Assembly (NCBI RefSeq): GCF_000702325.1
Contig: NZ_KL370891.1
Location: 186,001 to 250,000 of the forward strand
DNA from: Thiomicrorhabdus sp. Milos-T2
GTDB lineage: Bacteria > Pseudomonadota > Gammaproteobacteria > Thiomicrospirales > Thiomicrospiraceae
Reading direction: 5' to 3'
DNA: 64,000 bases
Part shown: positions 1-64,000 of the stretch, piece by piece
Layout: each line of letters starts with the position of its first letter
Position numbering within the stretch: position 1 is the stretch's first letter
Translations under genes and position numbers: made by a program
The notes under the pieces: generated by a model
What the model was told of the DNA's origin: nothing
The model's input: the letters and a program-made list of their open reading frames with translations, nothing else
Database searches by the model: none

Positions 1-428
1 TTAATGCCAACGCAGAGTTAGAACGATATCAGCCCTATTCTAAGCAGTTGTTTTCAGATGATTATGAAGGGTTTCTTGGGCCTTTAGCGGGTATGCACGC
101 AGCTTGGAAATATATAGAACATGATTGGGCTGTGTTTGTGCCGTGTGATAATCCTAATATTCCCAATGATTTTGTTGAAAGGCTTATTTCGGCTTATCAA
201 AAACAACCTAATCCTATCGTAGCGGTGAATGATGGAGAACGTTTGCAACCGCTGTATTTAATGATGCATCGTTCTATGATGCTATCACTCGGCAAAGCCA
301 TTGATATGGGACATTTGAGCGTGCATCGGTGGGTAAAAGAAAATGCATTTACTCAAGCAAATTTTGCAGACTGTTGCCCGCATGCATTTAAAAATATGAA
401 TACACTTGAGAGTTTTGATAGTCATTAA
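1..428 (+). CDS. mobA: Molybdenum cofactor guanylyltransferase MobA (C-terminal part, 5' end outside window)
   Basis: The reading frame is open from base 3, so the gene begins upstream of the window; a TTG at 48 is not the real start. MobA transfers GMP from GTP to molybdopterin in the cytoplasm to make the guanine dinucleotide cofactor. Visible family marks are the NANAELERY segment near the window edge, EGFLGPLAGM, and VPCDNPNIP, the acidic metal/nucleotide site of this nucleotidyltransferase fold. About 141 residues are present of a usual 190-200. The gene stands alone at its 3' end, and a CCAGGCCTGG palindrome follows 68 bases after the stop. Assignment is firm for the family. Confidence 0.88.
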   Translation, partial: NANAELERYQPYSKQLFSDDYEGFLGPLAGMHAAWKYIEHDWAVFVPCDNPNIPNDFVERLISAYQKQPNPIVAVNDGERLQPLYLMMHRSMMLSLGKAIDMGHLSVHRWVKENAFTQANFADCCPHAFKNMNTLESFDSH

Positions 429-495
429 ATTAGTTGAAGTTCAATGACTCTATTTATTTGAAATGTATTTTACATTTATTTGAAAAAAACAACTG

Positions 496-507
496 ACCAG
501 GCCTGGT
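496..507. repeat. ACCAGGCCTGGT palindrome, copy 1
   Basis: A perfect 12-bp palindrome lies 68 bases downstream of the mobA stop, in otherwise AT-rich intergenic DNA. It is one of seventeen perfect copies of the CCAGGCCTGG core in the window. Confidence 0.9.
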
Positions 508-583
508 AAATACTTTGGTCATTAATAGTTTGTGGGTAAGCTCTTATTTTTGTATGGATATTCTGAATAGTGCGAGTATAGCC

Positions 584-616
584 TTGACAACGATTAAAAA
601 ATTCCCATAATGGGAA
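584..616 (+). promoter_or_regulatory. higBA promoter with overlapping palindromic operator
   Basis: A TTGACA box (584-589) is followed 16 bp later by CATAAT (606-611), a good sigma-70 promoter. A 15-bp palindrome, TTCCCAT-A-ATGGGAA (602-616), covers the -10 box and the predicted start of transcription near 618. This is the expected position for autorepression by the HigBA complex. The operator role is inferred from position and symmetry. Confidence 0.65.
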
Positions 617-618
617 AT

Positions 619-918
619 ATGAGAATTATTTCACGTGCAACACTTCGAAGTTTTTGGGAAAATCCTAAATATTTGGATTCTGAACAAGCATTAAAGTCTT
701 GGTTTGATGAGGCTAAACACGCGAATTGGCAAATACCTCAAGATATTAAAAGAAAATATCGAAGCGCTAGTTTTGTTGGAAATAATAGAGTTGTTTTTAA
801 CATTCATGGCAATAAATATCGGCTTGTCGTTGCTGTTAATTATAAGTTTTCAATGTGCTATATTCGTTTTGTTGGAACTCACAAAGAATATGATGCGATT
901 GATGTAAGCACTATTTAA
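619..918 (+). CDS. higB: Toxin HigB, mRNA interferase of the RelE superfamily
   Basis: The 99-residue protein starting MRIISRATLRSFW matches HigB toxins, which cut mRNA on the ribosome. Typical family segments are ALKSWFDEAKHANW, the basic stretch KRKYRSASFVGNNRVVFNIHGNKYRLV and the C-terminal CYIRFVGTHKEYD. An ATG at 610 would add MGN but lies inside the -10 box and operator, so 619 is preferred. With the predicted transcription start near 618 the message would be almost leaderless. The toxin-before-antitoxin order with a 12-base gap to higA is the usual HigBA arrangement. The pair lies beside repeat DNA, consistent with an accessory module. Confidence 0.87.
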   Translation: MRIISRATLRSFWENPKYLDSEQALKSWFDEAKHANWQIPQDIKRKYRSASFVGNNRVVFNIHGNKYRLVVAVNYKFSMCYIRFVGTHKEYDAIDVSTI

Positions 919-930
919 GGAGAGTGAGAA

Positions 931-1299
931 ATGCATATTAAACCTATCCGAACCAATCAAGATCATCAAAATGCATTAAACCGAATTGATGCTTTATTTG
1001 ATGCAGAGCACAATACTCCAGAAGGTGATGAACTTGAAGTGCTAGTTGAATTGATTCATGCCTATGAAGAAGTGCATTTCCCAATTGAAACGCCTGATCC
1101 AATTGAAGCCATTAAGTTTCGTATGGAGCAACAGGGTATGACGGATGCAGACCTAGTTCCATATCTGGGGCAAAGAAGCCGAGTAAGTGAAGTTTTAAAC
1201 CGAAAAAGAAGGCTGTCGCTTCAAATGATTCGTAAGCTGCATTCAGGCCTGAATATTCCTATTGAAGCCCTTATTACTGAATACAGACTGACGGTTTAA
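931..1299 (+). CDS. higA: Antitoxin HigA, XRE-family helix-turn-helix protein
   Basis: The 122-residue protein has the long HigA-type N-terminal region (about residues 1-60) followed by an XRE helix-turn-helix (about 65-115) containing GMTDADLVPYLGQRSRVSEV and the LNRKRRLSLQMIRKLH recognition region. It should bind and neutralise HigB and repress the shared promoter. It is preceded by a strong ribosome-binding site (GGAGAG) and is co-transcribed with higB, 12 bases away. Base positions 1241-1254 inside the gene form a 14-bp palindrome with a CAGGCCTG core, a degenerate relative of the intergenic palindrome family. Confidence 0.88.
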   Translation: MHIKPIRTNQDHQNALNRIDALFDAEHNTPEGDELEVLVELIHAYEEVHFPIETPDPIEAIKFRMEQQGMTDADLVPYLGQRSRVSEVLNRKRRLSLQMIRKLHSGLNIPIEALITEYRLTV

Positions 1300-1349
1300 T
1301 TTTTCCCACGAAATATTCCGGCGGTTTTTAACTGTAAAAAATTAAACTT

Positions 1350-1726
1350 AATCAGACAAGACACCAGTTAATTACTAACCTAACTTGATAAAAAATCATT
1401 ATTAGATTTGAGTTATTTTCCACTTTTTTGATGCTTAAAATTGAAGCTTGGACAAACGCCTTAAGTCCCCTTGTAATAAATGGTGCAAAGTTCTTAGCGT
1501 AGTGAACGGTAAAAAAACGCTGCTGTTTGAGCGTAGCGAGTTCAGCGTTTTCAGTTCACAAGCTTAGAACTTGCTCATTTATGGAGTGGGGTTTGTTTTT
1601 TGGTTACTTTTTGCCAAATTGCAAAAAGTAACGGGAAGCCTGAGTGACAAAATTTAAGGCAAAGGCGTAATATTTTAAAAGGCTTCTCAATCACTTCACT
1701 GTCTGATTAAATCTAAGCTTTTACAT
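1350..1726 (+). repeat. Long structured repeat R, copy 1
   Basis: This fills most of the 456-base gap between higA and hisI. About 377 bp recur, diverged, at 20092-20443 and, inverted, at 36940-37401. It contains a 12-bp stem (GTTACTTTTTGC, 6-base loop, complement) and an AACGCTG/CAGCGTT inverted pair. There is no credible protein: the frames differ between copies. Nothing else is seen in the gap. The copies are too structured and too similar to be chance, but no family name can be given. Confidence 0.8.
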
Positions 1727-1755
1727 TTTAACCATTTTTTTTGCAGCCGTCTCGT

Positions 1756-2211
1756 TCAAAGGTTTTTATATAAATCTTCGGGCTTAATGATTGGGTTTGT
1801 AGTGATTACCGCTTTATTATTATGTATTTCAGTATAAAAACAGCTTCTACGACCAGAGTGACAAGCTGGGCCAGTTTGATCTACTTGCAGTAAAATCGTA
1901 TCGCCATCACAGTCAAAACTTAATGATTTTAATACTTGAATTTGTCCAGACTCTTCACCCTTGCGCCAATAATTTTGACGTGAGCGAGACCAATAGCAAA
2001 CGCGTCCGGTCTCAAGGGTTTCTTGCAGAGATTTTGCATTCATCCAAGCCATCATTAAAACTTCTTTGCTATCAAACTGCTGAGCAATTGCTGGAATTAA
2101 ACCATCTTGATCAAATTTAATTTGTGATTTTAACGCGTCCCAATCAAACTCTTCACCTTGCTGAGCTTTTTCAAGTTGTTTAAAAGTGGTTTCTGAATGT
2201 TTATCGCACAT
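1756..2211 (-). CDS. hisI: Phosphoribosyl-AMP cyclohydrolase HisI
   Basis: HisI opens the purine ring of phosphoribosyl-AMP in the third step of histidine biosynthesis, using zinc. The 151-residue protein has the full HisI core from about residue 25: DGLIPAIAQQFDSKEVLMMAWMN, the metal-site SFDCDGD, and the conserved TGPACHSGRRSCFY cysteine motif near residue 115-130. It is a stand-alone HisI, not a HisIE fusion, because the pyrophosphohydrolase domain is absent. It starts 11 bases after the exonuclease gene ends and is probably co-transcribed with it. The other his genes are not in the window. Confidence 0.93.
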   Translation of the reverse strand: MCDKHSETTFKQLEKAQQGEEFDWDALKSQIKFDQDGLIPAIAQQFDSKEVLMMAWMNAKSLQETLETGRVCYWSRSRQNYWRKGEESGQIQVLKSLSFDCDGDTILLQVDQTGPACHSGRRSCFYTEIHNNKAVITTNPIIKPEDLYKNL

Positions 2212-2222
2212 ATTCTTTGCCT

Positions 2223-3290
2223 TTATTTAAGCTGAGCCAACGCGGCAAATGGGTTGTTGGTAATGGGAGCTTCTTTCTTTTTAGGTTTCTTTTCTTCTAT
2301 CTTAGACTGAGCGCCTTTTTCGAGCATCGCATTAAAAAGTTCTACGGTTGCTCGAGCATCGGCTAAGGCATCATGCGCATCACCAGGGAATTCTTTACCT
2401 AATACCACTTCATAGGCATGGGTGAGTTTGGGGGTTTTAAAGAACCAGTACATGTTTTCACTGTGCCAGCGCATGGCTCCAATTAGGTCTTTACTTAATT
2501 CTGCTGCATCTAACCAGGTGTTATAGTCTAAATCAAATGTCAGCATTTTCTTTTCGGCACTTTTTTCTAAGTACATAAAGTCACTTTCGGTGCTGTAGGC
2601 TAAAACGATATCTGCTTTAAGTAAAGTGTCGTGAATATTATCCCAGGCCTGCCCAAGAGTGGGTTGGCCTTGAACCATTTCGGTGGTGATATTATGTTTT
2701 TCGTTTTCAGGAATATCATATCCAGGATTAATTAACTGGTTAAAGAGTTCTTTACCATGAATATCACAAGCGGATAATTGAATAATATCGGCTTCCGGAT
2801 CAGTACAAACATTAGTGGCTTCTATATCAATGCAGACGACATTTTTACCCTTTAAGGTTTTAGCATGCTCTTTTAATTTAAATAGCGCATCATTACGTTT
2901 TTCTTGAATAAGCGGAATAACCTCAGAATCACAAAATTCTTTGATGAGTTCAGTCAGTTTTTTAGCAAAACGAGTCACCGACTTTGTTAAAGCTGCACGT
3001 ACGGTTTCATCTTCAGAACAGCGTTCAATAAACTGCTCAATATTAATGATTTCTTCACCAATAATAAGTTTAGACATTGACTCTTCCGCTAATTTTTTAG
3101 GGTTGTAGTCTAGCTTTTCTAAAGGAGGAATATAAATGCTGGCATTGAGTAATGATTTTTGCCCTTTTGCTGGTGAGGCCATCACTTCAACCCCTTTAAT
3201 GTTTAAGCCATCGGAGGCGGCAACCGCAACAAGATAGTCTTTAAGAGGTTGGTTACGTTTATCTAACAAAATCAGTTGTGCATTACTCAT
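2223..3290 (-). CDS. DEDDh 3'-5' exonuclease with an N-terminal domain of unknown function
   Basis: The C-terminal half (about residues 145-325) is a DnaQ-like DEDDh exonuclease. CIDIEAT carries the first Asp-Glu pair, the IVLAYSTESD region the second Asp, and the GDAHDALADARAT segment the catalytic His and last Asp. It probably degrades single-stranded DNA or RNA from the 3' end. The first roughly 140 residues match nothing I recognise; they are largely helical and contain AKKLTELIKEF. The C terminus is a lysine-rich tail ending NPFAALAQLK, which resembles the short peptide ends that bind partner proteins. The link to hisI appears to be only transcriptional. Exact substrate unknown. Confidence 0.75.
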   Translation of the reverse strand: MSNAQLILLDKRNQPLKDYLVAVAASDGLNIKGVEVMASPAKGQKSLLNASIYIPPLEKLDYNPKKLAEESMSKLIIGEEIINIEQFIERCSEDETVRAALTKSVTRFAKKLTELIKEFCDSEVIPLIQEKRNDALFKLKEHAKTLKGKNVVCIDIEATNVCTDPEADIIQLSACDIHGKELFNQLINPGYDIPENEKHNITTEMVQGQPTLGQAWDNIHDTLLKADIVLAYSTESDFMYLEKSAEKKMLTFDLDYNTWLDAAELSKDLIGAMRWHSENMYWFFKTPKLTHAYEVVLGKEFPGDAHDALADARATVELFNAMLEKGAQSKIEEKKPKKKEAPITNNPFAALAQLK

Positions 3291-3370
3291 AAGAAAGGGC
3301 TTTATGTTAAAAAATAATGAGGGGTATTGTACCGTTTATGAAAGCAGATAATTGAGAAATCAATCTATTA

Positions 3371-3385
3371 GAGACCTTTGCACGG
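3371..3385 (+). mobile_element. Solo MITE terminal repeat
   Basis: GAGACCTTTGCACG followed by G and a T run matches the end of the MITE family described elsewhere in the window, but no partner end is found nearby. It lies between the exonuclease start and the glycosyltransferase stop. It is probably a decayed element. Confidence 0.55.
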
Positions 3386-3397
3386 TTTTTTTTAATT

Positions 3398-4519
3398 TTA
3401 ATTTGGATTGGATTTGTTTTTACTATTTGAGTTCCAATCAATAGGGCTGAGATTTTGTAAATACTGTTGCGCCGCATGCGGCCAATTAAATTGTGGAATA
3501 CTTAAGTGGATATTTTCTTTAGGCAAAATCAGCGCTTGTTGAATAGCGGTTTGTAAATTGTTATGGGTTGAGCCATTTAAACCCTCAGTAATAATATCTT
3601 TTGGGCCGGTAACAGGGTAGGCGGCTACAGGCGTTCCACAAGCAATCGCTTCAATATTCACTACTCCAAAAGTATCTGTTTTGGATGGAAAAACAAAAAC
3701 ATCTGCAGAGGCATAAAATTGAGCTAATTCATTGCCTTTTTTGGCGCCTAAAAAATGGCAATGAGGGTAGGTCGCCTTTAAATGCTCTAAATCAGGGCCT
3801 TCGCCAATAATGATTTTGCTGCCTGGTATATCAATTTTTAAAAACGCCTCAATGTTTTTTTCTGGGGCAATACGCCCAACATAGAGCATGATGGGCTTTT
3901 TATAATTCATATCCTGTTTTTGTTGGGGGTTAAATACGTCTATATTGACGCCACGTGTCATTAAGGCTAAATTTTTAAACCCTTTGGCTTCAAGGTCTTG
4001 CAAGATTGATTGGCCGGGTACTAGAGTTTTTTGAGCGGGAGCATGAAAAAACCGTAATAACGAATATATTGCCACCATAGGAATAGGCAGTCGAGCTCTT
4101 ATATATTCTGGGTAGCGAGTGTGATAACCACTGGTGAAAGGGAGCTTGTTTTTGATTGCGATACGTCTTGCAAACCAACCAAGGGAACCTTCGGTGGCGA
4201 TATGAATCGCATCTGGTTTAAAGTTAAGTATTCGGTTTTCTAAATCTTTAGGTCGCCAGACACAGCGTATTTCGTGATAAGTCGGTAGCGGAAAACTTTT
4301 GTATTCTGAGGGTTGAATAATATCAACTTCAATACCCTGATGAGTGAGTTCTAAAACCAAATTGCTTAGAGTTGTCACTACGCCATTAATTTGCGGAAAC
4401 CAAGCGTCCGTTACCAGTGTTAGACGTTTAATGGGCTGTTGATTAACGGGCTCATTAAGCGATTGCAGAGTTTGATTATCTACATTTTGAATAGATGATT
4501 GAGTGGCATTAGAGTTCAT
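3398..4519 (-). CDS. GT4-family glycosyltransferase, probable diacylglycerol glycosyltransferase (Agt-like)
   Basis: The 373-residue protein has two Rossmann halves of a GT-B fold. The N-terminal half has LVTDAWFPQINGVVTTLSNL (about 34-53). The C-terminal donor domain has LYVGRIAPEKN and the EX7E-like segment SKTDTFGVVNIEAIACG (about 280-300). This is the subgroup usually labelled GDP-mannose-dependent alpha-mannosyltransferase or MgtA, which includes enzymes that add sugar to diacylglycerol. It is divergent from a PlcP-like gene across a 142-bp region with a Pho-box-like site. That pairing is known from phosphorus-saving lipid remodelling in marine bacteria. The sugar and the acceptor are inferred from context only; no signal peptide is seen, so it should act at the inner face of the membrane. 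Confidence 0.72.
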   Translation of the reverse strand: MNSNATQSSIQNVDNQTLQSLNEPVNQQPIKRLTLVTDAWFPQINGVVTTLSNLVLELTHQGIEVDIIQPSEYKSFPLPTYHEIRCVWRPKDLENRILNFKPDAIHIATEGSLGWFARRIAIKNKLPFTSGYHTRYPEYIRARLPIPMVAIYSLLRFFHAPAQKTLVPGQSILQDLEAKGFKNLALMTRGVNIDVFNPQQKQDMNYKKPIMLYVGRIAPEKNIEAFLKIDIPGSKIIIGEGPDLEHLKATYPHCHFLGAKKGNELAQFYASADVFVFPSKTDTFGVVNIEAIACGTPVAAYPVTGPKDIITEGLNGSTHNNLQTAIQQALILPKENIHLSIPQFNWPHAAQQYLQNLSPIDWNSNSKNKSNPN

Positions 4520-4583
4520 GTTTTAACTTTATATGCATTATGTTAAAAATAGATGATAGCTGGATTAAATTGTGTGGGGGTTT

Positions 4584-4616
4584 TGTTCATGTAACGGTAA
4601 TATTATTGTCAAAATA
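4584..4616 (+). promoter_or_regulatory. Putative Pho box upstream of plcP
   Basis: Three units with cores TTCAT (4586), GTAAT (4597) and GTCAA (4608) repeat at exactly 11 bp. This is the PhoB half-site spacing, and units 2 and 3 match CTGTMATAWAW at 9 and 8 of 11 positions. An extended -10-like TGGTATTAG follows about 15 bp downstream. The site lies between the divergent glycosyltransferase and plcP genes. PhoB control is inferred. Confidence 0.55.
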
Positions 4617-4661
4617 GGTTTTTAGACTGGTATTAGAAACCCTACTTTTAGAGATTGTAAT

Positions 4662-5525
4662 ATGAATAAGCACTCCCCGAATTTAAGCAGTCAAATAGAG
4701 TCACAAATTCATTTTCCAGATTGGATGACGTCAATTGCTGACGATGACTTTATTTTGGCAGAAAACAACCATGAAAAACAGCAATATAGAACCATTTTTA
4801 TTTCAGATACTCACCTTGGAAGCAAGGGGGCAAAAGCCGAATTTCTAGCGGATTTCTTAAAGTACAATCATTGCCAACAGCTCTATTTAGTGGGTGATAT
4901 TATTGATGGTTGGCGTTTAAAAAAACGTATCTATTGGCCGCAATCTCATACTAATGTCATTAGACGTATCTTAACCATGTCAAAACGTGATACAGACGTT
5001 ATTTATGTTACGGGTAATCACGATGATTTTTTACGTCGTTATTCGGGGATAGATTTTGGCAACATTAAGCTGTGTGATGAAACCGTGTTTAGCGCCGCAA
5101 ATGGTGACAAATTTTTAGTGGTTCATGGCGATAAATACGATAGTGTTGTACAAACGCATAAATGGTTAGCGATTATTGGTGACTGGGGTTATGAAACTTT
5201 AGTGGTATTAAATCGCTATTTTAATCAGTTGCGTCGTAAATTTGGGATGGGATATTGGTCGCTGTCTTCTTATGTTAAGCAACGAGTTAAAGGGGCGGTG
5301 TCGTTTATCTCGGCTTATGAAGAAGCGGTCGTTAATGATTGTAAAAAAGAAGGTTATCAAGGCGTGATTTGCGGGCATATCCATCACCCTGAAATTAGCA
5401 TGATTGATGATATCCAATACTTAAATTGCGGCGACTGGGTAGAGTCTTGTACTGCAATTGTAGAAACCTTGGAAGGTGAAATTAAGTTATTGCGTTGGAT
5501 AGAAGTGGGTCACGAAAACAATTAA
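4662..5525 (+). CDS. plcP: PlcP-like calcineurin-family phospholipase C (metallophosphoesterase)
   Basis: The 287-residue protein is a binuclear metallophosphoesterase with SDTHLGSKG (about 49), VGDIIDGW (about 77), GNHDDFL (about 117), VVHGDKYD (about 150) and CGHIHHPE (about 230). Annotation pipelines usually call this subgroup UDP-2,3-diacylglucosamine hydrolase. The WRLKKRIYWPQSHTNV and GYWSLSSYVKQRVKGAVSFI segments fit the PlcP branch, as I remember it from Sinorhizobium. PlcP hydrolyses phosphatidylcholine and phosphatidylglycerol to diacylglycerol under phosphate starvation. Neighbours supporting PlcP are a lipid-type glycosyltransferase, BtaA and Pho-box-like sites. LpxH activity cannot be excluded from sequence alone. 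Confidence 0.68.
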   Translation: MNKHSPNLSSQIESQIHFPDWMTSIADDDFILAENNHEKQQYRTIFISDTHLGSKGAKAEFLADFLKYNHCQQLYLVGDIIDGWRLKKRIYWPQSHTNVIRRILTMSKRDTDVIYVTGNHDDFLRRYSGIDFGNIKLCDETVFSAANGDKFLVVHGDKYDSVVQTHKWLAIIGDWGYETLVVLNRYFNQLRRKFGMGYWSLSSYVKQRVKGAVSFISAYEEAVVNDCKKEGYQGVICGHIHHPEISMIDDIQYLNCGDWVESCTAIVETLEGEIKLLRWIEVGHENN

Positions 5526-5537
5526 ACTTGTTCTTAA

Positions 5538-5565
5538 AGTAACTTACCAGGCCTGGTAAGTTACT
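5538..5565. repeat. Extended CCAGGCCTGG palindrome (28 bp), copy 2
   Basis: A perfect 28-bp palindrome centred on AGGCCT starts 13 bases after the plcP stop and lies between convergent plcP and the GNAT gene. A moderately T-rich stretch follows on the + strand. It may work as a bidirectional terminator. Confidence 0.85.
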
Positions 5566-5584
5566 CATTTTTATATTTATGCTC

Positions 5585-5620
5585 ATCGATTATTCTATAT
5601 AAATCGATTAGTCTATATAA
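5585..5620. repeat. Tandem 18-bp duplication
   Basis: ATCGATTATTCTATATAA is followed directly by ATCGATTAGTCTATATAA: two 18-bp units with one mismatch. They lie in the convergent intergenic region after plcP. The units are AT-rich, and no function is evident. Confidence 0.8.
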
Positions 5621-5670
5621 GCTACATAGACTAGATAGTCTGCATTTGATGTTTTTAGACTGTCTCCGTT

Positions 5671-6762
5671 TTATATCTGATTATCTTCAAGCACCTTAGG
5701 GCCAAACTTATTGAGGAGTTTTGCAAACCCTTGCATGATTAACTTTCGGCCAGGAGAGAGGTGCTGTGTGTAAAAAGCGGTATATTCAATAATGGGTTTA
5801 CCACCGCGTACGCGTTTAAAACTTCCTGCCCCAGAGCTTAGGTTCATCATTTTGCCTGATTCATAGGTCTCTTTTAATAAAACGGCCATTAATAAACGGT
5901 AAAGACCTAGCTCTTTAGGTTGAGTCGTATCGTAACCCACAATGGGCGTGGTAATGATTTCCTGTTGAGTAAATAGGGCAATGGAGGCTATGATTTTTTG
6001 GTCTTCTGGATTTCTAAAACTATAAAACTGCATAAAGCCCATTTTGTGCATTTCATATAGATAATCTGCACTAAATTGTGGGTTGAAGTGTGAATGCTTT
6101 TCAATAAACAGCATGTTAAAACACTCAGCTATATCGGTAAAATCAGATTTTACATGCTCACTAGGTTCAATCTGTGTTAAATGGGTTTTTTTCAGAAAAC
6201 TCTGATCACGTTTGGTGTGACTTCGTTTCCACCATTGTCTATCGATATTATCAAATAAATAAACTTGTCTTGCTGGAATTAACAACCAGTCATTATCCTG
6301 CAAAGCTTGCATGAGTTGTGCATTGGTATGCAAGTTTAAAGAGCGGATATTGAAGCTATGTGTTGGATAGCTATGGATAAGTTTATTGATAAGTTCTGGG
6401 ATGGATTCTGGTGACCATTTGGGTGGTAAATTAGTAGAGACTAACCAATTATTGATGGATAAGGTTTGGTTGATTTTAGCCAGTTTTAATAGTTTTTCTG
6501 CAATGCGAATAGCAACCCAAAACAGTCTACGCTGCGAGTGAGATTGAATAAGTTGTAACTCATCTTCGGCATAAGAAATATAAGCCGTGTAAGGTGAACA
6601 CACATAACTGTTGTCAAACTCTTGGTTGTTAAGTGTTGTGGGCACGGGTTCACCGTCTACAACCAGAACATCTAGATTAGTTTGCACATTGTGAATGGCT
6701 TGTTTTATACCAAGTTGTTTTAATATTTCAACGTAAGCAATGGACGGATGAGTTAAGTCCAT
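5671..6762 (-). CDS. GNAT/FemAB-like acyltransferase-fold protein of unknown substrate, linked to BtaA
   Basis: The 363-residue protein has no signal peptide or membrane segment. Its C-terminal half (about 190-340) resembles GNAT/FemAB or BioF2-type acyltransferases. Beta-strand-rich YSFRNPEDQKIIASIALF is followed by GLYRLLMAVLLKETYESGK and a conserved-looking LSSGAGSFKRVRGG loop. The N-terminal half is not recognised. It starts 2 bases after the btaA stop, so the two genes are almost certainly co-transcribed. BtaA normally works with the N-methyltransferase BtaB, but this protein lacks the SAM-binding glycine motif expected of BtaB. A plausible role is modification of the homoserine lipid head group or an acyl transfer to it; that is inference. 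I do not recognise a named family member. Confidence 0.55.
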   Translation of the reverse strand: MDLTHPSIAYVEILKQLGIKQAIHNVQTNLDVLVVDGEPVPTTLNNQEFDNSYVCSPYTAYISYAEDELQLIQSHSQRRLFWVAIRIAEKLLKLAKINQTLSINNWLVSTNLPPKWSPESIPELINKLIHSYPTHSFNIRSLNLHTNAQLMQALQDNDWLLIPARQVYLFDNIDRQWWKRSHTKRDQSFLKKTHLTQIEPSEHVKSDFTDIAECFNMLFIEKHSHFNPQFSADYLYEMHKMGFMQFYSFRNPEDQKIIASIALFTQQEIITTPIVGYDTTQPKELGLYRLLMAVLLKETYESGKMMNLSSGAGSFKRVRGGKPIIEYTAFYTQHLSPGRKLIMQGFAKLLNKFGPKVLEDNQI

Positions 6763-6764
6763 AA

Positions 6765-8108
6765 TTATACGGCTTCTTGTTCGGTTTTAAGGTCTTCAGA
6801 ATTTGGATTTGCAGTAGTTTCTGTTTTACGAATATAAAGATGAACCCCGCCATAAATACCTGAACGATCTTGTTTAGTGAAGTTAATATTGTCTGCTACA
6901 TTGGTTTGCCATTCGCCTAAAATAGATTTTGGTAATTTTTCTTCTAAAGGCGATGTATCGCCAGCCGTACGAAATACAACACGGGCATTATCCATTGCAG
7001 TACGGTTCACTTCTTGCCAAAGCTCAGTGAGTTGTTTGTCGTCCATCCAATCCTGAGCATCTAAGAATAGGTAGGCATTTAGGCTATTATCTGGAAGATC
7101 TTTAAGGCGCTGGGTCATTGACATATGGTGTACATTGACATGATCAACGTTATTAGTTAAATGCTCAAAATTATTATTTTTTAGGTAGCGTGGTAAAGCT
7201 TTACGGTTTTGGGTGTCGTAGCTACGGTTAAAGGCTTGCCAAGCAAAGTAGTTGTCTTCTAATGGAAAATCACAGGCTAATTGTCTAGCGCGTTCTTTAA
7301 GTAAAGTGTGCATGCCAATTTGAGCTTCTTTGGAGTCGCGATCCATCTCATCAAACTGAGAAGGAGGGATGCCCAGGCTGTATAACACCATTGAACGATT
7401 ACACAAAAATTTAAGTAATTTTGTGTCAAAAATAGGGGCAACATGTTGGTCAAATAGTTGTTGCTGTTCTTCTAAAGTGCGGGCTTGCATTACTTTAGAG
7501 ATATCATATCCAAAACGTTTACCTGTCCAATGAATAAGACCAATAAAATGCCCTAACAAACCGTGTTTATAAAAACCATTTGTAAAATAAGTAATACGTT
7601 TAGAGCTCCAAGGGCGTTCTCTTGATTCCCAATAAGCGAGTGTTTCAGCATCTAAATTAGGTTTAATGTACGCCTCGTAACGATCAAGGTTTTTTACCAA
7701 ATCGGCACGTCCAAAAAAGTCAAAAAATGATTCATAACTTGGTAGGTGTTCAATTGCAACCAGCTTAAGTTTGATTAGTGCAATATGAGCTTCGTTTAAA
7801 TCAACGACTTCAATGTTTTCTGGTTCTTCAGTTAAGTAGTTAAGTACATTGCAACCACCGGAAGAGATAGTGAAGATACGTGAATTTGAGTTAATTTTTA
7901 GGGCTTTAATATCCACTTCAGGGTCTTCCCAAATTTGAGGGTAGACTAAGCGATTAAACCAGGCAGTAAATAGACGGTCTAAAAAACCTTTTCGAGAAAA
8001 TATTGAAGTATTGTTTACGGCTGAGTCGAGAAGTTTACTGGTTTTTTTGTTTTTCTTGTTATCAGCGGTTTGGTTTTCGAAAGGTAAATCATTTGTAGAG
8101 GTTGTCAT
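6765..8108 (-). CDS. btaA: BtaA, SAM:diacylglycerol 3-amino-3-carboxypropyltransferase (DUF3419)
   Basis: BtaA moves the 3-amino-3-carboxypropyl group of S-adenosylmethionine onto diacylglycerol, giving diacylglyceryl homoserine, the first step to betaine lipid. The 447-residue protein has the family marker NRLVYPQIWEDPEVDIKAL (about 51-69). A methyltransferase-like SAM site follows with IFTISSGGCNVLNYL and IEVVDLNEAHIAL (about 78-110), and a C-terminal segment LFLDAQDWMDD is typical of DUF3419. A three-unit Pho-box-like site lies about 60 bp upstream. The downstream partner is a GNAT-like gene instead of the methyltransferase BtaB, which is unusual. Confidence 0.88.
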   Translation of the reverse strand: MTTSTNDLPFENQTADNKKNKKTSKLLDSAVNNTSIFSRKGFLDRLFTAWFNRLVYPQIWEDPEVDIKALKINSNSRIFTISSGGCNVLNYLTEEPENIEVVDLNEAHIALIKLKLVAIEHLPSYESFFDFFGRADLVKNLDRYEAYIKPNLDAETLAYWESRERPWSSKRITYFTNGFYKHGLLGHFIGLIHWTGKRFGYDISKVMQARTLEEQQQLFDQHVAPIFDTKLLKFLCNRSMVLYSLGIPPSQFDEMDRDSKEAQIGMHTLLKERARQLACDFPLEDNYFAWQAFNRSYDTQNRKALPRYLKNNNFEHLTNNVDHVNVHHMSMTQRLKDLPDNSLNAYLFLDAQDWMDDKQLTELWQEVNRTAMDNARVVFRTAGDTSPLEEKLPKSILGEWQTNVADNINFTKQDRSGIYGGVHLYIRKTETTANPNSEDLKTEQEAV

Positions 8109-8165
8109 CTTTTATGCCCAATAATATTCACTTGTAAATGTTTATAAAAATATTAAATGGCAGGT

Positions 8166-8194
8166 GTTACTACAATGTTACGTTTGTATAACAT
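8166..8194 (-). promoter_or_regulatory. Putative Pho box upstream of btaA
   Basis: Read on the minus strand, GTTAT, GTAAC and GTAAC occur at exactly 11-bp spacing (plus-strand starts 8188, 8177 and 8166), fitting the GTMAY core of PhoB half-sites. An AT-rich -10-like TTAATAT follows downstream toward btaA. It is independent of the similar site at 4584-4616. Confidence 0.55.
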
Positions 8195-8239
8195 AAAGAT
8201 GAATTAAGCTTAATTTTGTTGATATTTCATCAACCTTAT

Positions 8240-8267
8240 TAAGACTTACCAGGCCTGGTAAGTCTTA
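8240..8267. repeat. Extended CCAGGCCTGG palindrome (28 bp), copy 3
   Basis: A perfect 28-bp palindrome whose right end includes the stop codon of the glycerate kinase gene (minus strand, stop at 8265-8267). It is the palindrome placed tightest against a gene. Confidence 0.88.
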
Positions 8268-9413
8268 CTTAGAAAGTTTGGTAAGAAGGGGTACTACTGA
8301 TAATAAAGTTTGTTGTAATAAATAAGGAGCGTTGCCCATGGCTTCGTGTTCATCCATAATTTTATTTACAATACTAAAAATAGCTTTAAATTCAGGCAGT
8401 TCTTCTACCGAGCAGGTTAAGCTGCCACAAATCCCTATAGTAGGTACTTGGTGTTGGTGACCTAGTTCTGCCATACGTAAAGGCAGTTTGCCAAAGCGTG
8501 TTTGACTATCAAAACGACCTTCTCCGGTAAAAATATAGTCAATTTGTTTATTAGTAAGTAGTTCATCTAGTTTTAAAGTAGCGTTGATCACATCAAAGCC
8601 TGGGGTAAGTTTGGCATTCAGTAATGCCATAAAGCCTGCAGCCATTCCACCCGCTGCGCCAGCGCCTTCTTCTAAATGTATGGCTTTTTGAGTGTGCTGT
8701 TCTAGTACGTTTGCATAATTGGTTAAGGCCGTTTCTAAAATTTCAAGTTGTGCTTCGTTCGCCCCTTTTTGAGGGCCAAATACCTGAGTTGCACCGTCTT
8801 CGCCTAATAATGGATTAGTGACATCGCAGGCAATTTCCCACTCTATGTCTAATAAGTGCGGCGGGATTTCACCAATTTTACATAAACTTTTTAAAGCGGA
8901 ACCACCTAAATTGATGGGTTTGTCTTCAGAGTCAAGCAGAGGAATGCCCAACGCCATTAAAGCTCCTGCGCCACCATCATTAGTGGCAGAGCCACCTAAA
9001 CCCAAAATGATTTTTTTAGCCCCTAGTTCAATAGCCGCTTCAATGATTTGTCCAGTTCCATAGGTATGAGTATTAAGTGGGTTTAAGTCTGCACGTGGGA
9101 CTTTGGTGATGCCTGATGCCTGAGCCATTTCAATAATTGCGGTAAGGCTGTCGGCTTGCCAGGCAAAGCTCGCTTTTACTTTTTTGCCTAAAGGCCCCGC
9201 CACCCAAATCGATTTTGGCTCGCCCGCATCAGCATAAGTAAAGCTTTCTACAAACCCCTCGCCACCATCTGACATTGGGCGAGAAAAGACTTCTGCATTA
9301 GGTTCAATGCTGTGAATAACTTGAGTCGCTATTTGACAAAATTGTGACGCATCTAAAGAGCCTTTAAAGCTATCAGGAGCCAATAAAATGGATAGAGGTT
9401 GAGAACTAGACAT
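8265..9413 (-). CDS. glxK: Glycerate kinase (GlxK/GarK family)
   Basis: It phosphorylates D-glycerate with ATP, giving 2-phosphoglycerate in most members of this family. The 382-residue length is normal. Family marks are LLAPDSFKGSLDASQF at the N terminus, RPMSDGGEGFVESF (about 41-54), the glycine-rich LGLGGSATNDGGAGALMALG (about 138-157) and the C-terminal FTGEGRFDSQT. In an autotroph with oxygen-sensitive RuBisCO it would recycle glycerate from the photorespiratory glycolate route; that link is inference. It stands alone, with mobile repeats upstream and a palindrome over its stop codon. Confidence 0.92.
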   Translation of the reverse strand: MSSSQPLSILLAPDSFKGSLDASQFCQIATQVIHSIEPNAEVFSRPMSDGGEGFVESFTYADAGEPKSIWVAGPLGKKVKASFAWQADSLTAIIEMAQASGITKVPRADLNPLNTHTYGTGQIIEAAIELGAKKIILGLGGSATNDGGAGALMALGIPLLDSEDKPINLGGSALKSLCKIGEIPPHLLDIEWEIACDVTNPLLGEDGATQVFGPQKGANEAQLEILETALTNYANVLEQHTQKAIHLEEGAGAAGGMAAGFMALLNAKLTPGFDVINATLKLDELLTNKQIDYIFTGEGRFDSQTRFGKLPLRMAELGHQHQVPTIGICGSLTCSVEELPEFKAIFSIVNKIMDEHEAMGNAPYLLQQTLLSVVPLLTKLSK

Positions 9414-9545
9414 ATAACATCCCTGGAGTTAACTCTAAAATATTGATTATGAAGATTTAGACAGTATTGAAAATCTGAAGAACGTAAACGACTTTGTTTA
9501 CTTGATATTCATTATAACTAAGTAAAATATAATTTCTATCTAAGA

Positions 9546-9680
9546 GAGACCTTTGCACTAGAGTATGCACGAGTAAAAATGGTTCTTGATGCCCCTTGAG
9601 GGTAAAAATTCCCCCGATTTTTCTCGGCTCTTCGCCGAGTTATTTGTTTGTTGTACCCCAAAGGCATAAACACGAATCGG
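9546..9680 (+). mobile_element. Truncated MITE carrying a nested GC-rich insertion
   Basis: It begins with GAGACCTTTGCACTAGAG and continues like the reverse-orientation MITE copies for about 40 bp. A 20-bp insertion (9585-9604, GCCCCTTGAGGGTA core) matches one in the MITE at 46032. The other terminal repeat is missing. The DNA runs instead into a fragment resembling the right end of repeat R (about 9694-9751). Confidence 0.6.
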
Positions 9681-9693
9681 GGATGTGAGAAAA

Positions 9694-9751
9694 AAGCTTC
9701 TTAATTTTTGTAATGTTCTGCCTGATTAAGTTTAAGCTTTTAAACATTCCA
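9694..9751 (+). repeat. Fragment of long repeat R (right end)
   Basis: The AGCTTCTTAAT segment and the CTGATTAAG...TAAGCTTTTA segment align with the right ends of the R copies at 1680-1726 and 20400-20443. The rest of R is absent. Confidence 0.45.
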
Positions 9752-9801
9752 AATCATTAATTTACCCTGTCCTCACAATGCAGAAATAGCCACTGGGCAT
9801 G

Positions 9802-9811
9802 CCAGGCCTGG
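9802..9811. repeat. CCAGGCCTGG palindrome, copy 4
   Basis: A perfect 10-bp core with GC/TA flanks, in the gene-free stretch upstream of the CheB-CheR gene. It is not adjacent to any gene end, unlike most copies. Confidence 0.85.
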
Positions 9812-9881
9812 TAATCTTAGTCCTAATCTTGTCAATTTCGTGCTTGTCAATTTCTTGGTTTTTTTAACCAATAAATTCTAT

Positions 9882-10237
9882 CAGACCTTTGCGGTTAAGA
9901 GCACAAATAAAAAATATGTGTTAAGCAAAATAGAGGCGTAAGCATTTACTCAAAAATTAATTTCCGGGAGGGTATAAAAATTTTAGGTTGTTGGTTTTCA
10001 GCTTCTTGTTTTTTAGCTATTGACTTACCCGCAATTTTGGGGGCGTAAAGTGCTTTTTTAGGCTGATAATAGAGGTAGACCGTTGCTAGAGTCTATGAAT
10101 GTTTAAACAAGGCTATATTTCTCTATTTACAGCCTAAAGTATCCACTAAATAGTTGCTTATTATTCGAATTTTTAGACTAAATCTAAAGAATTTTTTTAC
10201 TCTTTTCTTAAGCCCCCGACTCATGCAAAGGAGTCTC
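9882..10237. mobile_element. Possible degenerate MITE-type element
   Basis: A CAGACCTTTGC start and a GCAAAGGAGTCTC end resemble the two MITE ends with mutations, in the correct opposite orientation, about 356 bp apart. The interior matches no other copy by eye. The gap 9414-10591 holds no gene I can support; it consists of this element, the truncated MITE, a palindrome and the MITE at 10373. Confidence 0.35.
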
Positions 10238-10372
10238 TATAAATAATTCTTTATGTTTATGTATAAAAAACTATCCCTTAAGGCTATTTAATTCAAAATA
10301 AGTCTGGAGATATAATGAATTGCTTATTAAGAATTAAAATGATAGGTTTAGAAATAAATATTTTAATTGTTA

Positions 10373-10533
10373 GAGACCTTTGCACGAGACAGGGGCGCAA
10401 GAAAAACAAGATAGAATTCTTTAGATTTGGGCTAAAAAATACGCATAATAACTAGTTATTGGGCGGATTTTTTAGTCTGAAGATAGAGGATTATAGCTGT
10501 TTTTATGTGTTCATGGTCTTGTGCAAAGGTCTC
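10373..10533. mobile_element. Divergent MITE upstream of the CheB-CheR gene
   Basis: Terminal inverted repeats GAGACCTTTGCACGAGA and TTGTGCAAAGGTCTC bound 161 bp. The interior follows the canonical plan, including an AATAACTAGTTATT palindrome in place of AATAGCTAGCTATT, but is diverged. If one A/T beyond GAGACC is counted as element, GTT flanks both sides as a 3-bp target duplication. Confidence 0.75.
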
Positions 10534-10591
10534 TGTTAGTAAATTACTCATCTTTTTTAGTTTAGAAAATATCAATTGTGACCAACCTAAT

Positions 10592-13555
10592 ATGACTAAA
10601 AATAACATGCCCAAAAATAACAAATCAGAGAACTCAAATCGCGCTTCAACCCCTTATATCGTTGGGGTTGGCGCATCTGCGGGTGGGTTAGAGGCCTTAG
10701 AAAACTTCTTTTCGGGTTGCCCTAAAAACACCGGCTTAGCCTTTGTTGTGATTCAACATCTATCGCCCGACTATAAAAGCATGATGGGCGATTTACTCTC
10801 TCGCTACACCCAAATGCCCATTCATATTGTTGAGCAGGGCATGCAAATCAAACCTAACAATGTCTATCTGATTCCATCTGGTCATCTCATGAAACTGGTC
10901 AATAATTGTTTTGAACTGACCCAAAAAACGCCACACGTTTTAACCTTGCCGGTTGATATTTTTTTTAAATCTTTGGCCATTAATAGCAAAGAAAAAGCCA
11001 TCGGCGTGGTGCTGTCTGGCACCGGGTCTGATGGCACACGCGGCGCTTATTCAATTAATGAATCGGGGGGACTTTTACTGGCCCAAGAGCCTCAAACCTC
11101 TAAGTTTAACGGCATGCCAAACAGTGTGATTGCTACCGGACTGGTAGACGATATTTTGCCGGCAGAAAAACTGGTAGAACGCATAATTTCACACACTGAA
11201 AACCCAAGTCTAAAATCTGTTTCTACTAGGGTGCTGGCCGATGCCGAAAGGCCGGATGATCATGACTCGGCTTTAGAGATGATTTTTGAACTCTTGCTTC
11301 AAACCAGTGGCGTCAATTTTGAAGACTACAAAATGGCCACAGTCAGTCGGCGCATTGAACGGAGAATGCAAGTTAAGCATTTACCAGCCATTGAGGATTA
11401 CGCCCAATTGCTCTCGCAAGACAAAGCCGAGTTAGCCAACCTAAGACGCGAGCTGTTTATTCCCGTCACCCGGTTTTTTAGAGATATAGAAGCCTTTGCA
11501 GATTTGTCAAAACTGGCCATTGAAGAAATTATTGATGACACCAATATTGGCGAAACCATTCGTGTTTGGTGCGCAGGGGTTTCAAGTGGTGAAGAAGTTT
11601 ATTCCATTGCCATTTTATTTATGGAGGGTTTTGATAAAAGAAAACGCTGGCCTAATCTTAAAATTTTCGCCACCGATGCCAACCCGCTTATTCTAGAAGT
11701 GGCCGCTGCTGGACAATATCCAGAGTCAATTGCAGCAGAGGTCACTCCTGAAAGGCTGGAAAGATTTTTTACCAAAAATAACGGTTTGTTTACCGTTAAA
11801 CCAGAACTCCGTCAGTCGATTGTTTTTGCCAAACACAATCTAATTACTGACCCACCGTTTACTAAAATGGATTTAGTGTCTTGTCGTAATACTTTAATTT
11901 ACTTTAAAGCCGATGCCCAATCGCAGGCAATTCACCGCCTGCAATACGCCACCAAAACAAATCGCTTTTTATTTTTAGGCTCTAGTGAATCCTTATTGAG
12001 CAATGATAATGCTTTTAAGGTTCTAAACCAAAAAAGCCGCCTTTTTAAGCGTCATGCCAACACGCTGCCTTTTTCTATTGATGCCCAACATTCGCAAAAC
12101 GGCGTTTATGCTGTGGGCAGAGAAAGAACGAATTTGCCCAATAACAGAATTAACCAAGATTTGTCCTCGCTAGACTCCGCCACTCAAGACCTGGTTCAAT
12201 CTTATGCTCCGCCAGCCATTTTAGTGAATGAACAGCATCAAGCTATTCACTTGTTTGGCAATGTACAACCCTACTTTAATTTAAGAGATGGGGCTGTGAA
12301 TATGGAAATTACCAAAATTTTGCCCGAAAACCTGGTTTCTGTGGTGTCTGCTCTGCTTTATAAGGCGGTTAAAGAAGGCATTGTGCTCTACTCTAACTAT
12401 CTACAAGTTAAATTAAGTGATGGTCAAAATCAATTGGTGAGAGTCTGTATTCGCCCAATCTTAAACGACAATGTAGAACGCCTTGCCCTGATTGCCTTTG
12501 AAAAAGCTGAAAAACAACATGATAGCCTCGCACCCGCTGTCGATATTGATCAAGAGATTAACACTCGAATAGAAAGCTTACAAAGTGAGCTGGCCGCCAC
12601 TCGTGAAAGCCTTCAAGCCACCATTGAGGAGCTGGAAACCTCTAACGAAGAACTTCAAGCCACCAATGAAGAGCTAATGGCGTCCAATGAAGAATTGCAA
12701 AGTTCAAATGAAGAATTGCAGTCAGTCAACGAAGAAATTAATACCGTTAATGCCGAATTTCAAGAAAAGGTGATGCACCTAAACCAAGCAAATGCTGATT
12801 TAGAAACCATGGGCAAAGCGGTGGGGGTCGCCACAATTTTTGTTGATAACGCCTTAAAGATTACCCGTTTCACCCCCGATGCAGTCGATATTTTTAAGTT
12901 AATTGACAGCGATATTGGCAGACCCTTGAGTGACATTCGCCATACTTTACAAGAAGCAAAAATCATCGATTTATTCACTAAAACCTTGAACACAGGGCGC
13001 GCTTGCGAAACCGAAGTGAGAGGCGAAAATGGTCGAACTTATTTATTAAGAATTCTCTCCTATCAAGCACCAAATTCAATCAAACCCGGTGCAGTGGCGA
13101 CCTTTACAGATGTGAGTGCAATTCAAGATAAAGATCGCTTACAGGCAATTTTAGATGCTTTGCCAGAACACATTGCGGTTCTCTCTAAAGACGGCACGAT
13201 TCGAATGGTAAACGAGTCTTGGAAGCGTTTTGCTCGCGCCAATGGCGATCCAGATTTAATCCATTCCGGTATCGGCAGTAATTATTTAACAGCTTGTAAT
13301 ATTAATGCCAGCAATAAAGAAACCACCCAAACCCAATCTTATTTTGGGGTAAAAGGGGTTTTAGAAGGGTCTTTGCCGAGTTTTTCGCTACTCTATCCTT
13401 GCCATAGCCCAACAGAGAAGCGTTGGTTTGTGCTTAACAGTGCCCCCATTCTGGGTCACTTTGAATATGGTGTAGTGGTCAGTCACAGCAATATTTCAGC
13501 CTGGTATCACGATGATTCAGAACCCGCCATAGAAGAGGTTGTTAGTGACGAATAA
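10592..13555 (+). CDS. CheB-CheR-PAS fusion protein (methylesterase/methyltransferase sensor)
   Basis: About 987 residues from the ATG at 10592. The open frame reaches back to 10505, but that start lies in a MITE, and no strong ribosome site marks the true one. An N-terminal CheB methylesterase domain shows GVGASAGGLEALE, VIQHLSPDYKS and LSGTGSDGTRG (Ser-His-Asp triad). A CheR domain (about residues 220-480) shows TRFFRD, the SAM site VWCAGVSSGEEVYSIAI and SCRNTLIYF. Then comes a coiled coil of repeated EELQ/SNEELQ units (about 650-720) and two PAS-like regions. There is no receiver or kinase domain. It probably adds or removes methyl groups on a receptor-like partner. It overlaps the next gene by 11 bases, so the two outputs are likely coupled. 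Confidence 0.82.
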   Translation: MTKNNMPKNNKSENSNRASTPYIVGVGASAGGLEALENFFSGCPKNTGLAFVVIQHLSPDYKSMMGDLLSRYTQMPIHIVEQGMQIKPNNVYLIPSGHLMKLVNNCFELTQKTPHVLTLPVDIFFKSLAINSKEKAIGVVLSGTGSDGTRGAYSINESGGLLLAQEPQTSKFNGMPNSVIATGLVDDILPAEKLVERIISHTENPSLKSVSTRVLADAERPDDHDSALEMIFELLLQTSGVNFEDYKMATVSRRIERRMQVKHLPAIEDYAQLLSQDKAELANLRRELFIPVTRFFRDIEAFADLSKLAIEEIIDDTNIGETIRVWCAGVSSGEEVYSIAILFMEGFDKRKRWPNLKIFATDANPLILEVAAAGQYPESIAAEVTPERLERFFTKNNGLFTVKPELRQSIVFAKHNLITDPPFTKMDLVSCRNTLIYFKADAQSQAIHRLQYATKTNRFLFLGSSESLLSNDNAFKVLNQKSRLFKRHANTLPFSIDAQHSQNGVYAVGRERTNLPNNRINQDLSSLDSATQDLVQSYAPPAILVNEQHQAIHLFGNVQPYFNLRDGAVNMEITKILPENLVSVVSALLYKAVKEGIVLYSNYLQVKLSDGQNQLVRVCIRPILNDNVERLALIAFEKAEKQHDSLAPAVDIDQEINTRIESLQSELAATRESLQATIEELETSNEELQATNEELMASNEELQSSNEELQSVNEEINTVNAEFQEKVMHLNQANADLETMGKAVGVATIFVDNALKITRFTPDAVDIFKLIDSDIGRPLSDIRHTLQEAKIIDLFTKTLNTGRACETEVRGENGRTYLLRILSYQAPNSIKPGAVATFTDVSAIQDKDRLQAILDALPEHIAVLSKDGTIRMVNESWKRFARANGDPDLIHSGIGSNYLTACNINASNKETTQTQSYFGVKGVLEGSLPSFSLLYPCHSPTEKRWFVLNSAPILGHFEYGVVVSHSNISAWYHDDSEPAIEEVVSDE

Positions 13556-16130
13556 TTTATCCAACGACAAGCTTCGTCAACTGGCGACCGAACTGCTCGA
13601 TAATCACAAACTCAACCTAGATAGCTTTTCAACAGAACAGCTTAATTCGGTTACCGACCTTATCGAAGAACTCAAAATATATCAAGCTGAACTTGAAATT
13701 CAAAACGACACCCTAGAAGTCACGCAGCGACAGCTAGAAGCCAGCCAAGCCCTATATCAACAATTATTTGATGCCTTACCCGTTGCCGCTTTTGTTTTGA
13801 GTAGCCAAGGCGTTATCGAACAGCTTAATTTAGAGGCCGTGTCTTTGTTTGCGATAAAACAAAAACACAAGTTAATTAACCACTCTATTTATCGTTTATT
13901 AGAAGAGTCTTCAGCCTCTGCCTTAGCTGGCGTGATTGCGCACAATAAAATGGGCATTCAAAATTTCGAGGCTAAAGTGGCTTTGGATTCAGCCCCGGTT
14001 ATATTTAATGCTTTAGTGGTTAAGTTACCGAATGATTCCGAAAACCTATTTTCATTTAGTTATATTTTGATGCTGGTGGATAAAACCGAAGAAATAGAGC
14101 GCCTCAATCAAGCAAAACTGTTTGAAGCGATTATTAACAATAGCCCCTCAATGGTGTTTGCCTTTAACCGAGACAATGAATGTATTCTCGCCAATAATAA
14201 AGCTTTACAAAGCTGGGGAAAAGCTGATTTAAAACAAGCGCTGGGAAAAACCCCAGAGCAGGTCATGCCTTCTTATTTGACCCAGCCGTTTTTTACCTAT
14301 AATGGCGATATCTTGATGAGTGGACGGCCTAAAATTTATGAACAGGAAGTCGTTTCAAGTTCAAAAAAACAACATTTTTTAATTAACCAATTTCCACTTA
14401 AAAATTTAGACAATACCAGCTATGCCGTATCGACCATTGCCACCGATATTAGCCGCCAAAAACAAAGTGAAAAAAAACTAAATCTCGCTTTAAAAATTTT
14501 TTCACAGGGTCAAGATGGTATTATCATTTGTAATGCTGAAAACCAGATTATATCCGTCAATAAAGCCTTTGAAGATATTACTGGCTATAATGAGCAACAG
14601 GTTATTGGTCAAAACCCGAGTTTGTTGTCTTCAGGAAAGCACGATAAAACCTTTTATCAACAAATGTGGTCTACTTTGTTAAAAGAGGGACATTGGGAAG
14701 GCCAGATTTGGAACAAACGCCAAAATGGAGAGATTTATCCGCAGTGGCTAAATATTAGCTACTCTTTCGACGAAAACTGCAATATTGCAAACTATCTTGG
14801 CGTTTTTACAGATATGTCACGGCAAGAGGAATACCTAGAGCAAATTAATCAACTGGCATTTTACGACCCCTTAACCGGTTCGGCTAACCGAATTCTGTTG
14901 CAAAAACAGTTCTCAGAGATTAGCAGAGAATCAAGCGCTTCAGGGGCGCTTATGTTTATAGATTTAGATCACTTTAAAGAAGTCAACGACGTCTATGGAC
15001 ATCATGTTGGCGATTTGTTACTGACTCAGGTAACCAATAGAATACAGCCCCATATTCGCCAAGAGGACATTCTCAGCCGACTAGGAGGCGATGAATTTGC
15101 CATACTGTTTAGCGATATTACGAATGCCACCCTCAGTGAAAAAGCCAGTACGCTGATTAAAGTCCTTTCAGAAGCCTACTCTATTGAAAATCATATTATT
15201 CATATCTCAGCCTCCATTGGTATTGCACTTTTTCCAGAGCAGGCTCAGCAATATGAAGATTTATTAAAGTTTGCCGATACGGCAATGTATAGCGCTAAAA
15301 ACCAAGGACGCAATGCCTATGCATTTTTTGAGCCTGATATGGCTGAAAATGTTAAACAACAACTGAGTTTAGACACCGCTTTACGCAGTGCGATCAAAAA
15401 CAATCAACTCAGCTTAGTGTTTCAACCCCAGGTGGATCTAGCTCGGCATAGTGTTATTGGTTTTGAGGCCTTGTTGAGATGGGCGCATCCCGATCTAGGG
15501 CAGGTTTCCCCTGACCAATTTATTCCGGTGGCGGAAAAAACCCATTTGATTATAGAATTAACCGACTGGGTTATACGTCAGGCTTTACAAGCTATTGAAA
15601 GATTAAAAACACAGTTTCAGGGCTGTCGAATCAGCATTAATATTTCAGGGCAAGACTTCTCGCAAACCAATTTTGTCAGCCGTCTAAATTCATTGCTAGG
15701 GGAGTTTCCTAATGTTGACCCAGCCACCCTAGAGCTTGAGCTGACAGAACGTATTGCCATGAAAAATCCGAAAAAAACCCTAGAAACCTTAAAAGCCATT
15801 AAAAATTTAGGCGTGCGCATTGCTGTCGATGATTTTGGCACCGGCTACTCTTCGCTCAGTTATTTAAAAAACTACCCTATTGATCTTATTAAAATAGACA
15901 AATCTTTTGTGGATGATATTTTAGATAATAAAAAAGATTATGGCGTTTGCCAAGCCATTATCAACCTAGCCAAAGCGCTAGACATGGAAGTGATTGCTGA
16001 AGGTGTTGAAAGCCATGCTCAAAACAGTGTTTTAGAGCAGCTAGGTTGTGATTTAATCCAGGGCTATTATTTTAGTGAACCCCAAAGTTTAAACGCTTTA
16101 ACAAAATGGTCAATAGAGCCAAAGGCTTAA
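13545..16130 (+). CDS. PAS-PAS-GGDEF-EAL cyclic-di-GMP enzyme
   Basis: I choose GTG at 13545: AGAAGAGG lies 6-7 bases upstream, and the TTG at 13539 is too close to it. The 861-residue protein has an N-terminal helical region with a short coiled coil, PAS domains at about 65-180, 190-310 and 320-430, then GGDEF (about 435-600) and EAL (about 610-860). LGGDEFAILFS is an intact diguanylate cyclase A-site. FEALLRWAHP, DDFGTGYSSLSYL and AEGVESHAQN show an intact EAL phosphodiesterase. Both activities are therefore possible. No membrane segments are evident. Translational overlap with the CheB-CheR gene suggests one signalling unit. Confidence 0.88.
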   Translation: MTNNLSNDKLRQLATELLDNHKLNLDSFSTEQLNSVTDLIEELKIYQAELEIQNDTLEVTQRQLEASQALYQQLFDALPVAAFVLSSQGVIEQLNLEAVSLFAIKQKHKLINHSIYRLLEESSASALAGVIAHNKMGIQNFEAKVALDSAPVIFNALVVKLPNDSENLFSFSYILMLVDKTEEIERLNQAKLFEAIINNSPSMVFAFNRDNECILANNKALQSWGKADLKQALGKTPEQVMPSYLTQPFFTYNGDILMSGRPKIYEQEVVSSSKKQHFLINQFPLKNLDNTSYAVSTIATDISRQKQSEKKLNLALKIFSQGQDGIIICNAENQIISVNKAFEDITGYNEQQVIGQNPSLLSSGKHDKTFYQQMWSTLLKEGHWEGQIWNKRQNGEIYPQWLNISYSFDENCNIANYLGVFTDMSRQEEYLEQINQLAFYDPLTGSANRILLQKQFSEISRESSASGALMFIDLDHFKEVNDVYGHHVGDLLLTQVTNRIQPHIRQEDILSRLGGDEFAILFSDITNATLSEKASTLIKVLSEAYSIENHIIHISASIGIALFPEQAQQYEDLLKFADTAMYSAKNQGRNAYAFFEPDMAENVKQQLSLDTALRSAIKNNQLSLVFQPQVDLARHSVIGFEALLRWAHPDLGQVSPDQFIPVAEKTHLIIELTDWVIRQALQAIERLKTQFQGCRISINISGQDFSQTNFVSRLNSLLGEFPNVDPATLELELTERIAMKNPKKTLETLKAIKNLGVRIAVDDFGTGYSSLSYLKNYPIDLIKIDKSFVDDILDNKKDYGVCQAIINLAKALDMEVIAEGVESHAQNSVLEQLGCDLIQGYYFSEPQSLNALTKWSIEPKA

Positions 16131-16230
16131 ATTCTTACAATAAAAAACGCCTAATTTAAGATAAAAACTTCCGTTTAAACCTAAAAAGCGTATTATATTT
16201 TAAGCTCTTTTATTTTGAAGGATACACCCT

Positions 16231-17520
16231 TTGATTAATGCCTTAAAAAACTCATCTGAATTGCTGAACGACTTAAATGTTGGGGTGGTTTTGCATAATC
16301 CGGCGACTGAGATTTTATTTATTAACGATAGTGCGCTAAAGATGCTGCAACTCACACGAGAGCAGGCATTAGGTGCCGATGCCATGGATCCGTGGTGGAA
16401 TTTTTTAGATGAGTTTAAACAGCCGCTTGCCTTAAACGATTATCCTATCAACCAAGTATTAAGCACCCAGAAGCCGCTTAAAAACCTTACCGTTGGAATT
16501 ACTAAAAACGATGGTAAAACCGTTACCTGGGTGATGGTTAATGGCTACCCAAACTTCGACCAAAATCATCAAATAGCGCAAGTCACCATCACCTTTATCG
16601 ATATTACCGACAAAAAATTAGACATCCCATTTGAAGCCATTGTGAGTCATGCCAACGATATTGTTCTGGTGACTGAAGCTGGGAATATTGAAGGTCCTAA
16701 TCATCCCAAAATTGTGTATGTTAACCATGCATTTTGCCAGTTAACCGGCTACCAAAGACATGAAGTGATTGGCAAAACCCCTAGAATTTTGCAAGGCAAA
16801 GATACCAGCGCCAAAGCGAAACATTGCATAAGGCAAGCTTTACAAAAAAAAGAGCCGATTACATGCCAGCTGCTTAACTACACTAAAAGCGGCGAACCTT
16901 ATTGGATAGAAATTAGCATTAGTCCCCTCAAAAACAGCTTAGGCGAAGTGGCTTATTTTGCGGCAATTGAACGCAATATTACCGTTCAAAAATTACATGA
17001 ATTAAAACTCGAAGAAGAAGCTAATACCGATTTTTTAACCCAACTGCCTAACCGTAAAAACTTTATTGAAAAAGCCACTCAGTTATTGAAAGATGGGACT
17101 CAATATCCGATTTCAATGGCGATGATAGACATCGACTTTTTTAAAAATGTGAATGACAATTTTGGGCATGACGCGGGTGATTTAATTCTGAAACAATTGG
17201 GTCAATTGTTAAAACAAAACTTTCGAAAAACCGATTATTTAGTCCGTCTTGGCGGAGAAGAGTTTGGCATTTTATTGCCCAATACGGAATGTGATATGGC
17301 ATTTAATTTGTTAGAAGAATTTAGACGTTTGATTTCACAAAGAGACATGCCGGTTGGAGAAGGACATTCTCTAAGAATTTCGTTAAGTATTGGGGTTTAT
17401 AGCGCAAAAAATCCAAACGAAACATTAACAAAAATGCTTAAACATGCCGATGACGCCTTATACCTTGCTAAAAATGCGGGGCGTAATCAAACTCAACGTT
17501 TTAAAGCGACTACTATTTAA
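16231..17520 (+). CDS. PAS-PAS-GGDEF diguanylate cyclase
   Basis: Start is TTG at 16231, with GAAGGA ending 8 bases upstream; no ATG precedes the first PAS domain. The 429-residue protein has PAS domains at about 10-125 and 135-260. The second is LOV/PAS-like, with the order ITYVNHAF-like KIVYVNHAFCQLTGY, VIGKTPRILQG and YTKSGEPYWIEISISPL. The usual LOV photoactive GRNCRFLQ cysteine is replaced (GKTPRILQG), so flavin photochemistry is not expected. The C-terminal GGDEF domain has IDIDFFKNVND and LGGEEFGILLP and should make cyclic-di-GMP. It lies 100 bases after the GGDEF-EAL gene in the same direction. Confidence 0.87.
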   Translation: MINALKNSSELLNDLNVGVVLHNPATEILFINDSALKMLQLTREQALGADAMDPWWNFLDEFKQPLALNDYPINQVLSTQKPLKNLTVGITKNDGKTVTWVMVNGYPNFDQNHQIAQVTITFIDITDKKLDIPFEAIVSHANDIVLVTEAGNIEGPNHPKIVYVNHAFCQLTGYQRHEVIGKTPRILQGKDTSAKAKHCIRQALQKKEPITCQLLNYTKSGEPYWIEISISPLKNSLGEVAYFAAIERNITVQKLHELKLEEEANTDFLTQLPNRKNFIEKATQLLKDGTQYPISMAMIDIDFFKNVNDNFGHDAGDLILKQLGQLLKQNFRKTDYLVRLGGEEFGILLPNTECDMAFNLLEEFRRLISQRDMPVGEGHSLRISLSIGVYSAKNPNETLTKMLKHADDALYLAKNAGRNQTQRFKATTI

Positions 17521-17545
17521 TCTTTGTTTCAAAAATACTACACTG

Positions 17546-17557
17546 ACCAGGCCTGGT
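17546..17557. repeat. ACCAGGCCTGGT palindrome, copy 5
   Basis: Perfect 12-bp copy 25 bases after the diguanylate cyclase stop, in a convergent gene junction with sodB. Confidence 0.88.
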
Positions 17558-17644
17558 AGCTTTAATTTACTTATAAAAGCAAGGTATAGAACGTATGGGT
17601 ATAGAAAGCTTACGGATAAGAAATGTACGGATAGAAAACTTAGG

Positions 17645-17675
17645 TATAAAAAAACCCCGCAAAGCGAGGTTTTCA
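17645..17675 (-). terminator. Rho-independent terminator of sodB
   Basis: Read on the minus strand, AACCTCGC, a TTT loop and GCGGGGTT form a GC-rich hairpin followed by a run of T. It starts about 27 bases after the sodB stop. Confidence 0.8.
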
Positions 17676-17701
17676 ACTGAGAGTTGTTAACGCGTTTTAA
17701 T

Positions 17702-18310
17702 TTACTTAGCAGCGCTATATAGTTCAGAGACTTTATCCCAGTTAACTACATCCCACCAAGCTTGCATGTAAGCTGGGCGTAGATTTTGGTAACGTAGGTA
17801 ATAAGCGTGTTCCCAAACATCTAATCCTAAGATAGGCGTTCCTTGAACCTTAGCGCAATCCATTAATGGGTTGTCTTGGTTTGGTGTAGAAGAAACCTGT
17901 AGTTTACCGTCAGCACCAACCGTTAACCATGCCCAACCAGAACCAAACTGAGTTGCACCTGCCGTGTTGAACTGAGTTTTCATATCTTCAAAGCTACCAA
18001 AAGTGGCATTAATGTCATCTGCTAAAGCACCAGTAGGTGTCCCCATGCTATCGCCAGACATAACTTCCCAAAAGAAAGAGTGGTTCCAGTGACCACCACC
18101 GTTATTGCGCACAGCAGGAGGTAGCGTTCCTGCTTTAGCCATCATATCTTCTAAAGACATATCAGCTAATTCTGTATCAGCTATAGCGTTATTTACATTT
18201 GTAATGTAAGTTTGGTGGTGTTTTGTATGGTGAATTTCCATTGTACGTGCATCAATAGATACTTCTAATGCGTTGTAATCATAAGGTAGATCTGGAAGGG
18301 TAAAAGCCAT
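17702..18310 (-). CDS. sodB: Iron superoxide dismutase SodB
   Basis: It converts superoxide to oxygen and hydrogen peroxide in the cytoplasm. The start [15 protein letters not shown] at 18310 is preferred over an upstream in-frame ATG at 18361 because AAGGA sits just upstream and SodB proteins begin this way. The 202-residue length is normal. Metal ligands lie in [12 protein letters not shown] (His), [12 protein letters not shown] (His) and [17 protein letters not shown] (Asp and His). The residues around [10 protein letters not shown] favour the iron over the manganese type. It is monocistronic, with a clear terminator. Confidence 0.95.
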
Positions 18311-18477
18311 GGTGATTTCCTTGTTATTAATGTTGAACGATAAAAACTCTATTGTATTCACAAAAATTGCTTTGTAAATAGTCGCGCCAAAATACTTGAG
18401 TGTTTTTCTAGGTTATTCTGTTTTGCTAAGTTGTTCAGCGGTTAAAACAGTTATTAAAATAGCGATTAAAAAAAGAA

Positions 18478-18774
18478 TTAAAAGATATTATCTAAATGCG
18501 CCGGTGGTGCTGGCATATCACTGATTTTTTCAATTTCAGAAGGCGGCATTTGCATGTAGTAACCCTTGCTTTCAATAGCTTCAATAACGGTTTTAGGGTT
18601 TTCGCGAGCTAATTTTTTTTCTGGGGTGAGTTCAAAGTCAATAACGTGTTGTGGTTCTCCAAACATCACTAATAGTTCATCTGGTAATTTATCTAAACCG
18701 GTTTCTTGTGGCACAAACAGAAAAAGTTCTGCTTTTTTAGGGCTTTTATAGGCAGAAATATTGATTACTGACAT
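18478..18774 (-). CDS. ycgL: YcgL-domain protein
   Basis: The 98-residue protein matches the YcgL family: ISAYKSPKKAELFLFVPQ, the LPDELLVMFGEPQHVIDFELTPEKKLARE core and GYYMQMPPSE near the C terminus. The family is small, cytosolic and widespread in Gammaproteobacteria, and its biochemical role is not established. Length is normal. It is transcribed toward sodB from a separate start with a 167-base gap. No special regulation is visible. Confidence 0.88.
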   Translation of the reverse strand: MSVINISAYKSPKKAELFLFVPQETGLDKLPDELLVMFGEPQHVIDFELTPEKKLARENPKTVIEAIESKGYYMQMPPSEIEKISDMPAPPAHLDNIF

Positions 18775-18904
18775 GGGTCAATCCTTTGCTAAATTTTGAG
18801 CGTATTGTATCAAAATAGTCAGGGTGAATATGATATAAAAACTTGACCTTGCATCAGCATTTACTTATTCTTATTTGGTTTGTTTCAAGAAAATTGGATA
18901 AAGA

Positions 18905-19876
18905 ATGTTATTAGGAAATAAAGTCAGTGTATTTGGTGGAACGGGTTTTGTTGGCGAAGCGGTGGTTAATGAGCTGTCAAAAGCCGGTTATGAAATCAAA
19001 GTGGTCGTACGTCGTCCGGAACGTTTTAGAGAGTTTTTACTTTATCCTAATACGACTTTGCACACGTTAGACTCATACGATAACGCTGAGCAGTTGAGTG
19101 CGGCAGTGAACGGGGCGGATATTGTTGTGAATTTAACAGCAGATCGTTCAACAAAAACTGAAATGGTTGAAAAATCGGATTTAACCGCGGTAAATCAGAA
19201 GATTAAATCGGCGATTGAGTCAGCGGGTGTTAAACGTGTCTTGAGCTTGTCGCAAATTGGTGCGAATACCGATGCACCAAACTCGGATTGGTTTGGAGTT
19301 CTGGGTGAAGTCGATAATTTAATGCATAACGTGGTTAATGCTAAGGTGACTATTCTTAAACCAGGTTTGTTGATTGGCGCTGAGGATGACACTACTGCAC
19401 GTTTTATAACGCAATTAAATCGTATAGATTTATTGATGGTGGCGCAGTCAAATACCGTTGTGCAGCCTCTATGGATTAAAGATTTTGCCCAAGCGGTTGT
19501 GGGTGTGATTAGAAAGGAATCTACTTTTGGTGAAAAAGTAGAGTTTGTGGGTAAAGAACGTTTAACCATGAAGCAATTAGGTGAATTGGTGGCTGAGTTA
19601 ATGCAAAAAGAAGCGATTGTTTTCCCTATGTGTCGTCTTAACGCCAATATTATGTCTATGTTAGGAGCATTTGCCCCAGTCGCTTCCGTATCAAAGTCAC
19701 AGTTATTGATGTTGACTAAAGATATGGTGAGTGATGCAGACTTTGAAACTCAGTTTGGTTTTGCGCCAAGCAGTTTAGAGTGGGCAATTTCTACTTATGC
19801 TTCACCGCACGATATTCGTGAGCGTTATAACTACTACCGCAAAGAAGCCGGTAGAAATGCTAAAGAGTTAGTTTAA
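18905..19876 (+). CDS. NAD(P)-binding protein of the complex I NDUFA9-like / atypical SDR family
   Basis: The 323-residue protein starts with a Rossmann motif, VFGGTGFVGEAVVNEL (about 9-24), followed by VVRRPER and GADIVVNLTAD. LSLSQIGANTDAPNSDW carries the position of the weakened SDR active site. This resembles NDUFA9-like proteins, which bind NADPH and in some organisms support complex I, quinone or lipid chemistry. A real dehydrogenase activity is uncertain. It is a single gene with its own terminator and divergent from ycgL. No better assignment can be made from sequence alone. Confidence 0.78.
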   Translation: MLLGNKVSVFGGTGFVGEAVVNELSKAGYEIKVVVRRPERFREFLLYPNTTLHTLDSYDNAEQLSAAVNGADIVVNLTADRSTKTEMVEKSDLTAVNQKIKSAIESAGVKRVLSLSQIGANTDAPNSDWFGVLGEVDNLMHNVVNAKVTILKPGLLIGAEDDTTARFITQLNRIDLLMVAQSNTVVQPLWIKDFAQAVVGVIRKESTFGEKVEFVGKERLTMKQLGELVAELMQKEAIVFPMCRLNANIMSMLGAFAPVASVSKSQLLMLTKDMVSDADFETQFGFAPSSLEWAISTYASPHDIRERYNYYRKEAGRNAKELV

Positions 19877-19921
19877 GAAACCTTTTTAGCCAAAAGGTCT
19901 TAATAAATAATCGTTTGATTC

Positions 19922-19947
19922 AAAAAACCGTCACAAGACGGTTTTTT
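19922..19947 (+). terminator. Rho-independent terminator after the NDUFA9-like gene
   Basis: AAAAAACCGTC, a short loop ACAA and GACGGTTTTTT form a perfect stem with a T run on both strands. Confidence 0.88.
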
Positions 19948-20031
19948 GGTTTTGGGCTATTATATTTATTAAACTTTAATAATTATGGATATCCGTATTT
20001 TGTGATTGATGATCAAGTATTGTAAAAAATT

Positions 20032-20060
20032 AACCACGAAGACACAGAGGCACGAAGATT
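20032..20060 (+). repeat. CACGAAG interspersed repeat, left arm of pair 1
   Basis: AACCACGAAGACACAGAGGC and the following ACGAAGATT form the left arm of an inverted pair whose right arm is at 20520-20550. The same sequence type flanks 49016-49208. Confidence 0.85.
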
Positions 20061-20091
20061 AAAAAAACAAATAAAAGTGATTCGAAAATCA

Positions 20092-20443
20092 TACACTAAC
20101 TTGATACTAATTCATTATTAGATTTGAGTTGTTTTCCACTTTTGTGATGCTTAATATTGAGGCTTGGACAAATGCCTTAACTCCCCTTGCAATAAATGGT
20201 GCAAGGTTCTTAGTGTAGTGAACGGTAAAAAAACGCTGCTGTTTGAGCGTAGCGAGTTCAGCGTTTTCAGTTCACAAGCTTAGAACTTGCCCATTTATGG
20301 AGTGGGGTTTGTTTTTTGGTTACTTTTTTGCCAAATTGCAAAAAGTAACGGGAAGCCTGAGTGACAATATTTAAGGCAAAGTATTCTATTTAAAATAGGC
20401 TTCTCAATCGCTGTACTGTCTGGTTAAATCTAAGCTTTTACAT
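20092..20443 (+). repeat. Long structured repeat R, copy 2
   Basis: It closely follows copy 1 (1350-1726) over about 350 bp, including the AACGCTG/CAGCGTT pair and the GTTACTTTTTTGCC stem, but lacks the outermost left part. It is nested inside an inverted pair of CACGAAG repeats. The 750-base gap 19877-20629 holds only these repeats and a terminator. Confidence 0.82.
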
Positions 20444-20519
20444 GTAAAATTCAAGAGCGATTAATTTATTACGTTTAGTTTGGTTATTCGTTAAATTTAA
20501 GTTGGTATTAGATATTAGA

Positions 20520-20550
20520 AATCTTCGTGCTTTCGTGTCTTCGTGGTTAA
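20520..20550 (-). repeat. CACGAAG interspersed repeat, right arm of pair 1
   Basis: This is the inverted counterpart of 20032-20060 (CTTCGTG...TCTTCGTGGTTAA). The two arms could pair around repeat R. Confidence 0.85.
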
Positions 20551-20629
20551 AAGATTTGTTTAATCAATCATAAAATACATATACCCATAATTATTAAATT
20601 CTAAAAAATTAGAAATAGGTTTGGTTTTG

Positions 20630-21916
20630 ATGCAAATTTACTTGGTAGGCGGTGCGGTAAGAGACGCGCTTTTAGGTGGCAAGGCTTACGACCATGATTG
20701 GGTGGTGGTTGGCGCAACCCCAGAAGAGATGTTGTCTCTAGACTATCAGCAGGTTGGTAAAGATTTTCCGGTTTTTTTACACCCTGAAAGTAAAGAAGAA
20801 TATGCTCTAGCTCGTACCGAAAGAAAGGCCGGAGTGGGATATCATGGATTTGAGGTTTTTGCCGACCCAAGCGTGACGTTGGAAGAGGATTTGATTCGTC
20901 GTGATTTAACGATTAACGCGATGGCTCAAGATAGTGATGGAAATATCATTGATCCTTATTCAGGTAAGCAAGACTTAGATAACCGTATCTTAAGACATGT
21001 CTCTGACGCTTTTTGTGAAGATCCTTTAAGAGTTTTAAGGGTTGCACGTTTTGCCGCTAAATTAGCTCCGTATGGTTTTAAGTTAGCACTAGAAACTAAA
21101 GCACTCATGACTGAAATGGTGGCTTCTGGAGAATTACAAGATTTAACACCTGAACGAGTTTGGCAAGAGGTTTATAAAGCCTTAGGGGCTGCAACCCCAA
21201 GTGTGTTTTTTGAGGTGTTAGATTCAGTGGGTGCTGTAGAAATTCTGTTTCCCGAGTTATTTGCTTTACATGATGTGACTCAACCAGAAAAGTATCACCC
21301 AGAAGGCGATGTATGGATTCATACTATGATGGTTTTGGATGCGGCGGCAAAATTGTCTCCCTCAGAAGATGTTCGTTATGCGGCATTAGTGCATGATTTA
21401 GGCAAGGGAATTACTCCTAAAGCGCTTTGGCCCAGTCACAAAGGTCATGAGCAAGCTGGTGTGCCTTTGGTTAAGGCTTTAGGAAAGCGTTATCGATTAC
21501 CTAAAAAAACAGAGATTTTGGCGGAAAAAGTGACGGAATATCATGGTTTAATTCATCAAGGTTTAACAGCCGACGGTCAACCTCACCTTAAACCCCAAAC
21601 TTTTCTTAAGGTTTTAAAAGGGTGTGCGGCACTTAAAAATCCTGAAGGATTTAAGCAAGTTTTAACCGCTTGTGAGGCTGATGCCAAAGGACGTTTGGGG
21701 TTTGAAGAACGAGAATACCCACAAAAGAATTTTTGGATGGGCTTATTGGATGCCGCCATTAGAATTAATAATCAAGAAGTTTTAGCGACCGGAGTTCAAG
21801 GCGCAGAGATAGCCCTTGCTATGGAAAAAGCCAGAATAGATAAAATTAAAATATTTATTCATACTTATGCATCGAATAAAGAAGGTTTTACCGTTAAACT
21901 TGCAAAGTCCTTATAA
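20630..21916 (+). CDS. cca: CCA-adding tRNA nucleotidyltransferase with HD domain
   Basis: It adds and repairs the 3' CCA end of tRNAs. The start ATG at 20630 gives [16 protein letters not shown], the usual N terminus; a TTG at 20621 would add three residues without reason. The polymerase head has GGAVRD, the catalytic DHDWVVVG acidic pair and [10 protein letters not shown] (about 92-101). The C-terminal HD domain has [12 protein letters not shown] and ALVHDLGKG, so this is the multifunctional Escherichia coli-type enzyme with phosphohydrolase activity. At 428 residues it is slightly longer than usual. An IS inserted 47 bases after its stop leaves the gene intact. Confidence 0.94.
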
Positions 21917-21953
21917 AGTTCTAATAAAGTCTTAATATTAAAAAAATAAGTTA

Positions 21954-21963
21954 CCAGGCCTGG
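21954..21963. repeat. CCAGGCCTGG, left target duplication of the IS4 element (palindrome copy 6)
   Basis: The 10-bp core directly abuts the left IS end. With 23262-23271 it forms the target-site duplication. Before insertion the site would have read TTACCAGGCCTGGTTG, a normal member of the palindrome family downstream of cca. Confidence 0.92.
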
Positions 21964-23261
21964 CACTAGTGTCCGGAATAATATTTCAGTACCACAATTC
22001 ATATACCAGCCTCCCATAGCGGAAGTTGGTATTTCTTAAACTCTTCCCGTTGTTGTTTTCGCCTAAAGTATTCACTCTGCTGAATAGGTCTTTCAAACAA
22101 CCCATGAGCAAGCCGCCAAAACGTTACTCTCAACGGTTCTGCTGACTTATTTTTCATCTGTTCAAGCTTAATCAATAGATACACAATAAGGGCTGATAGC
22201 ACTTGGATACGAACAGCATTACTGTTTTGGCCAATGAAGCTTTTGATTTTGAGGTGTTGTTTAATCCATTTAAAAAATAATTCAATTTGCCAGCGTTGCT
22301 TGTATAGATGGGCAATCTCTTGAGCTGAACGCTCGAAGTCATTGGTAATCAATACCAATTCACCTTTATTATCGTCACGTTTGACAACAACACGGCGCAT
22401 CTGGAATTGACCAAGACGTTTTTTCTGGCTTGAACCACTAAACTCAATGCATTGGTCTTCAAGAATATGAGGGGCTTTTTCATCGAGTTCGTAGGATTGT
22501 ATGACGGTAATTGCCGCTCTTTTTTTCAAACGACAGACCAGCTGGATTTTTTGGTCATTGAGCTTTTTCCACCAGAGGTAGTCTAAGTACCCTTTATCCA
22601 TCACATAGGTTGAACCTGGTTCTAAATTCCACTCTCGTGCTTGAGTAATATCAGGAATATTGGCCTGTGTGATTTCAAAACAAACAGGGACTTGGTTGGA
22701 TAGTTCTAGTTGCATATGCAGCTTAAAGCCTGTGACTCGAGAACCTTGTACTGCCCAGTCAAAACCTTTACCGAGCAGTTGAATTGGAGAAGAGTCTATT
22801 AGATAGGTAAAAGCGTGGAGTTCTTTTCGTAATTGTCGATTCACACCAGCCATGAGTTGTTGGCAAAGTGCTTGGTAGACATCAGCAGAGCGTTTACGGT
22901 TTGCTTCAGATAATGTGCTGCGTTTCAGCTCTTTTACGCCTAAGTGGTAGTGGTGAGAGGATTGGGCGTTAAACCCTTCAACCAACTGGCGTAATGATTT
23001 AGTGCCACTAAGTTGTGCGTACATCATCGCGACTAATTGATTCCAGCTACTAAACCCTTTGGCGTGTTTATCGGTTTGATATTGATGAACAAGTGATTGA
23101 AAAGTGGTACGAATGGGTTTTAAAAATTGGGCAAATCGGGTAGAGTTAAACATAGCCGTAATCTCATTGTTTTTGAAGTCTATTTCGTGGTGGAAATACT
23201 TCTATCCTAGGAGTTACGGCTTTTTTGTCAAGGCTTTTAATATTTATTCCGGACACTAGTG
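21964..23261 (-). mobile_element. Complete IS4-family insertion sequence, 1298 bp
   Basis: The terminal inverted repeat CACTAGTGTCCGGAATAA is identical for 18 bp at both ends and then continues with a one-base offset. One full transposase gene fills the element. A perfect 10-bp direct repeat, CCAGGCCTGG, flanks it, fitting the roughly 10-12-bp duplications of several IS4 groups. No internal frameshift is seen, so the copy looks young and potentially active. Confidence 0.93.
21999..23153 (-). CDS. IS4-family DDE transposase
   Basis: The 384-residue transposase begins MFNSTRFAQFLKPIRTTFQ and ends 35 bases inside the left end of the element. The YREK signature of the IS4 family is clear: Y-K-Q-R, then E and K, in LYKQRWQIELFFKWIKQHLK (about 288-307). 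The first catalytic Asp is in TYLIDSSPIQLLG and the second in YVMDKGYLDYLWW. An N-terminal DUF4372-type region with WNQLVAMMYAQLSG precedes the catalytic core. No disruption is visible. It mobilises the element by cut-and-paste within the CACTAGTG-type ends. Confidence 0.95.
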   Translation of the reverse strand: MFNSTRFAQFLKPIRTTFQSLVHQYQTDKHAKGFSSWNQLVAMMYAQLSGTKSLRQLVEGFNAQSSHHYHLGVKELKRSTLSEANRKRSADVYQALCQQLMAGVNRQLRKELHAFTYLIDSSPIQLLGKGFDWAVQGSRVTGFKLHMQLELSNQVPVCFEITQANIPDITQAREWNLEPGSTYVMDKGYLDYLWWKKLNDQKIQLVCRLKKRAAITVIQSYELDEKAPHILEDQCIEFSGSSQKKRLGQFQMRRVVVKRDDNKGELVLITNDFERSAQEIAHLYKQRWQIELFFKWIKQHLKIKSFIGQNSNAVRIQVLSALIVYLLIKLEQMKNKSAEPLRVTFWRLAHGLFERPIQQSEYFRRKQQREEFKKYQLPLWEAGI

Positions 23262-23271
23262 CCAGGCCTGG
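23262..23271. repeat. CCAGGCCTGG, right target duplication of the IS4 element (copy 7)
   Basis: Perfect direct copy of 21954-21963, immediately after the right IS end. Confidence 0.92.
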
Positions 23272-23355
23272 TTGTTTTAACAATCGATTCTTTCGAATAG
23301 ACCTAGCCATATCAATAACCATATATACAGACAATCAATTTAAAAGAGTAATGCC

Positions 23356-24588
23356 ATGTTTCAAAAAATAAAACGTCGTTTGATTCCGATTTTAATTATT
23401 GCGGTGGCGATTGCATTGTTTGTTTATATGAAATCGACCAAGCCAGTCCAAAAACCCGTTGATATCAAAGAAAAGGTTTGGTTGGTGCAAACGCTTACCG
23501 CTAAATTTGAGCATTTGGCTCCTGTTCAGAAACTTTATGGAACGGTAGAGTCTTATTCTTTAGTGTCGGCATCTTCGCCGGTAAATGGTGTGGTTTCTAA
23601 GGTGTTTGTTAAAGCCGGGCAAACCGTGAAAAAGGGTGAAAAGTTGGTTTTTATTGATGAAGCTGATTTAACCATTCCTTTAAAACAGGCGGAGGCTGAA
23701 GCGGCTAATGCAAAAGCGCAATTGACTCTGCAAAAACTAACCAATACCGCTAACCAAAAACGCTTAGAGCATGAAACTAAGGTGCTTAAATTAAAACAGG
23801 TGGCTGTGATGCGTTCTAAACAGCTTATGCAGAAAAACTTAGCGTCTCAATCTGCGCTGGATGCAGCAAATGAAGCTTTGGTCAGGCAAAAATATACGGT
23901 GGTTGGCGCTAAGCTTGCAGTACAAGAAAATCGCTTAAAACTCATTCAAGCTCAAGCCTCATTAGAAAAAGCTCAGGCGAGTCTTCAACAAGCACAATTA
24001 AATTTACAGCGTGGTCAATTGGTTGCCCCTTATGATGCGCGAATTGCCAAGGTGAATGTGAGTGAGGGCTCACGTGTTAATACTGGTGCGGTTATGGTGA
24101 GTTTTTATGCGCTAGACAGTTTAGAGCTGAGAGCGAAGTTACCTGTTGCGCAGTTACCCGCAGTAGAACAGGCTTTGCGCAATGATGAAACGTTAAATGC
24201 TTTTTATGAATTTTCGGGCAATAAAACAAAGTTATCTTTATTAAGACTTGCGGGAGAGGCCACAACGAGCGGTGTCGATGCGTTTTTTAAACTGCCTGAA
24301 AGTTTATTGAGTGCTCGTCCAGGCGCTTTGTTGGATATTAACCTAGAGGGAGTCTCTGAAGGCAAGGTCTTAGCGGTTCCATACAGTGCAATTTATGGAA
24401 ATAACCATCTTTTTTTGGTTAAAGACAGTCGCTTAGTCTCTCATGCTGTGAAAGTGTTGGGAGAAGTTCAGCGCAATAATCAATTATGGGCATTGGTTAA
24501 GCCTGACTTTAAAGAAGGGACAAAAATTAATATTACGCATTTGCCTAACGCCACAAGCGGCTTAAAAATCGCTGAGGATGGAGAATGA
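23356..24588 (+). CDS. RND efflux periplasmic adaptor (membrane fusion protein)
   Basis: The 410-residue protein has one N-terminal membrane anchor (about residues 8-24, RLIPILIIAVAIALFVYM). The membrane-fusion pattern follows: a lipoyl half-motif ASSPVNGVVSKVFVKAGQTV (about 74-93), a long alpha-helical hairpin rich in Gln, Ala and Lys (about 105-215), and the second lipoyl half GQLVAPYDARIAKVNVSEGS. It bridges the inner-membrane pump and an outer-membrane channel. Its stop overlaps the start of the pump gene by 4 bases. No outer-membrane factor is adjacent, so one must be shared from elsewhere. Substrate unknown. Confidence 0.87.
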   Translation: MFQKIKRRLIPILIIAVAIALFVYMKSTKPVQKPVDIKEKVWLVQTLTAKFEHLAPVQKLYGTVESYSLVSASSPVNGVVSKVFVKAGQTVKKGEKLVFIDEADLTIPLKQAEAEAANAKAQLTLQKLTNTANQKRLEHETKVLKLKQVAVMRSKQLMQKNLASQSALDAANEALVRQKYTVVGAKLAVQENRLKLIQAQASLEKAQASLQQAQLNLQRGQLVAPYDARIAKVNVSEGSRVNTGAVMVSFYALDSLELRAKLPVAQLPAVEQALRNDETLNAFYEFSGNKTKLSLLRLAGEATTSGVDAFFKLPESLLSARPGALLDINLEGVSEGKVLAVPYSAIYGNNHLFLVKDSRLVSHAVKVLGEVQRNNQLWALVKPDFKEGTKINITHLPNATSGLKIAEDGE

Positions 24589-27500
24589 GTCATATAGAGA
24601 TTACTCCTGAAAAGGATGATTTGGATATACATCCAAAAGAATCTAAATTTAAGTCAAGTGGGATTATTGGTGTTTTTGCTCGCCATAAAGTCGCCCCAAA
24701 CTTATTGATGATTATTATGATTTTGGCTGGAATTGTGGCATTAATGAAGTTGAATGTGCAGTTCTTTCCGAACTTTTCTTTAGATTATGCCACCGTTAGG
24801 ATTGTTTGGCCTGGTGCGAATGCTCAAGACGTTGAAAGTAGTGTTACCGATCCAGTAGAACGTGTTTTACGAAATCTTGATAACCTGGATGAAATGACCT
24901 CTACCTCTTCATTGGGGGTATCTTCAGTCTCCTTAAAATTTAAAGAAGGCACCGATATGATCGATGCCTTAGATCAAATTAATCAACGCGTTGGCGAACT
25001 TAGAAACTTACCCCAAGATGCCCAAAAACCGGTGATTGAAAGGGTGGTTAGATATGAACCTATTGCAAAAGTTTTAGTGAAAACCGAAAAAGGCAGTCTT
25101 CAAGAGCTTAGGCCTCTAGTGAGAGGGTTTGAGCGAGATTTATTGAACCGAGGTATTGATAAGGTTAATTTTAAGGGTTTGCCAACAGAACAGATGGCGA
25201 TTGAGATTTCGCAAGAAGCTTTAGATCAATACAATCTGACTTTAGAGTCAGTGGGTAATAAAGTTGCTGGTATGAGTACGGATTATCCAGCCGGTTCGGT
25301 AGGGGATGATGATAGTGTGCGTGATTTACGAGCACTGGAACAGAAGCGAAGTGCGGTTGCTTTTAGTCAAATGCCAATTGTGAATTCCAACTCTCAAAAT
25401 CTCACTTTAGGAGATATTGCAAAGATAGAGCGCCGACCCACTAGGAATTCGCCGTATTTAACCGTAGATGGTTCACCAGCCATTGAGATGCAGTTAATGC
25501 GAGCTGAAGCGGGTGACACGCTTAAGTCTTCAAAAATTATGCAACAGTGGCTTGCAGAAACCACACCAAAGCTTCCGCAAGGCGTGAGCATACAAGTTTA
25601 TGATGAAACCTGGTCACTGGTTAATCAGCGTATTATGTTGTTGGTTAATAATGGTGTTGGTGGATTAATTCTGGTGGTATTAATCCTCTATATTTTCTTA
25701 AATGGACGGGTTGCATTTTGGGTGGCGGTTGGTATCCCCGTCTCTTTTATGGCAACGTTAATGATTATGTATCTAGCCGGCGGCTCCATTAATATGGTGA
25801 GTCTGTTTGGTTTAATTATGGCTTTAGGGATTATAGTTGATGATGCTATTGTGGTGGGGGAAGATGCGTTAGCTCATCATGAGATGGGCGAGTCTGATTT
25901 ACAAGCAGCAGAAGGTGGTGCGCACCGTATGTTAGGCCCGGTTACCGCGTCTTCACTTACAACGGTAGCGGCTTTCTTGCCGTTAATGTTAATTGGCGGT
26001 GAGATTGGTAATATTTTATTTGCGATTCCGCTAGTGATTGTAGCGGTTATTTTTGCATCACTGCTTGAAAGTTTTACCGTGCTTCCTGGGCACTTACGAC
26101 ATGCGCTAAAAGGCGTTAAAAAATCCGAAGAGGTCTCTATTCGCTATCGATTAGATGCTGGGATTAATCATTTTAGACATCACCAGTTTAGAAATGTGAT
26201 TCGTTGGGTACTTAATCACCGAGGTATTACTATTGCAACCACCCTTGCGTTAATGATTTTTGTGATTGGGCTTTTAGCTGGCGGACGTTTAGGGTTTGTA
26301 TTTTTTCCTTCGCCAGAATCCACTAAATTAAATGCTAATGTGACATTTGTTGCGGGTACGCCGGCTTCTGTTTCTGCTAAATATGTTGACCACCTTTATG
26401 AAGCACTGCTAGAAACTGAAAAAGAGCTTGAGCCCGGTATTCTTAAAGTTGCTGTGGTACATTACAACGCAACCACAACGCAAAATGGAGCAAATTTTGC
26501 AGCTATAAATGTGCAGTTAGAAGAGCCAGATTTACGTAAAACTCGTAATACCCAATTTTTGAAATTGTGGGAGAAGAAAGCGGGTAGTGCACCAGGCCTG
26601 GATACCTTAACCATTAGTTCGCCTAAAGCAGGCCCTCCAGGCAGTGACGTGGATGTTCGTTTGTTTGGTGCTGAACCTATGAAGCTAAAACAAGCGGCTT
26701 TAGATTTAGAACAAGTGTTAGAGCAGGTTCAGGGCGTAAGCGGTATTCATGATGATTTGCCGTTTGGGCGAGACCAGTTAATCTATCAGCTAACTCCACA
26801 AGGCAAAGCTTTAGGCTTTACTTATATTTCGCTTGGGCGACAATTGTCGGATGCGTTTTCTGGGCGATTAGCGCAAATATTTACCGATGGAGAAGATGAA
26901 GTTGAAGTGCGTGTTCAATTCCCTGCGGCACAACAAGCTTCTTTAGGTACTATTAATAAAATGCAGGTGGTTTCACCAAGTGGTGAGCGAGTTCCATTAA
27001 GTTCGGTGGCTAGTTGGTCAACGCAACAAGGTTTTGATGCGATGCGACACGTTGATGGACAGCTTGCGGTAACGGTTTTAGGTGATGTAGATAATAATGC
27101 AAACAACGCTAATCAGATTTTAGAAAATTTACAAGCTACCGCCTTACCTGAACTAGAGAAAAAATATGGTATTAGTTATAGCATTGAAGGGCAAAATAAA
27201 CGTCAAGCAGAAACCATGGCCGATATGAAAATTGGTCTTATGATTGGTTTATCAATGATCTATATTGTGCTTGCTTGGGTATTTGGTTCTTATGGTTGGC
27301 CTTTAGTGGTGATGATGGCGATTCCGTTTGGTTTAGTGGGGGCGATTTTGGGTCACTGGTGGTTGGGCTTAGATATGACGATTCTTTCAATGTTTGGTTT
27401 TTTTGGATTATCCGGGATTGTTGTGAATGACTCGATTATTTTAGTGAGTTTTTATAAATCATTAAGAGCCTCTGGTTTAGCCATTAATAAGGCGTTAGAA

Positions 27501-27758
27501 GAAGCCGCTGTACAAAGGGTGAGAGCGGTAATTTTAACGTCGCTAACAACTATTGCAGGGTTGACTCCATTACTGTTTGAAACCTCTTTGCAAGCACAGT
27601 TCTTAATTCCGATGGCAACCGCAATTGCCTTTGGTTTAATGTTCTCAACGTTCTTAATCTTATTGGTTTTACCTGCCATGCTTTCCATTTATGAGGGTTT
27701 AATGGAGAAGCGTCTGAATAAAAAAGAATTAGATAGTAGCAATCATTTAGTTACTTGA
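24585..27758 (+). CDS. RND efflux transporter permease (HAE/AcrB-like branch)
   Basis: The 1057-residue protein has the RND layout: a first membrane helix (about 38-58), a large periplasmic loop beginning RIVWPGANAQDVESSVTDPV, helices 2-6 around GLILVVLILYIFLNGRVAFWV and MALGIIVDDAIVVGEDAL, a second loop, and the C-terminal helices. The VDDAIVV segment carries the proton-relay aspartates, fitting drug or lipid efflux more than heavy metals. The CCAGGCCTGG palindrome occurs inside the gene at 26592-26601, read as APGLD. The TGA stop uses the first bases of the adjoining MITE. The adaptor gene is immediately upstream. Confidence 0.88.
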   Translation: MSHIEITPEKDDLDIHPKESKFKSSGIIGVFARHKVAPNLLMIIMILAGIVALMKLNVQFFPNFSLDYATVRIVWPGANAQDVESSVTDPVERVLRNLDNLDEMTSTSSLGVSSVSLKFKEGTDMIDALDQINQRVGELRNLPQDAQKPVIERVVRYEPIAKVLVKTEKGSLQELRPLVRGFERDLLNRGIDKVNFKGLPTEQMAIEISQEALDQYNLTLESVGNKVAGMSTDYPAGSVGDDDSVRDLRALEQKRSAVAFSQMPIVNSNSQNLTLGDIAKIERRPTRNSPYLTVDGSPAIEMQLMRAEAGDTLKSSKIMQQWLAETTPKLPQGVSIQVYDETWSLVNQRIMLLVNNGVGGLILVVLILYIFLNGRVAFWVAVGIPVSFMATLMIMYLAGGSINMVSLFGLIMALGIIVDDAIVVGEDALAHHEMGESDLQAAEGGAHRMLGPVTASSLTTVAAFLPLMLIGGEIGNILFAIPLVIVAVIFASLLESFTVLPGHLRHALKGVKKSEEVSIRYRLDAGINHFRHHQFRNVIRWVLNHRGITIATTLALMIFVIGLLAGGRLGFVFFPSPESTKLNANVTFVAGTPASVSAKYVDHLYEALLETEKELEPGILKVAVVHYNATTTQNGANFAAINVQLEEPDLRKTRNTQFLKLWEKKAGSAPGLDTLTISSPKAGPPGSDVDVRLFGAEPMKLKQAALDLEQVLEQVQGVSGIHDDLPFGRDQLIYQLTPQGKALGFTYISLGRQLSDAFSGRLAQIFTDGEDEVEVRVQFPAAQQASLGTINKMQVVSPSGERVPLSSVASWSTQQGFDAMRHVDGQLAVTVLGDVDNNANNANQILENLQATALPELEKKYGISYSIEGQNKRQAETMADMKIGLMIGLSMIYIVLAWVFGSYGWPLVVMMAIPFGLVGAILGHWWLGLDMTILSMFGFFGLSGIVVNDSIILVSFYKSLRASGLAINKALEEAAVQRVRAVILTSLTTIAGLTPLLFETSLQAQFLIPMATAIAFGLMFSTFLILLVLPAMLSIYEGLMEKRLNKKELDSSNHLVT
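26592..26601. repeat. CCAGGCCTGG palindrome, copy 8 (inside RND gene)
   Basis: Perfect 10-bp core within the coding sequence, codons CCA GGC CTG G.., encoding Pro-Gly-Leu. Confidence 0.85.
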
Positions 27759-27915
27759 GACCTTTGCTCGAGAGTATGTACGAGTAAAAATGGTTAAAAT
27801 TCCCCCGATTTTTGTTGAAAAACTTGCGAATAGCTAGCTATTCCCTGCGTTTTCCGCCGCAATCAGGCAAATTTTTCCTCATTTTTCTTTCGCACCTATC
27901 TCGTGCAAAGGTCTC
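27757..27915 (-). mobile_element. MITE copy overlapping the RND stop codon
   Basis: A 159-bp element with ends GAGACCTTTGCTCGAGA and CTCGTGCAAAGGTCTC (read +) and the internal AATAGCTAGCTATT palindrome, in reverse orientation to the copies at 40509, 41659 and 55085. Its first two bases form the GA of the RND gene's TGA stop. Confidence 0.9.
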
Positions 27916-27948
27916 CTAGGATTTGTCACATCACTTTCATAATTATTT

Positions 27949-27974
27949 AACCCAGGTTTATCCTGGGTTTTTTT
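27949..27974 (+). terminator. Rho-independent terminator downstream of the RND operon
   Basis: AACCCAGG, loop TTTAT and CCTGGGTT followed by T7. It is separated from the RND stop by the MITE, so the element appears inserted between the gene and its terminator. The remaining 300 bases to tkt hold AT-rich leader DNA with no gene seen. Confidence 0.88.
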
Positions 27975-28275
27975 ATAATTTTAAATTCTTTTAATAATGT
28001 ACTTAGTAGAGCTTAAAAAGGTTTAAAAGGTTTGTTTTGATAAAGAGCATTGTTTTTAAAGATTGATTTTGAATCAATTTTAAGTAAGAAAAAAACAATG
28101 AATAGATAAGAATACTTGATGATTTTGTCATTTTAAGAGAGAATAATCGTCCAAATTTATATTGTTGCTATATTTGTAAGGTTATTTCAATCGCATTCTC
28201 GTGTTAACTAACACACTGATTGATAGGCAAATATAGGCGCAAATACCGAATTTTTAAAATAGTTGAGGAAGTTGT

Positions 28276-30264
28276 ATGGCAACTCGTAGAGATCTAGCAA
28301 ACGCAATCCGTGCTTTAAGTATGGATGCAGTTCAAAAAGCAAACTCTGGTCACCCTGGTGCACCAATGGGTATGGCGGACATCGCTGAAGTATTGTGGAA
28401 CGGCCACATGAAGTATAACCCAACTAACTCTAAGTGGGCAGATCGCGATCGTTTCGTTTTATCTAACGGACACGGTTCAATGCTGATTTATTCTCTATTG
28501 CACCTTACTGGTTTCGATCTAAGCATGGATGATATCAAGCAGTTCCGTCAGCTTCACTCTAAGACAGCGGGTCACCCAGAGTATGGTTATGCTGAAGGAA
28601 TTGAAACAACAACCGGTCCTCTAGGGCAAGGTTTAACAAACGCAGTGGGTATGGCGATTGCAGAACGTACGCTTGCGGCTCAATTTAACAAGCCTGGTCA
28701 CGATATCGTTGATCACAATACTTATGTATTCATGGGCGATGGTTGTTTGATGGAAGGTCTTTCTCACGAAGCAGCAGCAATGGCTGGGACTTTAGGTCTT
28801 GGTAAGTTGATTGCATTCTGGGATGATAATGACATCTCTATCGATGGTAACATCGGTGACTGGATGGAAAAAGGTGTTCCTGGTCGTTTTGTATCTTATG
28901 ATTGGCACGTTATTCCTAATGTTGATGGTCATGATGCAGATGCAATCAATGCTGCTATCGAAGAAGCTAAAAAAGTGACTGACAAGCCTACGCTTATCTG
29001 TACTAAGACAGTCATCGGTTTCGGTTCTCCTAACAAGTGTGGTACTTACTCTTGTCACGGTGCACCTTTAGGTGATGAAGAAATCGAACTGGCTCGTAAA
29101 GAGTTAGGTTGGACTGCCGCGCCGTTTGAAATTCCAGAAGATATCTACGCTGGTTGGGATCACAAAGAACAAGGTAAAGCTGACGAAGCGGCTTGGAATG
29201 ATAAGTTTGCAGCATATAAAGCAGAATACCCAGCTGAAGCAGCTGAATATGAGCGTCGTATCGCGGGTGATCTTCCTGCTAACTTCGAAGTGGATTTTGA
29301 TGCCTTCATCGCTAAGACTCAAGAAGAGTCTCCAAAATTGGCTTCACGTCAAGCATCACAAAAAGCAATTGAACAGTTAGGTAGTATGCTTCCAGAAATG
29401 TTCGGTGGTTCTGCTGACTTAACCGGTTCTAACTTAACTAACTGGTCTAAGATGGTTAAGGTTAACAAAGAAAATGCTGACGGTAACTACCTATCTTGGG
29501 GTGTTCGTGAATTTGGTATGGCTCACATGATGAACGGTATGGTTCTTCACGGTGGTTTCAAAGTATTCGGTGGAACATTCTTCATGTTTATGGAATTCAT
29601 GCGTAACGCGTTACGTATGTCTGCATTGATGAAGATTGGTACTATCTATGTTTACACTCATGACTCTATCGGTCTAGGTGAAGATGGTCCTACTCACCAA
29701 CCTGTTGAGCAGTTAGCGACAATGCGTGTTATTCCTAACTTCCAAACATGGCGTGGTTGTGATGCGGTTGAGTCTGCAGTTTCTTGGAAAATGGCTGTTA
29801 TGCGTGACAAAGCGCCTACTGCCTTAGTATTCTCTCGTCAAGCATTAACGCCTATGGCGCGAACTGCTGAGCAAGTTAATAATATCGAAAAAGGTGGTTA
29901 CGTTCTTAAAGATACAGCTGGTACACCAGATATTATCTTTATCGCAACGGGTTCTGAAGTAGGTCTAGCTGTTGAAGCGGCTGAAGCAATGGATGCAAAT
30001 GTACGTGTTGTTTCTATGCCTTGTACGGGTGCTTATGATGAACAAGATCAAGCTTATAAAGATTCTGTTCTTATTCCTGGTGTTAAGCGTGTAGCAATCG
30101 AAGCCGGTGTTGCTGATGGTTGGTATAAATACATCGGTTTAGACGGTGGAACAGTTTGTATGTCTACTTTTGGTGAATCTGCACCAGCTGGCGACCTATT
30201 CAAAGAGTTTGGTTTCACTGTAGAAAACGTTGTTGCAACAGCTAACAAGGTTTTAGGTAAGTAA
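28276..30264 (+). CDS. tkt: Transketolase
   Basis: It transfers two-carbon units between sugar phosphates with thiamine diphosphate, and in this autotroph mainly regenerates pentose phosphates for the Calvin cycle. The 662-residue length is normal. Clear marks are [21 protein letters not shown] (substrate/TPP His), the [21 protein letters not shown] motif with DDN, and the C-terminal [13 protein letters not shown] and [20 protein letters not shown]. Codons are strongly biased to GGT, CGT and AAC, like the other Calvin genes here, suggesting high expression. It heads a run of five co-oriented genes. A GAGGAAG ribosome site precedes the ATG. Confidence 0.96.
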
Positions 30265-30339
30265 TTTATAGGCCGTTTTAATGATGGCTTAATTGTTTAC
30301 GGTAAATTTTAAAAATTTTTATAAAGTCAGGCCTGAGTT

Positions 30340-30351
30340 ACCAGGCCTGGT
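30340..30351. repeat. ACCAGGCCTGGT palindrome, copy 9, with a degenerate neighbour
   Basis: A perfect 12-bp copy lies 20 bases before the gap start codon. A related TCAGGCCTGA palindrome sits just upstream at 30328-30337. This pair is in a leader region, not after a gene end only, so it may affect gap translation or tkt-gap read-through. Confidence 0.85.
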
Positions 30352-30365
30352 AATAATTGGAGTAA

Positions 30366-31370
<1,005 letters not shown>

Positions 31371-31419
31371 TCGTTTTCTGAGTTCATTAGCAACTTCATT
31401 TCTACGTTGTCTTTCGGTT

Positions 31420-31601
31420 GTGTACACTTGTACACGCCCTCTTTCCGCCTTGAACTGAAGTCACTACTGAACCCAGAAATTCGATTATTATATTTGGGGG
31501 TGTGATTTTGCAACCTCAAATTAAATTTTCTTGTTTGTACTTTTTGAGTATAAAGAAGTAAATTTAATATTAATCCCAATCTGTTTTCGCTCTGAAAACA
31601 G
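31420..31601 (+). other. Leader with two stem-loops between gap and pgk
   Basis: The 257-base gap holds GTGTAC-ACTT-GTACAC (31420-31435) and CTGTTTTC-GCTCT-GAAAACAG (31581-31601), the latter 27 bases before the pgk start. No gene is seen. They may stabilise or process a polycistronic message, or be a weak terminator/leader pair; neither is proven. Confidence 0.45.
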
Positions 31602-31627
31602 TTCAACTTGAAGAAAGAGGACTCAAC

Positions 31628-32809
31628 ATGTCTGTAATTAAGATGTCTGATCTAGATTTAGCTGGTAAGCGCGTATTGATTCGTGAAGACCTTAACGTTC
31701 CAGTTAAAGACGGTAAAGTAACTTCTGATGCACGTATTCGTGCTTCATTACCTACGATTAAAATGGCTGCTGAAGCAGGCGCTAAGGTAATGCTTATGTC
31801 TCACCTTGGTCGCCCAACTGAAGGTGAATATGCTGATGAGTTCTCTCTGGCTCCAGTTGCTGCAGATTTATCGGCTAAGTTAGGTAAAGAAGTACGTCTT
31901 GTTAAAGATTACCTAGATGGTGGTTTTGATGTGGCTGATGGTGAAGTTGTTCTTTTAGAAAACGTTCGTTTTAACGTTGGTGAGAAGAAAAATACCGAAG
32001 AGCTTTCTAAGCAGTATGCTTCATTGTGTGACGTTTATGTAATGGATGCTTTCGGTACAGCTCACCGTGCACAAGCTTCGACACATGGAGCGGGTGCATT
32101 TGCTGATACAGCGTGTGCAGGTCCATTATTAGCAGCAGAATTAGATGCTCTTGGTAAAGCGTTAAATAACCCAGCACGTCCAATGGTTGCGATTGTTGGT
32201 GGTTCTAAGGTTTCAACTAAGTTGACTGTTCTTGAGTCACTTTCTGAGAAAGTTGACCAGTTAGTTGTTGGTGGCGGTATCGCGAATACATTTATCGAAG
32301 CAGCTGGTCACAATGTTGGTAAGTCACTTTCTGAGTCAGACTTAGTACCTACTTGTAACAAGCTTAATGAAATCATGAATGGTCGTGGAGCAGGTATTCC
32401 TTTAGCAAGAGACGTTGTGTGTGGTAAAGAATTCTCTGAATCAGCTGTTGCAACGACTAAGAATGTTTCTGAAGTTTCTGATGACGATATGATTTTTGAT
32501 ATCGGTCCAGACTCTGCAGCAGAATTAGCTGAAATCATCAAAAATGCAGGTACCGTTGTATGGAACGGACCAGTAGGTGTTTTTGAATTTGATCAGTTTG
32601 GTGAAGGAACTAAAGCAATCTCTATGGCGATTGCTGAATCTTCAGCGTTCTCTATCGCTGGTGGTGGTGATACGCTAGCGGCAATTGATAAGTATAATAT
32701 TGCTGATAAAGTATCTTACATCTCTACGGGTGGTGGTGCTTTCTTAGAATTTTTAGAAGGTAAAGAACTTCCAGCAGTAACCATGCTTGAAGCTGCAGCG
32801 TCTAAATAA
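31628..32809 (+). CDS. pgk: Phosphoglycerate kinase
   Basis: It phosphorylates 3-phosphoglycerate, the product of RuBisCO, with ATP. The 393-residue monomer is of normal length. The N-terminal substrate domain has [17 protein letters not shown] (about 14-30), [12 protein letters not shown] and [13 protein letters not shown]. The nucleotide domain has [10 protein letters not shown] and the glycine-rich [12 protein letters not shown] and [17 protein letters not shown]. It lies between gap and pyk in the same direction, preceded by a strong AAGAAAGAGGA ribosome site. Strong codon bias matches tkt and gap. Confidence 0.97.
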
Positions 32810-32826
32810 TTCGCTAAATAAATTTA

Positions 32827-32863
32827 ACCAGGCCTGGTCGTTGTAATAATTACCAGGCCTGGT
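32827..32863. repeat. Two tandem ACCAGGCCTGGT palindromes (copies 10 and 11)
   Basis: Copies at 32827-32838 and 32852-32863, 25 bp apart, start 17 bases after the pgk stop. The second is followed by TTTTAT. The double copy between two co-directional genes suggests local duplication. Confidence 0.9.
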
Positions 32864-33069
32864 TTTATATTGCTCTTATTATGAGTAAGTCATTAAATTG
32901 TCATTTTAGTTTGTTAGTATTTTAAGTTCATGAAAGAGGGTGACTCGGTAAGTAAACACATTTTGATACAGCAGCCAAAGATTGGCTGATTTGGGTATTA
33001 GAGTTTATTTTGCGAGACATCTTTTTTGGACAATAACAAACTCCAAATATTTAAAAGGTAAAAACAAAC

Positions 33070-34512
33070 ATGCCAAGTGGTTTAAGAAGAACAAAAATTG
33101 TTGCAACTTTAGGTCCAGCTACGGATCGTGAAGGTGAGTTAGAGAAAATTATTAAAGCCGGAGTTGACGTTGTACGTATCAATATGTCACACGGTATTCC
33201 TGAAGAGCATCTTGAACGTGCAAAAGCAGTTCGTGAAATGGCTGAAAAGTTTGATAGACAGGTTGGTGTATTAGTTGACTTACAAGGTCCAAAAATTCGT
33301 ATAGCCCGTTTTGTTGATGATAAGGTATTTTTAAATGTAGGTGATAAATTTGCATTTGATAATAATGTTGATATTAACTCAGGTAACCAACATGAAGTTG
33401 GCTTAACTTATAAAAATCTTCCATATGATGTTAAAGAAGGCGACAAACTATTATTGGATGACGGACGTTTAGTTTTTGTTGTTGATAATGTTGATGGTGA
33501 GCGTGTTAACAGTACAGTTGTTGTGGGTGGAACTCTTTCAAACAATAAAGGAATTAACCTTCAAGGTGGTGGGTTGTCTGCAGCCGCTCTAACTGAAAAA
33601 GATAAAGAAGATATTCTTACCGCAGCAGAAATTAAGGCAGATTATTTAGCCCTTTCTTTCCCACGTTCGGCAGAAGATGTTGAATACTGTCGTTCATTGG
33701 CATCTAAAGCTGGCTTAGATTGCAGTATTGTATCTAAGGTGGAACGTGCTGAAGCGGTTGCAGATGATGCAACTCTTGATGGTATTATTTTAGCTTCAGA
33801 TGTCATTATGATTGCTCGTGGTGACCTAGGTGTTGAAGTGGGTGATGCTCAACTTCCAGCACTACAGAAGAAAATGATTAAGCGTGCACGTTCACTGAAT
33901 CGCGTTACGATTACCGCAACTCAAATGATGGAAACCATGATTGAAAATGCTATCCCAACTCGTGCGGAAGTGTTTGATGTGGCTAACGCAGTGATGGATG
34001 GAACCGATGCTGTAATGCTTTCTGGTGAAACAGCAACAGGTCACTCTCCAAGTTTAGTTATTGAAACAATGGGGAATATTTGTCGCGAAGCAGAAAAATC
34101 ACGTACTTCACGTGAATCAACTCACCGTATTGATGAGTCTTTCACAGCCATAGATGAAACGATAGCGATGGCCGCAATGTACTCAGCTAACCATTTTGGA
34201 GTTAAGTGTATTGCAGCATTAACTGAATCTGGTAATACAGCACTTCTTATGTCACGTATCAGTTCTGGTATGCCAATTATTGCGTTAACGCCACACTTAG
34301 ATACACGTCGTAAGGTAACCTTATTCCGCGGTGTATATCCATCAACTCTGACCTATGATGGTTTGAATGATGAAGAAGTAAAAGCTTCAATTATGAATAG
34401 AATTAAAGAATTTGGTATTGCTAAATCTGGTGATTTAATTCTTATGACTCGTGGTGAAGTTAATGGTGCCATGGGCGGAACAAACAAAATGGAAATTGTA
34501 AAACTTCCATAA
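33070..34512 (+). CDS. pyk: Pyruvate kinase
   Basis: It transfers phosphate from phosphoenolpyruvate to ADP. The 480-residue protein has RRTKIVATLGPATD at the N terminus, RINMSHG, the LVDLQGPKIRI substrate/metal strand, the MIARGDLGVEV loop and TATQMMETMIENAIPTRAEV. The C-terminal domain has LMTRGEVNGAMGGTNKMEIV. It is a catabolic enzyme placed inside a Calvin-type cluster, giving an outlet from 3-phosphoglycerate to pyruvate. Its codon bias is weaker than that of pgk or fba. Start ATG at 33070 has AAAAGGTAAAA upstream. Confidence 0.95.
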   Translation: MPSGLRRTKIVATLGPATDREGELEKIIKAGVDVVRINMSHGIPEEHLERAKAVREMAEKFDRQVGVLVDLQGPKIRIARFVDDKVFLNVGDKFAFDNNVDINSGNQHEVGLTYKNLPYDVKEGDKLLLDDGRLVFVVDNVDGERVNSTVVVGGTLSNNKGINLQGGGLSAAALTEKDKEDILTAAEIKADYLALSFPRSAEDVEYCRSLASKAGLDCSIVSKVERAEAVADDATLDGIILASDVIMIARGDLGVEVGDAQLPALQKKMIKRARSLNRVTITATQMMETMIENAIPTRAEVFDVANAVMDGTDAVMLSGETATGHSPSLVIETMGNICREAEKSRTSRESTHRIDESFTAIDETIAMAAMYSANHFGVKCIAALTESGNTALLMSRISSGMPIIALTPHLDTRRKVTLFRGVYPSTLTYDGLNDEEVKASIMNRIKEFGIAKSGDLILMTRGEVNGAMGGTNKMEIVKLP

Positions 34513-34655
34513 TCAATTATTTGTAATAGGATGGCTTAGTTTTAATTGAGTCATTATTTGAATGAGCAAGCTTCTAAAATTTTACAAAGCTTGTTAAACT
34601 ACAAAAATAACATTTAATAACATTTTTTAAAAAACCAACTAGAGGAGTCTCGCAG

Positions 34656-35720
34656 ATGGCGATGATTACACTTCGTGAATTAATGGACTACGCAGCAGAA
34701 AACAACTTCGGTATGCCTGCGTTTAACGTAAACAACATGGAACAAGTTCGTGCAATCATGCGCGCAGCTGACGCTGTAGATTCTCCAGTAATCCTTCAGG
34801 GTTCTGCTGGTGCACGTAAATATGCTGGTGAGCCAATGCTTCGCCACATGATTGCAGCTGCAGTTGAAATGTTCCCTAACGTTCCAGTTGTAATGCACCA
34901 GGATCACGGTTCTGATGCTGGCGTATGTTTACGCGCAATTCAATCTGGTTTCACATCTGTCATGATGGATGGTTCATTACAAGCAGATATGAAGACTCCT
35001 GCTTCTTATGAGTACAATGCTGGGATTACTGCTGAAGTGGTTAAAATGGCTCACGCTGGTGGTGTTTCTGTTGAAGGTGAACTAGGTTGCTTAGGTTCTC
35101 TAGAAACTGGAATGATGGGTGAAGAAGATGGTCACGGTTCTGACGCTAAGTTAGACATGGACAGCTTATTAACAGACCCAGAAGAAGCAGCTCAATTCGT
35201 AAAAGACACTAACGTTGATGCTCTAGCAGTAGCGGTTGGTACTTCTCATGGTGCTTACAAATTTACTTCTAAGCCTGGTGCTGATGTTCTTAAGATTGAC
35301 CAAATCCGTAAGATTCACGAACGTATTCCTGATACTCACATCGTAATGCACGGTTCGTCTTCTGTTCCAGAAGAGTGGTTAGAAACGATCAATAACTACG
35401 GTGGTGATATGGGTCAAACTTATGGTGTACCTGTTGAAGCAATCGTTGAAGGTATTAAGTATGGTGTTCGTAAAGTAAACATCGATACAGATTTACGTAT
35501 GGCATCTACTGGTGCAATCCGTAAGCATTTGTCTGAAAATACTGCTAACTTCGATCCTCGTAAATTCTTCAATGCTGCTGAAAATGCAATGATGGAAATT
35601 TGTAAGTCTCGTTTTGAAGCGTTTGGTTGTGCTGGTCACGGTTCTAAAATCAAGTCACTTGGTTTAGAAGAGATGCAAGCTCGTTATGCTTCAGGTTCAT
35701 TAAACCAAACTGTTAAATAA
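34656..35720 (+). CDS. fba: Class II fructose-bisphosphate aldolase (CbbA type)
   Basis: It condenses dihydroxyacetone phosphate with glyceraldehyde 3-phosphate, and in this family often also makes sedoheptulose 1,7-bisphosphate for the Calvin cycle. The 354-residue zinc enzyme has [15 protein letters not shown] (about 20-34), the zinc-ligand motif VMHQDHGSD (about 86), [25 protein letters not shown] and the VMHGSSSVP ligand region. Its length and sequence type are those of autotroph CbbA aldolases. GAGGAG lies 9 bases before the ATG. It closes the five-gene carbon-metabolism run. Confidence 0.96.
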
Positions 35721-35741
35721 ATAACCGTTTAGTCTGAACTC

Positions 35742-35769
35742 AAAAAGCCCGCTTTATGCGGGCTTTTTT
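35742..35769 (+). terminator. Rho-independent terminator after fba
   Basis: AAAAAGCCCGC, a TTTAT loop and GCGGGCTTTTTT form a strong hairpin 21 bases after the stop. Confidence 0.93.
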
Positions 35770-35796
35770 GTGTCTATAAAATATTAATAATATGGT

Positions 35797-35835
35797 TCAT
35801 AACTAATGATCAATAACTAATGATCAATAACTAAA
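35797..35835. repeat. Short tandem repeat, about 14-bp unit
   Basis: ATAACTAATGATCA repeats roughly two and a half times in the 250-base region before the thioredoxin-like gene. It is AT-rich, and no function is evident. Confidence 0.7.
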
Positions 35836-35973
35836 TGGTTATGAAGAGCATAACAGCATTTAAAGATGAGTCATAAGAGCTTAGTTATAATAAGTACAAT
35901 AATTAATTATAAGGATTCTTGCCCTATTTCGTGTTTATGCATTTGGGTGCAAGGTTTCATTTAGAAGGTCTCC

Positions 35974-36849
35974 ATGAATACTCCAGAAATATATAACTTT
36001 GAAGTTACTCAAAATAATTTCAACTCAATAGCACTAATGAACTCATACAAATTGCCCGTTTTTACGCTCTTTATGAGTCCAAGCATAGGTAATTGTGTAA
36101 GCTTAGAAAAGTCATTAGGAACCTATGCAAAAGAATTTGCTGGTAAATTTATATTGGCACGTGTTGATGTTGATATGAGTCCTGAACTACGTGATGAATA
36201 TGAAATTAAAAATGTCCCAACAATAAAGGTTATTAAAAATGGTGATACCGTTCATCAAGAAATTGGGATGTTAAATGAAGATGAACTCTCTGATCTCTTC
36301 AAAACATTTGATATCTACCGTGTCTCAGATAACTTAAGACAGCAAGCTCGTGATGCACATATAAATGGTAATACAACCGAGGCAATCAAACTACTAACGC
36401 AAGCTATTCAAGAAGATCCTAGTAGCACTCATGTTGCCTTAGATATGATACAAATCTTGTTAGATATTAATGTGGTTGACCAAGCTAAATCGCTGTTTAA
36501 TAAATTACCTGATAGTGCAAAGGATTCTGATATCGGTAAATCGATTATTGGGCAGATAACTTTTAAAGATTTAGCTAACAACACAGAAGGGTTACTTGCT
36601 TTAGTTAATAAAGTTCAAGCGAATCCAATGGATTTTGATGCTAGATTTGACTTAGCGGTATGTTATGTTGCAGAACACGCGTATGAAGAAGCGTTAAATC
36701 AAGTATTTGAGATTTTGGATAATGAACATACTTATCGTGAAGGCGCTGCGCAAGAATTATCGGTGAGTATTATCAATATGCTTGAAGCTAATGAACCTGA
36801 GTTGGCTAAAGAGGCACGCAGAGTGTTAAGTAATATGATTTCACAATAA
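35974..36849 (+). CDS. CnoX/YbbN-like thioredoxin-TPR protein (holdase/co-chaperone type)
   Basis: The 291-residue protein has an N-terminal thioredoxin fold (about 10-110) with LARVDVDMSPELRDEYEIKN followed by the cis-Pro segment VPTIKVIKNGD. A tetratricopeptide-like helical C-terminal half covers about 120-285. The usual WCGPC site is changed to SIGNC, so only the second Cys remains. Escherichia coli CnoX (YbbN) likewise lacks a normal CXXC and binds unfolding proteins for GroEL and DnaK. A chaperone role is therefore more likely than redox catalysis; that is inference. It has its own terminator and follows the Calvin gene run, where RuBisCO assembly by GroEL would be a natural client. Confidence 0.75.
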   Translation: MNTPEIYNFEVTQNNFNSIALMNSYKLPVFTLFMSPSIGNCVSLEKSLGTYAKEFAGKFILARVDVDMSPELRDEYEIKNVPTIKVIKNGDTVHQEIGMLNEDELSDLFKTFDIYRVSDNLRQQARDAHINGNTTEAIKLLTQAIQEDPSSTHVALDMIQILLDINVVDQAKSLFNKLPDSAKDSDIGKSIIGQITFKDLANNTEGLLALVNKVQANPMDFDARFDLAVCYVAEHAYEEALNQVFEILDNEHTYREGAAQELSVSIINMLEANEPELAKEARRVLSNMISQ

Positions 36850-36883
36850 CTAAAATTGAGTCATTTAATAAACTTTAAACTGT

Positions 36884-36909
36884 AAAAAGGGCGGATAACC
36901 GCCCTTTTT
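36884..36909 (+). terminator. Rho-independent terminator after the CnoX-like gene
   Basis: AAAAAGGGCGG, loop ATAA and CCGCCCTTTTT, 34 bases after the stop. Confidence 0.92.
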
Positions 36910-36939
36910 GATATTTATGTAATAGGTTTAATATTAACT

Positions 36940-37401
36940 GTAAAAGCTTAGATTTAATTAGACATTGAAGTGACCCTAATAAGTTGACACTTCACAGTAC
37001 AGCGATTGAGAAGCCTTTTAAAATATTACGCCTTTGCCTTAAATTTTATCACTCAGGCTTCCCGTTACTTTTTGCAATTTGGCAAAAAAGTAACCAAACG
37101 AAGAACTTGGCTGTAGAGCCAAGAAAAAACAAACCCCGCTCCATAAATGAGCAAGTTCTAAGTTTGTGAACTGAAAACGCTGAACTCGCTGGTGCCCCGT
37201 AGGAAATGCCCTTGGGGTACTCAAACAGCAGCGTTTTTTTACCGTTCACTACGCTAAGAACCTTGCACCATTTATTACAAGGGGACTTAAGGCGTTTGCC
37301 CAAGCTTCAATAATAAGCATCACAAGAATGAAAATAACTCAAATCTGATAATGAATTTTGATCAAGTTAAGTTAGTAATTAACTGGTGTCTTGTCAGATT
37401 A
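36940..37401 (-). repeat. Long structured repeat R, copy 3, carrying nested insertions
   Basis: Inverted relative to copies 1 and 2. It shares both outer ends with copy 1, including AATCTGACAAGACACCAGTT-type sequence at its right end. Two extra stretches are absent from the other copies: about 32 bp near 36964-36995 resembling an IS3-type end, and a 29-bp GC-rich hairpin at 37191-37219. Small open frames here are not conserved among copies. No gene is seen in the gap 36850-37437. Confidence 0.82.
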
Positions 37402-37437
37402 ATTATAATTATTTAGATAGTAACAAAATGGCCTCCA

Positions 37438-38001
37438 TTAAACGTAATCGCTATCGTCTAAATTTTCCATATCGGTACTACTAAAACGACAGACGTTAAC
37501 GCTTATGTAATCGTCATAAGCACTCCCTGAGCTTACCCAGTTCTTAACTTTATTTTCGATAGCTTGAGGTAGAACCTTTTCACTCAGCACTAAACAGAAC
37601 CCGTATTTAAAGCGAGGGCTTTCGGCCGTCTCAATAACCACTTCGCTCTCATTTACAAATAGTTTAACCGATGCTTCTTGACCCGGCATAGTGACAAAAG
37701 CTGCCGCACCATGCTGTTTAATCAGTTGAGTGAGCTGATTGTTAAAGTACATTTTGCTTAAAGGATTGTGCTGGTAGTATTCTTGAATTAAATCTTCAGC
37801 TCGGCCGATTAAAGAGGTCTTCAACGCATCAATAGAATCAAAGCTTTCTTCACCCAGTTCAAAAATGACATAAGCTTGCTGTGATTTGCCTAATGTTAAA
37901 GATTTATCTTCAAATATGATTAAGGCCGCCCCCTCTAAAATTTCTTGGTAGTCCTCATCTGAGAACTCTTTTAAGGCTTGTTTGAACTGATCTGCGTTCA
38001 T
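37438..38001 (-). CDS. Hypothetical protein, 187 residues
   Basis: I do not recognise this family. The protein is acidic, predicted soluble, without signal peptide or membrane segments. It starts MNADQFKQALKEFSDEDYQEI and has a possible ferredoxin-like or alpha/beta centre (YVIFELGEESFDSIDALKTSL). There are two cysteines (GFCLVL and NVCRFS) and an acidic tail, MENLDDSDYV. It lies downstream of cbbO on the same strand but beyond a terminator, so it is probably a separate unit. The intact frame and typical codon use support a real gene. Confidence 0.6.
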   Translation of the reverse strand: MNADQFKQALKEFSDEDYQEILEGAALIIFEDKSLTLGKSQQAYVIFELGEESFDSIDALKTSLIGRAEDLIQEYYQHNPLSKMYFNNQLTQLIKQHGAAAFVTMPGQEASVKLFVNESEVVIETAESPRFKYGFCLVLSEKVLPQAIENKVKNWVSSGSAYDDYISVNVCRFSSTDMENLDDSDYV

Positions 38002-38044
38002 TATCTAATCCTATTGTTTAAGTGTTTGATTCAGTATTTTATCA

Positions 38045-38076
38045 GAGACCTTTACTGCACATTCGTGTAAAGGTCT
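38045..38076. mobile_element. Mini-element: two MITE ends joined as a hairpin
   Basis: GAGACCTTTACTGCAC and TTCGTGTAAAGGTCT lie head to head in 32 bp without the usual interior. It is probably a deletion derivative of the MITE family. Confidence 0.6.
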
Positions 38077-38092
38077 AGATGCCGTTATAAAA

Positions 38093-38123
38093 AAACCCTG
38101 GTAAGCTAACCTGACCAGGGTTT
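38093..38123 (-). terminator. Rho-independent terminator after cbbO (first set)
   Basis: On the minus strand AAACCCTGGT, an 11-base loop and ACCAGGGTTT are followed by a T run. It begins 37 bases after the cbbO stop. Confidence 0.85.
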
Positions 38124-38159
38124 GTATTTAACGCGATTAATATGCGAGTTCAAGATGAA

Positions 38160-40493
38160 TTAAGTGGTTAAATTGGCAAATAATTGAGGCAACTTTTCAG
38201 GCAGTTTCATGACATCATCAACAATGGCATAACGATTTTGCCCAAAGATATTTTGCACATATTTATCAGCATACTGGTCAATGGTTAAGCAATAGGAGTG
38301 AATGCCTTTTGATTGCAATTCTTCTACCGCTTTTTTTGCATCTTGTTTTAGATATTGACCATCTTGTTCATCAATGTCTGCTGGTTCACCATCAGTAATC
38401 ACCAATAGTAGTTTCTGTTTACTGTTTTGTTGTTCAAGATAGTGACCCGCGTGACGCATTGCCCCACCCATACGGGTAGATAATCCGCCTTGCATGCCAG
38501 CTAAGCGTGCATGAACTTCGGAATCAAATGAGTCTTCAAACTGTTTAAAACGGACGTATTGTAAATCGTGACGTCCATCAGATGAAAAACCGTGAACAGC
38601 AAACTGATCACCAATTCCATTGATCGCATGAGAAACTAATATAGCGGCTTCTTGAGTGACTTCAAGAATGGTTCTATCTGTATCAGCCACCGTTTCATTG
38701 GTGGATTCAGATAAATCTAATAGAATCACTACCGAGACCTCACGGCTACGTATCACGTTTTTCATGGTAATACGAGGGTCAGGTTCTTCTCCCATGCGGA
38801 TGGCGGTAATAGCTTCTACACAGGCATTTAAGTCTAATTCATCGCCATCTTCAATTCGACGGATGCGCTGCAGGCCAACCGCTTGTAATTTATCAACAAT
38901 TTGTTTAATACGGTGAGCAATTCCCTTATTCGCTTCTAGAATTCGATCATAAAGTTCAGGATCACCTTTTTTAGCACGACGTTCATATAACGTCACCCAA
39001 CTAGGTCGGTGTAACTGAACACGGTAATCCCATTCGTGATAGTGGTAAGGGTCTGATACAGGTTCAATCCCTTCCATTTCATTCCAGGATATACCATTGT
39101 CTTCATAAGGCATTAGTTCTGAGCCTAAAACCCAGACTTCATCATGGTCAACATCAACCAGTTCAGAATCAATTTCGTTAATCATTTCCATTACAGAGAC
39201 ATGTTTACGAACGGTTTCTTGGTAAGCAGAACCGCTGCCTTCCATTTCAGCCCACTCTTCTGAAGCCCAAACAAAACGGTTATCATCACGATAGCCAAAA
39301 CGCTGTTTATTCAACTCAGTTAATGAAACCCATTTATTGGTTGAGATGTTTAAAACGTTATGTAATAAAATCCCTAAATCCCAAGACCATTTTTCATTAT
39401 CTAAGTTATCGTCAATTTCAGCATAAAACTTATCTGCAACAATCATCAGCTGTTCATCTTGCAAATCAAATTTTGGATCCATTAATTTCAAAGCAAGTTG
39501 TTCAAGACGATAAGCGGTAGACTTAGGGTCTAAAACAATTTGGTCTTGGCTCGCTCTAATGACTTTCATCCATAGATTTTTTAGGCCAGGGAAGTCTTTA
39601 ATGGCATTGTATTCAACTCGGGCATCTTCAATGATTTCTATAAAGAACATTTGTTGAGGTGTGAGTTGCTCCATGGAAATAGCCGCTTTACTGTAGCAAA
39701 GGTGAGAAGCTAAGTGAGCTGCCATTGCTCTATAAAGCTCACCACCTTTCACATCGCCTAAATCATTAAGCGCGTCAGGTAGGTGCAAAGCCATATTTTG
39801 AAAATAGGGTTTAAAGTCTTCAAAGTCGGCTGCGGCAGGACGAATGAAAAAGTCACGAGCCCAAAATGCACGTAAATAAAAATTAATAGGGCGGTGATAA
39901 TCTATAAACAACGAGCCTTTACGCTGTTGCTGAAAAACCGCTTTAGAATCTTCAGACTCTAAGCCAAAATATTTGATCTGAGCAGGGAAGTTACGAGCAT
40001 GAGCTTGCGCACCCCATTGTGCCCAACGACGTAAGCCAGAAACCGTCAGCTTAGTCATCATCTCATCCATGTTTCCAAGCATTGGACGCATTCCGCGTGG
40101 TGTCTTAGAACCAATTTGATAAATCAAAGCTAGGTATTGTCTTGTTAAATCAATATCGTTCGTTTTTTCTGCAATAGTAGGTAACGAGTTTAAAACAAGG
40201 GCAATAACTTCACCTGAAGTAACTGAAGAGAGCTTCATTACGTTCTCATGAATATCATCCAAAATCTCATCTTCTACTTTTGCAATGACTTGTGGAATGG
40301 CTTCAAGATAACTAATAACCACCTCTTGACCTTTACCTAGATAGGCAATCGCATTGGCATTGTCTAACCACTCTTCACGAGAGTGCTCGTTCATGTAGTG
40401 AGAGGCTTCTTGGATCAGAGCATCCAGTGTCTCCTCTAGTTGGGGGACACTTTTGATCAATGATTGTTTAACTTCTTCTAGATCAAAACTCAT
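38160..40493 (-). CDS. cbbO: CbbO, von Willebrand A-domain RuBisCO activase component (form I set)
   Basis: CbbO acts with the AAA+ protein CbbQ to remove inhibitory sugar phosphates from RuBisCO. CbbO binds the RuBisCO edge while CbbQ supplies ATP hydrolysis. The 777-residue length fits. The long N-terminal region (about 1-560) is the CbbO-specific part. A C-terminal VWA domain (about 590-770) has the metal site VVILLDLSESTNET, the GGLSTRMGGAMRHAG threonine region and LLVITDGEPADIDE. A MITE and a mini-element separate it from cbbQ. The gene order cbbL-cbbS-cbbQ-cbbO fits a non-carboxysomal form IA enzyme. Confidence 0.92.
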   Translation of the reverse strand: MSFDLEEVKQSLIKSVPQLEETLDALIQEASHYMNEHSREEWLDNANAIAYLGKGQEVVISYLEAIPQVIAKVEDEILDDIHENVMKLSSVTSGEVIALVLNSLPTIAEKTNDIDLTRQYLALIYQIGSKTPRGMRPMLGNMDEMMTKLTVSGLRRWAQWGAQAHARNFPAQIKYFGLESEDSKAVFQQQRKGSLFIDYHRPINFYLRAFWARDFFIRPAAADFEDFKPYFQNMALHLPDALNDLGDVKGGELYRAMAAHLASHLCYSKAAISMEQLTPQQMFFIEIIEDARVEYNAIKDFPGLKNLWMKVIRASQDQIVLDPKSTAYRLEQLALKLMDPKFDLQDEQLMIVADKFYAEIDDNLDNEKWSWDLGILLHNVLNISTNKWVSLTELNKQRFGYRDDNRFVWASEEWAEMEGSGSAYQETVRKHVSVMEMINEIDSELVDVDHDEVWVLGSELMPYEDNGISWNEMEGIEPVSDPYHYHEWDYRVQLHRPSWVTLYERRAKKGDPELYDRILEANKGIAHRIKQIVDKLQAVGLQRIRRIEDGDELDLNACVEAITAIRMGEEPDPRITMKNVIRSREVSVVILLDLSESTNETVADTDRTILEVTQEAAILVSHAINGIGDQFAVHGFSSDGRHDLQYVRFKQFEDSFDSEVHARLAGMQGGLSTRMGGAMRHAGHYLEQQNSKQKLLLVITDGEPADIDEQDGQYLKQDAKKAVEELQSKGIHSYCLTIDQYADKYVQNIFGQNRYAIVDDVMKLPEKLPQLFANLTT

Positions 40494-40508
40494 AATATTT
40501 TCCTATAT

Positions 40509-40666
40509 GAGACCTTTGCGCGAGATAGGTGCGAAAGAAAAATGAGGGAAAATTTGCCTGATTGCGGCGGAAAACGCAGGGAATAGCTAGCTATTCGCAA
40601 GTTTTTCAACAAAAATCGGGTGAATTTTAACCATTTTTAATCGTGCATACTCTCGTGCAAAGGTCT
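40509..40666 (+). mobile_element. MITE copy between cbbQ and cbbO
   Basis: Ends GAGACCTTTGCGCGAGA and CTCGTGCAAAGGTCT bound 158 bp with the standard interior (AATAGCTAGCTATT palindrome). It begins 15 bases before the cbbO start codon on the coding strand, so it lies between cbbO and its natural leader. Confidence 0.92.
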
Positions 40667-40673
40667 TTGGTAT

Positions 40674-40717
40674 GAGACCTTTGCACCCAAGGGCATAAAC
40701 ACGAGAGGAAAGGTCTC
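40674..40717. mobile_element. 44-bp mini-element next to the MITE
   Basis: GAGACCTTTGCACCCAAGGG and a GGAAAGGTCTC end enclose a short ACCCAAGGGCATAAACACGA segment also seen near 9654. With the MITE at 40509 it forms a composite flanked by ATA on both outer sides. Confidence 0.65.
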
Positions 40718-40772
40718 TATACATTTGTTTGTTTAGCAGATGGCCTTAAATACCCGTCAAATGTTGAAAAGC

Positions 40773-40784
40773 ACCAGGCCTGGT
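40773..40784. repeat. ACCAGGCCTGGT palindrome, copy 12
   Basis: Perfect copy 5 bases beyond the cbbQ stop (minus strand). Confidence 0.9.
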
Positions 40785-40788
40785 CGGT

Positions 40789-41607
40789 TTATTCAAAAAA
40801 TGTATCGACCGTTGTTAATAGCGTATCTAAAATATCGTCATCATCGGTTAATGGGGTAATTAGCGCCATAGTACAAGCCTTTTTAGGATCAACCCCTTTA
40901 TTAATTAGCTGTGCTGCATACACTAATAGACGAGTTGAGATACCTTCATCTAAACCGTGGCCTTTAAGGTTACGAGAACGTTGTGCAATTTGAACTAATT
41001 TCTCAGCAATCGCCTTATCAATCCCTGCTTCTTTGGCAACAATGTCCGCTTCGATTGACTCTTCTGGGTAGTCAAACTTAAAACCACCAAAACGCTGTTT
41101 AGTCGACTGTTTAAGGTCTTTCATCATTGACTGATAGCCCGGGTTATAAGAGATAACTAACTGAAAGTCTGGATGCGCTTCAACTAATTCGCCTTTTTTA
41201 TCCAAAGGTAAAATACGACGGTGATCTGTTAATGGGTGAATAACAACGGTGGTATCTTGACGCGCTTCAACCACTTCATCTAAATAACAAATGGCACCAA
41301 TACGTGCCGCAACCGTTAATGGGCCATCCTGCCAACGGGTACCGTTAATATCAATTAAGAAACGACCAACTAAATCAGACGCTGTCATATCTTCGTTACA
41401 AGCAACGGTAATTAATGGCTTATTTAATTTATGCGCCATATACTCAACAAAACGTGATTTACCACAACCTGTTGGCCCTTTAAGCATGATTGGCATTCTT
41501 GAAGCATAACCGGATTCAAATAGCTCAATTTCATCTGCAACAGGACGATAAAAAGGTTCATCTTTAATGATGTATTGTGATGGATCTAGTGCATTGACTT
41601 CTGACAT
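40789..41607 (-). CDS. cbbQ: CbbQ, AAA+ RuBisCO activase motor (form I set)
   Basis: A hexameric MoxR-type AAA+ ATPase that works with CbbO. Start at 41607 (MSEVNALDPSQYI) is chosen because GGAG lies 6 bases upstream; a longer frame from 41625 has no such site. The 272-residue protein has Walker A GPTGCGKSRFVE (about 44-55), Walker B AICYLDEVVEARQDT and the sensor-like VISYNPGYQSMMKDL. C-terminal KGHGLDEGISTRLLVYAA is typical of CbbQ/NorQ. MITE insertions lie both upstream (41659) and downstream (40509). Confidence 0.94.
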   Translation of the reverse strand: MSEVNALDPSQYIIKDEPFYRPVADEIELFESGYASRMPIMLKGPTGCGKSRFVEYMAHKLNKPLITVACNEDMTASDLVGRFLIDINGTRWQDGPLTVAARIGAICYLDEVVEARQDTTVVIHPLTDHRRILPLDKKGELVEAHPDFQLVISYNPGYQSMMKDLKQSTKQRFGGFKFDYPEESIEADIVAKEAGIDKAIAEKLVQIAQRSRNLKGHGLDEGISTRLLVYAAQLINKGVDPKKACTMALITPLTDDDDILDTLLTTVDTFFE

Positions 41608-41658
41608 GGGATTCTCCGTTAACATGACAAATTCAAAAAAAGAGTTTTTAAACTTTAG

Positions 41659-41817
41659 GAGACCTTTGCACGAGATAGGTGCGAAAGAAAAATGAGGAAA
41701 AATTTGCCTGATTACGGCGGAAAACGCAGGGAATAGCTAGCTATTCGCAAGGTTTCCAACAAAAATCAGGTGAATTTTAACCATTTTTATTCGTGCATAC
41801 TCTCGTGCAAAGGTCTC
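41659..41817 (+). mobile_element. MITE copy between cbbS and cbbQ
   Basis: A 159-bp canonical copy with GAGACCTTTGCACGAGA and TCTCGTGCAAAGGTCTC ends and the AATAGCTAGCTATT centre. TTA flanks both sides (one extra base counted to the element), a probable 3-bp target duplication. It lies 52 bases upstream of the cbbQ start. Confidence 0.93.
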
Positions 41818-41887
41818 TTTAGATTTGTTCACTTATTTTATGTCGTTAGTTAAAAACAAACTTAGAAATAAACAAATCTAAAGTGAA

Positions 41888-41917
41888 AGGTCGGCCAGTT
41901 TCGGGGCCAGCCGACCT
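41888..41917 (-). terminator. GC-rich stem-loop downstream of cbbS
   Basis: AGGTCGGC and GCCGACCT enclose a 14-base loop that can pair further inside. It is the only strong hairpin in the 513-base cbbS-cbbQ gap and is not followed by a long T run. It could be a partial terminator or 3'-end stabiliser setting higher cbbLS than cbbQO levels. Confidence 0.6.
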
Positions 41918-42055
41918 GTTTTACTAAATCATGAGATATAAGAGTGATTTAGCAAACCTGTTTAAGAAAGGCTTAATTTTATTTAATTAGGCATTTCTCA
42001 GAATTTGGTTAGGCTAGAAAAATAATTTCTAGCCTAATAAGATTGGTGGTTTCTC

Positions 42056-42077
42056 AACCTACCAGGCCTGGTAGGTT
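42056..42077. repeat. Extended CCAGGCCTGG palindrome (22 bp), copy 13
   Basis: AACCTACCAGG and its complement form a perfect 22-bp palindrome 44 bases beyond the cbbS stop. Confidence 0.9.
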
Positions 42078-42120
42078 AAGAAAACTCACCTGATATTAAT
42101 AATAGCGTATAACGCTGTTA

Positions 42121-42471
42121 TTACATATCACCACGCTTAATAAGCATGTTAGCACCTTGAGACTGTGAAAAGTTATCATAACCAATCAAACGAACGTGGT
42201 TGTTTGGGTTAGCTTTGATACACAAATCAACTTCAGCCAATACTGCGTCTGCAGAAGTTTCACCGAACATCGGTAGTTTCCACATATACCAGAAGTAGTC
42301 GAAAGCACGCTCAGGTTCTGAGTGTTCAATCGCAGGGTTCCAACCTTGGTCAATGATGTACTGAACTTGGGCTTTAACCTGCTCAGCATCCATTGTAGGA
42401 AGGTATGAAAACGTTTCTGCCTTACGTGACTTAGGATCTGAAACGCGTGAAGGGTAATCTTGAATACTCAT
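42121..42471 (-). CDS. cbbS: RuBisCO small subunit, form I
   Basis: The 116-residue small subunit caps the CbbL octamer. Family features are [20 protein letters not shown] at the N terminus, [14 protein letters not shown] in the middle and [14 protein letters not shown] near the C terminus. It follows cbbL by 22 bases with its own ribosome site and is certainly co-transcribed. The length fits form IA enzymes. No carboxysome shell genes are near, so the L8S8 enzyme is probably cytosolic. Confidence 0.96.
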
Positions 42472-42493
42472 TAGTATTTCTCCTAAATTTCAA

Positions 42494-43912
42494 TTACTTA
42501 TGCTTAACGTCAAGCTTATCAACTGTGTCGAATTCAAACTTGATTTCTTTCCAAGTTTCCATTGCGATCTTAAGTTCTGGGCTATCTTTAGCTGCGTTAG
42601 TAAGGATTTCTTTACCAACTTTCTCAATCTCTTTACCTTCGTTACGAGCTTGTACACAAGCTTCAAGTGCAACACGGTTAGCCGCTGCACCAGCAGCGTT
42701 ACCCCATGGGTGGCCTAAAGTACCACCACCGAACTGAAGAACTGAGTCATCACCGAAGATAGAAACTAACGCTGGCATGTGCCATACGTGAATACCACCA
42801 GATGCAACTGGAATAACACCAGGCATCGCACCAAAGTCTTGGTCAAACATGATTCCACGTGAACGATCTTCTGGGATGAATGAATCACGCATGATATCAA
42901 TCCAACCTAGAGTTGCTTCACGGTCACCTTCTAACTTACCTACAACCGTACCTGAGTGTAAGTGATCACCACCAGATAAACGAAGTGCTTTAGTTAGTAC
43001 ACGGAAGTGAATACCGTGATGCGGGTTACGGTCAATTACCCCGTGCATTGCACGGTGAATGTGTAACAACAGACCGTTCTTACGGCAGTAATTAGCAAGA
43101 CCAGTGTTAGCAGTGAAACCACCTGTTAGGTAATCGTGCATGATAATCGGCGCACCGATTTCTTTAGCGTACTCTGCACGCTCATACATCTCTTCTGGCG
43201 TACCTGCAGTTACGTTTAAATAGTGACCTTTACGTTCACCGGTTTCAGCTTCTGCTTTATTGATTGCATCTTGACAGAAAGAGAAACGATCTCTCCAGCG
43301 CATGAATGGCTGTGAAGTTACGTTTTCATCATCTTTCGTGAAATCTAAACCACCACGAAGACACTCATATACAGCACGACCGTAGTTTTTAGCAGAAAGA
43401 CCAAGCTTAGGTTTGATAGTACAACCTAACATTGGACGACCATACTTATCCATCTTGTCACGTTCTACTTGAATACCGTTTGGTGGCCCACCACAAGTCA
43501 TAACGTAAGCTAGTGGGAAACGGACATCTTCAAGACGACAAGCACGAAGTGCTTTAAATCCGAATACGTTACCAACTAATGAAGTCATTACAGATACGAC
43601 TGAACCTTCTTCAAATAAGTCAATTGGGTATGCAATGAAAGCGTAGAAACAAGTATCGTCACCAGGAACGTCTTCAATTCTATACGCACGACCTTTATAA
43701 TAGTCAAGGTCTGTTAATAAGTCAGTCCATACAGTTGTCCATGTACCCGTTGAAGATTCAGCGGCAACAGCTGCTGCAAGTTCTTCACGAGGAACACCAT
43801 CCTGTGGGATTAATTTAAAACATGCTAGAAAATCTGAGTCTTTTGGCTCGTAATCTGGCATCCAATAAGTTTCGCGGTATTCTTTTACACCGGCATTGTA
43901 AGTCTTAGCCAT
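42494..43912 (-). CDS. cbbL: RuBisCO large subunit, form IA (non-carboxysomal, IAq type)
   Basis: It carboxylates ribulose 1,5-bisphosphate to two 3-phosphoglycerates. The 472-residue protein has all key sites: the catalytic Lys in [11 protein letters not shown] (about 172), the carbamylated Lys in [10 protein letters not shown] (about 200), [21 protein letters not shown] (loop 6) and [13 protein letters not shown]. The sequence type and adjacent cbbQO point to the IAq branch. Its promoter faces a divergent cbbR, with a likely operator at 44042-44056. The codon bias is that of very highly expressed genes. Confidence 0.97.
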
Positions 43913-44001
43913 GTTCTACCTCATTTGGTTTAAATAAAACTTTAAAAATCTGAAATTGGGTTGTGATTTGATAAACGCCCCGTCGTTTTCAGTTGTTGCC
44001 C

Positions 44002-44030
44002 ATGTTATCCAGAATTTTGCAATCTGACAA
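44002..44030 (-). promoter_or_regulatory. cbbLS promoter
   Basis: On the minus strand TTGTCA (44030-44025) and TAACAT (44007-44002) are 17 bp apart. This places the start of transcription about 85 bases before the cbbL ATG. Confidence 0.6.
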
Positions 44031-44041
44031 TCCATCAACTC

Positions 44042-44056
44042 TTATGTAAATCATAA
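44042..44056. promoter_or_regulatory. Putative CbbR operator between cbbL and cbbR
   Basis: TTATG-TAAAT-CATAA is a perfect interrupted palindrome containing the T-N11-A pattern of LysR-type sites. It lies 12 bp upstream of the cbbL -35 box. A TATAAT at 44066-44071 facing cbbR is just beyond it, so the same site could autoregulate cbbR. Confidence 0.6.
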
Positions 44057-44117
44057 ACAAATGGTTATAATGCTAAGTCAAAATCACGTGTTTAGGTAGC
44101 AAACAGGGTCATTACTT

Positions 44118-45044
44118 ATGAATAATTTAAACGTTACAGCCCAGCAAATACGCATATTTGAGGCGGTTGCTAGAAATCAAAGTTACACAAAAGCAGCTGA
44201 AGAACTACACCTTTCACAACCGGCAGTTTCTATTCAAGTTAAACGTCTTGAAGAGAATAATGAAGTGAAATTAATTGAGGTTGTGGGTAAAAAGTTGTTT
44301 TTAACTCGACCTGGTGAACGTATGTACAAAAGTTGCCAGCGAATCCTTGAAGAGCTTCAAGACTTAAATGCACATATTAAATCTGAGCAGGCGAGAGTGG
44401 ATGGTGAGCTTAAGATTGCGGTGGTTACCCCTGCAAAATATTTCATTCCATATATCTTAAAAGCCTTTTTAAATCGTTATCCTGAAGTTAAGCCGGTTAT
44501 CACCGTGATTAATCGTCGCCGTATCTTAGATGAACTCAAGCAGAATCAATATGATTTATCTATTATGGGCCGGGTTCCAGAAAATTTAAGTATGGAGGCA
44601 TTTGCCTTCTTTAAAAATGAATTAGTGGTTGCGGCTCCGCCTAAGCATCGTTTATCTAAAGAGAAAAAAATACCGATTAGTGACTTAGTGAATGAAAAAT
44701 TCTTAATGAGAGAAAAAGGCTCAGGTATTCGTGATTCAGCAATGGCATTATTTGAAGAAAATGGTGTCAAAATTCAACCCTACATGGAATTGGGTAGTAC
44801 CGAGAGTACTAAACAAGCTGTTATGGCAGGCCTGGGTATATCAGTGCTACCTAAACAAGCGATTCGTTTAGAAACACGTTACCGACATATAGATATCTTA
44901 GACGTAGAAGGCTTTCCGCTTATGCGAGATTGGTATGTGGCTAAAATGACAGGTAAAGCTTTAACACCTGCTGCGGATGCCTTTTTAGATTTTTTAAAGA
45001 CCGTTGATATTAATAAACTATTAGTTATGTCTGATACACGTTAG
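44118..45044 (+). CDS. cbbR: CbbR-type LysR regulator, divergent from cbbL
   Basis: The 308-residue protein has a LysR winged helix (about 1-65: QQIRIFEAVARNQSYTKAAE, LHLSQPAVSIQVKRLE) and a periplasmic-binding-like effector domain (about 95-300). The position divergent from cbbL is the standard arrangement for CbbR. CbbR activates cbb genes in response to metabolites such as RuBP, PEP or NADPH; which one acts here is unknown. The second regulator starts 44 bases after its stop, so the two may be co-transcribed. An imperfect palindrome with a CAGGCCTG core lies inside at about 44827. Confidence 0.88.
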   Translation: MNNLNVTAQQIRIFEAVARNQSYTKAAEELHLSQPAVSIQVKRLEENNEVKLIEVVGKKLFLTRPGERMYKSCQRILEELQDLNAHIKSEQARVDGELKIAVVTPAKYFIPYILKAFLNRYPEVKPVITVINRRRILDELKQNQYDLSIMGRVPENLSMEAFAFFKNELVVAAPPKHRLSKEKKIPISDLVNEKFLMREKGSGIRDSAMALFEENGVKIQPYMELGSTESTKQAVMAGLGISVLPKQAIRLETRYRHIDILDVEGFPLMRDWYVAKMTGKALTPAADAFLDFLKTVDINKLLVMSDTR

Positions 45045-45088
45045 TGATTAATTAACTAGCATACAAATATCGAATTTTGGAATAACAA

Positions 45089-46030
45089 ATGCCCGAAAAA
45101 ATTTCTCTACTTGCCAGAAGTGCGACCTTAAGACAGTTACAAGTGTTTGAAAGTATTGCGCGTCATAGCAGTTTTTCTCGAGCGGCAGAAGAATTGCACT
45201 TGACTCAACCTACGGTCTCTATGCAGGTTAAAAAACTGGTTGAAGTATTGGATACGCCGCTATTTGAGCAGATAGGGCGAAAGGTTTATCTTACCGAAGC
45301 GGGCAAAGTTCTTTATGAATCTGCGGATATGATTCTGAAACAGCTCTCAATGACTGAACAAAAAATTAATCACTTAAAAGGGTTTTCGGGTGGCAGTGTT
45401 AAGTTGGCTGTTATCTCCACCGCACAATATTTTGTACCAAAGGTCATTCAAGAGTTCACCCAAGCCTATCCGGATGTGACGGTTTTATTGCGTGTTGGTA
45501 ATAAAGAGGCCTTATTAGAACGAATTGCCAAAAATCGTGACGACTTTTACCTGCTGGGTCAACCAACCGAAGAGCTTAATGTTGAATCATCACAGTTGGC
45601 CGTGAATCCCTTAGCGTTTTTAGCGAATGCAGATCATCCTTTGGTCGGTAAAAAATTAGATATTACCGATTTGTCAGATGAACCCTTTTTAATGCGAGAA
45701 ACAGGATCAGGGATTCGTGCTCAAGTTGAAAAGGTATTTGAAGGATTTGGATTTAAACCCCATGTAAAAATGGTTTTAGGGGGGAATGAAGCGTTACGTT
45801 TAGGGTTATTACAAAATTTAGGGATTACGGTTGCTTCAGTGCCGACTTTGATGGAAGAGATTGGACAGGGGCGGATAAAGATACTTGATGTCAAAGGTTT
45901 TCCGATTAATCGTCATTGGTATTTGGCTTATCCCAAAGGAAAAGTACTGTCGATTGCTGCTGAGAAACTCATAGAATTGCTGAAAGTAGAGGGTAAAATG
46001 CTTAGTCAAAAAGCCTTTAACGAGTTCTAA
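45089..46030 (+). CDS. cbbR: Second CbbR-type LysR regulator, upstream of cbbM
   Basis: The 313-residue protein is a clear paralogue of the neighbouring regulator: LRQLQVFESIARHSSFSRAAE, LHLTQPTVSMQVKKL and the effector-domain motif LMRETGSGIRAQVEKVF, shared almost exactly with the first (LMREKGSGIRDSAMALF). It points toward cbbM, and a MITE begins one base after its stop. It probably controls the form II operon, giving separate control of the two RuBisCOs. Which regulator serves which promoter is inferred only from position. Confidence 0.86.
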   Translation: MPEKISLLARSATLRQLQVFESIARHSSFSRAAEELHLTQPTVSMQVKKLVEVLDTPLFEQIGRKVYLTEAGKVLYESADMILKQLSMTEQKINHLKGFSGGSVKLAVISTAQYFVPKVIQEFTQAYPDVTVLLRVGNKEALLERIAKNRDDFYLLGQPTEELNVESSQLAVNPLAFLANADHPLVGKKLDITDLSDEPFLMRETGSGIRAQVEKVFEGFGFKPHVKMVLGGNEALRLGLLQNLGITVASVPTLMEEIGQGRIKILDVKGFPINRHWYLAYPKGKVLSIAAEKLIELLKVEGKMLSQKAFNEF

Positions 46031-46031
46031 A

Positions 46032-46271
46032 GAGACCTTAGCACGAGAGTATGCACGAGTAAAAATGGTTCTAGGTGCCCCTTGAGGGTAAAAATTCACC
46101 TGGTTTTTGTTGTACCCCAAGGGCACTTCCGTTGGGCGACACCTTGCGAATAGCTAGCTATTCCCTGCGGTTTCCGCCGCAAACGAAGAACTCGGCGCCC
46201 GAAGGGGTAAGTTGAGAATCAGGCAAATTTTATCTCATTTTTCTTTCGCACCTATCTCGTACAAAGGTCTC
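46032..46271 (-). mobile_element. Enlarged MITE between cbbR and cbbM
   Basis: Ends GAGACCTTAGCACGAGA and CTCGTACAAAGGTCTC bound 240 bp. Compared with the 159-bp copies it has three GC-rich insertions at 46071-46090, 46113-46140 and 46182-46217. TAA flanks both sides as a 3-bp duplication if one further A/T base is counted as part of the element. Confidence 0.88.
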
Positions 46272-46407
46272 TTAAAGTTGTTGTCTCAATGACTTAGAAT
46301 GCCTTAGGCCTTGAAATTCTCAGGGGCTTTGAATGTCACGTTACCTTTTTATGGCGTTTTTATTTACTTTTTGTTATCAACAATATTCAAATAAAAATCT
46401 ATATTTG

Positions 46408-46433
46408 ATAGGTTTTAATCTATAGGTTTAATC
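46408..46433 (+). promoter_or_regulatory. Putative CbbR site upstream of cbbM
   Basis: ATAGGTTTTAATC and ATAGGTTTAATC stand in direct repeat with one base between, ending 12 bp before the cbbM -35 box. That is the usual position for CbbR activation. The sequence differs from the palindrome at cbbL. Confidence 0.45.
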
Positions 46434-46445
46434 AAAATTATTGAT

Positions 46446-46473
46446 TTGAACTTATCGATAACCTCTCTATAAT
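46446..46473 (+). promoter_or_regulatory. cbbM promoter
   Basis: TTGAAC (46446-46451), 16 bp, then a perfect TATAAT (46468-46473). The predicted 5' leader is about 105 bases. The 313-base stretch between the MITE and cbbM holds this promoter and no gene. Confidence 0.75.
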
Positions 46474-46584
46474 ACTTACTCGTTTCGGGGTTAAATCAAA
46501 TTTGTAAAAGACACAAAATGGTTTAACTATATATAAAGGACGTGGAGTTTTCTCACTGTCCCTATTAAATTTGAGGTATTAAAA

Positions 46585-47985
46585 ATGGATCAGTCGAATC
46601 GTTACGCTGACTTAACTCTAAAAGAAGATGACTTAGTTGCTAATGGTAACCATCTTCTAGTTGCTTACCGTCTAAAACCAGCTGCTGGTTACGGTTTCTT
46701 AGAAGTAGCCGCTCACATCGCTGCTGAGTCTTCAACTGGTACTAACGTTGAAGTTTCTACGACAGATGATTTCACTCGTGGTGTTGATGCACTTGTATAT
46801 GACATCGACGAAGCAGCATTTGGTGAAAAAGGTGGCCTAATGAAGGTTGCTTATCCTGTTGAACTTTTTGACCCTAACTTAACTGATGGAATCTATAACG
46901 TTTCTCATATGTGGTCTTTAATTCTAGGTAACAACCAAGGTATGGGTGACCACGAAGGTCTTCGTATGTTAGATTTCTTGGTACCTGAGCAAATGGTTAA
47001 GAAATTCGACGGTCCAGCAACTGACATCTCTGACCTATGGAAAGTTTTAGGTCGTCCAGAAGTTGACGGTGGTTACATCGCAGGTACTATCATTAAGCCT
47101 AAACTAGGTCTACGTCCTGAGCCATTTGCTAAAGCATGTTATGACTTCTGGTTGGGTGGTGACTTCATCAAAAACGATGAGCCGCAAGCTAACCAACCTT
47201 TCTGCCCAATGGAAGTAGTTATTCCTAAGGTTGCAGAAGCGATGGATCGTGCTCAGCAAGCTACTGGTGAAGCAAAACTGTTCTCTGCTAACGTAACGGC
47301 TGATTTCCATGGCGAAATGATTCACCGTGGTGAGTATGTATTAAGCGAATTCGCTAAATACGGTAACGAAAAACACGTTGCATTCTTGGTTGATGGTTTT
47401 GTAACGGGTCCAGCGGGTGTAACAACTTCTCGTCGTGCTTTCCCTGACACTTACCTACACTTCCACCGTGCAGGTCATGGTGCATTGACTTCTTATAAGT
47501 CACCTATGGGTATGGATCCTCTATGTTACATGAAGTTAGCTCGTTTAATGGGTGCTTCAGGTATTCATACAGGTACTATGGGTTACGGTAAAATGGAAGG
47601 ACACTCTGGTGAAACGGTTCTTGCTTATATGCTTGAGCGCGATGAGTGTCAAGGGCCATATTTCTATCAGAAATGGCACGGAATGAAGCCAACTACTCCA
47701 ATCATCTCTGGTGGTATGAACGCATTACGTCTTCCTGGTTTCTTCGAAAACCTAGGTCACGGTAACGTTATCAACACTTGTGGAGGTGGTGCATTCGGTC
47801 ACATTGACAGCCCAGCTGCTGGTGGTCTTTCTCTAGGTCAAGCTTATGACTGCTGGAAAACGGGTGCAGATCCAATCGAATACGCTAAAGAGCATCCAGA
47901 ATTTGCTCGCGCATTTGAATCTTTCCCTGGTGATGCAGACAAAATCTTCCCAGACTGGAGAGAAAAATTGGGTGTTCACAAATAA
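46585..47985 (+). CDS. cbbM: RuBisCO form II
   Basis: A RuBisCO of large subunits only, usually used at high CO2 and low O2. The 466-residue protein has [20 protein letters not shown], the catalytic Lys in [16 protein letters not shown] (about 165), the carbamylated Lys in [16 protein letters not shown] (about 190), [16 protein letters not shown], the loop 6 segment [14 protein letters not shown] and [13 protein letters not shown]. The sequence is typical form II, not form III or a RuBisCO-like protein. Codon bias is very strong. A terminator with a TTCG loop follows, so cbbQO downstream is probably transcribed at a lower level. Confidence 0.97.
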
Positions 47986-48025
47986 GAAATTCGTTAACGA
48001 ATGTTTATTTGAACAACCAAAAAGG

Positions 48026-48055
48026 AACCTCTGCCTTCGGGTAGGGGTTTTTTTT
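48026..48055 (+). terminator. Terminator after cbbM with a TTCG tetraloop
   Basis: AACCTCTGCC-TTCG-GGTAGGGGTT makes a 10-bp stem (with G-U pairs) on an extra-stable UUCG loop, followed by T5 or more, 40 bases after the cbbM stop. Confidence 0.88.
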
Positions 48056-48197
48056 CATAATTCATTCAATACCTACTAAATCACTAGGTTTTTTATTGAT
48101 ACGTTATAAGGTTTCTTATAATGCAACCATAAAAAACTTTTCACTCTGAGATAAGAGGCAGAGTGCTTCATCAACCATTAATGTTACGGGGACAGAT

Positions 48198-48998
48198 ATG
48201 GATATTTCACAATACAAAATTGATAACGAACCATTTTATGATGCACAATCAAATGAAGTAGAGCTTTATGAAGCCGCTTATTCAGCACGCTTACCAGTTA
48301 TGGTAAAAGGGCCAACAGGTTGTGGTAAATCACGTTTTGTTGAACATATGGCTTGGAAACTGGGTAAGCCGATTGTGACGGTTTCTTGTAACGAAGATAT
48401 CACCGCTGCTGACCTGGTTGGGCGTTATCTGCTTGATGCCAATGGGACACGATGGGTTGATGGTCCTTTAACTATGGCAGCACGTTATGGCGCAATCTGT
48501 TATTTAGATGAAATTGTTGAAGCCCGTCAAGATACGATGGTGGTTATTCACGCCTTAACAGATCACCGTCGTGAACTATCATTAGATAAAAAAGGTGAGC
48601 TAATTAAAGCGCATCCTGATTTTCAGTTGGTTATCTCTTATAACCCTGGTTATCAAACAATGATGAAAGATCTTAAACAGTCAACTAAACAGCGTTTTTG
48701 TGGTTTAGACTTTGATTATGCGGATGCTGAAACCGAAGCGCATATCTTGCAAAAAGAAGGCAGTGTAGACGCTGAAACGGCTAAAAAATTAGTTCAAATT
48801 GGTGAAACAGCGCGTAAACTTAAAGGGCATGGTCTGGATGAAGGTATCTCAACCCGTTTAATGGTCTATGCAGCAACCTTAATTAACAAAGGTATTGCTC
48901 CAGTAGAAGCTTGTAAAATGGCAATGGTTCGTCCGATTACCGATGATGCAGATATTCGCGAAACATTAGACAACGCTATAGAAATGATTATTGGTTAA
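48198..48998 (+). CDS. cbbQ: CbbQ, AAA+ RuBisCO activase motor (form II set)
   Basis: The 266-residue paralogue of the first CbbQ starts MDISQYKIDNEPFYDAQSNE. It has Walker A KGPTGCGKSRFVEHM (about 35-49), Walker B AICYLDEIVEARQDT and VISYNPGYQTMMKDLKQSTK. The C-terminal KGHGLDEGISTRLMVYAATL is almost identical to the form I copy. It should serve CbbM as the matched activase motor. Between it and cbbO lie 226 bases containing an inverted pair of CACGAAG repeats. A terminator separates it from cbbM. Confidence 0.94.
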   Translation: MDISQYKIDNEPFYDAQSNEVELYEAAYSARLPVMVKGPTGCGKSRFVEHMAWKLGKPIVTVSCNEDITAADLVGRYLLDANGTRWVDGPLTMAARYGAICYLDEIVEARQDTMVVIHALTDHRRELSLDKKGELIKAHPDFQLVISYNPGYQTMMKDLKQSTKQRFCGLDFDYADAETEAHILQKEGSVDAETAKKLVQIGETARKLKGHGLDEGISTRLMVYAATLINKGIAPVEACKMAMVRPITDDADIRETLDNAIEMIIG

Positions 48999-49015
48999 TT
49001 AGTTTTTATTCATTG

Positions 49016-49208
49016 AACCACGAAGACACGAAGACACGAAGTTTTTTAGTGTTATTGTTGTAACTCTAGGATTTATAAGGGTGTTTTCTGTGGTTTACCT
49101 AACTTGAGTATTGAATAATCTCAATAAGATTTACAAAATACGCTTGTTAACTTTTCTTTAGGCTCTCCTAAAAAGTTAAACTCTTCGTGTCTTCGTGCCT
49201 TCGTGGTA
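49016..49208. repeat. Inverted pair of CACGAAG repeats between cbbQ and cbbO
   Basis: The left arm, 49016-49041, has three CACGAAG-type units. The right arm, 49183-49208, is its inverted counterpart, separated by about 140 bp of AT-rich DNA with no gene. It is the same arrangement as at 20032-20550. Confidence 0.85.
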
Positions 49209-49224
49209 ATTTAGAGAAAAAATT

Positions 49225-51489
49225 ATGAATGAAGAATTATTTGCTGAATATCAAGAAAAGTTCACTTGTAACTTTCCGAAAGCGGTAGAGCTGTTTCCCG
49301 AACTGATTGAGCATGCTGTTAATACCTTAACCCCTAAAGGGGTGGGTACCTATTTGGATGGCGCAAACTTTTTATGTAAGATTGGTCAGGGTGTTGAACC
49401 TGTTTTAGTCTATATGGAAGTGATGCCTGATATCGCATCGCATTTTGGGCCAGGGACCAATAAATTGATAGCGGATTACAGCTATCAAATGGCGCGTAGT
49501 CCAAACAAAAAATCATTGATTCCTTTTCTAACCAGTTTAGGGCATGTTTGTCGTCGTATTGATCGACTTGAAGACCTTGAGTTATACCTACAAATTATTG
49601 ATGAGTATGTGGATAAAACGCAAACCGTCATTCATGGTCACCACTCTGTCTATGAGAGCCCGGGTATGGTTGCATTGTTGGAATCTATGCCACAACTTAT
49701 CTCCAAGCTATGTTTAAACGGCATTCGTAATTTTATTGATTATGGTGCCCGTAACTATCTAAATTCGCCAGATGAGCAAATTGCTTACTTTAAGCTAGAA
49801 TCGCATGATGCTAAAAGTATCATTACTCGTGAGCGTCAAGGTACAACCTTTAAAGACGTTGAGCGCCATATAGATATGCTTAAGAGTTGTTTATGGGATT
49901 GTGATCTACCTTTTCAAACCTTTGCGACCGCATTTGATCAACTGCGCAAACCTGTGCCTTATATTGATGATGAACTGATTGCCGTTCCTGACGTTTATGA
50001 GTCTGAAAACGGTGTGTCAGGTCTTGACCGATACCGCGCGGTAGTCGCCCATATGTTGGCGCATAAAACTTGGTCTGGCCAGTTAATGGCTGATAACTTT
50101 GCCCCGCATATGCAACTGTTTATCTCCATGTTTGAAGACAGTCGTGTTGAATATCTGGCAATGCAGAAATATCCAGGTTTGAAAAAACTATTTTTAGCCT
50201 TGCACCCTTATCCAGAAAAAGGGGATTGCGATGACAAGAAATTTTCATGTATCCGTTATCGAGCGACTCGTATGTCGCGTGCCTTATTGGATGAGAATTT
50301 TGATCCTCAAAATCCATTATTAGAAGATTTCCGTCAACGCTTTCACAAGTTAATGGCAGAAAAAGGCGAAGATTCAACCACGCAAGACATGTCTGAACTG
50401 GGGATTGATTTTTATGTTAAATCTCGCAAACAGTCATCAGACAGCATGCCGACCATGTTTTTTGACGATACAGAAATCTCTTATCGTGATGATAACCGTG
50501 GCATGTGGTTCTATTACGAAGAGTATGATGAGCCTGATGAAATTTTGCCTAATGAATATGAAAACGAAGAGCGCATTGTTGATAATGAAGGGGGATTACC
50601 CCCTAGACATTATGACGAGTGGGATTATATCTCAGAAGGTTACCGTCCAGATTGGACAACAGTCTATGAGCGTCTTCATCCCTCCGGTGATGCAGGTCGA
50701 ATTGACCGCTTGATGGAAAAACATGATGCATTAGCGAAACGCTTAAAAGCCATGATTGAAATGTTAAAACCACAAAATAAAAAGCGTATTCGCTTCCAAG
50801 AGGAAGGTGAAGAGCTGGATTTAGATGTGGCACTGCGTTCGATTATTGATTTTAAGAGTGGGCAAGCGCCCGATCCTCGTATTAATTATAGTCATACAAC
50901 CGACAGTCGTAATATTGCGGTTATGCTCTTGGTGGATACCTCGCAATCATTGAATGAACGTAATCAAGAAACCGGGCAAACGCTATTAGAACTATCTGAA
51001 GAAGCTTTAGCGATTACCGCTTGGACGGTAGAACAGCTAGGGGATAAGTTCGCTATTGCAGGTTTCTGTTCAGACACTCGCCATGAGGTGCGTTACCAGC
51101 ACATCAAGGGGTATTCTGAAAATTATAACGATGAAGTCAAGGCTCGAATTGCCGGTATGGAAGCTTCTTATTCGACTCGAATGGGGGCGGCAATGCGTCA
51201 TGCGGCACACTATCTAGAAGCTCAGCAAGCTGAGAAAAAACTGATGTTAGTGTTAACGGATGGTGAACCAGCGGATATTGATGCGAAAGATCCTCAAACC
51301 TTAATTCAAGATACTCGTAAAGCGGTAGAAGAGTTACAGAGTCAAGGAATCTATTCATACTGCATTACGGTTGACCCTAAAGCCGATGAGTATGTGGCAG
51401 ATGTGTTTGGTAATCAATATACGGTGATTGACCAGGTTGAAAAACTGCCAGAACTGCTGCCACAAGTCTTTATGAAGTTAACGCAGTAA
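49225..51489 (+). CDS. cbbO: CbbO, VWA-domain RuBisCO activase component (form II set)
   Basis: The 754-residue paralogue of the first CbbO has the same order. A long CbbO-specific N-terminal region includes AHMLAHKTWSGQLMADNF and the ARVEY-like SRVEYLAMQKYPGLKKLF. A C-terminal VWA domain (about 565-750) has metal site VMLLVDTSQSLNE, SYSTRMGAAMRHAAHYLEAQ and LVLTDGEPADIDAKD. Its divergence from the form I copy in the N-terminal half fits adaptation to a different RuBisCO, while the VWA ends are close. It starts after the CACGAAG repeats. Confidence 0.92.
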   Translation: MNEELFAEYQEKFTCNFPKAVELFPELIEHAVNTLTPKGVGTYLDGANFLCKIGQGVEPVLVYMEVMPDIASHFGPGTNKLIADYSYQMARSPNKKSLIPFLTSLGHVCRRIDRLEDLELYLQIIDEYVDKTQTVIHGHHSVYESPGMVALLESMPQLISKLCLNGIRNFIDYGARNYLNSPDEQIAYFKLESHDAKSIITRERQGTTFKDVERHIDMLKSCLWDCDLPFQTFATAFDQLRKPVPYIDDELIAVPDVYESENGVSGLDRYRAVVAHMLAHKTWSGQLMADNFAPHMQLFISMFEDSRVEYLAMQKYPGLKKLFLALHPYPEKGDCDDKKFSCIRYRATRMSRALLDENFDPQNPLLEDFRQRFHKLMAEKGEDSTTQDMSELGIDFYVKSRKQSSDSMPTMFFDDTEISYRDDNRGMWFYYEEYDEPDEILPNEYENEERIVDNEGGLPPRHYDEWDYISEGYRPDWTTVYERLHPSGDAGRIDRLMEKHDALAKRLKAMIEMLKPQNKKRIRFQEEGEELDLDVALRSIIDFKSGQAPDPRINYSHTTDSRNIAVMLLVDTSQSLNERNQETGQTLLELSEEALAITAWTVEQLGDKFAIAGFCSDTRHEVRYQHIKGYSENYNDEVKARIAGMEASYSTRMGAAMRHAAHYLEAQQAEKKLMLVLTDGEPADIDAKDPQTLIQDTRKAVEELQSQGIYSYCITVDPKADEYVADVFGNQYTVIDQVEKLPELLPQVFMKLTQ

Positions 51490-51535
51490 TTTATTGTCAA
51501 TTAAGCTAACTAGGAATAATAAACAGGAACTTTCT

Positions 51536-51973
51536 ATGGAATCAGTCATAACAGTCCGTTCAGTATTTGATTTTCGTGGTGAAACTTTTTGCTATGAGTC
51601 TGATATTGCTTTGCCACCGAGCATTGATGATATGGATCTGTTTTTGGAACAACTTCCTAATAGAGTGGCAAAGCAGAATCAATTAGATGTCATCTCCTAT
51701 AAATTTGAGATGCTGCAATCAACCGATATGGAAGTGATTCGCTTTCAATCGCGTATTGAATCTGATGAAGTCAATCTGCCGATGTTGATTGAAGATTTTC
51801 TAGAAATCTATCAAGTGATTGGTCCTGAATCTTATCTGCGAAACATTGCAGATAAGCATCAGCTCAATGTTGACGAACACCCTCAAATGGCGCAAGCGCT
51901 TAGAGAAGCCTATCAACTAGGGCATGCTCATAAGCCTAAGAAAAAAATGCCTACCCATAATGGTTGGTGGTAA
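51536..51973 (+). CDS. Hypothetical protein linked to cbbO, 145 residues
   Basis: I do not recognise this family. The start ATG at 51536 is preferred because AGGAACT precedes it; a frame from 51494 lacks a ribosome site. The protein begins MESVITVRSVFDFRGETFCYE, a beta-strand-like region also seen in small cbb-associated proteins. It then has acidic helical segments (LPMLIEDFLEIYQVIGPE, MAQALREAYQLGHAH) and a basic, disordered tail, KPKKKMPTHNGWW. The 46-base distance to cbbO implies co-transcription, with a terminator after it. A role in RuBisCO activation or assembly is only suggested by position. Confidence 0.65.
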   Translation: MESVITVRSVFDFRGETFCYESDIALPPSIDDMDLFLEQLPNRVAKQNQLDVISYKFEMLQSTDMEVIRFQSRIESDEVNLPMLIEDFLEIYQVIGPESYLRNIADKHQLNVDEHPQMAQALREAYQLGHAHKPKKKMPTHNGWW

Positions 51974-52039
51974 CTTCACTGCTTGACCAAATCTATTGTT
52001 CAGTGTGTAATAACCTATAACTATGTAACTATATAAAGT

Positions 52040-52066
52040 GCTCGTAAGTGATTACGAGCCTTTTTT
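52040..52066 (+). terminator. Rho-independent terminator of the cbbMQO operon
   Basis: GCTCGTAA, loop GTGA and TTACGAGC followed by CTTTTTT, 66 bases after the hypothetical gene. Confidence 0.9.
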
Positions 52067-52100
52067 GTATCTGGAAACCAGTTTTTACAAAGGATTTCTA

Positions 52101-52337
52101 ATGTGTCTAATTATTGTCGCACTGATGCTAATATTGTTTTATGGACTATCAGGTGAGATTGATAGCTTGTCTTTGAGCGATACGATTGATGGTCAACAGA
52201 TTGTAATCGCTAAAGGTTGGGAGATATTTTCTCAATTATGGCAAGGTGTAGGTTTGGTTTTTTTAGCTGGAATATTAGCTGTATTATTGATGATGAAATT
52301 ACTTACCGTTCGGGGCGGGAAAAAAGAGGAGCTTTGA
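52101..52337 (+). CDS. Small two-helix membrane protein
   Basis: A 78-residue protein with two hydrophobic segments, CLIIVALMLILFYGL (about 2-16) and VGLVFLAGILAVLLMM (about 49-65), and a basic, charged end, RGGKKEEL. The ATG at 52101 has AAAGGA 8 bases upstream. A longer frame from 52038 would start before the terminator hairpin and is unlikely. It ends 3 bases before the carbonic anhydrase gene, so both are surely co-transcribed. That suggests a part in inorganic carbon handling, but no family is recognised. Confidence 0.6.
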   Translation: MCLIIVALMLILFYGLSGEIDSLSLSDTIDGQQIVIAKGWEIFSQLWQGVGLVFLAGILAVLLMMKLLTVRGGKKEEL

Positions 52338-52340
52338 ACT

Positions 52341-52988
52341 ATGTGTAACCAGTGTGACTGTGATCAAGATATTGAGCAGCTTTTTAAAAACAACGATCAA
52401 TGGGTGGCGGAAATTAATCAAGCTAACCCAGACTTTTTTGAAAGTTTAGTGCATCAACAAACCCCAGAATATTTATGGATAGGTTGCTCTGATAGTCGTG
52501 TGCCTGCCAATGAATTAGTCAAAATGGATCCAGGGACGATTTTTGTTCATCGTAATATTGCCAACTTGATTAACTCTTCTGATATGAACGCTTTGTCAGT
52601 TATACAGTACGCTGTAGAAGTCTTAAAAGTGAAGCATATTATTGTCAATGGACACTATGGTTGCGGCGGGGTGCAAGCCGCATTTAATGAAACAAACCCG
52701 GATTTAATCGATCATTGGATTCGTCCTATTCGCAAATACCTATCAAGAGCCAAAGCCGTTTTAGCTCCTTTAAGTGATACTGAAAAACTGGATAAATTGT
52801 GTGAAATTAATGTAGCTGAACAGGTGAGAAATATCTGTCATGTTCCTGCCGTTAAAAAGGCCTGGCTAAAAGGCCAACCTTTAGCGATTCACGGTTTTAT
52901 TTATGATATTAAAGATGGTCGTTTACACAATTTGAATGTGTCGGTAGATAATATTGACGATGCTGAGAAAGTCATTGTTAGAAATTAA
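52341..52988 (+). CDS. can: Beta-class carbonic anhydrase
   Basis: It interconverts CO2 and bicarbonate with zinc, supplying CO2 to RuBisCO or bicarbonate to PEP carboxylase. The 215-residue length is normal. Zinc ligands are in WIGCSDSRVPANEL (Cys, with Asp-Arg dyad; about 48-61) and NGHYGCGGVQAA (His and Cys; about 104-115). No signal peptide is present, so it is cytoplasmic. It shares a transcript with the small membrane protein upstream and lies 352 bases after the cbb-linked hypothetical gene. This is not the carboxysomal CsoSCA type. Confidence 0.95.
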   Translation: MCNQCDCDQDIEQLFKNNDQWVAEINQANPDFFESLVHQQTPEYLWIGCSDSRVPANELVKMDPGTIFVHRNIANLINSSDMNALSVIQYAVEVLKVKHIIVNGHYGCGGVQAAFNETNPDLIDHWIRPIRKYLSRAKAVLAPLSDTEKLDKLCEINVAEQVRNICHVPAVKKAWLKGQPLAIHGFIYDIKDGRLHNLNVSVDNIDDAEKVIVRN

Positions 52989-53006
52989 AGAGCTAAAAAT
53001 CATTAA

Positions 53007-53726
53007 ATGAAAATTCTGTTGGTTGAAGATGAACCTCTTCTGGTTGATAATTTAACCCAACGTTTTAAAGCGTTAGGGTTTATTATTGATACCGCCTCTG
53101 ATGGTGAGCAAGGTTTATATTTGGCTCTAGAGTATCAATATGACCTGATTATTTTAGATTTAGGTTTACCAAAATTACCAGGCCTGGTCATTTTAGAGAA
53201 ACTTCGTCAAGTTAACTTCTCCACGCCCGTTTTAATTCTTTCAGCACGCAATAGTTGGCAAGAGCGGGTGCAAGGATTAAAAAAAGGGGCTGATGATTAT
53301 TTAGGCAAACCTTTTCATTTTGAAGAGTTGTTGGCAAGAATTGAAACCTTATTTAAACGCCATTTGCCTAAAGGTGATGCCATCTGCTTTTCCCCCAAAC
53401 ACATCGCCGGCTTAGATTCCGTGTGCTTAGATACCGAATCAAAAAGTTTATTCATTAATCAACAATCACAATCGCTGACTCTGACAGAATACCGTTTGGC
53501 TTACGCTTTTTTTAGTCGTCCGCAGCAGGTTTATTCTAAACAAGTTTTGCTTGATAAAATCTCCGAAAGCACTGAAGAAAAAGAATCAAATATTATTGAG
53601 GTCTATATCCGACGATTACGTTCATATCTTGGTAAAGAAGCCATTCTCACTCAGCGTGGTCAGGGGTATCGACTCACACTCGCGGATGATGATTTGGTTC
53701 CCGCTAAAGCGAATGGGGGCGAATAA
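53007..53726 (+). CDS. OmpR-family response regulator of a metal-efflux system
   Basis: The 239-residue protein has a receiver domain (about 1-120) with phospho-acceptor Asp in LIILDLGLPKLPGL, acidic pair EDEP and Lys in KKGADDYLGKPF. A winged-helix DNA-binding domain (about 130-225) ends NIIEVYIRRLRSYLGK...TQRGQGYRL. Subgroup features are those of QseB/CusR-like regulators. The kinase gene follows at once, and the pump genes for heavy metals come next, so control of the pump is likely. The CCAGGCCTGG palindrome falls inside the receiver at 53178, read as LPGLV. Confidence 0.88.
   Translation: MKILLVEDEPLLVDNLTQRFKALGFIIDTASDGEQGLYLALEYQYDLIILDLGLPKLPGLVILEKLRQVNFSTPVLILSARNSWQERVQGLKKGADDYLGKPFHFEELLARIETLFKRHLPKGDAICFSPKHIAGLDSVCLDTESKSLFINQQSQSLTLTEYRLAYAFFSRPQQVYSKQVLLDKISESTEEKESNIIEVYIRRLRSYLGKEAILTQRGQGYRLTLADDDLVPAKANGGE
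53177..53188. repeat. ACCAGGCCTGGT palindrome, copy 14 (inside response regulator)
   Basis: Perfect 12-bp copy in coding frame as TTA CCA GGC CTG GTC, Leu-Pro-Gly-Leu-Val. Confidence 0.88.
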
Positions 53727-53727
53727 A

Positions 53728-55104
53728 GTGAAATCATTACAGCATCAATTATCTGTCTTACTTGGGCTGAGTTTGCTGGGTGTTTTTATTCTGTTTTGGT
53801 GGTTCTCAATTAAAACCATTCATCAGGTTGCAGACGACTATGTCCTAACGCGTTTAGATCACGACTCTGAAGCGGTGGTAAAAAATCTGCACCTTAAAAA
53901 TAATCAATGGCACTTAGATATTGAGAATATTGAACCTATCTATTCTCAAATATATTCTGGCCACTACTTTGTTGTCAAAGTGGGGCAACAAACCTTTAAA
54001 TCGCCTTCATTAAACCATTACCCTATGTTGTTACAGGCTTGGAAAAACAGTGATAATGAAAAAAGGAACTATGAAACCTTAGGGCCTTTGGTGAGTGAAG
54101 GGCATCGTGAAAAACGCTCAAAACTCTTGGTTTTAGCGACTAAAACCAGTAAAAACAATGTGCCAATCCGTCTCTATGTTGCAGAGGATCATTCTCCGAT
54201 ACAGGAAAGTTTAAAATATTTTGATTGGGTATTTGGTATCTTTGCTGTTATCACTTTATTACTTCTTTATGGGTTACAAAAATGGATTTTAAAACGTACC
54301 TTTACACAGCTTGAACCCATTGAGACCCAGTTAAAAGAATTAGAAATTACGCATCAATTTTCCATTGATCACACGCAATATCCCAAAGAAATGGCATCGC
54401 TGATTGAAGCTTTAAAAGACGCCTTGCAACAAGCGGCGAAACAATTAAAAACCTCGCGGCAGTCTAATGCGAATCTGTCTCATGCCTTAAAAACGCCGCT
54501 TAATTTAGCCTTTCAAATTTTAGAGCAAGTCGCCATTAATCCTTCGCCAGATAATTTACAGCTTGTTCAGCAACAGATGCAACAGCAGCTGTCTAAGATT
54601 CATCATTTAATTGATAGAGAGCTTAAAAAAGCCCGCATCGCTTCTGATGCACCCTTAAGTAATCGTTTTGATTATAAACATGATTTGAAAGCCTTAGCGG
54701 ACTCATTAAAGCAGCTACATCAAGCCAAAAATATTCAGCTAGAGATTGATTTGCCAAATTTACCAGGCCTGGTCATTGAAAAAGAAGATGGTTTTGAGTT
54801 ATTGGGTAATTTATTAGACAACGCATTTAAATGGGCAAGATCACAAGTGACCTTTAGGTTAACCGAACAATTAGGTTGCACCACCATTATGATTGAGGAT
54901 GATGGTCAAGGCGTGAGTGATGAACTGTTGAACAGTTTACAAACCCGTGGTTTTAGAGCGGATGAAAGCACGCCCGGTCACGGCATTGGCTTGTCGATTG
55001 TTAAAGATTTGGTAGAGGCCTATTCAGGCGAATTACAATTTAGTCCTTCTGATTTGGGTGGTTTGAAAGTACAGATTGTTTTTAGAGACCTTTGCACGAG
55101 ATAG
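53728..55104 (+). CDS. Sensor histidine kinase; C terminus supplied by a MITE
   Basis: Start is GTG at 53728, one base after the regulator stop, with GGGGGCG upstream; a longer frame overlaps the regulator gene and is unlikely. The 458-residue protein has two membrane helices (about 10-28 and 165-185) around a periplasmic sensor region. It then has a HAMP-like segment, the His box NANLSHALKTPLNLA, an N-box ELLGNLLDNAFKWA, and G boxes IEDDGQGVSDE and GHGIGLSIVKDLVEAY. The last six residues (RDLCTR) and the stop are encoded by the MITE at 55085. The catalytic domains are complete, so it may still work. A CCAGGCCTGG palindrome lies at 54763, again read as LPGLV. Confidence 0.86.
   Translation: MKSLQHQLSVLLGLSLLGVFILFWWFSIKTIHQVADDYVLTRLDHDSEAVVKNLHLKNNQWHLDIENIEPIYSQIYSGHYFVVKVGQQTFKSPSLNHYPMLLQAWKNSDNEKRNYETLGPLVSEGHREKRSKLLVLATKTSKNNVPIRLYVAEDHSPIQESLKYFDWVFGIFAVITLLLLYGLQKWILKRTFTQLEPIETQLKELEITHQFSIDHTQYPKEMASLIEALKDALQQAAKQLKTSRQSNANLSHALKTPLNLAFQILEQVAINPSPDNLQLVQQQMQQQLSKIHHLIDRELKKARIASDAPLSNRFDYKHDLKALADSLKQLHQAKNIQLEIDLPNLPGLVIEKEDGFELLGNLLDNAFKWARSQVTFRLTEQLGCTTIMIEDDGQGVSDELLNSLQTRGFRADESTPGHGIGLSIVKDLVEAYSGELQFSPSDLGGLKVQIVFRDLCTR
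54762..54773. repeat. ACCAGGCCTGGT palindrome, copy 15 (inside histidine kinase)
   Basis: Perfect copy in frame as Leu-Pro-Gly-Leu-Val, in the linker just before the ATP-binding domain. Confidence 0.88.
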
Positions 55105-55243
55105 GTGCGAAAGAAAAATGAGGTAAAATTTGCCTGATTGCGGCGGGAAACGCAGGGAATAGCTAGCTATTCGCAAGGTTTCCAACAAAAATCAGGTGAA
55201 TTTTAACCATTTTTACTCGTGCATACTCTCGTGTAAAGGTCTC
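55085..55243 (+). mobile_element. MITE copy fused to the 3' end of the histidine kinase gene
   Basis: A canonical 159-bp copy with GAGACCTTTGCACGAGA and CTCGTGTAAAGGTCTC ends and the AATAGCTAGCTATT centre. Its first 20 bases are translated as the end of the kinase. No convincing target duplication is seen at this copy. Confidence 0.93.
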
Positions 55244-55355
55244 TGTTAGACCGAGATAATTGCACCCACTTTTGTTTTTTCTTTTCTATTTTCAGTTTCA
55301 TTTCAGTTTCATTTTCTATTATTGACGTCATTATTGATGACTCTAGGAAAGTGTG

Positions 55356-56555
55356 ATGAAGCAACTCCAGATTTTAAGTTTGACAGGTCTATTCTTCTTT
55401 GGGCTATCCAGCCAAATTGCCCAAGCGGCAACTTACTCTGATTTACTAAAAAATGTGATGCAAAACCAGCCTGAACAAACCGCCTTAACAGGTTATGACG
55501 AGGTTGAACGTTCCGCTAATACTGCCGCAAACAGCTTTTTTTCTGGTAACACCAATTTGGTTATTGCCCATGAAAATGATGCCATGACAGGTGATTTAGA
55601 TAAAACTAAGTGGCATATTGGTGCTGAGTTTCCTTTGTGGTTGCCAGGCCAAGCCGATAGCCAAGCGCAACTCGCCCAAGGCTATTCTAGTCTTAGAAAT
55701 AATCAGGTTAACTACCTAAAATGGCGGGCTTCAGGGCAGCTACGTGATTTGGTATGGCAATACAAAGAAGCGCAAGTTCAAACAGAGATGGCTGAAGAAT
55801 CAGTCGCTCAGGCGAATGCTTTATTAAATCTCATTAATAAGTTGGTTAAGGTCGGCGAAAAACCAAAAATTGATGCCTTAATCGCTCAAAAGCTCTTATT
55901 GCAAGCAAAGTCTCATTTGCTTTCTCAAGGCAACCAGTTAGATTCCGTTAAAAAACGATATCAGTCTTGGACTGGGTCACTGGAATTGCCTGAACAGATA
56001 ACAGAAAACAGCATAGAGGTTGATATGAATGATCATCCTGAGCTGCAGAAACAACAAGCCGAGCTGGCCATTTTAAAAGCCGAATTGCAGAACCTAAAGG
56101 CGGGTCAAAAAGACAATCCAGTATTAAGTGTCGGTGGTTTTCAAGAGGAGGATAAAGCGATGTCTCCTAACACCTCTTTATTTGCTCAAATATCCTACCC
56201 AATTGGCTCAAGTCCAACCAAAAAAATTGAAATGGCGAAACAAAATACGCTTGTTTTAAACAAAGAGGCTGAAATTAAACGTTATCAAATTGAATTGCAA
56301 AATCGTTTATATGCCAGTCAACAAGCGGTCTTTTTAGCAGACAAAAAACTCTCCATTAGTGCACAAGATATGCAACTCGCAGAGCAAACTTTACAACTCG
56401 CGCAACAAGCCTATCAAGCCGGAGAAAGTAATATACAAACTTTAATGACGGCTCAGCAGGCTTTTTTAGAAAGTGCATTACAGCAGGCACTCACCCAAAT
56501 TGAGATGGCCAAAGCCATTGCTAACCACAACCAAATTGCAGGAGACTCTTTATAA
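55356..56555 (+). CDS. TolC/CusC-like outer-membrane efflux protein
   Basis: The 399-residue protein starts at ATG 55356 (AGGAAA six bases before; a GTG three bases earlier is too close). It has a signal peptide ending about AQA-ATYSDLL (residues 1-25). The rest is long helical segments rich in Gln, Leu and Ala, typical of the outer-membrane factor fold, with AEIKRYQIELQNRLYASQQAV and LAQQAYQAGESNIQTLMTAQ marking the repeat ends. It should form the outer-membrane channel of the pump below. The next gene overlaps it by one base. A MITE lies between it and the kinase gene. Confidence 0.84.
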   Translation: MKQLQILSLTGLFFFGLSSQIAQAATYSDLLKNVMQNQPEQTALTGYDEVERSANTAANSFFSGNTNLVIAHENDAMTGDLDKTKWHIGAEFPLWLPGQADSQAQLAQGYSSLRNNQVNYLKWRASGQLRDLVWQYKEAQVQTEMAEESVAQANALLNLINKLVKVGEKPKIDALIAQKLLLQAKSHLLSQGNQLDSVKKRYQSWTGSLELPEQITENSIEVDMNDHPELQKQQAELAILKAELQNLKAGQKDNPVLSVGGFQEEDKAMSPNTSLFAQISYPIGSSPTKKIEMAKQNTLVLNKEAEIKRYQIELQNRLYASQQAVFLADKKLSISAQDMQLAEQTLQLAQQAYQAGESNIQTLMTAQQAFLESALQQALTQIEMAKAIANHNQIAGDSL

Positions 56556-57754
56556 TGCAAACACCATTGATCATTCAGACTAAAAGTCATGTTTTCGTCC
56601 AATTTTGTCATGCTTTAAAGCGTTCTAAAATTTCTAAGCTGACTGCGGCTTTAGTGTTCTCTGTCTCTGCTTTAGGTTATATCCCCTCTGCAACCGCCTC
56701 AGAAACAGAAGTCTTCCCGTCTCTTACATTAACCACTGAGCAAATGGATGCGCTGGCGATTCAAACGCAAAAAGTCGCCAGGGTAAAGACTTATCCAAGC
56801 AGTGCATTTATTGCAAAAAGCATGGTGCCCTTAAATCAACGTTATGTGGTGACCATGCCTATTTCAGGACAAATTACCGCCATTCATCATATGCATGGTC
56901 ATATAGATAAGGGTGACGTTATTGCGACAGTTTACAGTGCAGAGCTTCAAATGATGCAGAGTGATTTTATCGCCACCTTGGCAGATTTAAAAGCGGAAAT
57001 GGCGGCATTAAAGCGTGCCAAGTCATTGAGCCAAACAGGGGCGATTTCTAGCAAAAAACGCCAGGCGTTAGAGGCGAGTGTTAGAAAACTTTCTCAAATG
57101 AAAATTCAGCAAAAGCAAACCTTATTGTATTTAGGGATGGCATCAAAGTTAGTTTCCGCACTGGAAAATACCCAGCGGATTCAGTCAGCGGAATTTCCAT
57201 TAATATCGCCGGTAACGGGTGAATTGTTTGATATTCAGGTAGAAATTGGCAAACGAGTGAAAGCGCAAGCGGTGGTGGTCTCCATTGCGAAAACGGATCC
57301 CATCGTGATTGATTTAGAAGTCCCTGTTAAAGAGGTTAAAGGCTTAGCTGAAGGTCAAACTGTCAGCGTTGCGACGCTTGAAAAATCAGGTAAAGTGAGT
57401 CATATTTCAGATTTTGTCACGCCGGATACTCAGTCGGTTGAAGTCCATACGCTATTTGACAATGCCGATTTTGCGATCAAACCAGGTCAGTTGTTTTCGG
57501 TGAAATTTCAACATGAAGACCCTGCCTATAAGACGGCCATGAATGCCTTAACCATCCTGAATAATCAAGACATTATTTTTGTTCAGCAAAACAAAGAAAT
57601 TAAGGCCGTTCCTGTGTTTGTTTTACAAACTTCTGATGGTCAATTGTTTTTTAATCCCGTTCATCAAGAGGATATTAATGCACAAAGCAGGGTCATTACG
57701 CATGGTGCATCAAGCCTTAAAAGTAACATGATGGCTGAAGAAGGCGGAGAATAA
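56555..57754 (+). CDS. CusB/CzcB-like periplasmic adaptor of a metal RND pump
   Basis: The 399-residue membrane fusion protein has an N-terminal hydrophobic signal/anchor (about 27-50, LTAALVFSVSALGYIPSATA). The lipoyl half-motifs are GQITAIHHMHGHIDKGDVIA and FPLISPVTGELFDIQVEIGK. A helical hairpin lies between them, and beta-barrel and membrane-proximal domains follow (AVVVSIAKTDPIVIDLEVP). The HHMHGH segment is rich in His and Met, as in metal-binding adaptors. It is between the outer-membrane protein and the pump gene, with 2 bases to the next start. Confidence 0.86.
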   Translation: MQTPLIIQTKSHVFVQFCHALKRSKISKLTAALVFSVSALGYIPSATASETEVFPSLTLTTEQMDALAIQTQKVARVKTYPSSAFIAKSMVPLNQRYVVTMPISGQITAIHHMHGHIDKGDVIATVYSAELQMMQSDFIATLADLKAEMAALKRAKSLSQTGAISSKKRQALEASVRKLSQMKIQQKQTLLYLGMASKLVSALENTQRIQSAEFPLISPVTGELFDIQVEIGKRVKAQAVVVSIAKTDPIVIDLEVPVKEVKGLAEGQTVSVATLEKSGKVSHISDFVTPDTQSVEVHTLFDNADFAIKPGQLFSVKFQHEDPAYKTAMNALTILNNQDIIFVQQNKEIKAVPVFVLQTSDGQLFFNPVHQEDINAQSRVITHGASSLKSNMMAEEGGE

Positions 57755-57756
57755 GT

Positions 57757-60700
57757 ATGAACCGTTTGATACAGTTTTTCTTAACTCAGCGAATTTTTGT
57801 TTTATTGGTTATTTTTGCACTGATTTCGGGTGGATGGATGGCTTTTCAAAAAACGCCTATTGATGCCTTTCCAGATATTTCTCCTGTTCAGGTAAAAATG
57901 ATTTTTAAAGCACCCGGCATGACGCCTTCCGAGGTGGAACAGCGTGTGATTGCGCCACTTGAACAAGAATTGCTTGGCATTCCTAATGAGACTTTACTGC
58001 GTTCTTTAGCTAAGTATGCCATTGCCGATATTACGCTAAACTTTGCTGAAGGAACCGATATTTACTGGGCGAGACAGTTGGTTGCAGAACGTTTAAATGG
58101 GGTTGATTTGCCTAAAGGTGTCACAGGGGGTATGGCACCATTATCTACCCCGTTAAGCGATATTTTTATGTTTACCATTGAGGGTAATACTCTCAATAAC
58201 ATGGAAAAACGTGATTTATTAGATTGGGTGATTCGTCCCGCGTTGCGTTCAGTGCCTGGGGTGGCAGACGTTAATGCTTTGGGCGGTAATGTCCGTGTGT
58301 TTGCGGTTAACCCAGACTTTAATAAGTTAAGCAGCTATCAAATTTCACTTGCCCGTTTAATAAATGCTGTGGAAACCCACAACCAAAATGATGGTGCCGG
58401 CCGAGTGAATCAAGGTGAAGAAGTGCTATTGGTGAGAACTTTAGGGAACTTAACGGATATTGAGGATATTGAAAATATCATTGTCGATAATTCTGGTGGC
58501 CGCCCAATTTATGTGAAAGATTTGGCGAGGGTAGAAGTCGATTCGTTATACCGTAATGGTGCCGTGACTCAAAATGGTCAAGAAGCTGTTGAAGGCTTAG
58601 TGATGGCACTTAAAGGCGCCAATGCACGTGATGTGGTGTCTGGTGTTGAAACCCGCTTGGCTGATATTGAATCGGCTTTACCTGAAGGTATCTCTTTGCA
58701 TGTCTTTTATAACCGTAAAGATTTAATCTCACAAGCCATTGATACGGTGTCTAGTGCCTTAACCGAAGCGGTTATTTTGGTGGTCTTGGTGTTATTTATC
58801 TTTTTAGGTAATTTACGTGCCGCCTTAACAGTGGCGTTAATTTTACCTTTAGCAGCATTACTCACCTTTATATTGATGAACCAATTTGGTTTATCGGCCA
58901 ACTTAATGTCATTAGGCGGCTTAACCATTGCCATAGGAATGTTGGTGGATGCGGCCGTGGTGGTGGTGGAAAACATTGTCACCCATCAAGAAAAAGACCG
59001 AGCAGGTCTACCCAAATTACACATTATTTATCGAGCGGTGCAAGAAGTATCGGTCCCTGTTATTTCGGGTATTTTAATTATTATGACGGTGTTTTTACCG
59101 CTGCTAACGCTAGAAGGTTTAGAGGGTAAATTGTTTGTACCGGTTGCTTTAACCATTATCTTTGCATTAGGAAGTGCGTTATTGCTGTCATTAACCATTA
59201 TTCCAACTTTAGCCTCATTTATGTTGGGCAAACCCAGTCACAAAGAACCTTGGTTAATTAAAGTCCTGCTGAAGCTTTATCGCCCAATATTAGGTTGGAG
59301 TTTGGCTAACAGTAAAAAGGTCATTAGTCTCGCTTTACTCGGCTTGGTGTTTGCAGGTTTTATTTATACTCAAGTGGGTAAAACCTTTATTCCGCAAATG
59401 GATGAAGGTTATATTGTGATGCAAATTGAAAAATTGCCTGCAATCAGTCTCAAAGAGACGGTGAATATGGATAAACAGGTACAAAAACATCTGTTAAAAA
59501 ATATTCCAGAGATTAGCCGTATTGTGGCTCGTGTTGGTTCAGATGAGTTGGGTATGGATCCAATGGGCTTAAATGATACGGATAGCTTTTTGGTGTTAAA
59601 ACCAAAAGAAGAATGGCGCATGGCGACCAAAGAGGCGCTGATTGATGAGATTCGTAGGGAGCTTGAAAATCATTTTCCAGGCGTTAATTTTGCCTTTACG
59701 CAACCCATTCAAATGCGTGTTGATGAGATGCTCACGGGGGCGCGTGGTGATGTGGCCATTAAAATTTTTGGTGACGATCCCGAGCAGTTAAATGAAGTCG
59801 CCAAAAAAATGGTCGAAACAGTTAGTTCTATAGACGGTGCAGAAGATGTCTTTACCCCCACTAATGAAGGATTACGATACCTGCAGTTAGAGATTAATAA
59901 AGTCATGGCGGCTAAATTTGGTTTGAGTGTGAATGATGTACAAGCGATTTTACGGGCACAAATAAATGGCTTAGAAGCTGGTATCTTGTATCAAGGTATT
60001 CGCAGAATCCCAATCATTGTGAGAGCGGGAGAGTCTTATAAATCATCTAAACAAGAGATGTTGCAGAAACCAATTGCCTTAGAAAATGGACAAACAGTGA
60101 TCTTAAGTCAGTTGGTGAATGCGAAAGAAGTTGAGGGCCCCGTTTCTATTCAGCGTGAACAAAGCAAACGTTTTGCGGTGGTGGTTTCAAACGTAAAAGG
60201 GCGTGATTTGGTTGGCTTTGTTGATGAGGCCAAACAAAAAGCCGCTCAAATGAATATCCCTGCGGGTTACTATTTTGAGTGGGGCGGTAAATTTGAGAAT
60301 CAGCAACGAGCAGCGGCTAAATTAGCGGTGGTGGTGCCCATCGCTTTGATTCTGATTTTTATCATTTTATTCAGTACCTTTCGATCCATCCCTCAAGCGG
60401 CGATGATTTTAACCAACGTGCCTTTTGCTTTAATTGGGGGGATTAGCGCCCTGTGGATAACTGGTGAATATCTTTCTGTACCCGCCTCCGTTGGCTTTAT
60501 TGCCTTGTTAGGGATTGCGGTGCTGAATGGCGTGGTGATGATTTCTTACTTTAACCAGCTAGCGGCAACTGGGTTGTCGATTACCGAGGTGGTGACCGAA
60601 GGGGCAATGCGAAGATTAAGACCTGTCTTAATGACCGCCAGTATTGCCGCATTAGGTTTGGTGCCATTAGTCTTTGCTACGGGGCCTGGGTCAGAGATTC

Positions 60701-60834
60701 AACGCCCATTAGCGATTGTGGTCATTGGTGGGTTGATTTCCTCAACCGCTTTAACGTTGCTGATTTTGCCCATTTTTTACCGCCTGTTTGGCCAAGGTAC
60801 ACAGCTGAACTATTTAAAGAAAGGAGCCAAATAA
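57757..60834 (+). CDS. Heavy-metal RND efflux pump (HME family)
   Basis: The 1025-residue protein is an HME-type RND transporter: PIDAFPDISPVQVKMIFKAPG, then SEVEQRVIAPLEQELLG near the N terminus and the second-loop motif FTQPIQMRVDEMLTGARGD. Helix 4 reads TIAIGMLVDAAVVVVEN. It has the VD and VEN acidic positions, but the first CzcA-type Asp is replaced, as in CusA-like pumps for monovalent metals. Which metal is exported cannot be settled; MDPMGLNDTD is a Met-rich stretch of interest. The operon with adaptor, channel, DUF3240 and two-component system is a complete metal-resistance unit. Confidence 0.87.
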   Translation: MNRLIQFFLTQRIFVLLVIFALISGGWMAFQKTPIDAFPDISPVQVKMIFKAPGMTPSEVEQRVIAPLEQELLGIPNETLLRSLAKYAIADITLNFAEGTDIYWARQLVAERLNGVDLPKGVTGGMAPLSTPLSDIFMFTIEGNTLNNMEKRDLLDWVIRPALRSVPGVADVNALGGNVRVFAVNPDFNKLSSYQISLARLINAVETHNQNDGAGRVNQGEEVLLVRTLGNLTDIEDIENIIVDNSGGRPIYVKDLARVEVDSLYRNGAVTQNGQEAVEGLVMALKGANARDVVSGVETRLADIESALPEGISLHVFYNRKDLISQAIDTVSSALTEAVILVVLVLFIFLGNLRAALTVALILPLAALLTFILMNQFGLSANLMSLGGLTIAIGMLVDAAVVVVENIVTHQEKDRAGLPKLHIIYRAVQEVSVPVISGILIIMTVFLPLLTLEGLEGKLFVPVALTIIFALGSALLLSLTIIPTLASFMLGKPSHKEPWLIKVLLKLYRPILGWSLANSKKVISLALLGLVFAGFIYTQVGKTFIPQMDEGYIVMQIEKLPAISLKETVNMDKQVQKHLLKNIPEISRIVARVGSDELGMDPMGLNDTDSFLVLKPKEEWRMATKEALIDEIRRELENHFPGVNFAFTQPIQMRVDEMLTGARGDVAIKIFGDDPEQLNEVAKKMVETVSSIDGAEDVFTPTNEGLRYLQLEINKVMAAKFGLSVNDVQAILRAQINGLEAGILYQGIRRIPIIVRAGESYKSSKQEMLQKPIALENGQTVILSQLVNAKEVEGPVSIQREQSKRFAVVVSNVKGRDLVGFVDEAKQKAAQMNIPAGYYFEWGGKFENQQRAAAKLAVVVPIALILIFIILFSTFRSIPQAAMILTNVPFALIGGISALWITGEYLSVPASVGFIALLGIAVLNGVVMISYFNQLAATGLSITEVVTEGAMRRLRPVLMTASIAALGLVPLVFATGPGSEIQRPLAIVVIGGLISSTALTLLILPIFYRLFGQGTQLNYLKKGAK

Positions 60835-60835
60835 T

Positions 60836-61138
60836 ATGGCTGGCGTATTAATTAAGTTAATCATAGACGAAGGTGTTTTTGCCGCGGTTGCAGATAGTTT
60901 ATTAGTTTATGAAAAGGCAAAAATCGAATTCAAGACCTTGTCTATTCGCTCCTTCAGTAATGAACATGAGCTAGAAGAAATTGAGGAACAAGTGGCGGGT
61001 TATTTGGCAAAAATACAAGTTGAAATTATCACCACAGAAGAAGAGTTCCAGCATATTTTGGCATATCTCAAAGAAGAGCATCCAAGAGTCGATTGTAACT
61101 ATCTGGTGACACCAGTATTAGAATCTGGAGTGCTTTAA
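60836..61138 (+). CDS. DUF3240 family protein (PII-like), metal pump partner
   Basis: The 100-residue protein matches DUF3240, which commonly follows CusA/CzcA-type pump genes. It has an alternating strand-helix pattern (AGVLIKLIIDEGVFAAVADS, then IEEQVAGYLAKIQVEIITTEEEF) resembling the ferredoxin-like PII fold. It contains one Cys in VDCNYLVTPVLESGVL. It starts one base after the pump stop and is surely co-transcribed. A metal-sensing or pump-modulating role is proposed by position and fold, not shown. Confidence 0.75.
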   Translation: MAGVLIKLIIDEGVFAAVADSLLVYEKAKIEFKTLSIRSFSNEHELEEIEEQVAGYLAKIQVEIITTEEEFQHILAYLKEEHPRVDCNYLVTPVLESGVL

Positions 61139-61156
61139 TTTTTGGGTTCTTATATT

Positions 61157-61190
61157 GAGACTTTCGCTCCTATCTCGAGCAAAGATACTC
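61157..61190. mobile_element. Degenerate 34-bp MITE mini-element
   Basis: GAGACTTTCGCTC and CGAGCAAAGATACTC are mutated MITE ends facing each other with a few bases between, just after the metal operon. It resembles the mini-element at 38045. Confidence 0.45.
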
Positions 61191-61208
61191 TATAAAATTG
61201 TTAGACTT

Positions 61209-61234
61209 TAAAGCTACCAGGCCTGGTAGCTTTA
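61209..61234. repeat. Extended CCAGGCCTGG palindrome (26 bp), copy 16
   Basis: TAAAGCTACCAGG and its complement form a perfect 26-bp palindrome. It lies 12 bases beyond the metY stop in the convergent junction with the metal operon. Confidence 0.9.
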
Positions 61235-61245
61235 TAAAAAGTTAT

Positions 61246-62523
61246 TTAAATGGATGCTTTTAACGCTTGTTCTAGGTCTTCTAAAATATCGTCAATATGT
61301 TCAATACCAATGGATAAACGCACCATGTCAGGTGTTACGCCTGCTGACTTTAACTCTTCATCATTTAACTGGCGGTGAGTGGTTTCAGCAGGAATACTGG
61401 CAAGCGATTTGCAGTCACCAATATTCACTAGTCGCACGACTAGATTCAAAGCATCATAGAACTTAATGGTTCCATCTCGTCCTGCTTTTAAACCAAAACT
61501 TAATATGCCGGAGGCTTTGCCATTCATATATTTTTGTGCCAACGTATAATCTTTATGACTTGGCAGGCCTGCATAATTTACCCAAGATACCAAATCATGG
61601 TTTTCTAACCATTCAGCGACCTTTTGGGTGTTTTCACAGGTACGTTCCATGCGTAAAGCCAAGGTTTCTAAACCTTGCATTAATTGGAAAGCACTTTGTG
61701 CCGATAAGGCTGCACCCATATTTCGTAATGGCACAACACGACAACGGGCAATAAAGGCGGCTGCCCCAAAGTCTTCGGTGTAAGTTACGCCGTGATAAGA
61801 AATATCAGGTGTGTTTAATAAAGGAAAGCGCTCGGCGTTTTCAGCCCAAGGGAAGTTGCCTGAATCTACAATGACTCCCCCTAGCGTTGTGCCGTGACCA
61901 CCAATGTATTTTGTTGCAGCGTGAATGACAATATCCGCCCCATCTTCAATTGGACGCCATAATGCTGGCGAAGCAACTGTACTATCTACAATTAAAGGAA
62001 TGCCATGTTGATGAGCAATCTCAGCTAAACGACTCACATCAGCAATACCACCAGAAGGGTTGCCAATGGTTTCGCAGTAGATTGCTTTGGTTTTACTATC
62101 AATTAAAGCACTAATTTCAGCATTGTTTGTATCTTTATTAAAGAAGCGAGCCTCAATCCCTTGACGAGGTAATGTGTGAGCAAATAAGTTATAGGTTCCA
62201 CCATACAACTCACTGGCACTTAAAAAGTTATCGCCTGCCTCGGCAATGGTTTGCAAAGTATAAGTAATCGCCGACATACCTGAAGCCACTGCTAAAGCCG
62301 CTATTCCTCCTTCCATTGCTGCAACACGACTCTCTAAAACCGCATTGGTTGGATTCATAATGCGTGAATAGATATTACCTGGTACTTTTAAATCAAACAG
62401 GTCAGCGGCATGTTGAGCATCATCAAAAGCAAAAGAGGTCGATTGATAAACAGGTACAGCTACCGCCTTAGTAGTTTCTTCAGGGGTATAGCCGCCATGA
62501 ATGGCAATGGTTTCAAGTTTCAT
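61246..62523 (-). CDS. metY: O-acetylhomoserine (thiol)-lyase / sulfhydrylase
   Basis: A PLP enzyme of the Cys/Met metabolism family that makes homocysteine (or, with methanethiol, methionine) from O-acetylhomoserine and sulfide. The 425-residue length fits MetY, not the shorter cystathionine synthases. Marks are AIHGGYTPEETTKAVAVPVY, the YSRIMNPTNAVLESR segment, the PLP Lys in HAATKYIGGHGTTLGG (about 200-215) and LVRLVNIGDCKSLA near the C terminus. In a sulfide oxidiser, direct sulfhydrylation is plausible. It lies downstream of bioD but 125 bases apart, so a separate promoter is likely. Confidence 0.92.
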   Translation of the reverse strand: MKLETIAIHGGYTPEETTKAVAVPVYQSTSFAFDDAQHAADLFDLKVPGNIYSRIMNPTNAVLESRVAAMEGGIAALAVASGMSAITYTLQTIAEAGDNFLSASELYGGTYNLFAHTLPRQGIEARFFNKDTNNAEISALIDSKTKAIYCETIGNPSGGIADVSRLAEIAHQHGIPLIVDSTVASPALWRPIEDGADIVIHAATKYIGGHGTTLGGVIVDSGNFPWAENAERFPLLNTPDISYHGVTYTEDFGAAAFIARCRVVPLRNMGAALSAQSAFQLMQGLETLALRMERTCENTQKVAEWLENHDLVSWVNYAGLPSHKDYTLAQKYMNGKASGILSFGLKAGRDGTIKFYDALNLVVRLVNIGDCKSLASIPAETTHRQLNDEELKSAGVTPDMVRLSIGIEHIDDILEDLEQALKASI

Positions 62524-62648
62524 TTGGTATCCTTGTTACTTTTTGGTTACTTCGTTGTTAGCAAAGGAGCCATCTTAGAAAAAAACTCGGCTAAAAACAA
62601 AGATATTAGAGGATGTTAATTTCTTAATGGTAGGAAATGAATGATTGA

Positions 62649-63356
62649 TTAAGAAATTAATAAACCCGGGATGAATTTTGTTTTTTGGGATGAGGAAGTT
62701 GGTAGCGAATAGATTGGAATATTGGTCAAGCTTTCAAGACCTAAAGAGTGATTACCATTGTCAGAAAAATTCACGATAATCGCCCAAACTGGTAAGCCTG
62801 CTTGTTTAATTGCGGCTAACGTTAATAATGTGTGATTGATACAACCCAGCTGGTTTTTTACGACTAAAATAACCGGTAAATTGAGGGCTTGGGCTAAGTC
62901 TTTGTTTAACCCATCTGAACAAAGAGGGGAGTAAAATCCACCTGCACCTTCAACCAATAACAACTCATCGTTTTGAAGTGGATGAGCGGGCTGGCAGGCC
63001 TGGAGTAAATCATTGTTATTTAGGGTTAGACCAGCTTGTTGAATAGCGGTTTGTGGAGAGATAGCGGGTTCAAACTGGTAGGGGCAAATGGTTTGAAGAG
63101 GTTCATTGGTTTGGCAGGATTGTTGTAAAAATAGAGCATCCTCGCTCAGTAAAGAGCCATCAGCTTGTTTAATACAACCAGAGGCGATTGGTTTACGAGG
63201 AATAACACGAAAGCCATTCTCAATAAACGTGTGAGCTATACAGCCTGAAACGTAAGTTTTACCAACGTCAGTATCGGTTCCTGTAATAAAAAAACCACCA
63301 GCAGAGTTACCAGGCCTGGTGGTTTCAGCAAATAAAGAATTTATTTTTTGGGGCAT
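62649..63356 (-). CDS. bioD: Dethiobiotin synthetase BioD with an N-terminal extension
   Basis: It closes the ureido ring of dethiobiotin from diaminopelargonate, CO2 and ATP. The P-loop is GTDTDVGKTYVSGC (about 27-40), with the conserved KPIASGC and LVEGAGGFYSPL motifs. The 235-residue length is normal or slightly long. Compared with usual BioD proteins, about 20 residues precede the P-loop strand. That stretch contains the in-frame palindrome (TTRPGNSA), so the first codons may have been remodelled or the real start may be later. It is preceded by purC, 31 bases away, on the same strand. Other bio genes are not in view. Confidence 0.88.
   Translation of the reverse strand: MPQKINSLFAETTRPGNSAGGFFITGTDTDVGKTYVSGCIAHTFIENGFRVIPRKPIASGCIKQADGSLLSEDALFLQQSCQTNEPLQTICPYQFEPAISPQTAIQQAGLTLNNNDLLQACQPAHPLQNDELLLVEGAGGFYSPLCSDGLNKDLAQALNLPVILVVKNQLGCINHTLLTLAAIKQAGLPVWAIIVNFSDNGNHSLGLESLTNIPIYSLPTSSSQKTKFIPGLLIS
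63309..63320. repeat. ACCAGGCCTGGT palindrome, copy 17 (inside bioD)
   Basis: Perfect copy near the 5' end of bioD, read on the minus strand as Thr-Arg-Pro-Gly in the N-terminal extension. Confidence 0.88.
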
Positions 63357-63387
63357 AGAGGGAGACCTTCGTAAGTGTCTCAGAAGG

Positions 63388-64000
63388 TTATAAGTTTTCT
63401 ATTAATCGAGATTGCGCTTCACGATATTTTTCATAGGTTTTAAGTACAATATCTTCTGGAAGTTCTGGCCCGGTTTCAGGGTTTTTATCCCAATCTAGGC
63501 TGTCTAAATAGTCACGAATATATTGCTTATCAAAGCTAGGAGGATTGCCGCCAACTTCATAGCTTGAGGCAGGCCAAAAACGTGAGCTATCTGGGGTAAG
63601 GGCTTCGTCAATTAAGTAAATCGTTCCGTTATCATCTTCACCGAATTCAAACTTAGTGTCAGCAATAATAATACCGCGCTCTAGTGCAAATTCAGCCGCT
63701 GATTTGTATAGTTGAATGCTTAGGTCTCGAACTTTATTGGATTTTTCTTCACCCATAATCGTAACCAGCTGCTGAAAGCTGATGTTTTCATCATGCTCAC
63801 CCTGCTCGGCTTTAGTTGATGGCGTGAATAGTGGTTCAGGTAGTTGCGCAGCTTGCTCTAAATCGGCAGGTAAATCTATGCCACAAACTTTTTGCGATTT
63901 TTTATACTCTTTCCAACCTGACCCCACTAGGTATCCGCGCACAATCGCTTCAACAGGTAAAGGTTTAAGTTTTTTAACAATCATGCCTCGGCCGTCAAGT
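63388..64000 (-). CDS. purC: SAICAR synthase PurC (C-terminal part, 5' end outside window)
   Basis: It joins aspartate to CAIR in purine synthesis. The frame is open to the window edge through [20 protein letters not shown], so the ATG at 63984 is internal and the gene begins beyond 64000. Visible sites are the [13 protein letters not shown] segment, ADTKFEFG and the ATP-site region [20 protein letters not shown]. The C-terminal extension [16 protein letters not shown] is of the long bacterial PurC type. Its stop lies 31 bases before bioD; a small GAGACCTTCG/GTGTCTC inverted motif lies in that gap. Confidence 0.93.

Follow-up and report, generated by a model that had tools for sequence, protein, structure and literature searches.

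The iterated palindrome CCAGGCCTGG of Thiomicrorhabdus sp. Milos-T2, a probable dialect of a DNA uptake word among Thiomicrospira-type sulfur oxidizers

The palindrome and its neighborhood

The window, i.e., the whole 64-kb stretch of DNA analyzed, harbors 17 exact copies of the 10-bp palindrome CCAGGCCTGG, which consists of two abutting CCWGG sites with GGCC at the center. All positions listed in a preliminary description of this DNA were exact (17/17), and its chance expectation of fewer than 0.1 copies agreed with 100 dinucleotide shuffles of the window (mean 0.02, maximum 1). The copies and associated features are as follows:

497..506, no strand assigned, CCAGGCCTGG copy
5538..5565, 28-bp perfect palindrome round copy 5547–5556, the copy lying 21 bp past a stop codon with a T-run after it, terminator-like
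8240..8267, 28-bp perfect palindrome round copy 8249–8258, the copy lying 6 bp past a minus-strand stop codon
9802..9811, no strand assigned, CCAGGCCTGG copy
17547..17556, CCAGGCCTGG copy, 26 bp past a stop codon
21954..21963, CCAGGCCTGG copy, target duplication to the left of the insertion sequence (IS)
21964..23261, minus strand, 1298-bp IS4-type IS inside CCAGGCCTGG
21999–23153, minus strand, transposase of the IS4-type element (DDE_Tnp_1 and DUF4372)
23262..23271, CCAGGCCTGG copy, target duplication to the right of the IS
26592..26601, CCAGGCCTGG copy within an AcrB-type transporter ORF
30341..30350, CCAGGCCTGG copy at the transketolase/GAPDH gene junction
32828..32837, CCAGGCCTGG copy past the phosphoglycerate kinase gene
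32853..32862, CCAGGCCTGG copy 25 bp beyond copy 32828
40774..40783, CCAGGCCTGG copy 5 bp past the stop of a CbbQ-type gene
42056..42077, 22-bp perfect palindrome round copy 42062–42071
53178..53187, CCAGGCCTGG copy within an ORF
54763..54772, CCAGGCCTGG copy within an ORF
61209..61234, 26-bp perfect palindrome round copy 61217–61226, the copy lying 19 bp past a minus-strand stop codon
63310..63319, CCAGGCCTGG copy within an ORF

As described earlier, 13 of the 17 copies are intergenic; the other four (26592, 53178, 54763, and 63310) lie inside long ORFs, based on ORF lists with a minimum of 150 aa up to base 12000 and 220 aa beyond. The placement of copy 497 is less sure because ORFs open at the window edge are absent from these lists. 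The reported extension of several copies to perfect palindromes of 22–28 bp was likewise correct (5547, 28 bp; 8249, 28 bp; 42062, 22 bp; 61217, 26 bp). The outer arms of the word, said to differ, weakly follow a consensus that is symmetric about the dyad and reads CCTGG-T-(A/T)-(A/G)-n-T-T-T in both directions. A search of the window against Rfam gave no match.

Predicted hairpins were stable in four of the five copies tested, i.e., 5538..5565 (−15.7 kcal/mol, z −4.6), 8240..8267 (z −4.3), 42056..42077 (z −3.9), and 61209..61234 (z −3.9); copy 53178, located within an ORF, gave no stable hairpin (z −0.5). Palindromic extension by at least 5 arm bases was observed in 16 of 123 copies, as compared to 2.3 in shuffled flanks. 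Some copies thus appear to be reused as single-copy terminator hairpins, and the earlier argument against plain terminators holds with the qualification that a minority, the 16 with long arms, seem to double as such. Uptake words as terminator-like hairpins have been reported for Neisseriaceae and Pasteurellaceae (PMC1852404, PMC13020248).

Abundance and placement in the genome

The genome-wide count proposed in the preliminary description showed that the copies extend beyond the window, with 612 occurrences of CCAGGCCTGG in 2.66 Mb and none of the reversed control. A 464-kb sample of the same genome (the window and 20 stretches of 20 kb, with a mechanical ORF model; 725 ten-base windows read N) contained 124 copies against 0.24 expected. 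In this sample, 71 of the 124 copies fall within ORFs, the intergenic density of CCAGGCCTGG is higher (odds ratio 5.6, Fisher p 5e-18), and the median distance past the stop codon is 35 bp (45 copies). The widest gap among the first 100 copies (269–305 kb) was considered as a foreign island, but in the 10 kb examined, ORF reading revealed ribosomal-protein genes and rpoB rather than foreign DNA.

Dialects and architecture of the word in the family

The comparison covered 62 genomes of the GTDB family containing Thiomicrorhabdus, Hydrogenovibrio, and Thiomicrospira. Counting in related genera, also proposed earlier, gave 106–856 copies of CCAGGCCTGG in 27 of the 62 genomes, 15–44 in five, and 0–8 in 30, and these abundance classes differ even inside one genus. 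Several genomes low in CCAGGCCTGG have other dialects, i.e., ACCGGCCGGT, CAGGCCTG(C/T)T, ACCCGGCCTGTTGAGTTT, and CCCARCCTGGCAGATTTT, the last two being non-palindromic. The dialect of G027 is ACCGGCCGGT, that of G023 is ACCCGGCCTGTT, and CAGGCCTGCT/TT is found in G024, G041, G046, G047, and three genomes of genus g6. CCCARCCTGGC occurs in 225, 252, and 273 copies in G007, G008, and G013, where CCAGGCCTGG numbers 0, 1, and 0, and in 0–7 copies in the other 59 genomes. The inner GGCC with CCTG is present in most dialects, the exceptions being G027 (CCGGCCGG) and the left half in G007, G008, and G013 (ARCC).

In several sister genomes, no such word was seen, in that none of the 8- or 10-mers in the 6–108 kb scanned was over-represented in this manner, a scan that a rarer word escapes and that left out G001–G003, G020, G033, G035, G036, G039, and G043 among others. 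When placed on the ComEC tree, the dialect labels proved to be clustered, requiring 11 changes as compared to a shuffled mean of 24.7; here, the label of G033 (CAGGCCTGyT group; 15 copies of CCAGGCCTGG) was given without a scanned stretch, that of G014 (none seen) rests on 3.5 kb for ComEC and two pattern counts of 0, and those of G016 and G018 are based on stretches of 6 and 10 kb.

Nearly all dialects share a common architecture, namely a short stringent core and a T-tract 10–12 bp from the dyad. The core is stringent: as compared to 124 exact copies, 31 copies have a changed outermost base, and the 12 other single changes total 11. Palindromic cores have a two-sided T-tract and non-palindromic cores a one-sided one. 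Most palindromic dialects show T at about 0.4–0.7 on both sides, the same being observed within ORFs. The CCCARCCTGG and CCGGCCTGT dialects form no palindrome and have a one-sided tract, with T at 0.86–0.92 in G007, G008, and G013 (36 sites) and 0.71–0.82 in G023 (17 sites). Copies with both, one, and no tracts numbered 52, 60, and 23 as compared to the expected 49.8, 64.4, and 20.8, indicating that the two halves are independent. If one tract per copy were sufficient, tract-less copies rarer than 23 of 135 would be predicted, a point counted against the uptake reading.

Uptake signaling and alternative explanations

Thiomicrospira-type sulfur oxidizers are likely to use a DNA uptake sequence, with CCAGGCCTGG as the dialect of the present species. 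Among the three options put forward in the preliminary description (HIP1-like, uptake-type, and chromosome-organizing), the uptake type is the best supported, on account of abundance, phylogeny-following dialects, a core with an AT-tract (here a T-tract) in fixed register, substitution-type change, terminator reuse (by sequence), and, more weakly, competence machinery. Copies are also kept between relatives above background, at 82 of 109 sites as compared to 0.285 (7010/24620 other 8-mers with six G/C). The half-site CCTGG-Y-A-R-n-TTT would be read by a DNA receptor on the cell surface, probably an MSH-like minor pilin of type IV, and the bound DNA would be drawn in and passed to ComEA/ComEC. 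Word-bearing fragments would recombine more often. New copies would originate by point mutation and be propagated and maintained by the resulting recombination drive, with dialects shifting along with the receptor. In most word-bearing species, the palindrome would consist of two adjoining, inverted half-sites, and a copy would therefore be readable on either strand or by a dimeric reader; a few species would have a one-sided T-tract owing to the divergence of one half. Past genes, some copies may have grown into longer hairpins that serve as terminators.

Certain observations count against uptake. Single uptake words are rarely perfect palindromes, and in G054–59 (a Thiomicrospira-like group), the T-tract is weak and closer to the dyad. 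The 269–305 kb gap, of which 10 kb were examined, lends no support to a depletion of CCAGGCCTGG in foreign DNA. Reports of natural competence in these genera were also absent from the papers listed, judged by titles and abstract starts. The 106–856 exact copies also fall below the 1,465 and 1,892 uptake-word copies of H. influenzae and N. meningitidis (PMC7811141).

Alternatively, the word could be the binding site of a dimeric nucleoid-associated or chromosome-organizing protein, spread genome-wide and favoring gene ends. The two-fold symmetry, the T-tracts placed symmetrically at one turn of the helix from the dyad, the hundreds of copies, and the higher density between genes are in agreement with such a site. 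However, regular spacing was not found, the first 100 copies being spaced random-like (CV 1.11 vs. 0.99 for random, 5–95% 0.85–1.15); several sister genomes showed no such word; relatives differ mostly by substitutions in single copies; and dialect switching, with four dialects within genus g1, two within g3, and non-palindromic forms in two cases, fits badly. This option is retained as a rival but considered unlikely.

A mobile or structural repeat, i.e., intrinsic-terminator stems, REP-type palindromes, or footprints of a motif-targeting IS, would explain the position of copies shortly past stop codons, the stable hairpins, and the contact of the IS with the motif at 28 of 28 ends. This is very unlikely, as so many sampled copies lie within ORFs, long arms are confined to the 16 copies, and the DUF4372 IS family occurs in only 3 of the 62 genomes. 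Sites differing between relatives showed 1–2 substitutions in 20 of 29 cases and gaps in 3 of 29; mobility of a REP-type unit is disfavored because the differences are of the substitution type.

Chi likewise shows species dialects (PMC3630211), and a Chi-, KOPS-, or other recombination-type signal read intracellularly may be envisaged. It is a highly improbable explanation, considering that the asymmetric CCCARCCTGGC is near equal on both strands (127/98, 138/114, and 138/135), that the plus-strand copies, those for which positions were covered, are weakly skewed between contig halves (first half, 49 of 127 with p 0.013 and 59 of 138 with p 0.11), and that the word is denser between genes. Least probable of all is a HIP1-like iterated palindrome maintained by an orphan DNA methyltransferase or repair bias, since, although CCAGGCCTGG is palindromic, highly iterated, and contains CCWGG and GGCC, the search with PF00145, which covers the C5 type only, gave no match in 18 of the 27 genomes that contain 100 or more copies (including all nine of g6) and no C5 methylase above the cut-off in 19 of the 27 (own genome included), and the non-palindromic dialects with one-sided T-tracts do not fit.

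Competence machinery and candidate readers

Matches to ComEC were found in 56 of the 62 family genomes, ComEA-type HHH matches in 16 of 16 tested genomes (13 above the cut-off, own genome below), and pilin-type N-termini in 14 of 14. The same three types of matches were observed in 10, 9, and 9 of 14 control genomes and also in genomes with no motif seen; hence, the presence of the machinery is weak evidence. G035 (106 copies, 82% complete) had no ComEC match, which counts against uptake.

Several candidates for the reader were rejected. ComP_DUS (PF16732) was above the cut-off in 0 of 62 genomes, with one match below it (G051). The GspH model, which presumably covers FimT, matched in 3 of 62 genomes, all lacking the motif, and the G051 match sits in a type-II-secretion-like cluster. 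The C2 pilin cluster, considered as a competence operon, reads by its sequences as the GspG-H-I-J genes of type II secretion. Another candidate, the solitary 172-aa pilin at G000 C1:465473, has no N_methyl counterpart in the motif-bearing G007, G008, and G056, and a similar pilin is present in G030, where no motif was seen. That searches of the 62 genomes with the ComP_DUS and GspH models found no reader protein is counted against the uptake reading.

Comparison with known iterated words

The Pasteurellaceae uptake words (Hin-USS AAGTGCGGT, Apl-USS ACAAGCGGT) are similar in their many copies and short stringent inner core as well as in downstream AT-tracts, clade dialects, and terminator reuse (PMC12616744, PMC7811141, PMC1852404). 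In contrast, the core described here is unrelated (CCTGG half-site), mostly a perfect palindrome with two-sided tracts, one per half instead of two downstream, and its hosts are free-living sulfur oxidizers of a different family. The Neisseriaceae DUS, with several dialects read by ComP, resembles it in phylogeny-following dialects, an inner core with CTG, and inverted pairs serving as terminators (PMC12616744, PMC3630211); in Simonsiella, overlapping simDUS/kingDUS pairs form a dyad (PMC3630211). It differs in that here ComP_DUS is not above the cut-off in any of the 62 genomes, a T-tract is present, and each copy is itself a palindrome. Cyanobacterial HIP1 (GCGATCGC) is also a highly iterated palindrome (PMC4390886), whereas the present word lacks the C5-methylase link and has non-palindromic dialects and a T-tract.

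Among the papers listed in our literature search, published uptake sequences concerned Neisseriaceae and Pasteurellaceae only. None of those listed described CCAGGCCTGG from a bacterium or assigned uptake sequences to the genera studied here, and the listed papers that contain the CCAGGCCTGG string do not, by their titles, deal with bacterial genomes. Neisseriaceae and Pasteurellaceae live mainly on mucosae. They are called the sole families known to select their own DNA by words (PMC12616744, 2025), a trait for which competition with host DNA on mucosae has been offered as one explanation (PMC7811141).

A transposon that targets the word

The genome carries 13 complete copies of the IS4-type element and two single ends (contig 2, one at the contig end), and CCAGGCCTGG adjoins 28 of 28 ends. 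The ends CA------T and the 10-bp target duplication conform to the IS4Sa subgroup of the IS4 family (CA------T, 8–10 bp duplication), as does the length of 1298 bp (PMC2266710). Unlike IS4Sa, the element targets one fixed 10-bp genomic word in every copy examined, and hence each copy is bracketed by two words.

Tentatively, signals for the uptake of self-DNA may have arisen independently for a third time in these free-living chemolithoautotrophic sulfur bacteria, as a two-fold symmetric word (two CCTGG-YARn-TTT half-sites, with one-sided decay in some species), with a transposon that has evolved to home on the signal and ride transformation. If true, a third, free-living family would directly test the host-DNA competition explanation, the dialect series would offer palindromic and one-sided words within one genus, and the co-variation of dialects would give a new route to the receptor. 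Every IS copy would be flanked by two uptake signals and could ride natural transformation between cells, and the motif-homing IS would provide a natural genetic test of the worth of the word to a passenger.

For another DUF4372 element of this genome, the two copies compared had no motif in their flanks, and G038 holds only a distant match (33% over 87 aa) on a stretch without the motif. G058 has two matches, one of them below the cut-off. The single IS copy examined in G058, which belongs to another genus, also lies at the motif.

Abundance and placement of the palindromic word

Strain Milos-T2 falls within the Thiomicrorhabdus/Hydrogenovibrio/Thiomicrospira family: its phosphoglycerate kinase is 94% identical to the Thiomicrorhabdus chilensis counterpart, and the window carries two RuBisCO large-subunit genes, ~2.7 kb apart and divergently oriented, next to which lies a CbbQ-type gene:
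42494-43912, - strand, RuBisCO large-subunit gene
46585-47985, + strand, RuBisCO large-subunit gene

All 17 copies of the 10-bp perfect palindrome CCAGGCCTGG in the window were found exactly at the positions in the preliminary description, against 0.02 expected. The genome comprises 2.66 Mb on two contigs, and the window spans positions 186001-250000 on contig 1. The enrichment proved genome-wide: there are 612 copies in all, whereas the reversed control word is absent. In a 464-kb sample of this genome, made up of the window and stretches L009-L028, CCAGGCCTGG was the most frequent palindromic 10-mer (124 copies; runner-up, 27), and the 29 other palindromes of the same half-composition had two copies together. 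Variants at the outermost base (three changes) totaled 31 copies and the remaining 12 single-base changes 11. In this sample, 53 of the 124 copies lay between ORFs. The density was 0.66-1.59 per kb between ORFs versus 0.174 per kb within them, and was highest in convergent gaps. For the 45 copies with a defined upstream stop codon, the median distance past it was 35 bp. Among coding copies, the AGG-CCT reading frame was rare (6/67).

A second iterated palindrome, TAGCTAGCTA, with the extended form ATAGCTAGCTAT, had 27 copies in the 464-kb sample, and overlapping repeat words were found around GAGACCTTTGCACGAG (GAGACCTTTGCA, 50 times in 400 kb). These are repeat families apart from CCAGGCCTGG.

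Distribution and dialects in the family

In the 62 genomes of the GTDB family holding Thiomicrorhabdus, Hydrogenovibrio and Thiomicrospira (the order contains the same 62), the comparison with relatives yielded 106-856 copies in 27 genomes, 15-44 in five and 0-8 in 30. In other bacteria, 71 loci with the phosphoglycerate kinase gene, amounting to 1.17 Mb, contained two copies (the nine nearest loci counted apart). A scan for over-represented words in 6-108 kb stretches per genome, covering part of the genomes, showed that several low-copy genomes carry another word, constructed along the same lines.

Dialects of the word in individual genomes (G-handles)
G027: TACCGGCCGGTA; CCGGCCGG 50 times in 107 kb
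G024, G046, G047 and G041: mixtures of CAGGCCTGTT and CAGGCCTGCT
G023: TACCCGGCCTGTTGAG
G007: CCCCAGCCTGGCAG
G008 and G013: CCCCAACCTGGCAG

Counted in all 62 genomes, CCCARCCTGGC occurred 225, 252 and 273 times in G007, G008 and G013, which hold 0, 1 and 0 copies of CCAGGCCTGG, and 0-7 times in the other 59. No word was seen in the scanned stretches of G025, G029, G030, G031, G040, G042, G050 and G051, and likewise none in several genomes of greater distance or lower completeness. When the six dialect labels are mapped on a ComEC tree (52 genomes), 11 changes are needed versus 24.7 in shuffles; the CCCARCCTGG trio forms a single clade (support 100/100), and the label "none seen" requires at least three changes. 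A stretch of the Thiomicrospira-like genome G054 (L044) contains the repeat words TGGGAACGAG and CATTGCGAGG, another interspersed repeat family.

Half-site architecture and turnover

Read outward from the center, the Milos-T2 dialect is C C T G G T (A/T) (A/G) n T T T on both sides, so that the T-tract lies one helical turn (10-12 bp) away from the dyad. Coding copies keep the tract (T 0.53, 0.61, 0.45); hence, it is not merely a terminator tail. The tracts of the two sides are independent (both/one/none, 52/60/23; expected, 49.8/64.4/20.8). The tract is two-sided at the same 10-12 bp in G021, G027, G024/G046/G047, the genus g3 group and G052/G053/G060/G041 (T 0.39-0.66). It is one-sided in G023 (17 sites; CCTGT-T-G-A-G-TTT, T 0.71-0.82) and in G007/G008/G013 (36 sites), where one half reads CCTGG-C-A-G-A-TTTT (T 0.86-0.92) and the opposite side is without a tract; in G054-G059 it is weak and shifted. 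What unites the dialects is a half-site that carries its T-tract in a fixed register and occurs either once or as a pair. The uptake sequence of Pasteurellaceae (USS) likewise consists of a core plus AT-tracts, which, according to PMC12616744 and PMC7811141, aid uptake.

In ten pairs of related regions (≤20 kb each, both directions counted), the 8-bp core was unchanged at 82 of 109 aligned sites; among other 8-mers containing six G/C, the figure was 7010 of 24620. Where just one genome of a pair had the word (29 sites), the difference was one base (15), two (5), three to five (6) or gaps (3). Together, this conservation and the substitution-type differences indicate that copies are mostly gained and lost by substitution, not insertion, and kept by selection or drive. 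At one site in the comparison of stretches L182 and L184, the word is intact in G011, and in G012 a 25-bp GC-rich insert lies inside it, both outer arms being preserved.

The word as a putative uptake sequence

The word is best read as a candidate DNA uptake sequence; it is classed as probably working like one, not as a proven member. ComEC is present in 56/62 genomes, and pilin N-termini were found in 14/14 tested. TIGR00426, which we take to be the ComEA HHH repeat, matched in 16/16 tested (13 over the cut-off, Milos-T2 just below). The pilins of Milos-T2 include an MSH-like set (our label) with minor pilins of 267-506 aa; among N_methyl matches, G056 has just two such large pilins besides the major one. 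These three gene types do not separate word-bearing from wordless genomes, and competence-machinery models also match 9-10 of 14 control genomes. As for a reader of the word, neither the ComP_DUS nor the GspH model points to one in the 62 genomes: GspH exceeded the cut-off in G040, G042 and G051 only, all without the motif, and the G051 match sits in a type-II-secretion-like pilin cluster.

The suggestion of a HIP1-like motif gained no support from C5 methylases: among the 27 genomes with at least 100 copies, 18 lack any match to one and 19 have nothing over the cut-off. The first 100 copies are spaced much like randomly placed ones. Asymmetric dialects occur nearly equally on both strands, their plus-strand copies being split slightly unevenly between the two halves of a contig. 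The widest gap among the first 100 copies lies in a ribosomal-protein/rpoB region, which is compatible with strong coding constraint and lends no support to the idea that foreign DNA lacks the word.

According to PMC12616744 (2025), Neisseriaceae and Pasteurellaceae are the sole families known to tell their own DNA apart by such motifs; PMC1852404 does not name Thiomicrospira. No uptake-sequence report for the Thiomicrorhabdus/Hydrogenovibrio/Thiomicrospira family was found in the open-access literature searched.

A transposon targeting the word

One insertion in the word lies in the window:
21954-23271, IS4-type element of 1298 bp together with the motif copy on either side; transposase with DDE_Tnp_1 and DUF4372

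Milos-T2 has 13 complete copies; in addition, contig 2 carries two single ends, one of which is truncated by the contig boundary. ACCAGGCCTGG directly precedes 28/28 ends; therefore, every insertion split one motif into two. The element resembles IS4Sa in its ends and its 10-bp duplication (PMC2266710). In G058, which is from a different genus (g6), the single copy examined is bracketed by the same 10-bp target, and its transposase is 77% identical. As this DUF4372 family was found in 3/62 genomes, the element is a user of the word and not its source. By carrying two putative uptake tags, it might gain transfer; alternatively, its benefit could be a plain safe landing site. A second DUF4372 element in Milos-T2 (eight matches, two with an internal TGA) has other flanks, the motif being absent in both copies compared (L011:16459-17748, L123:14728-16018).

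Probable reuse as terminators

Some copies probably double as terminators. Paired uptake sequences of Neisseriaceae (DUS) and Pasteurellaceae form terminators by two copies, whereas here one is enough because CCAGGCCTGG is itself inverted. TerminatorNet (PMC13020248, 2026) names these two families for uptake words in terminators. Palindromic extension by at least five arm bases was seen in 16/123 copies versus ~2.3 in shuffled flanks. In the window, four long palindromes fold with z of -3.9 to -4.6, and one coding copy is without a stable fold (z -0.5).
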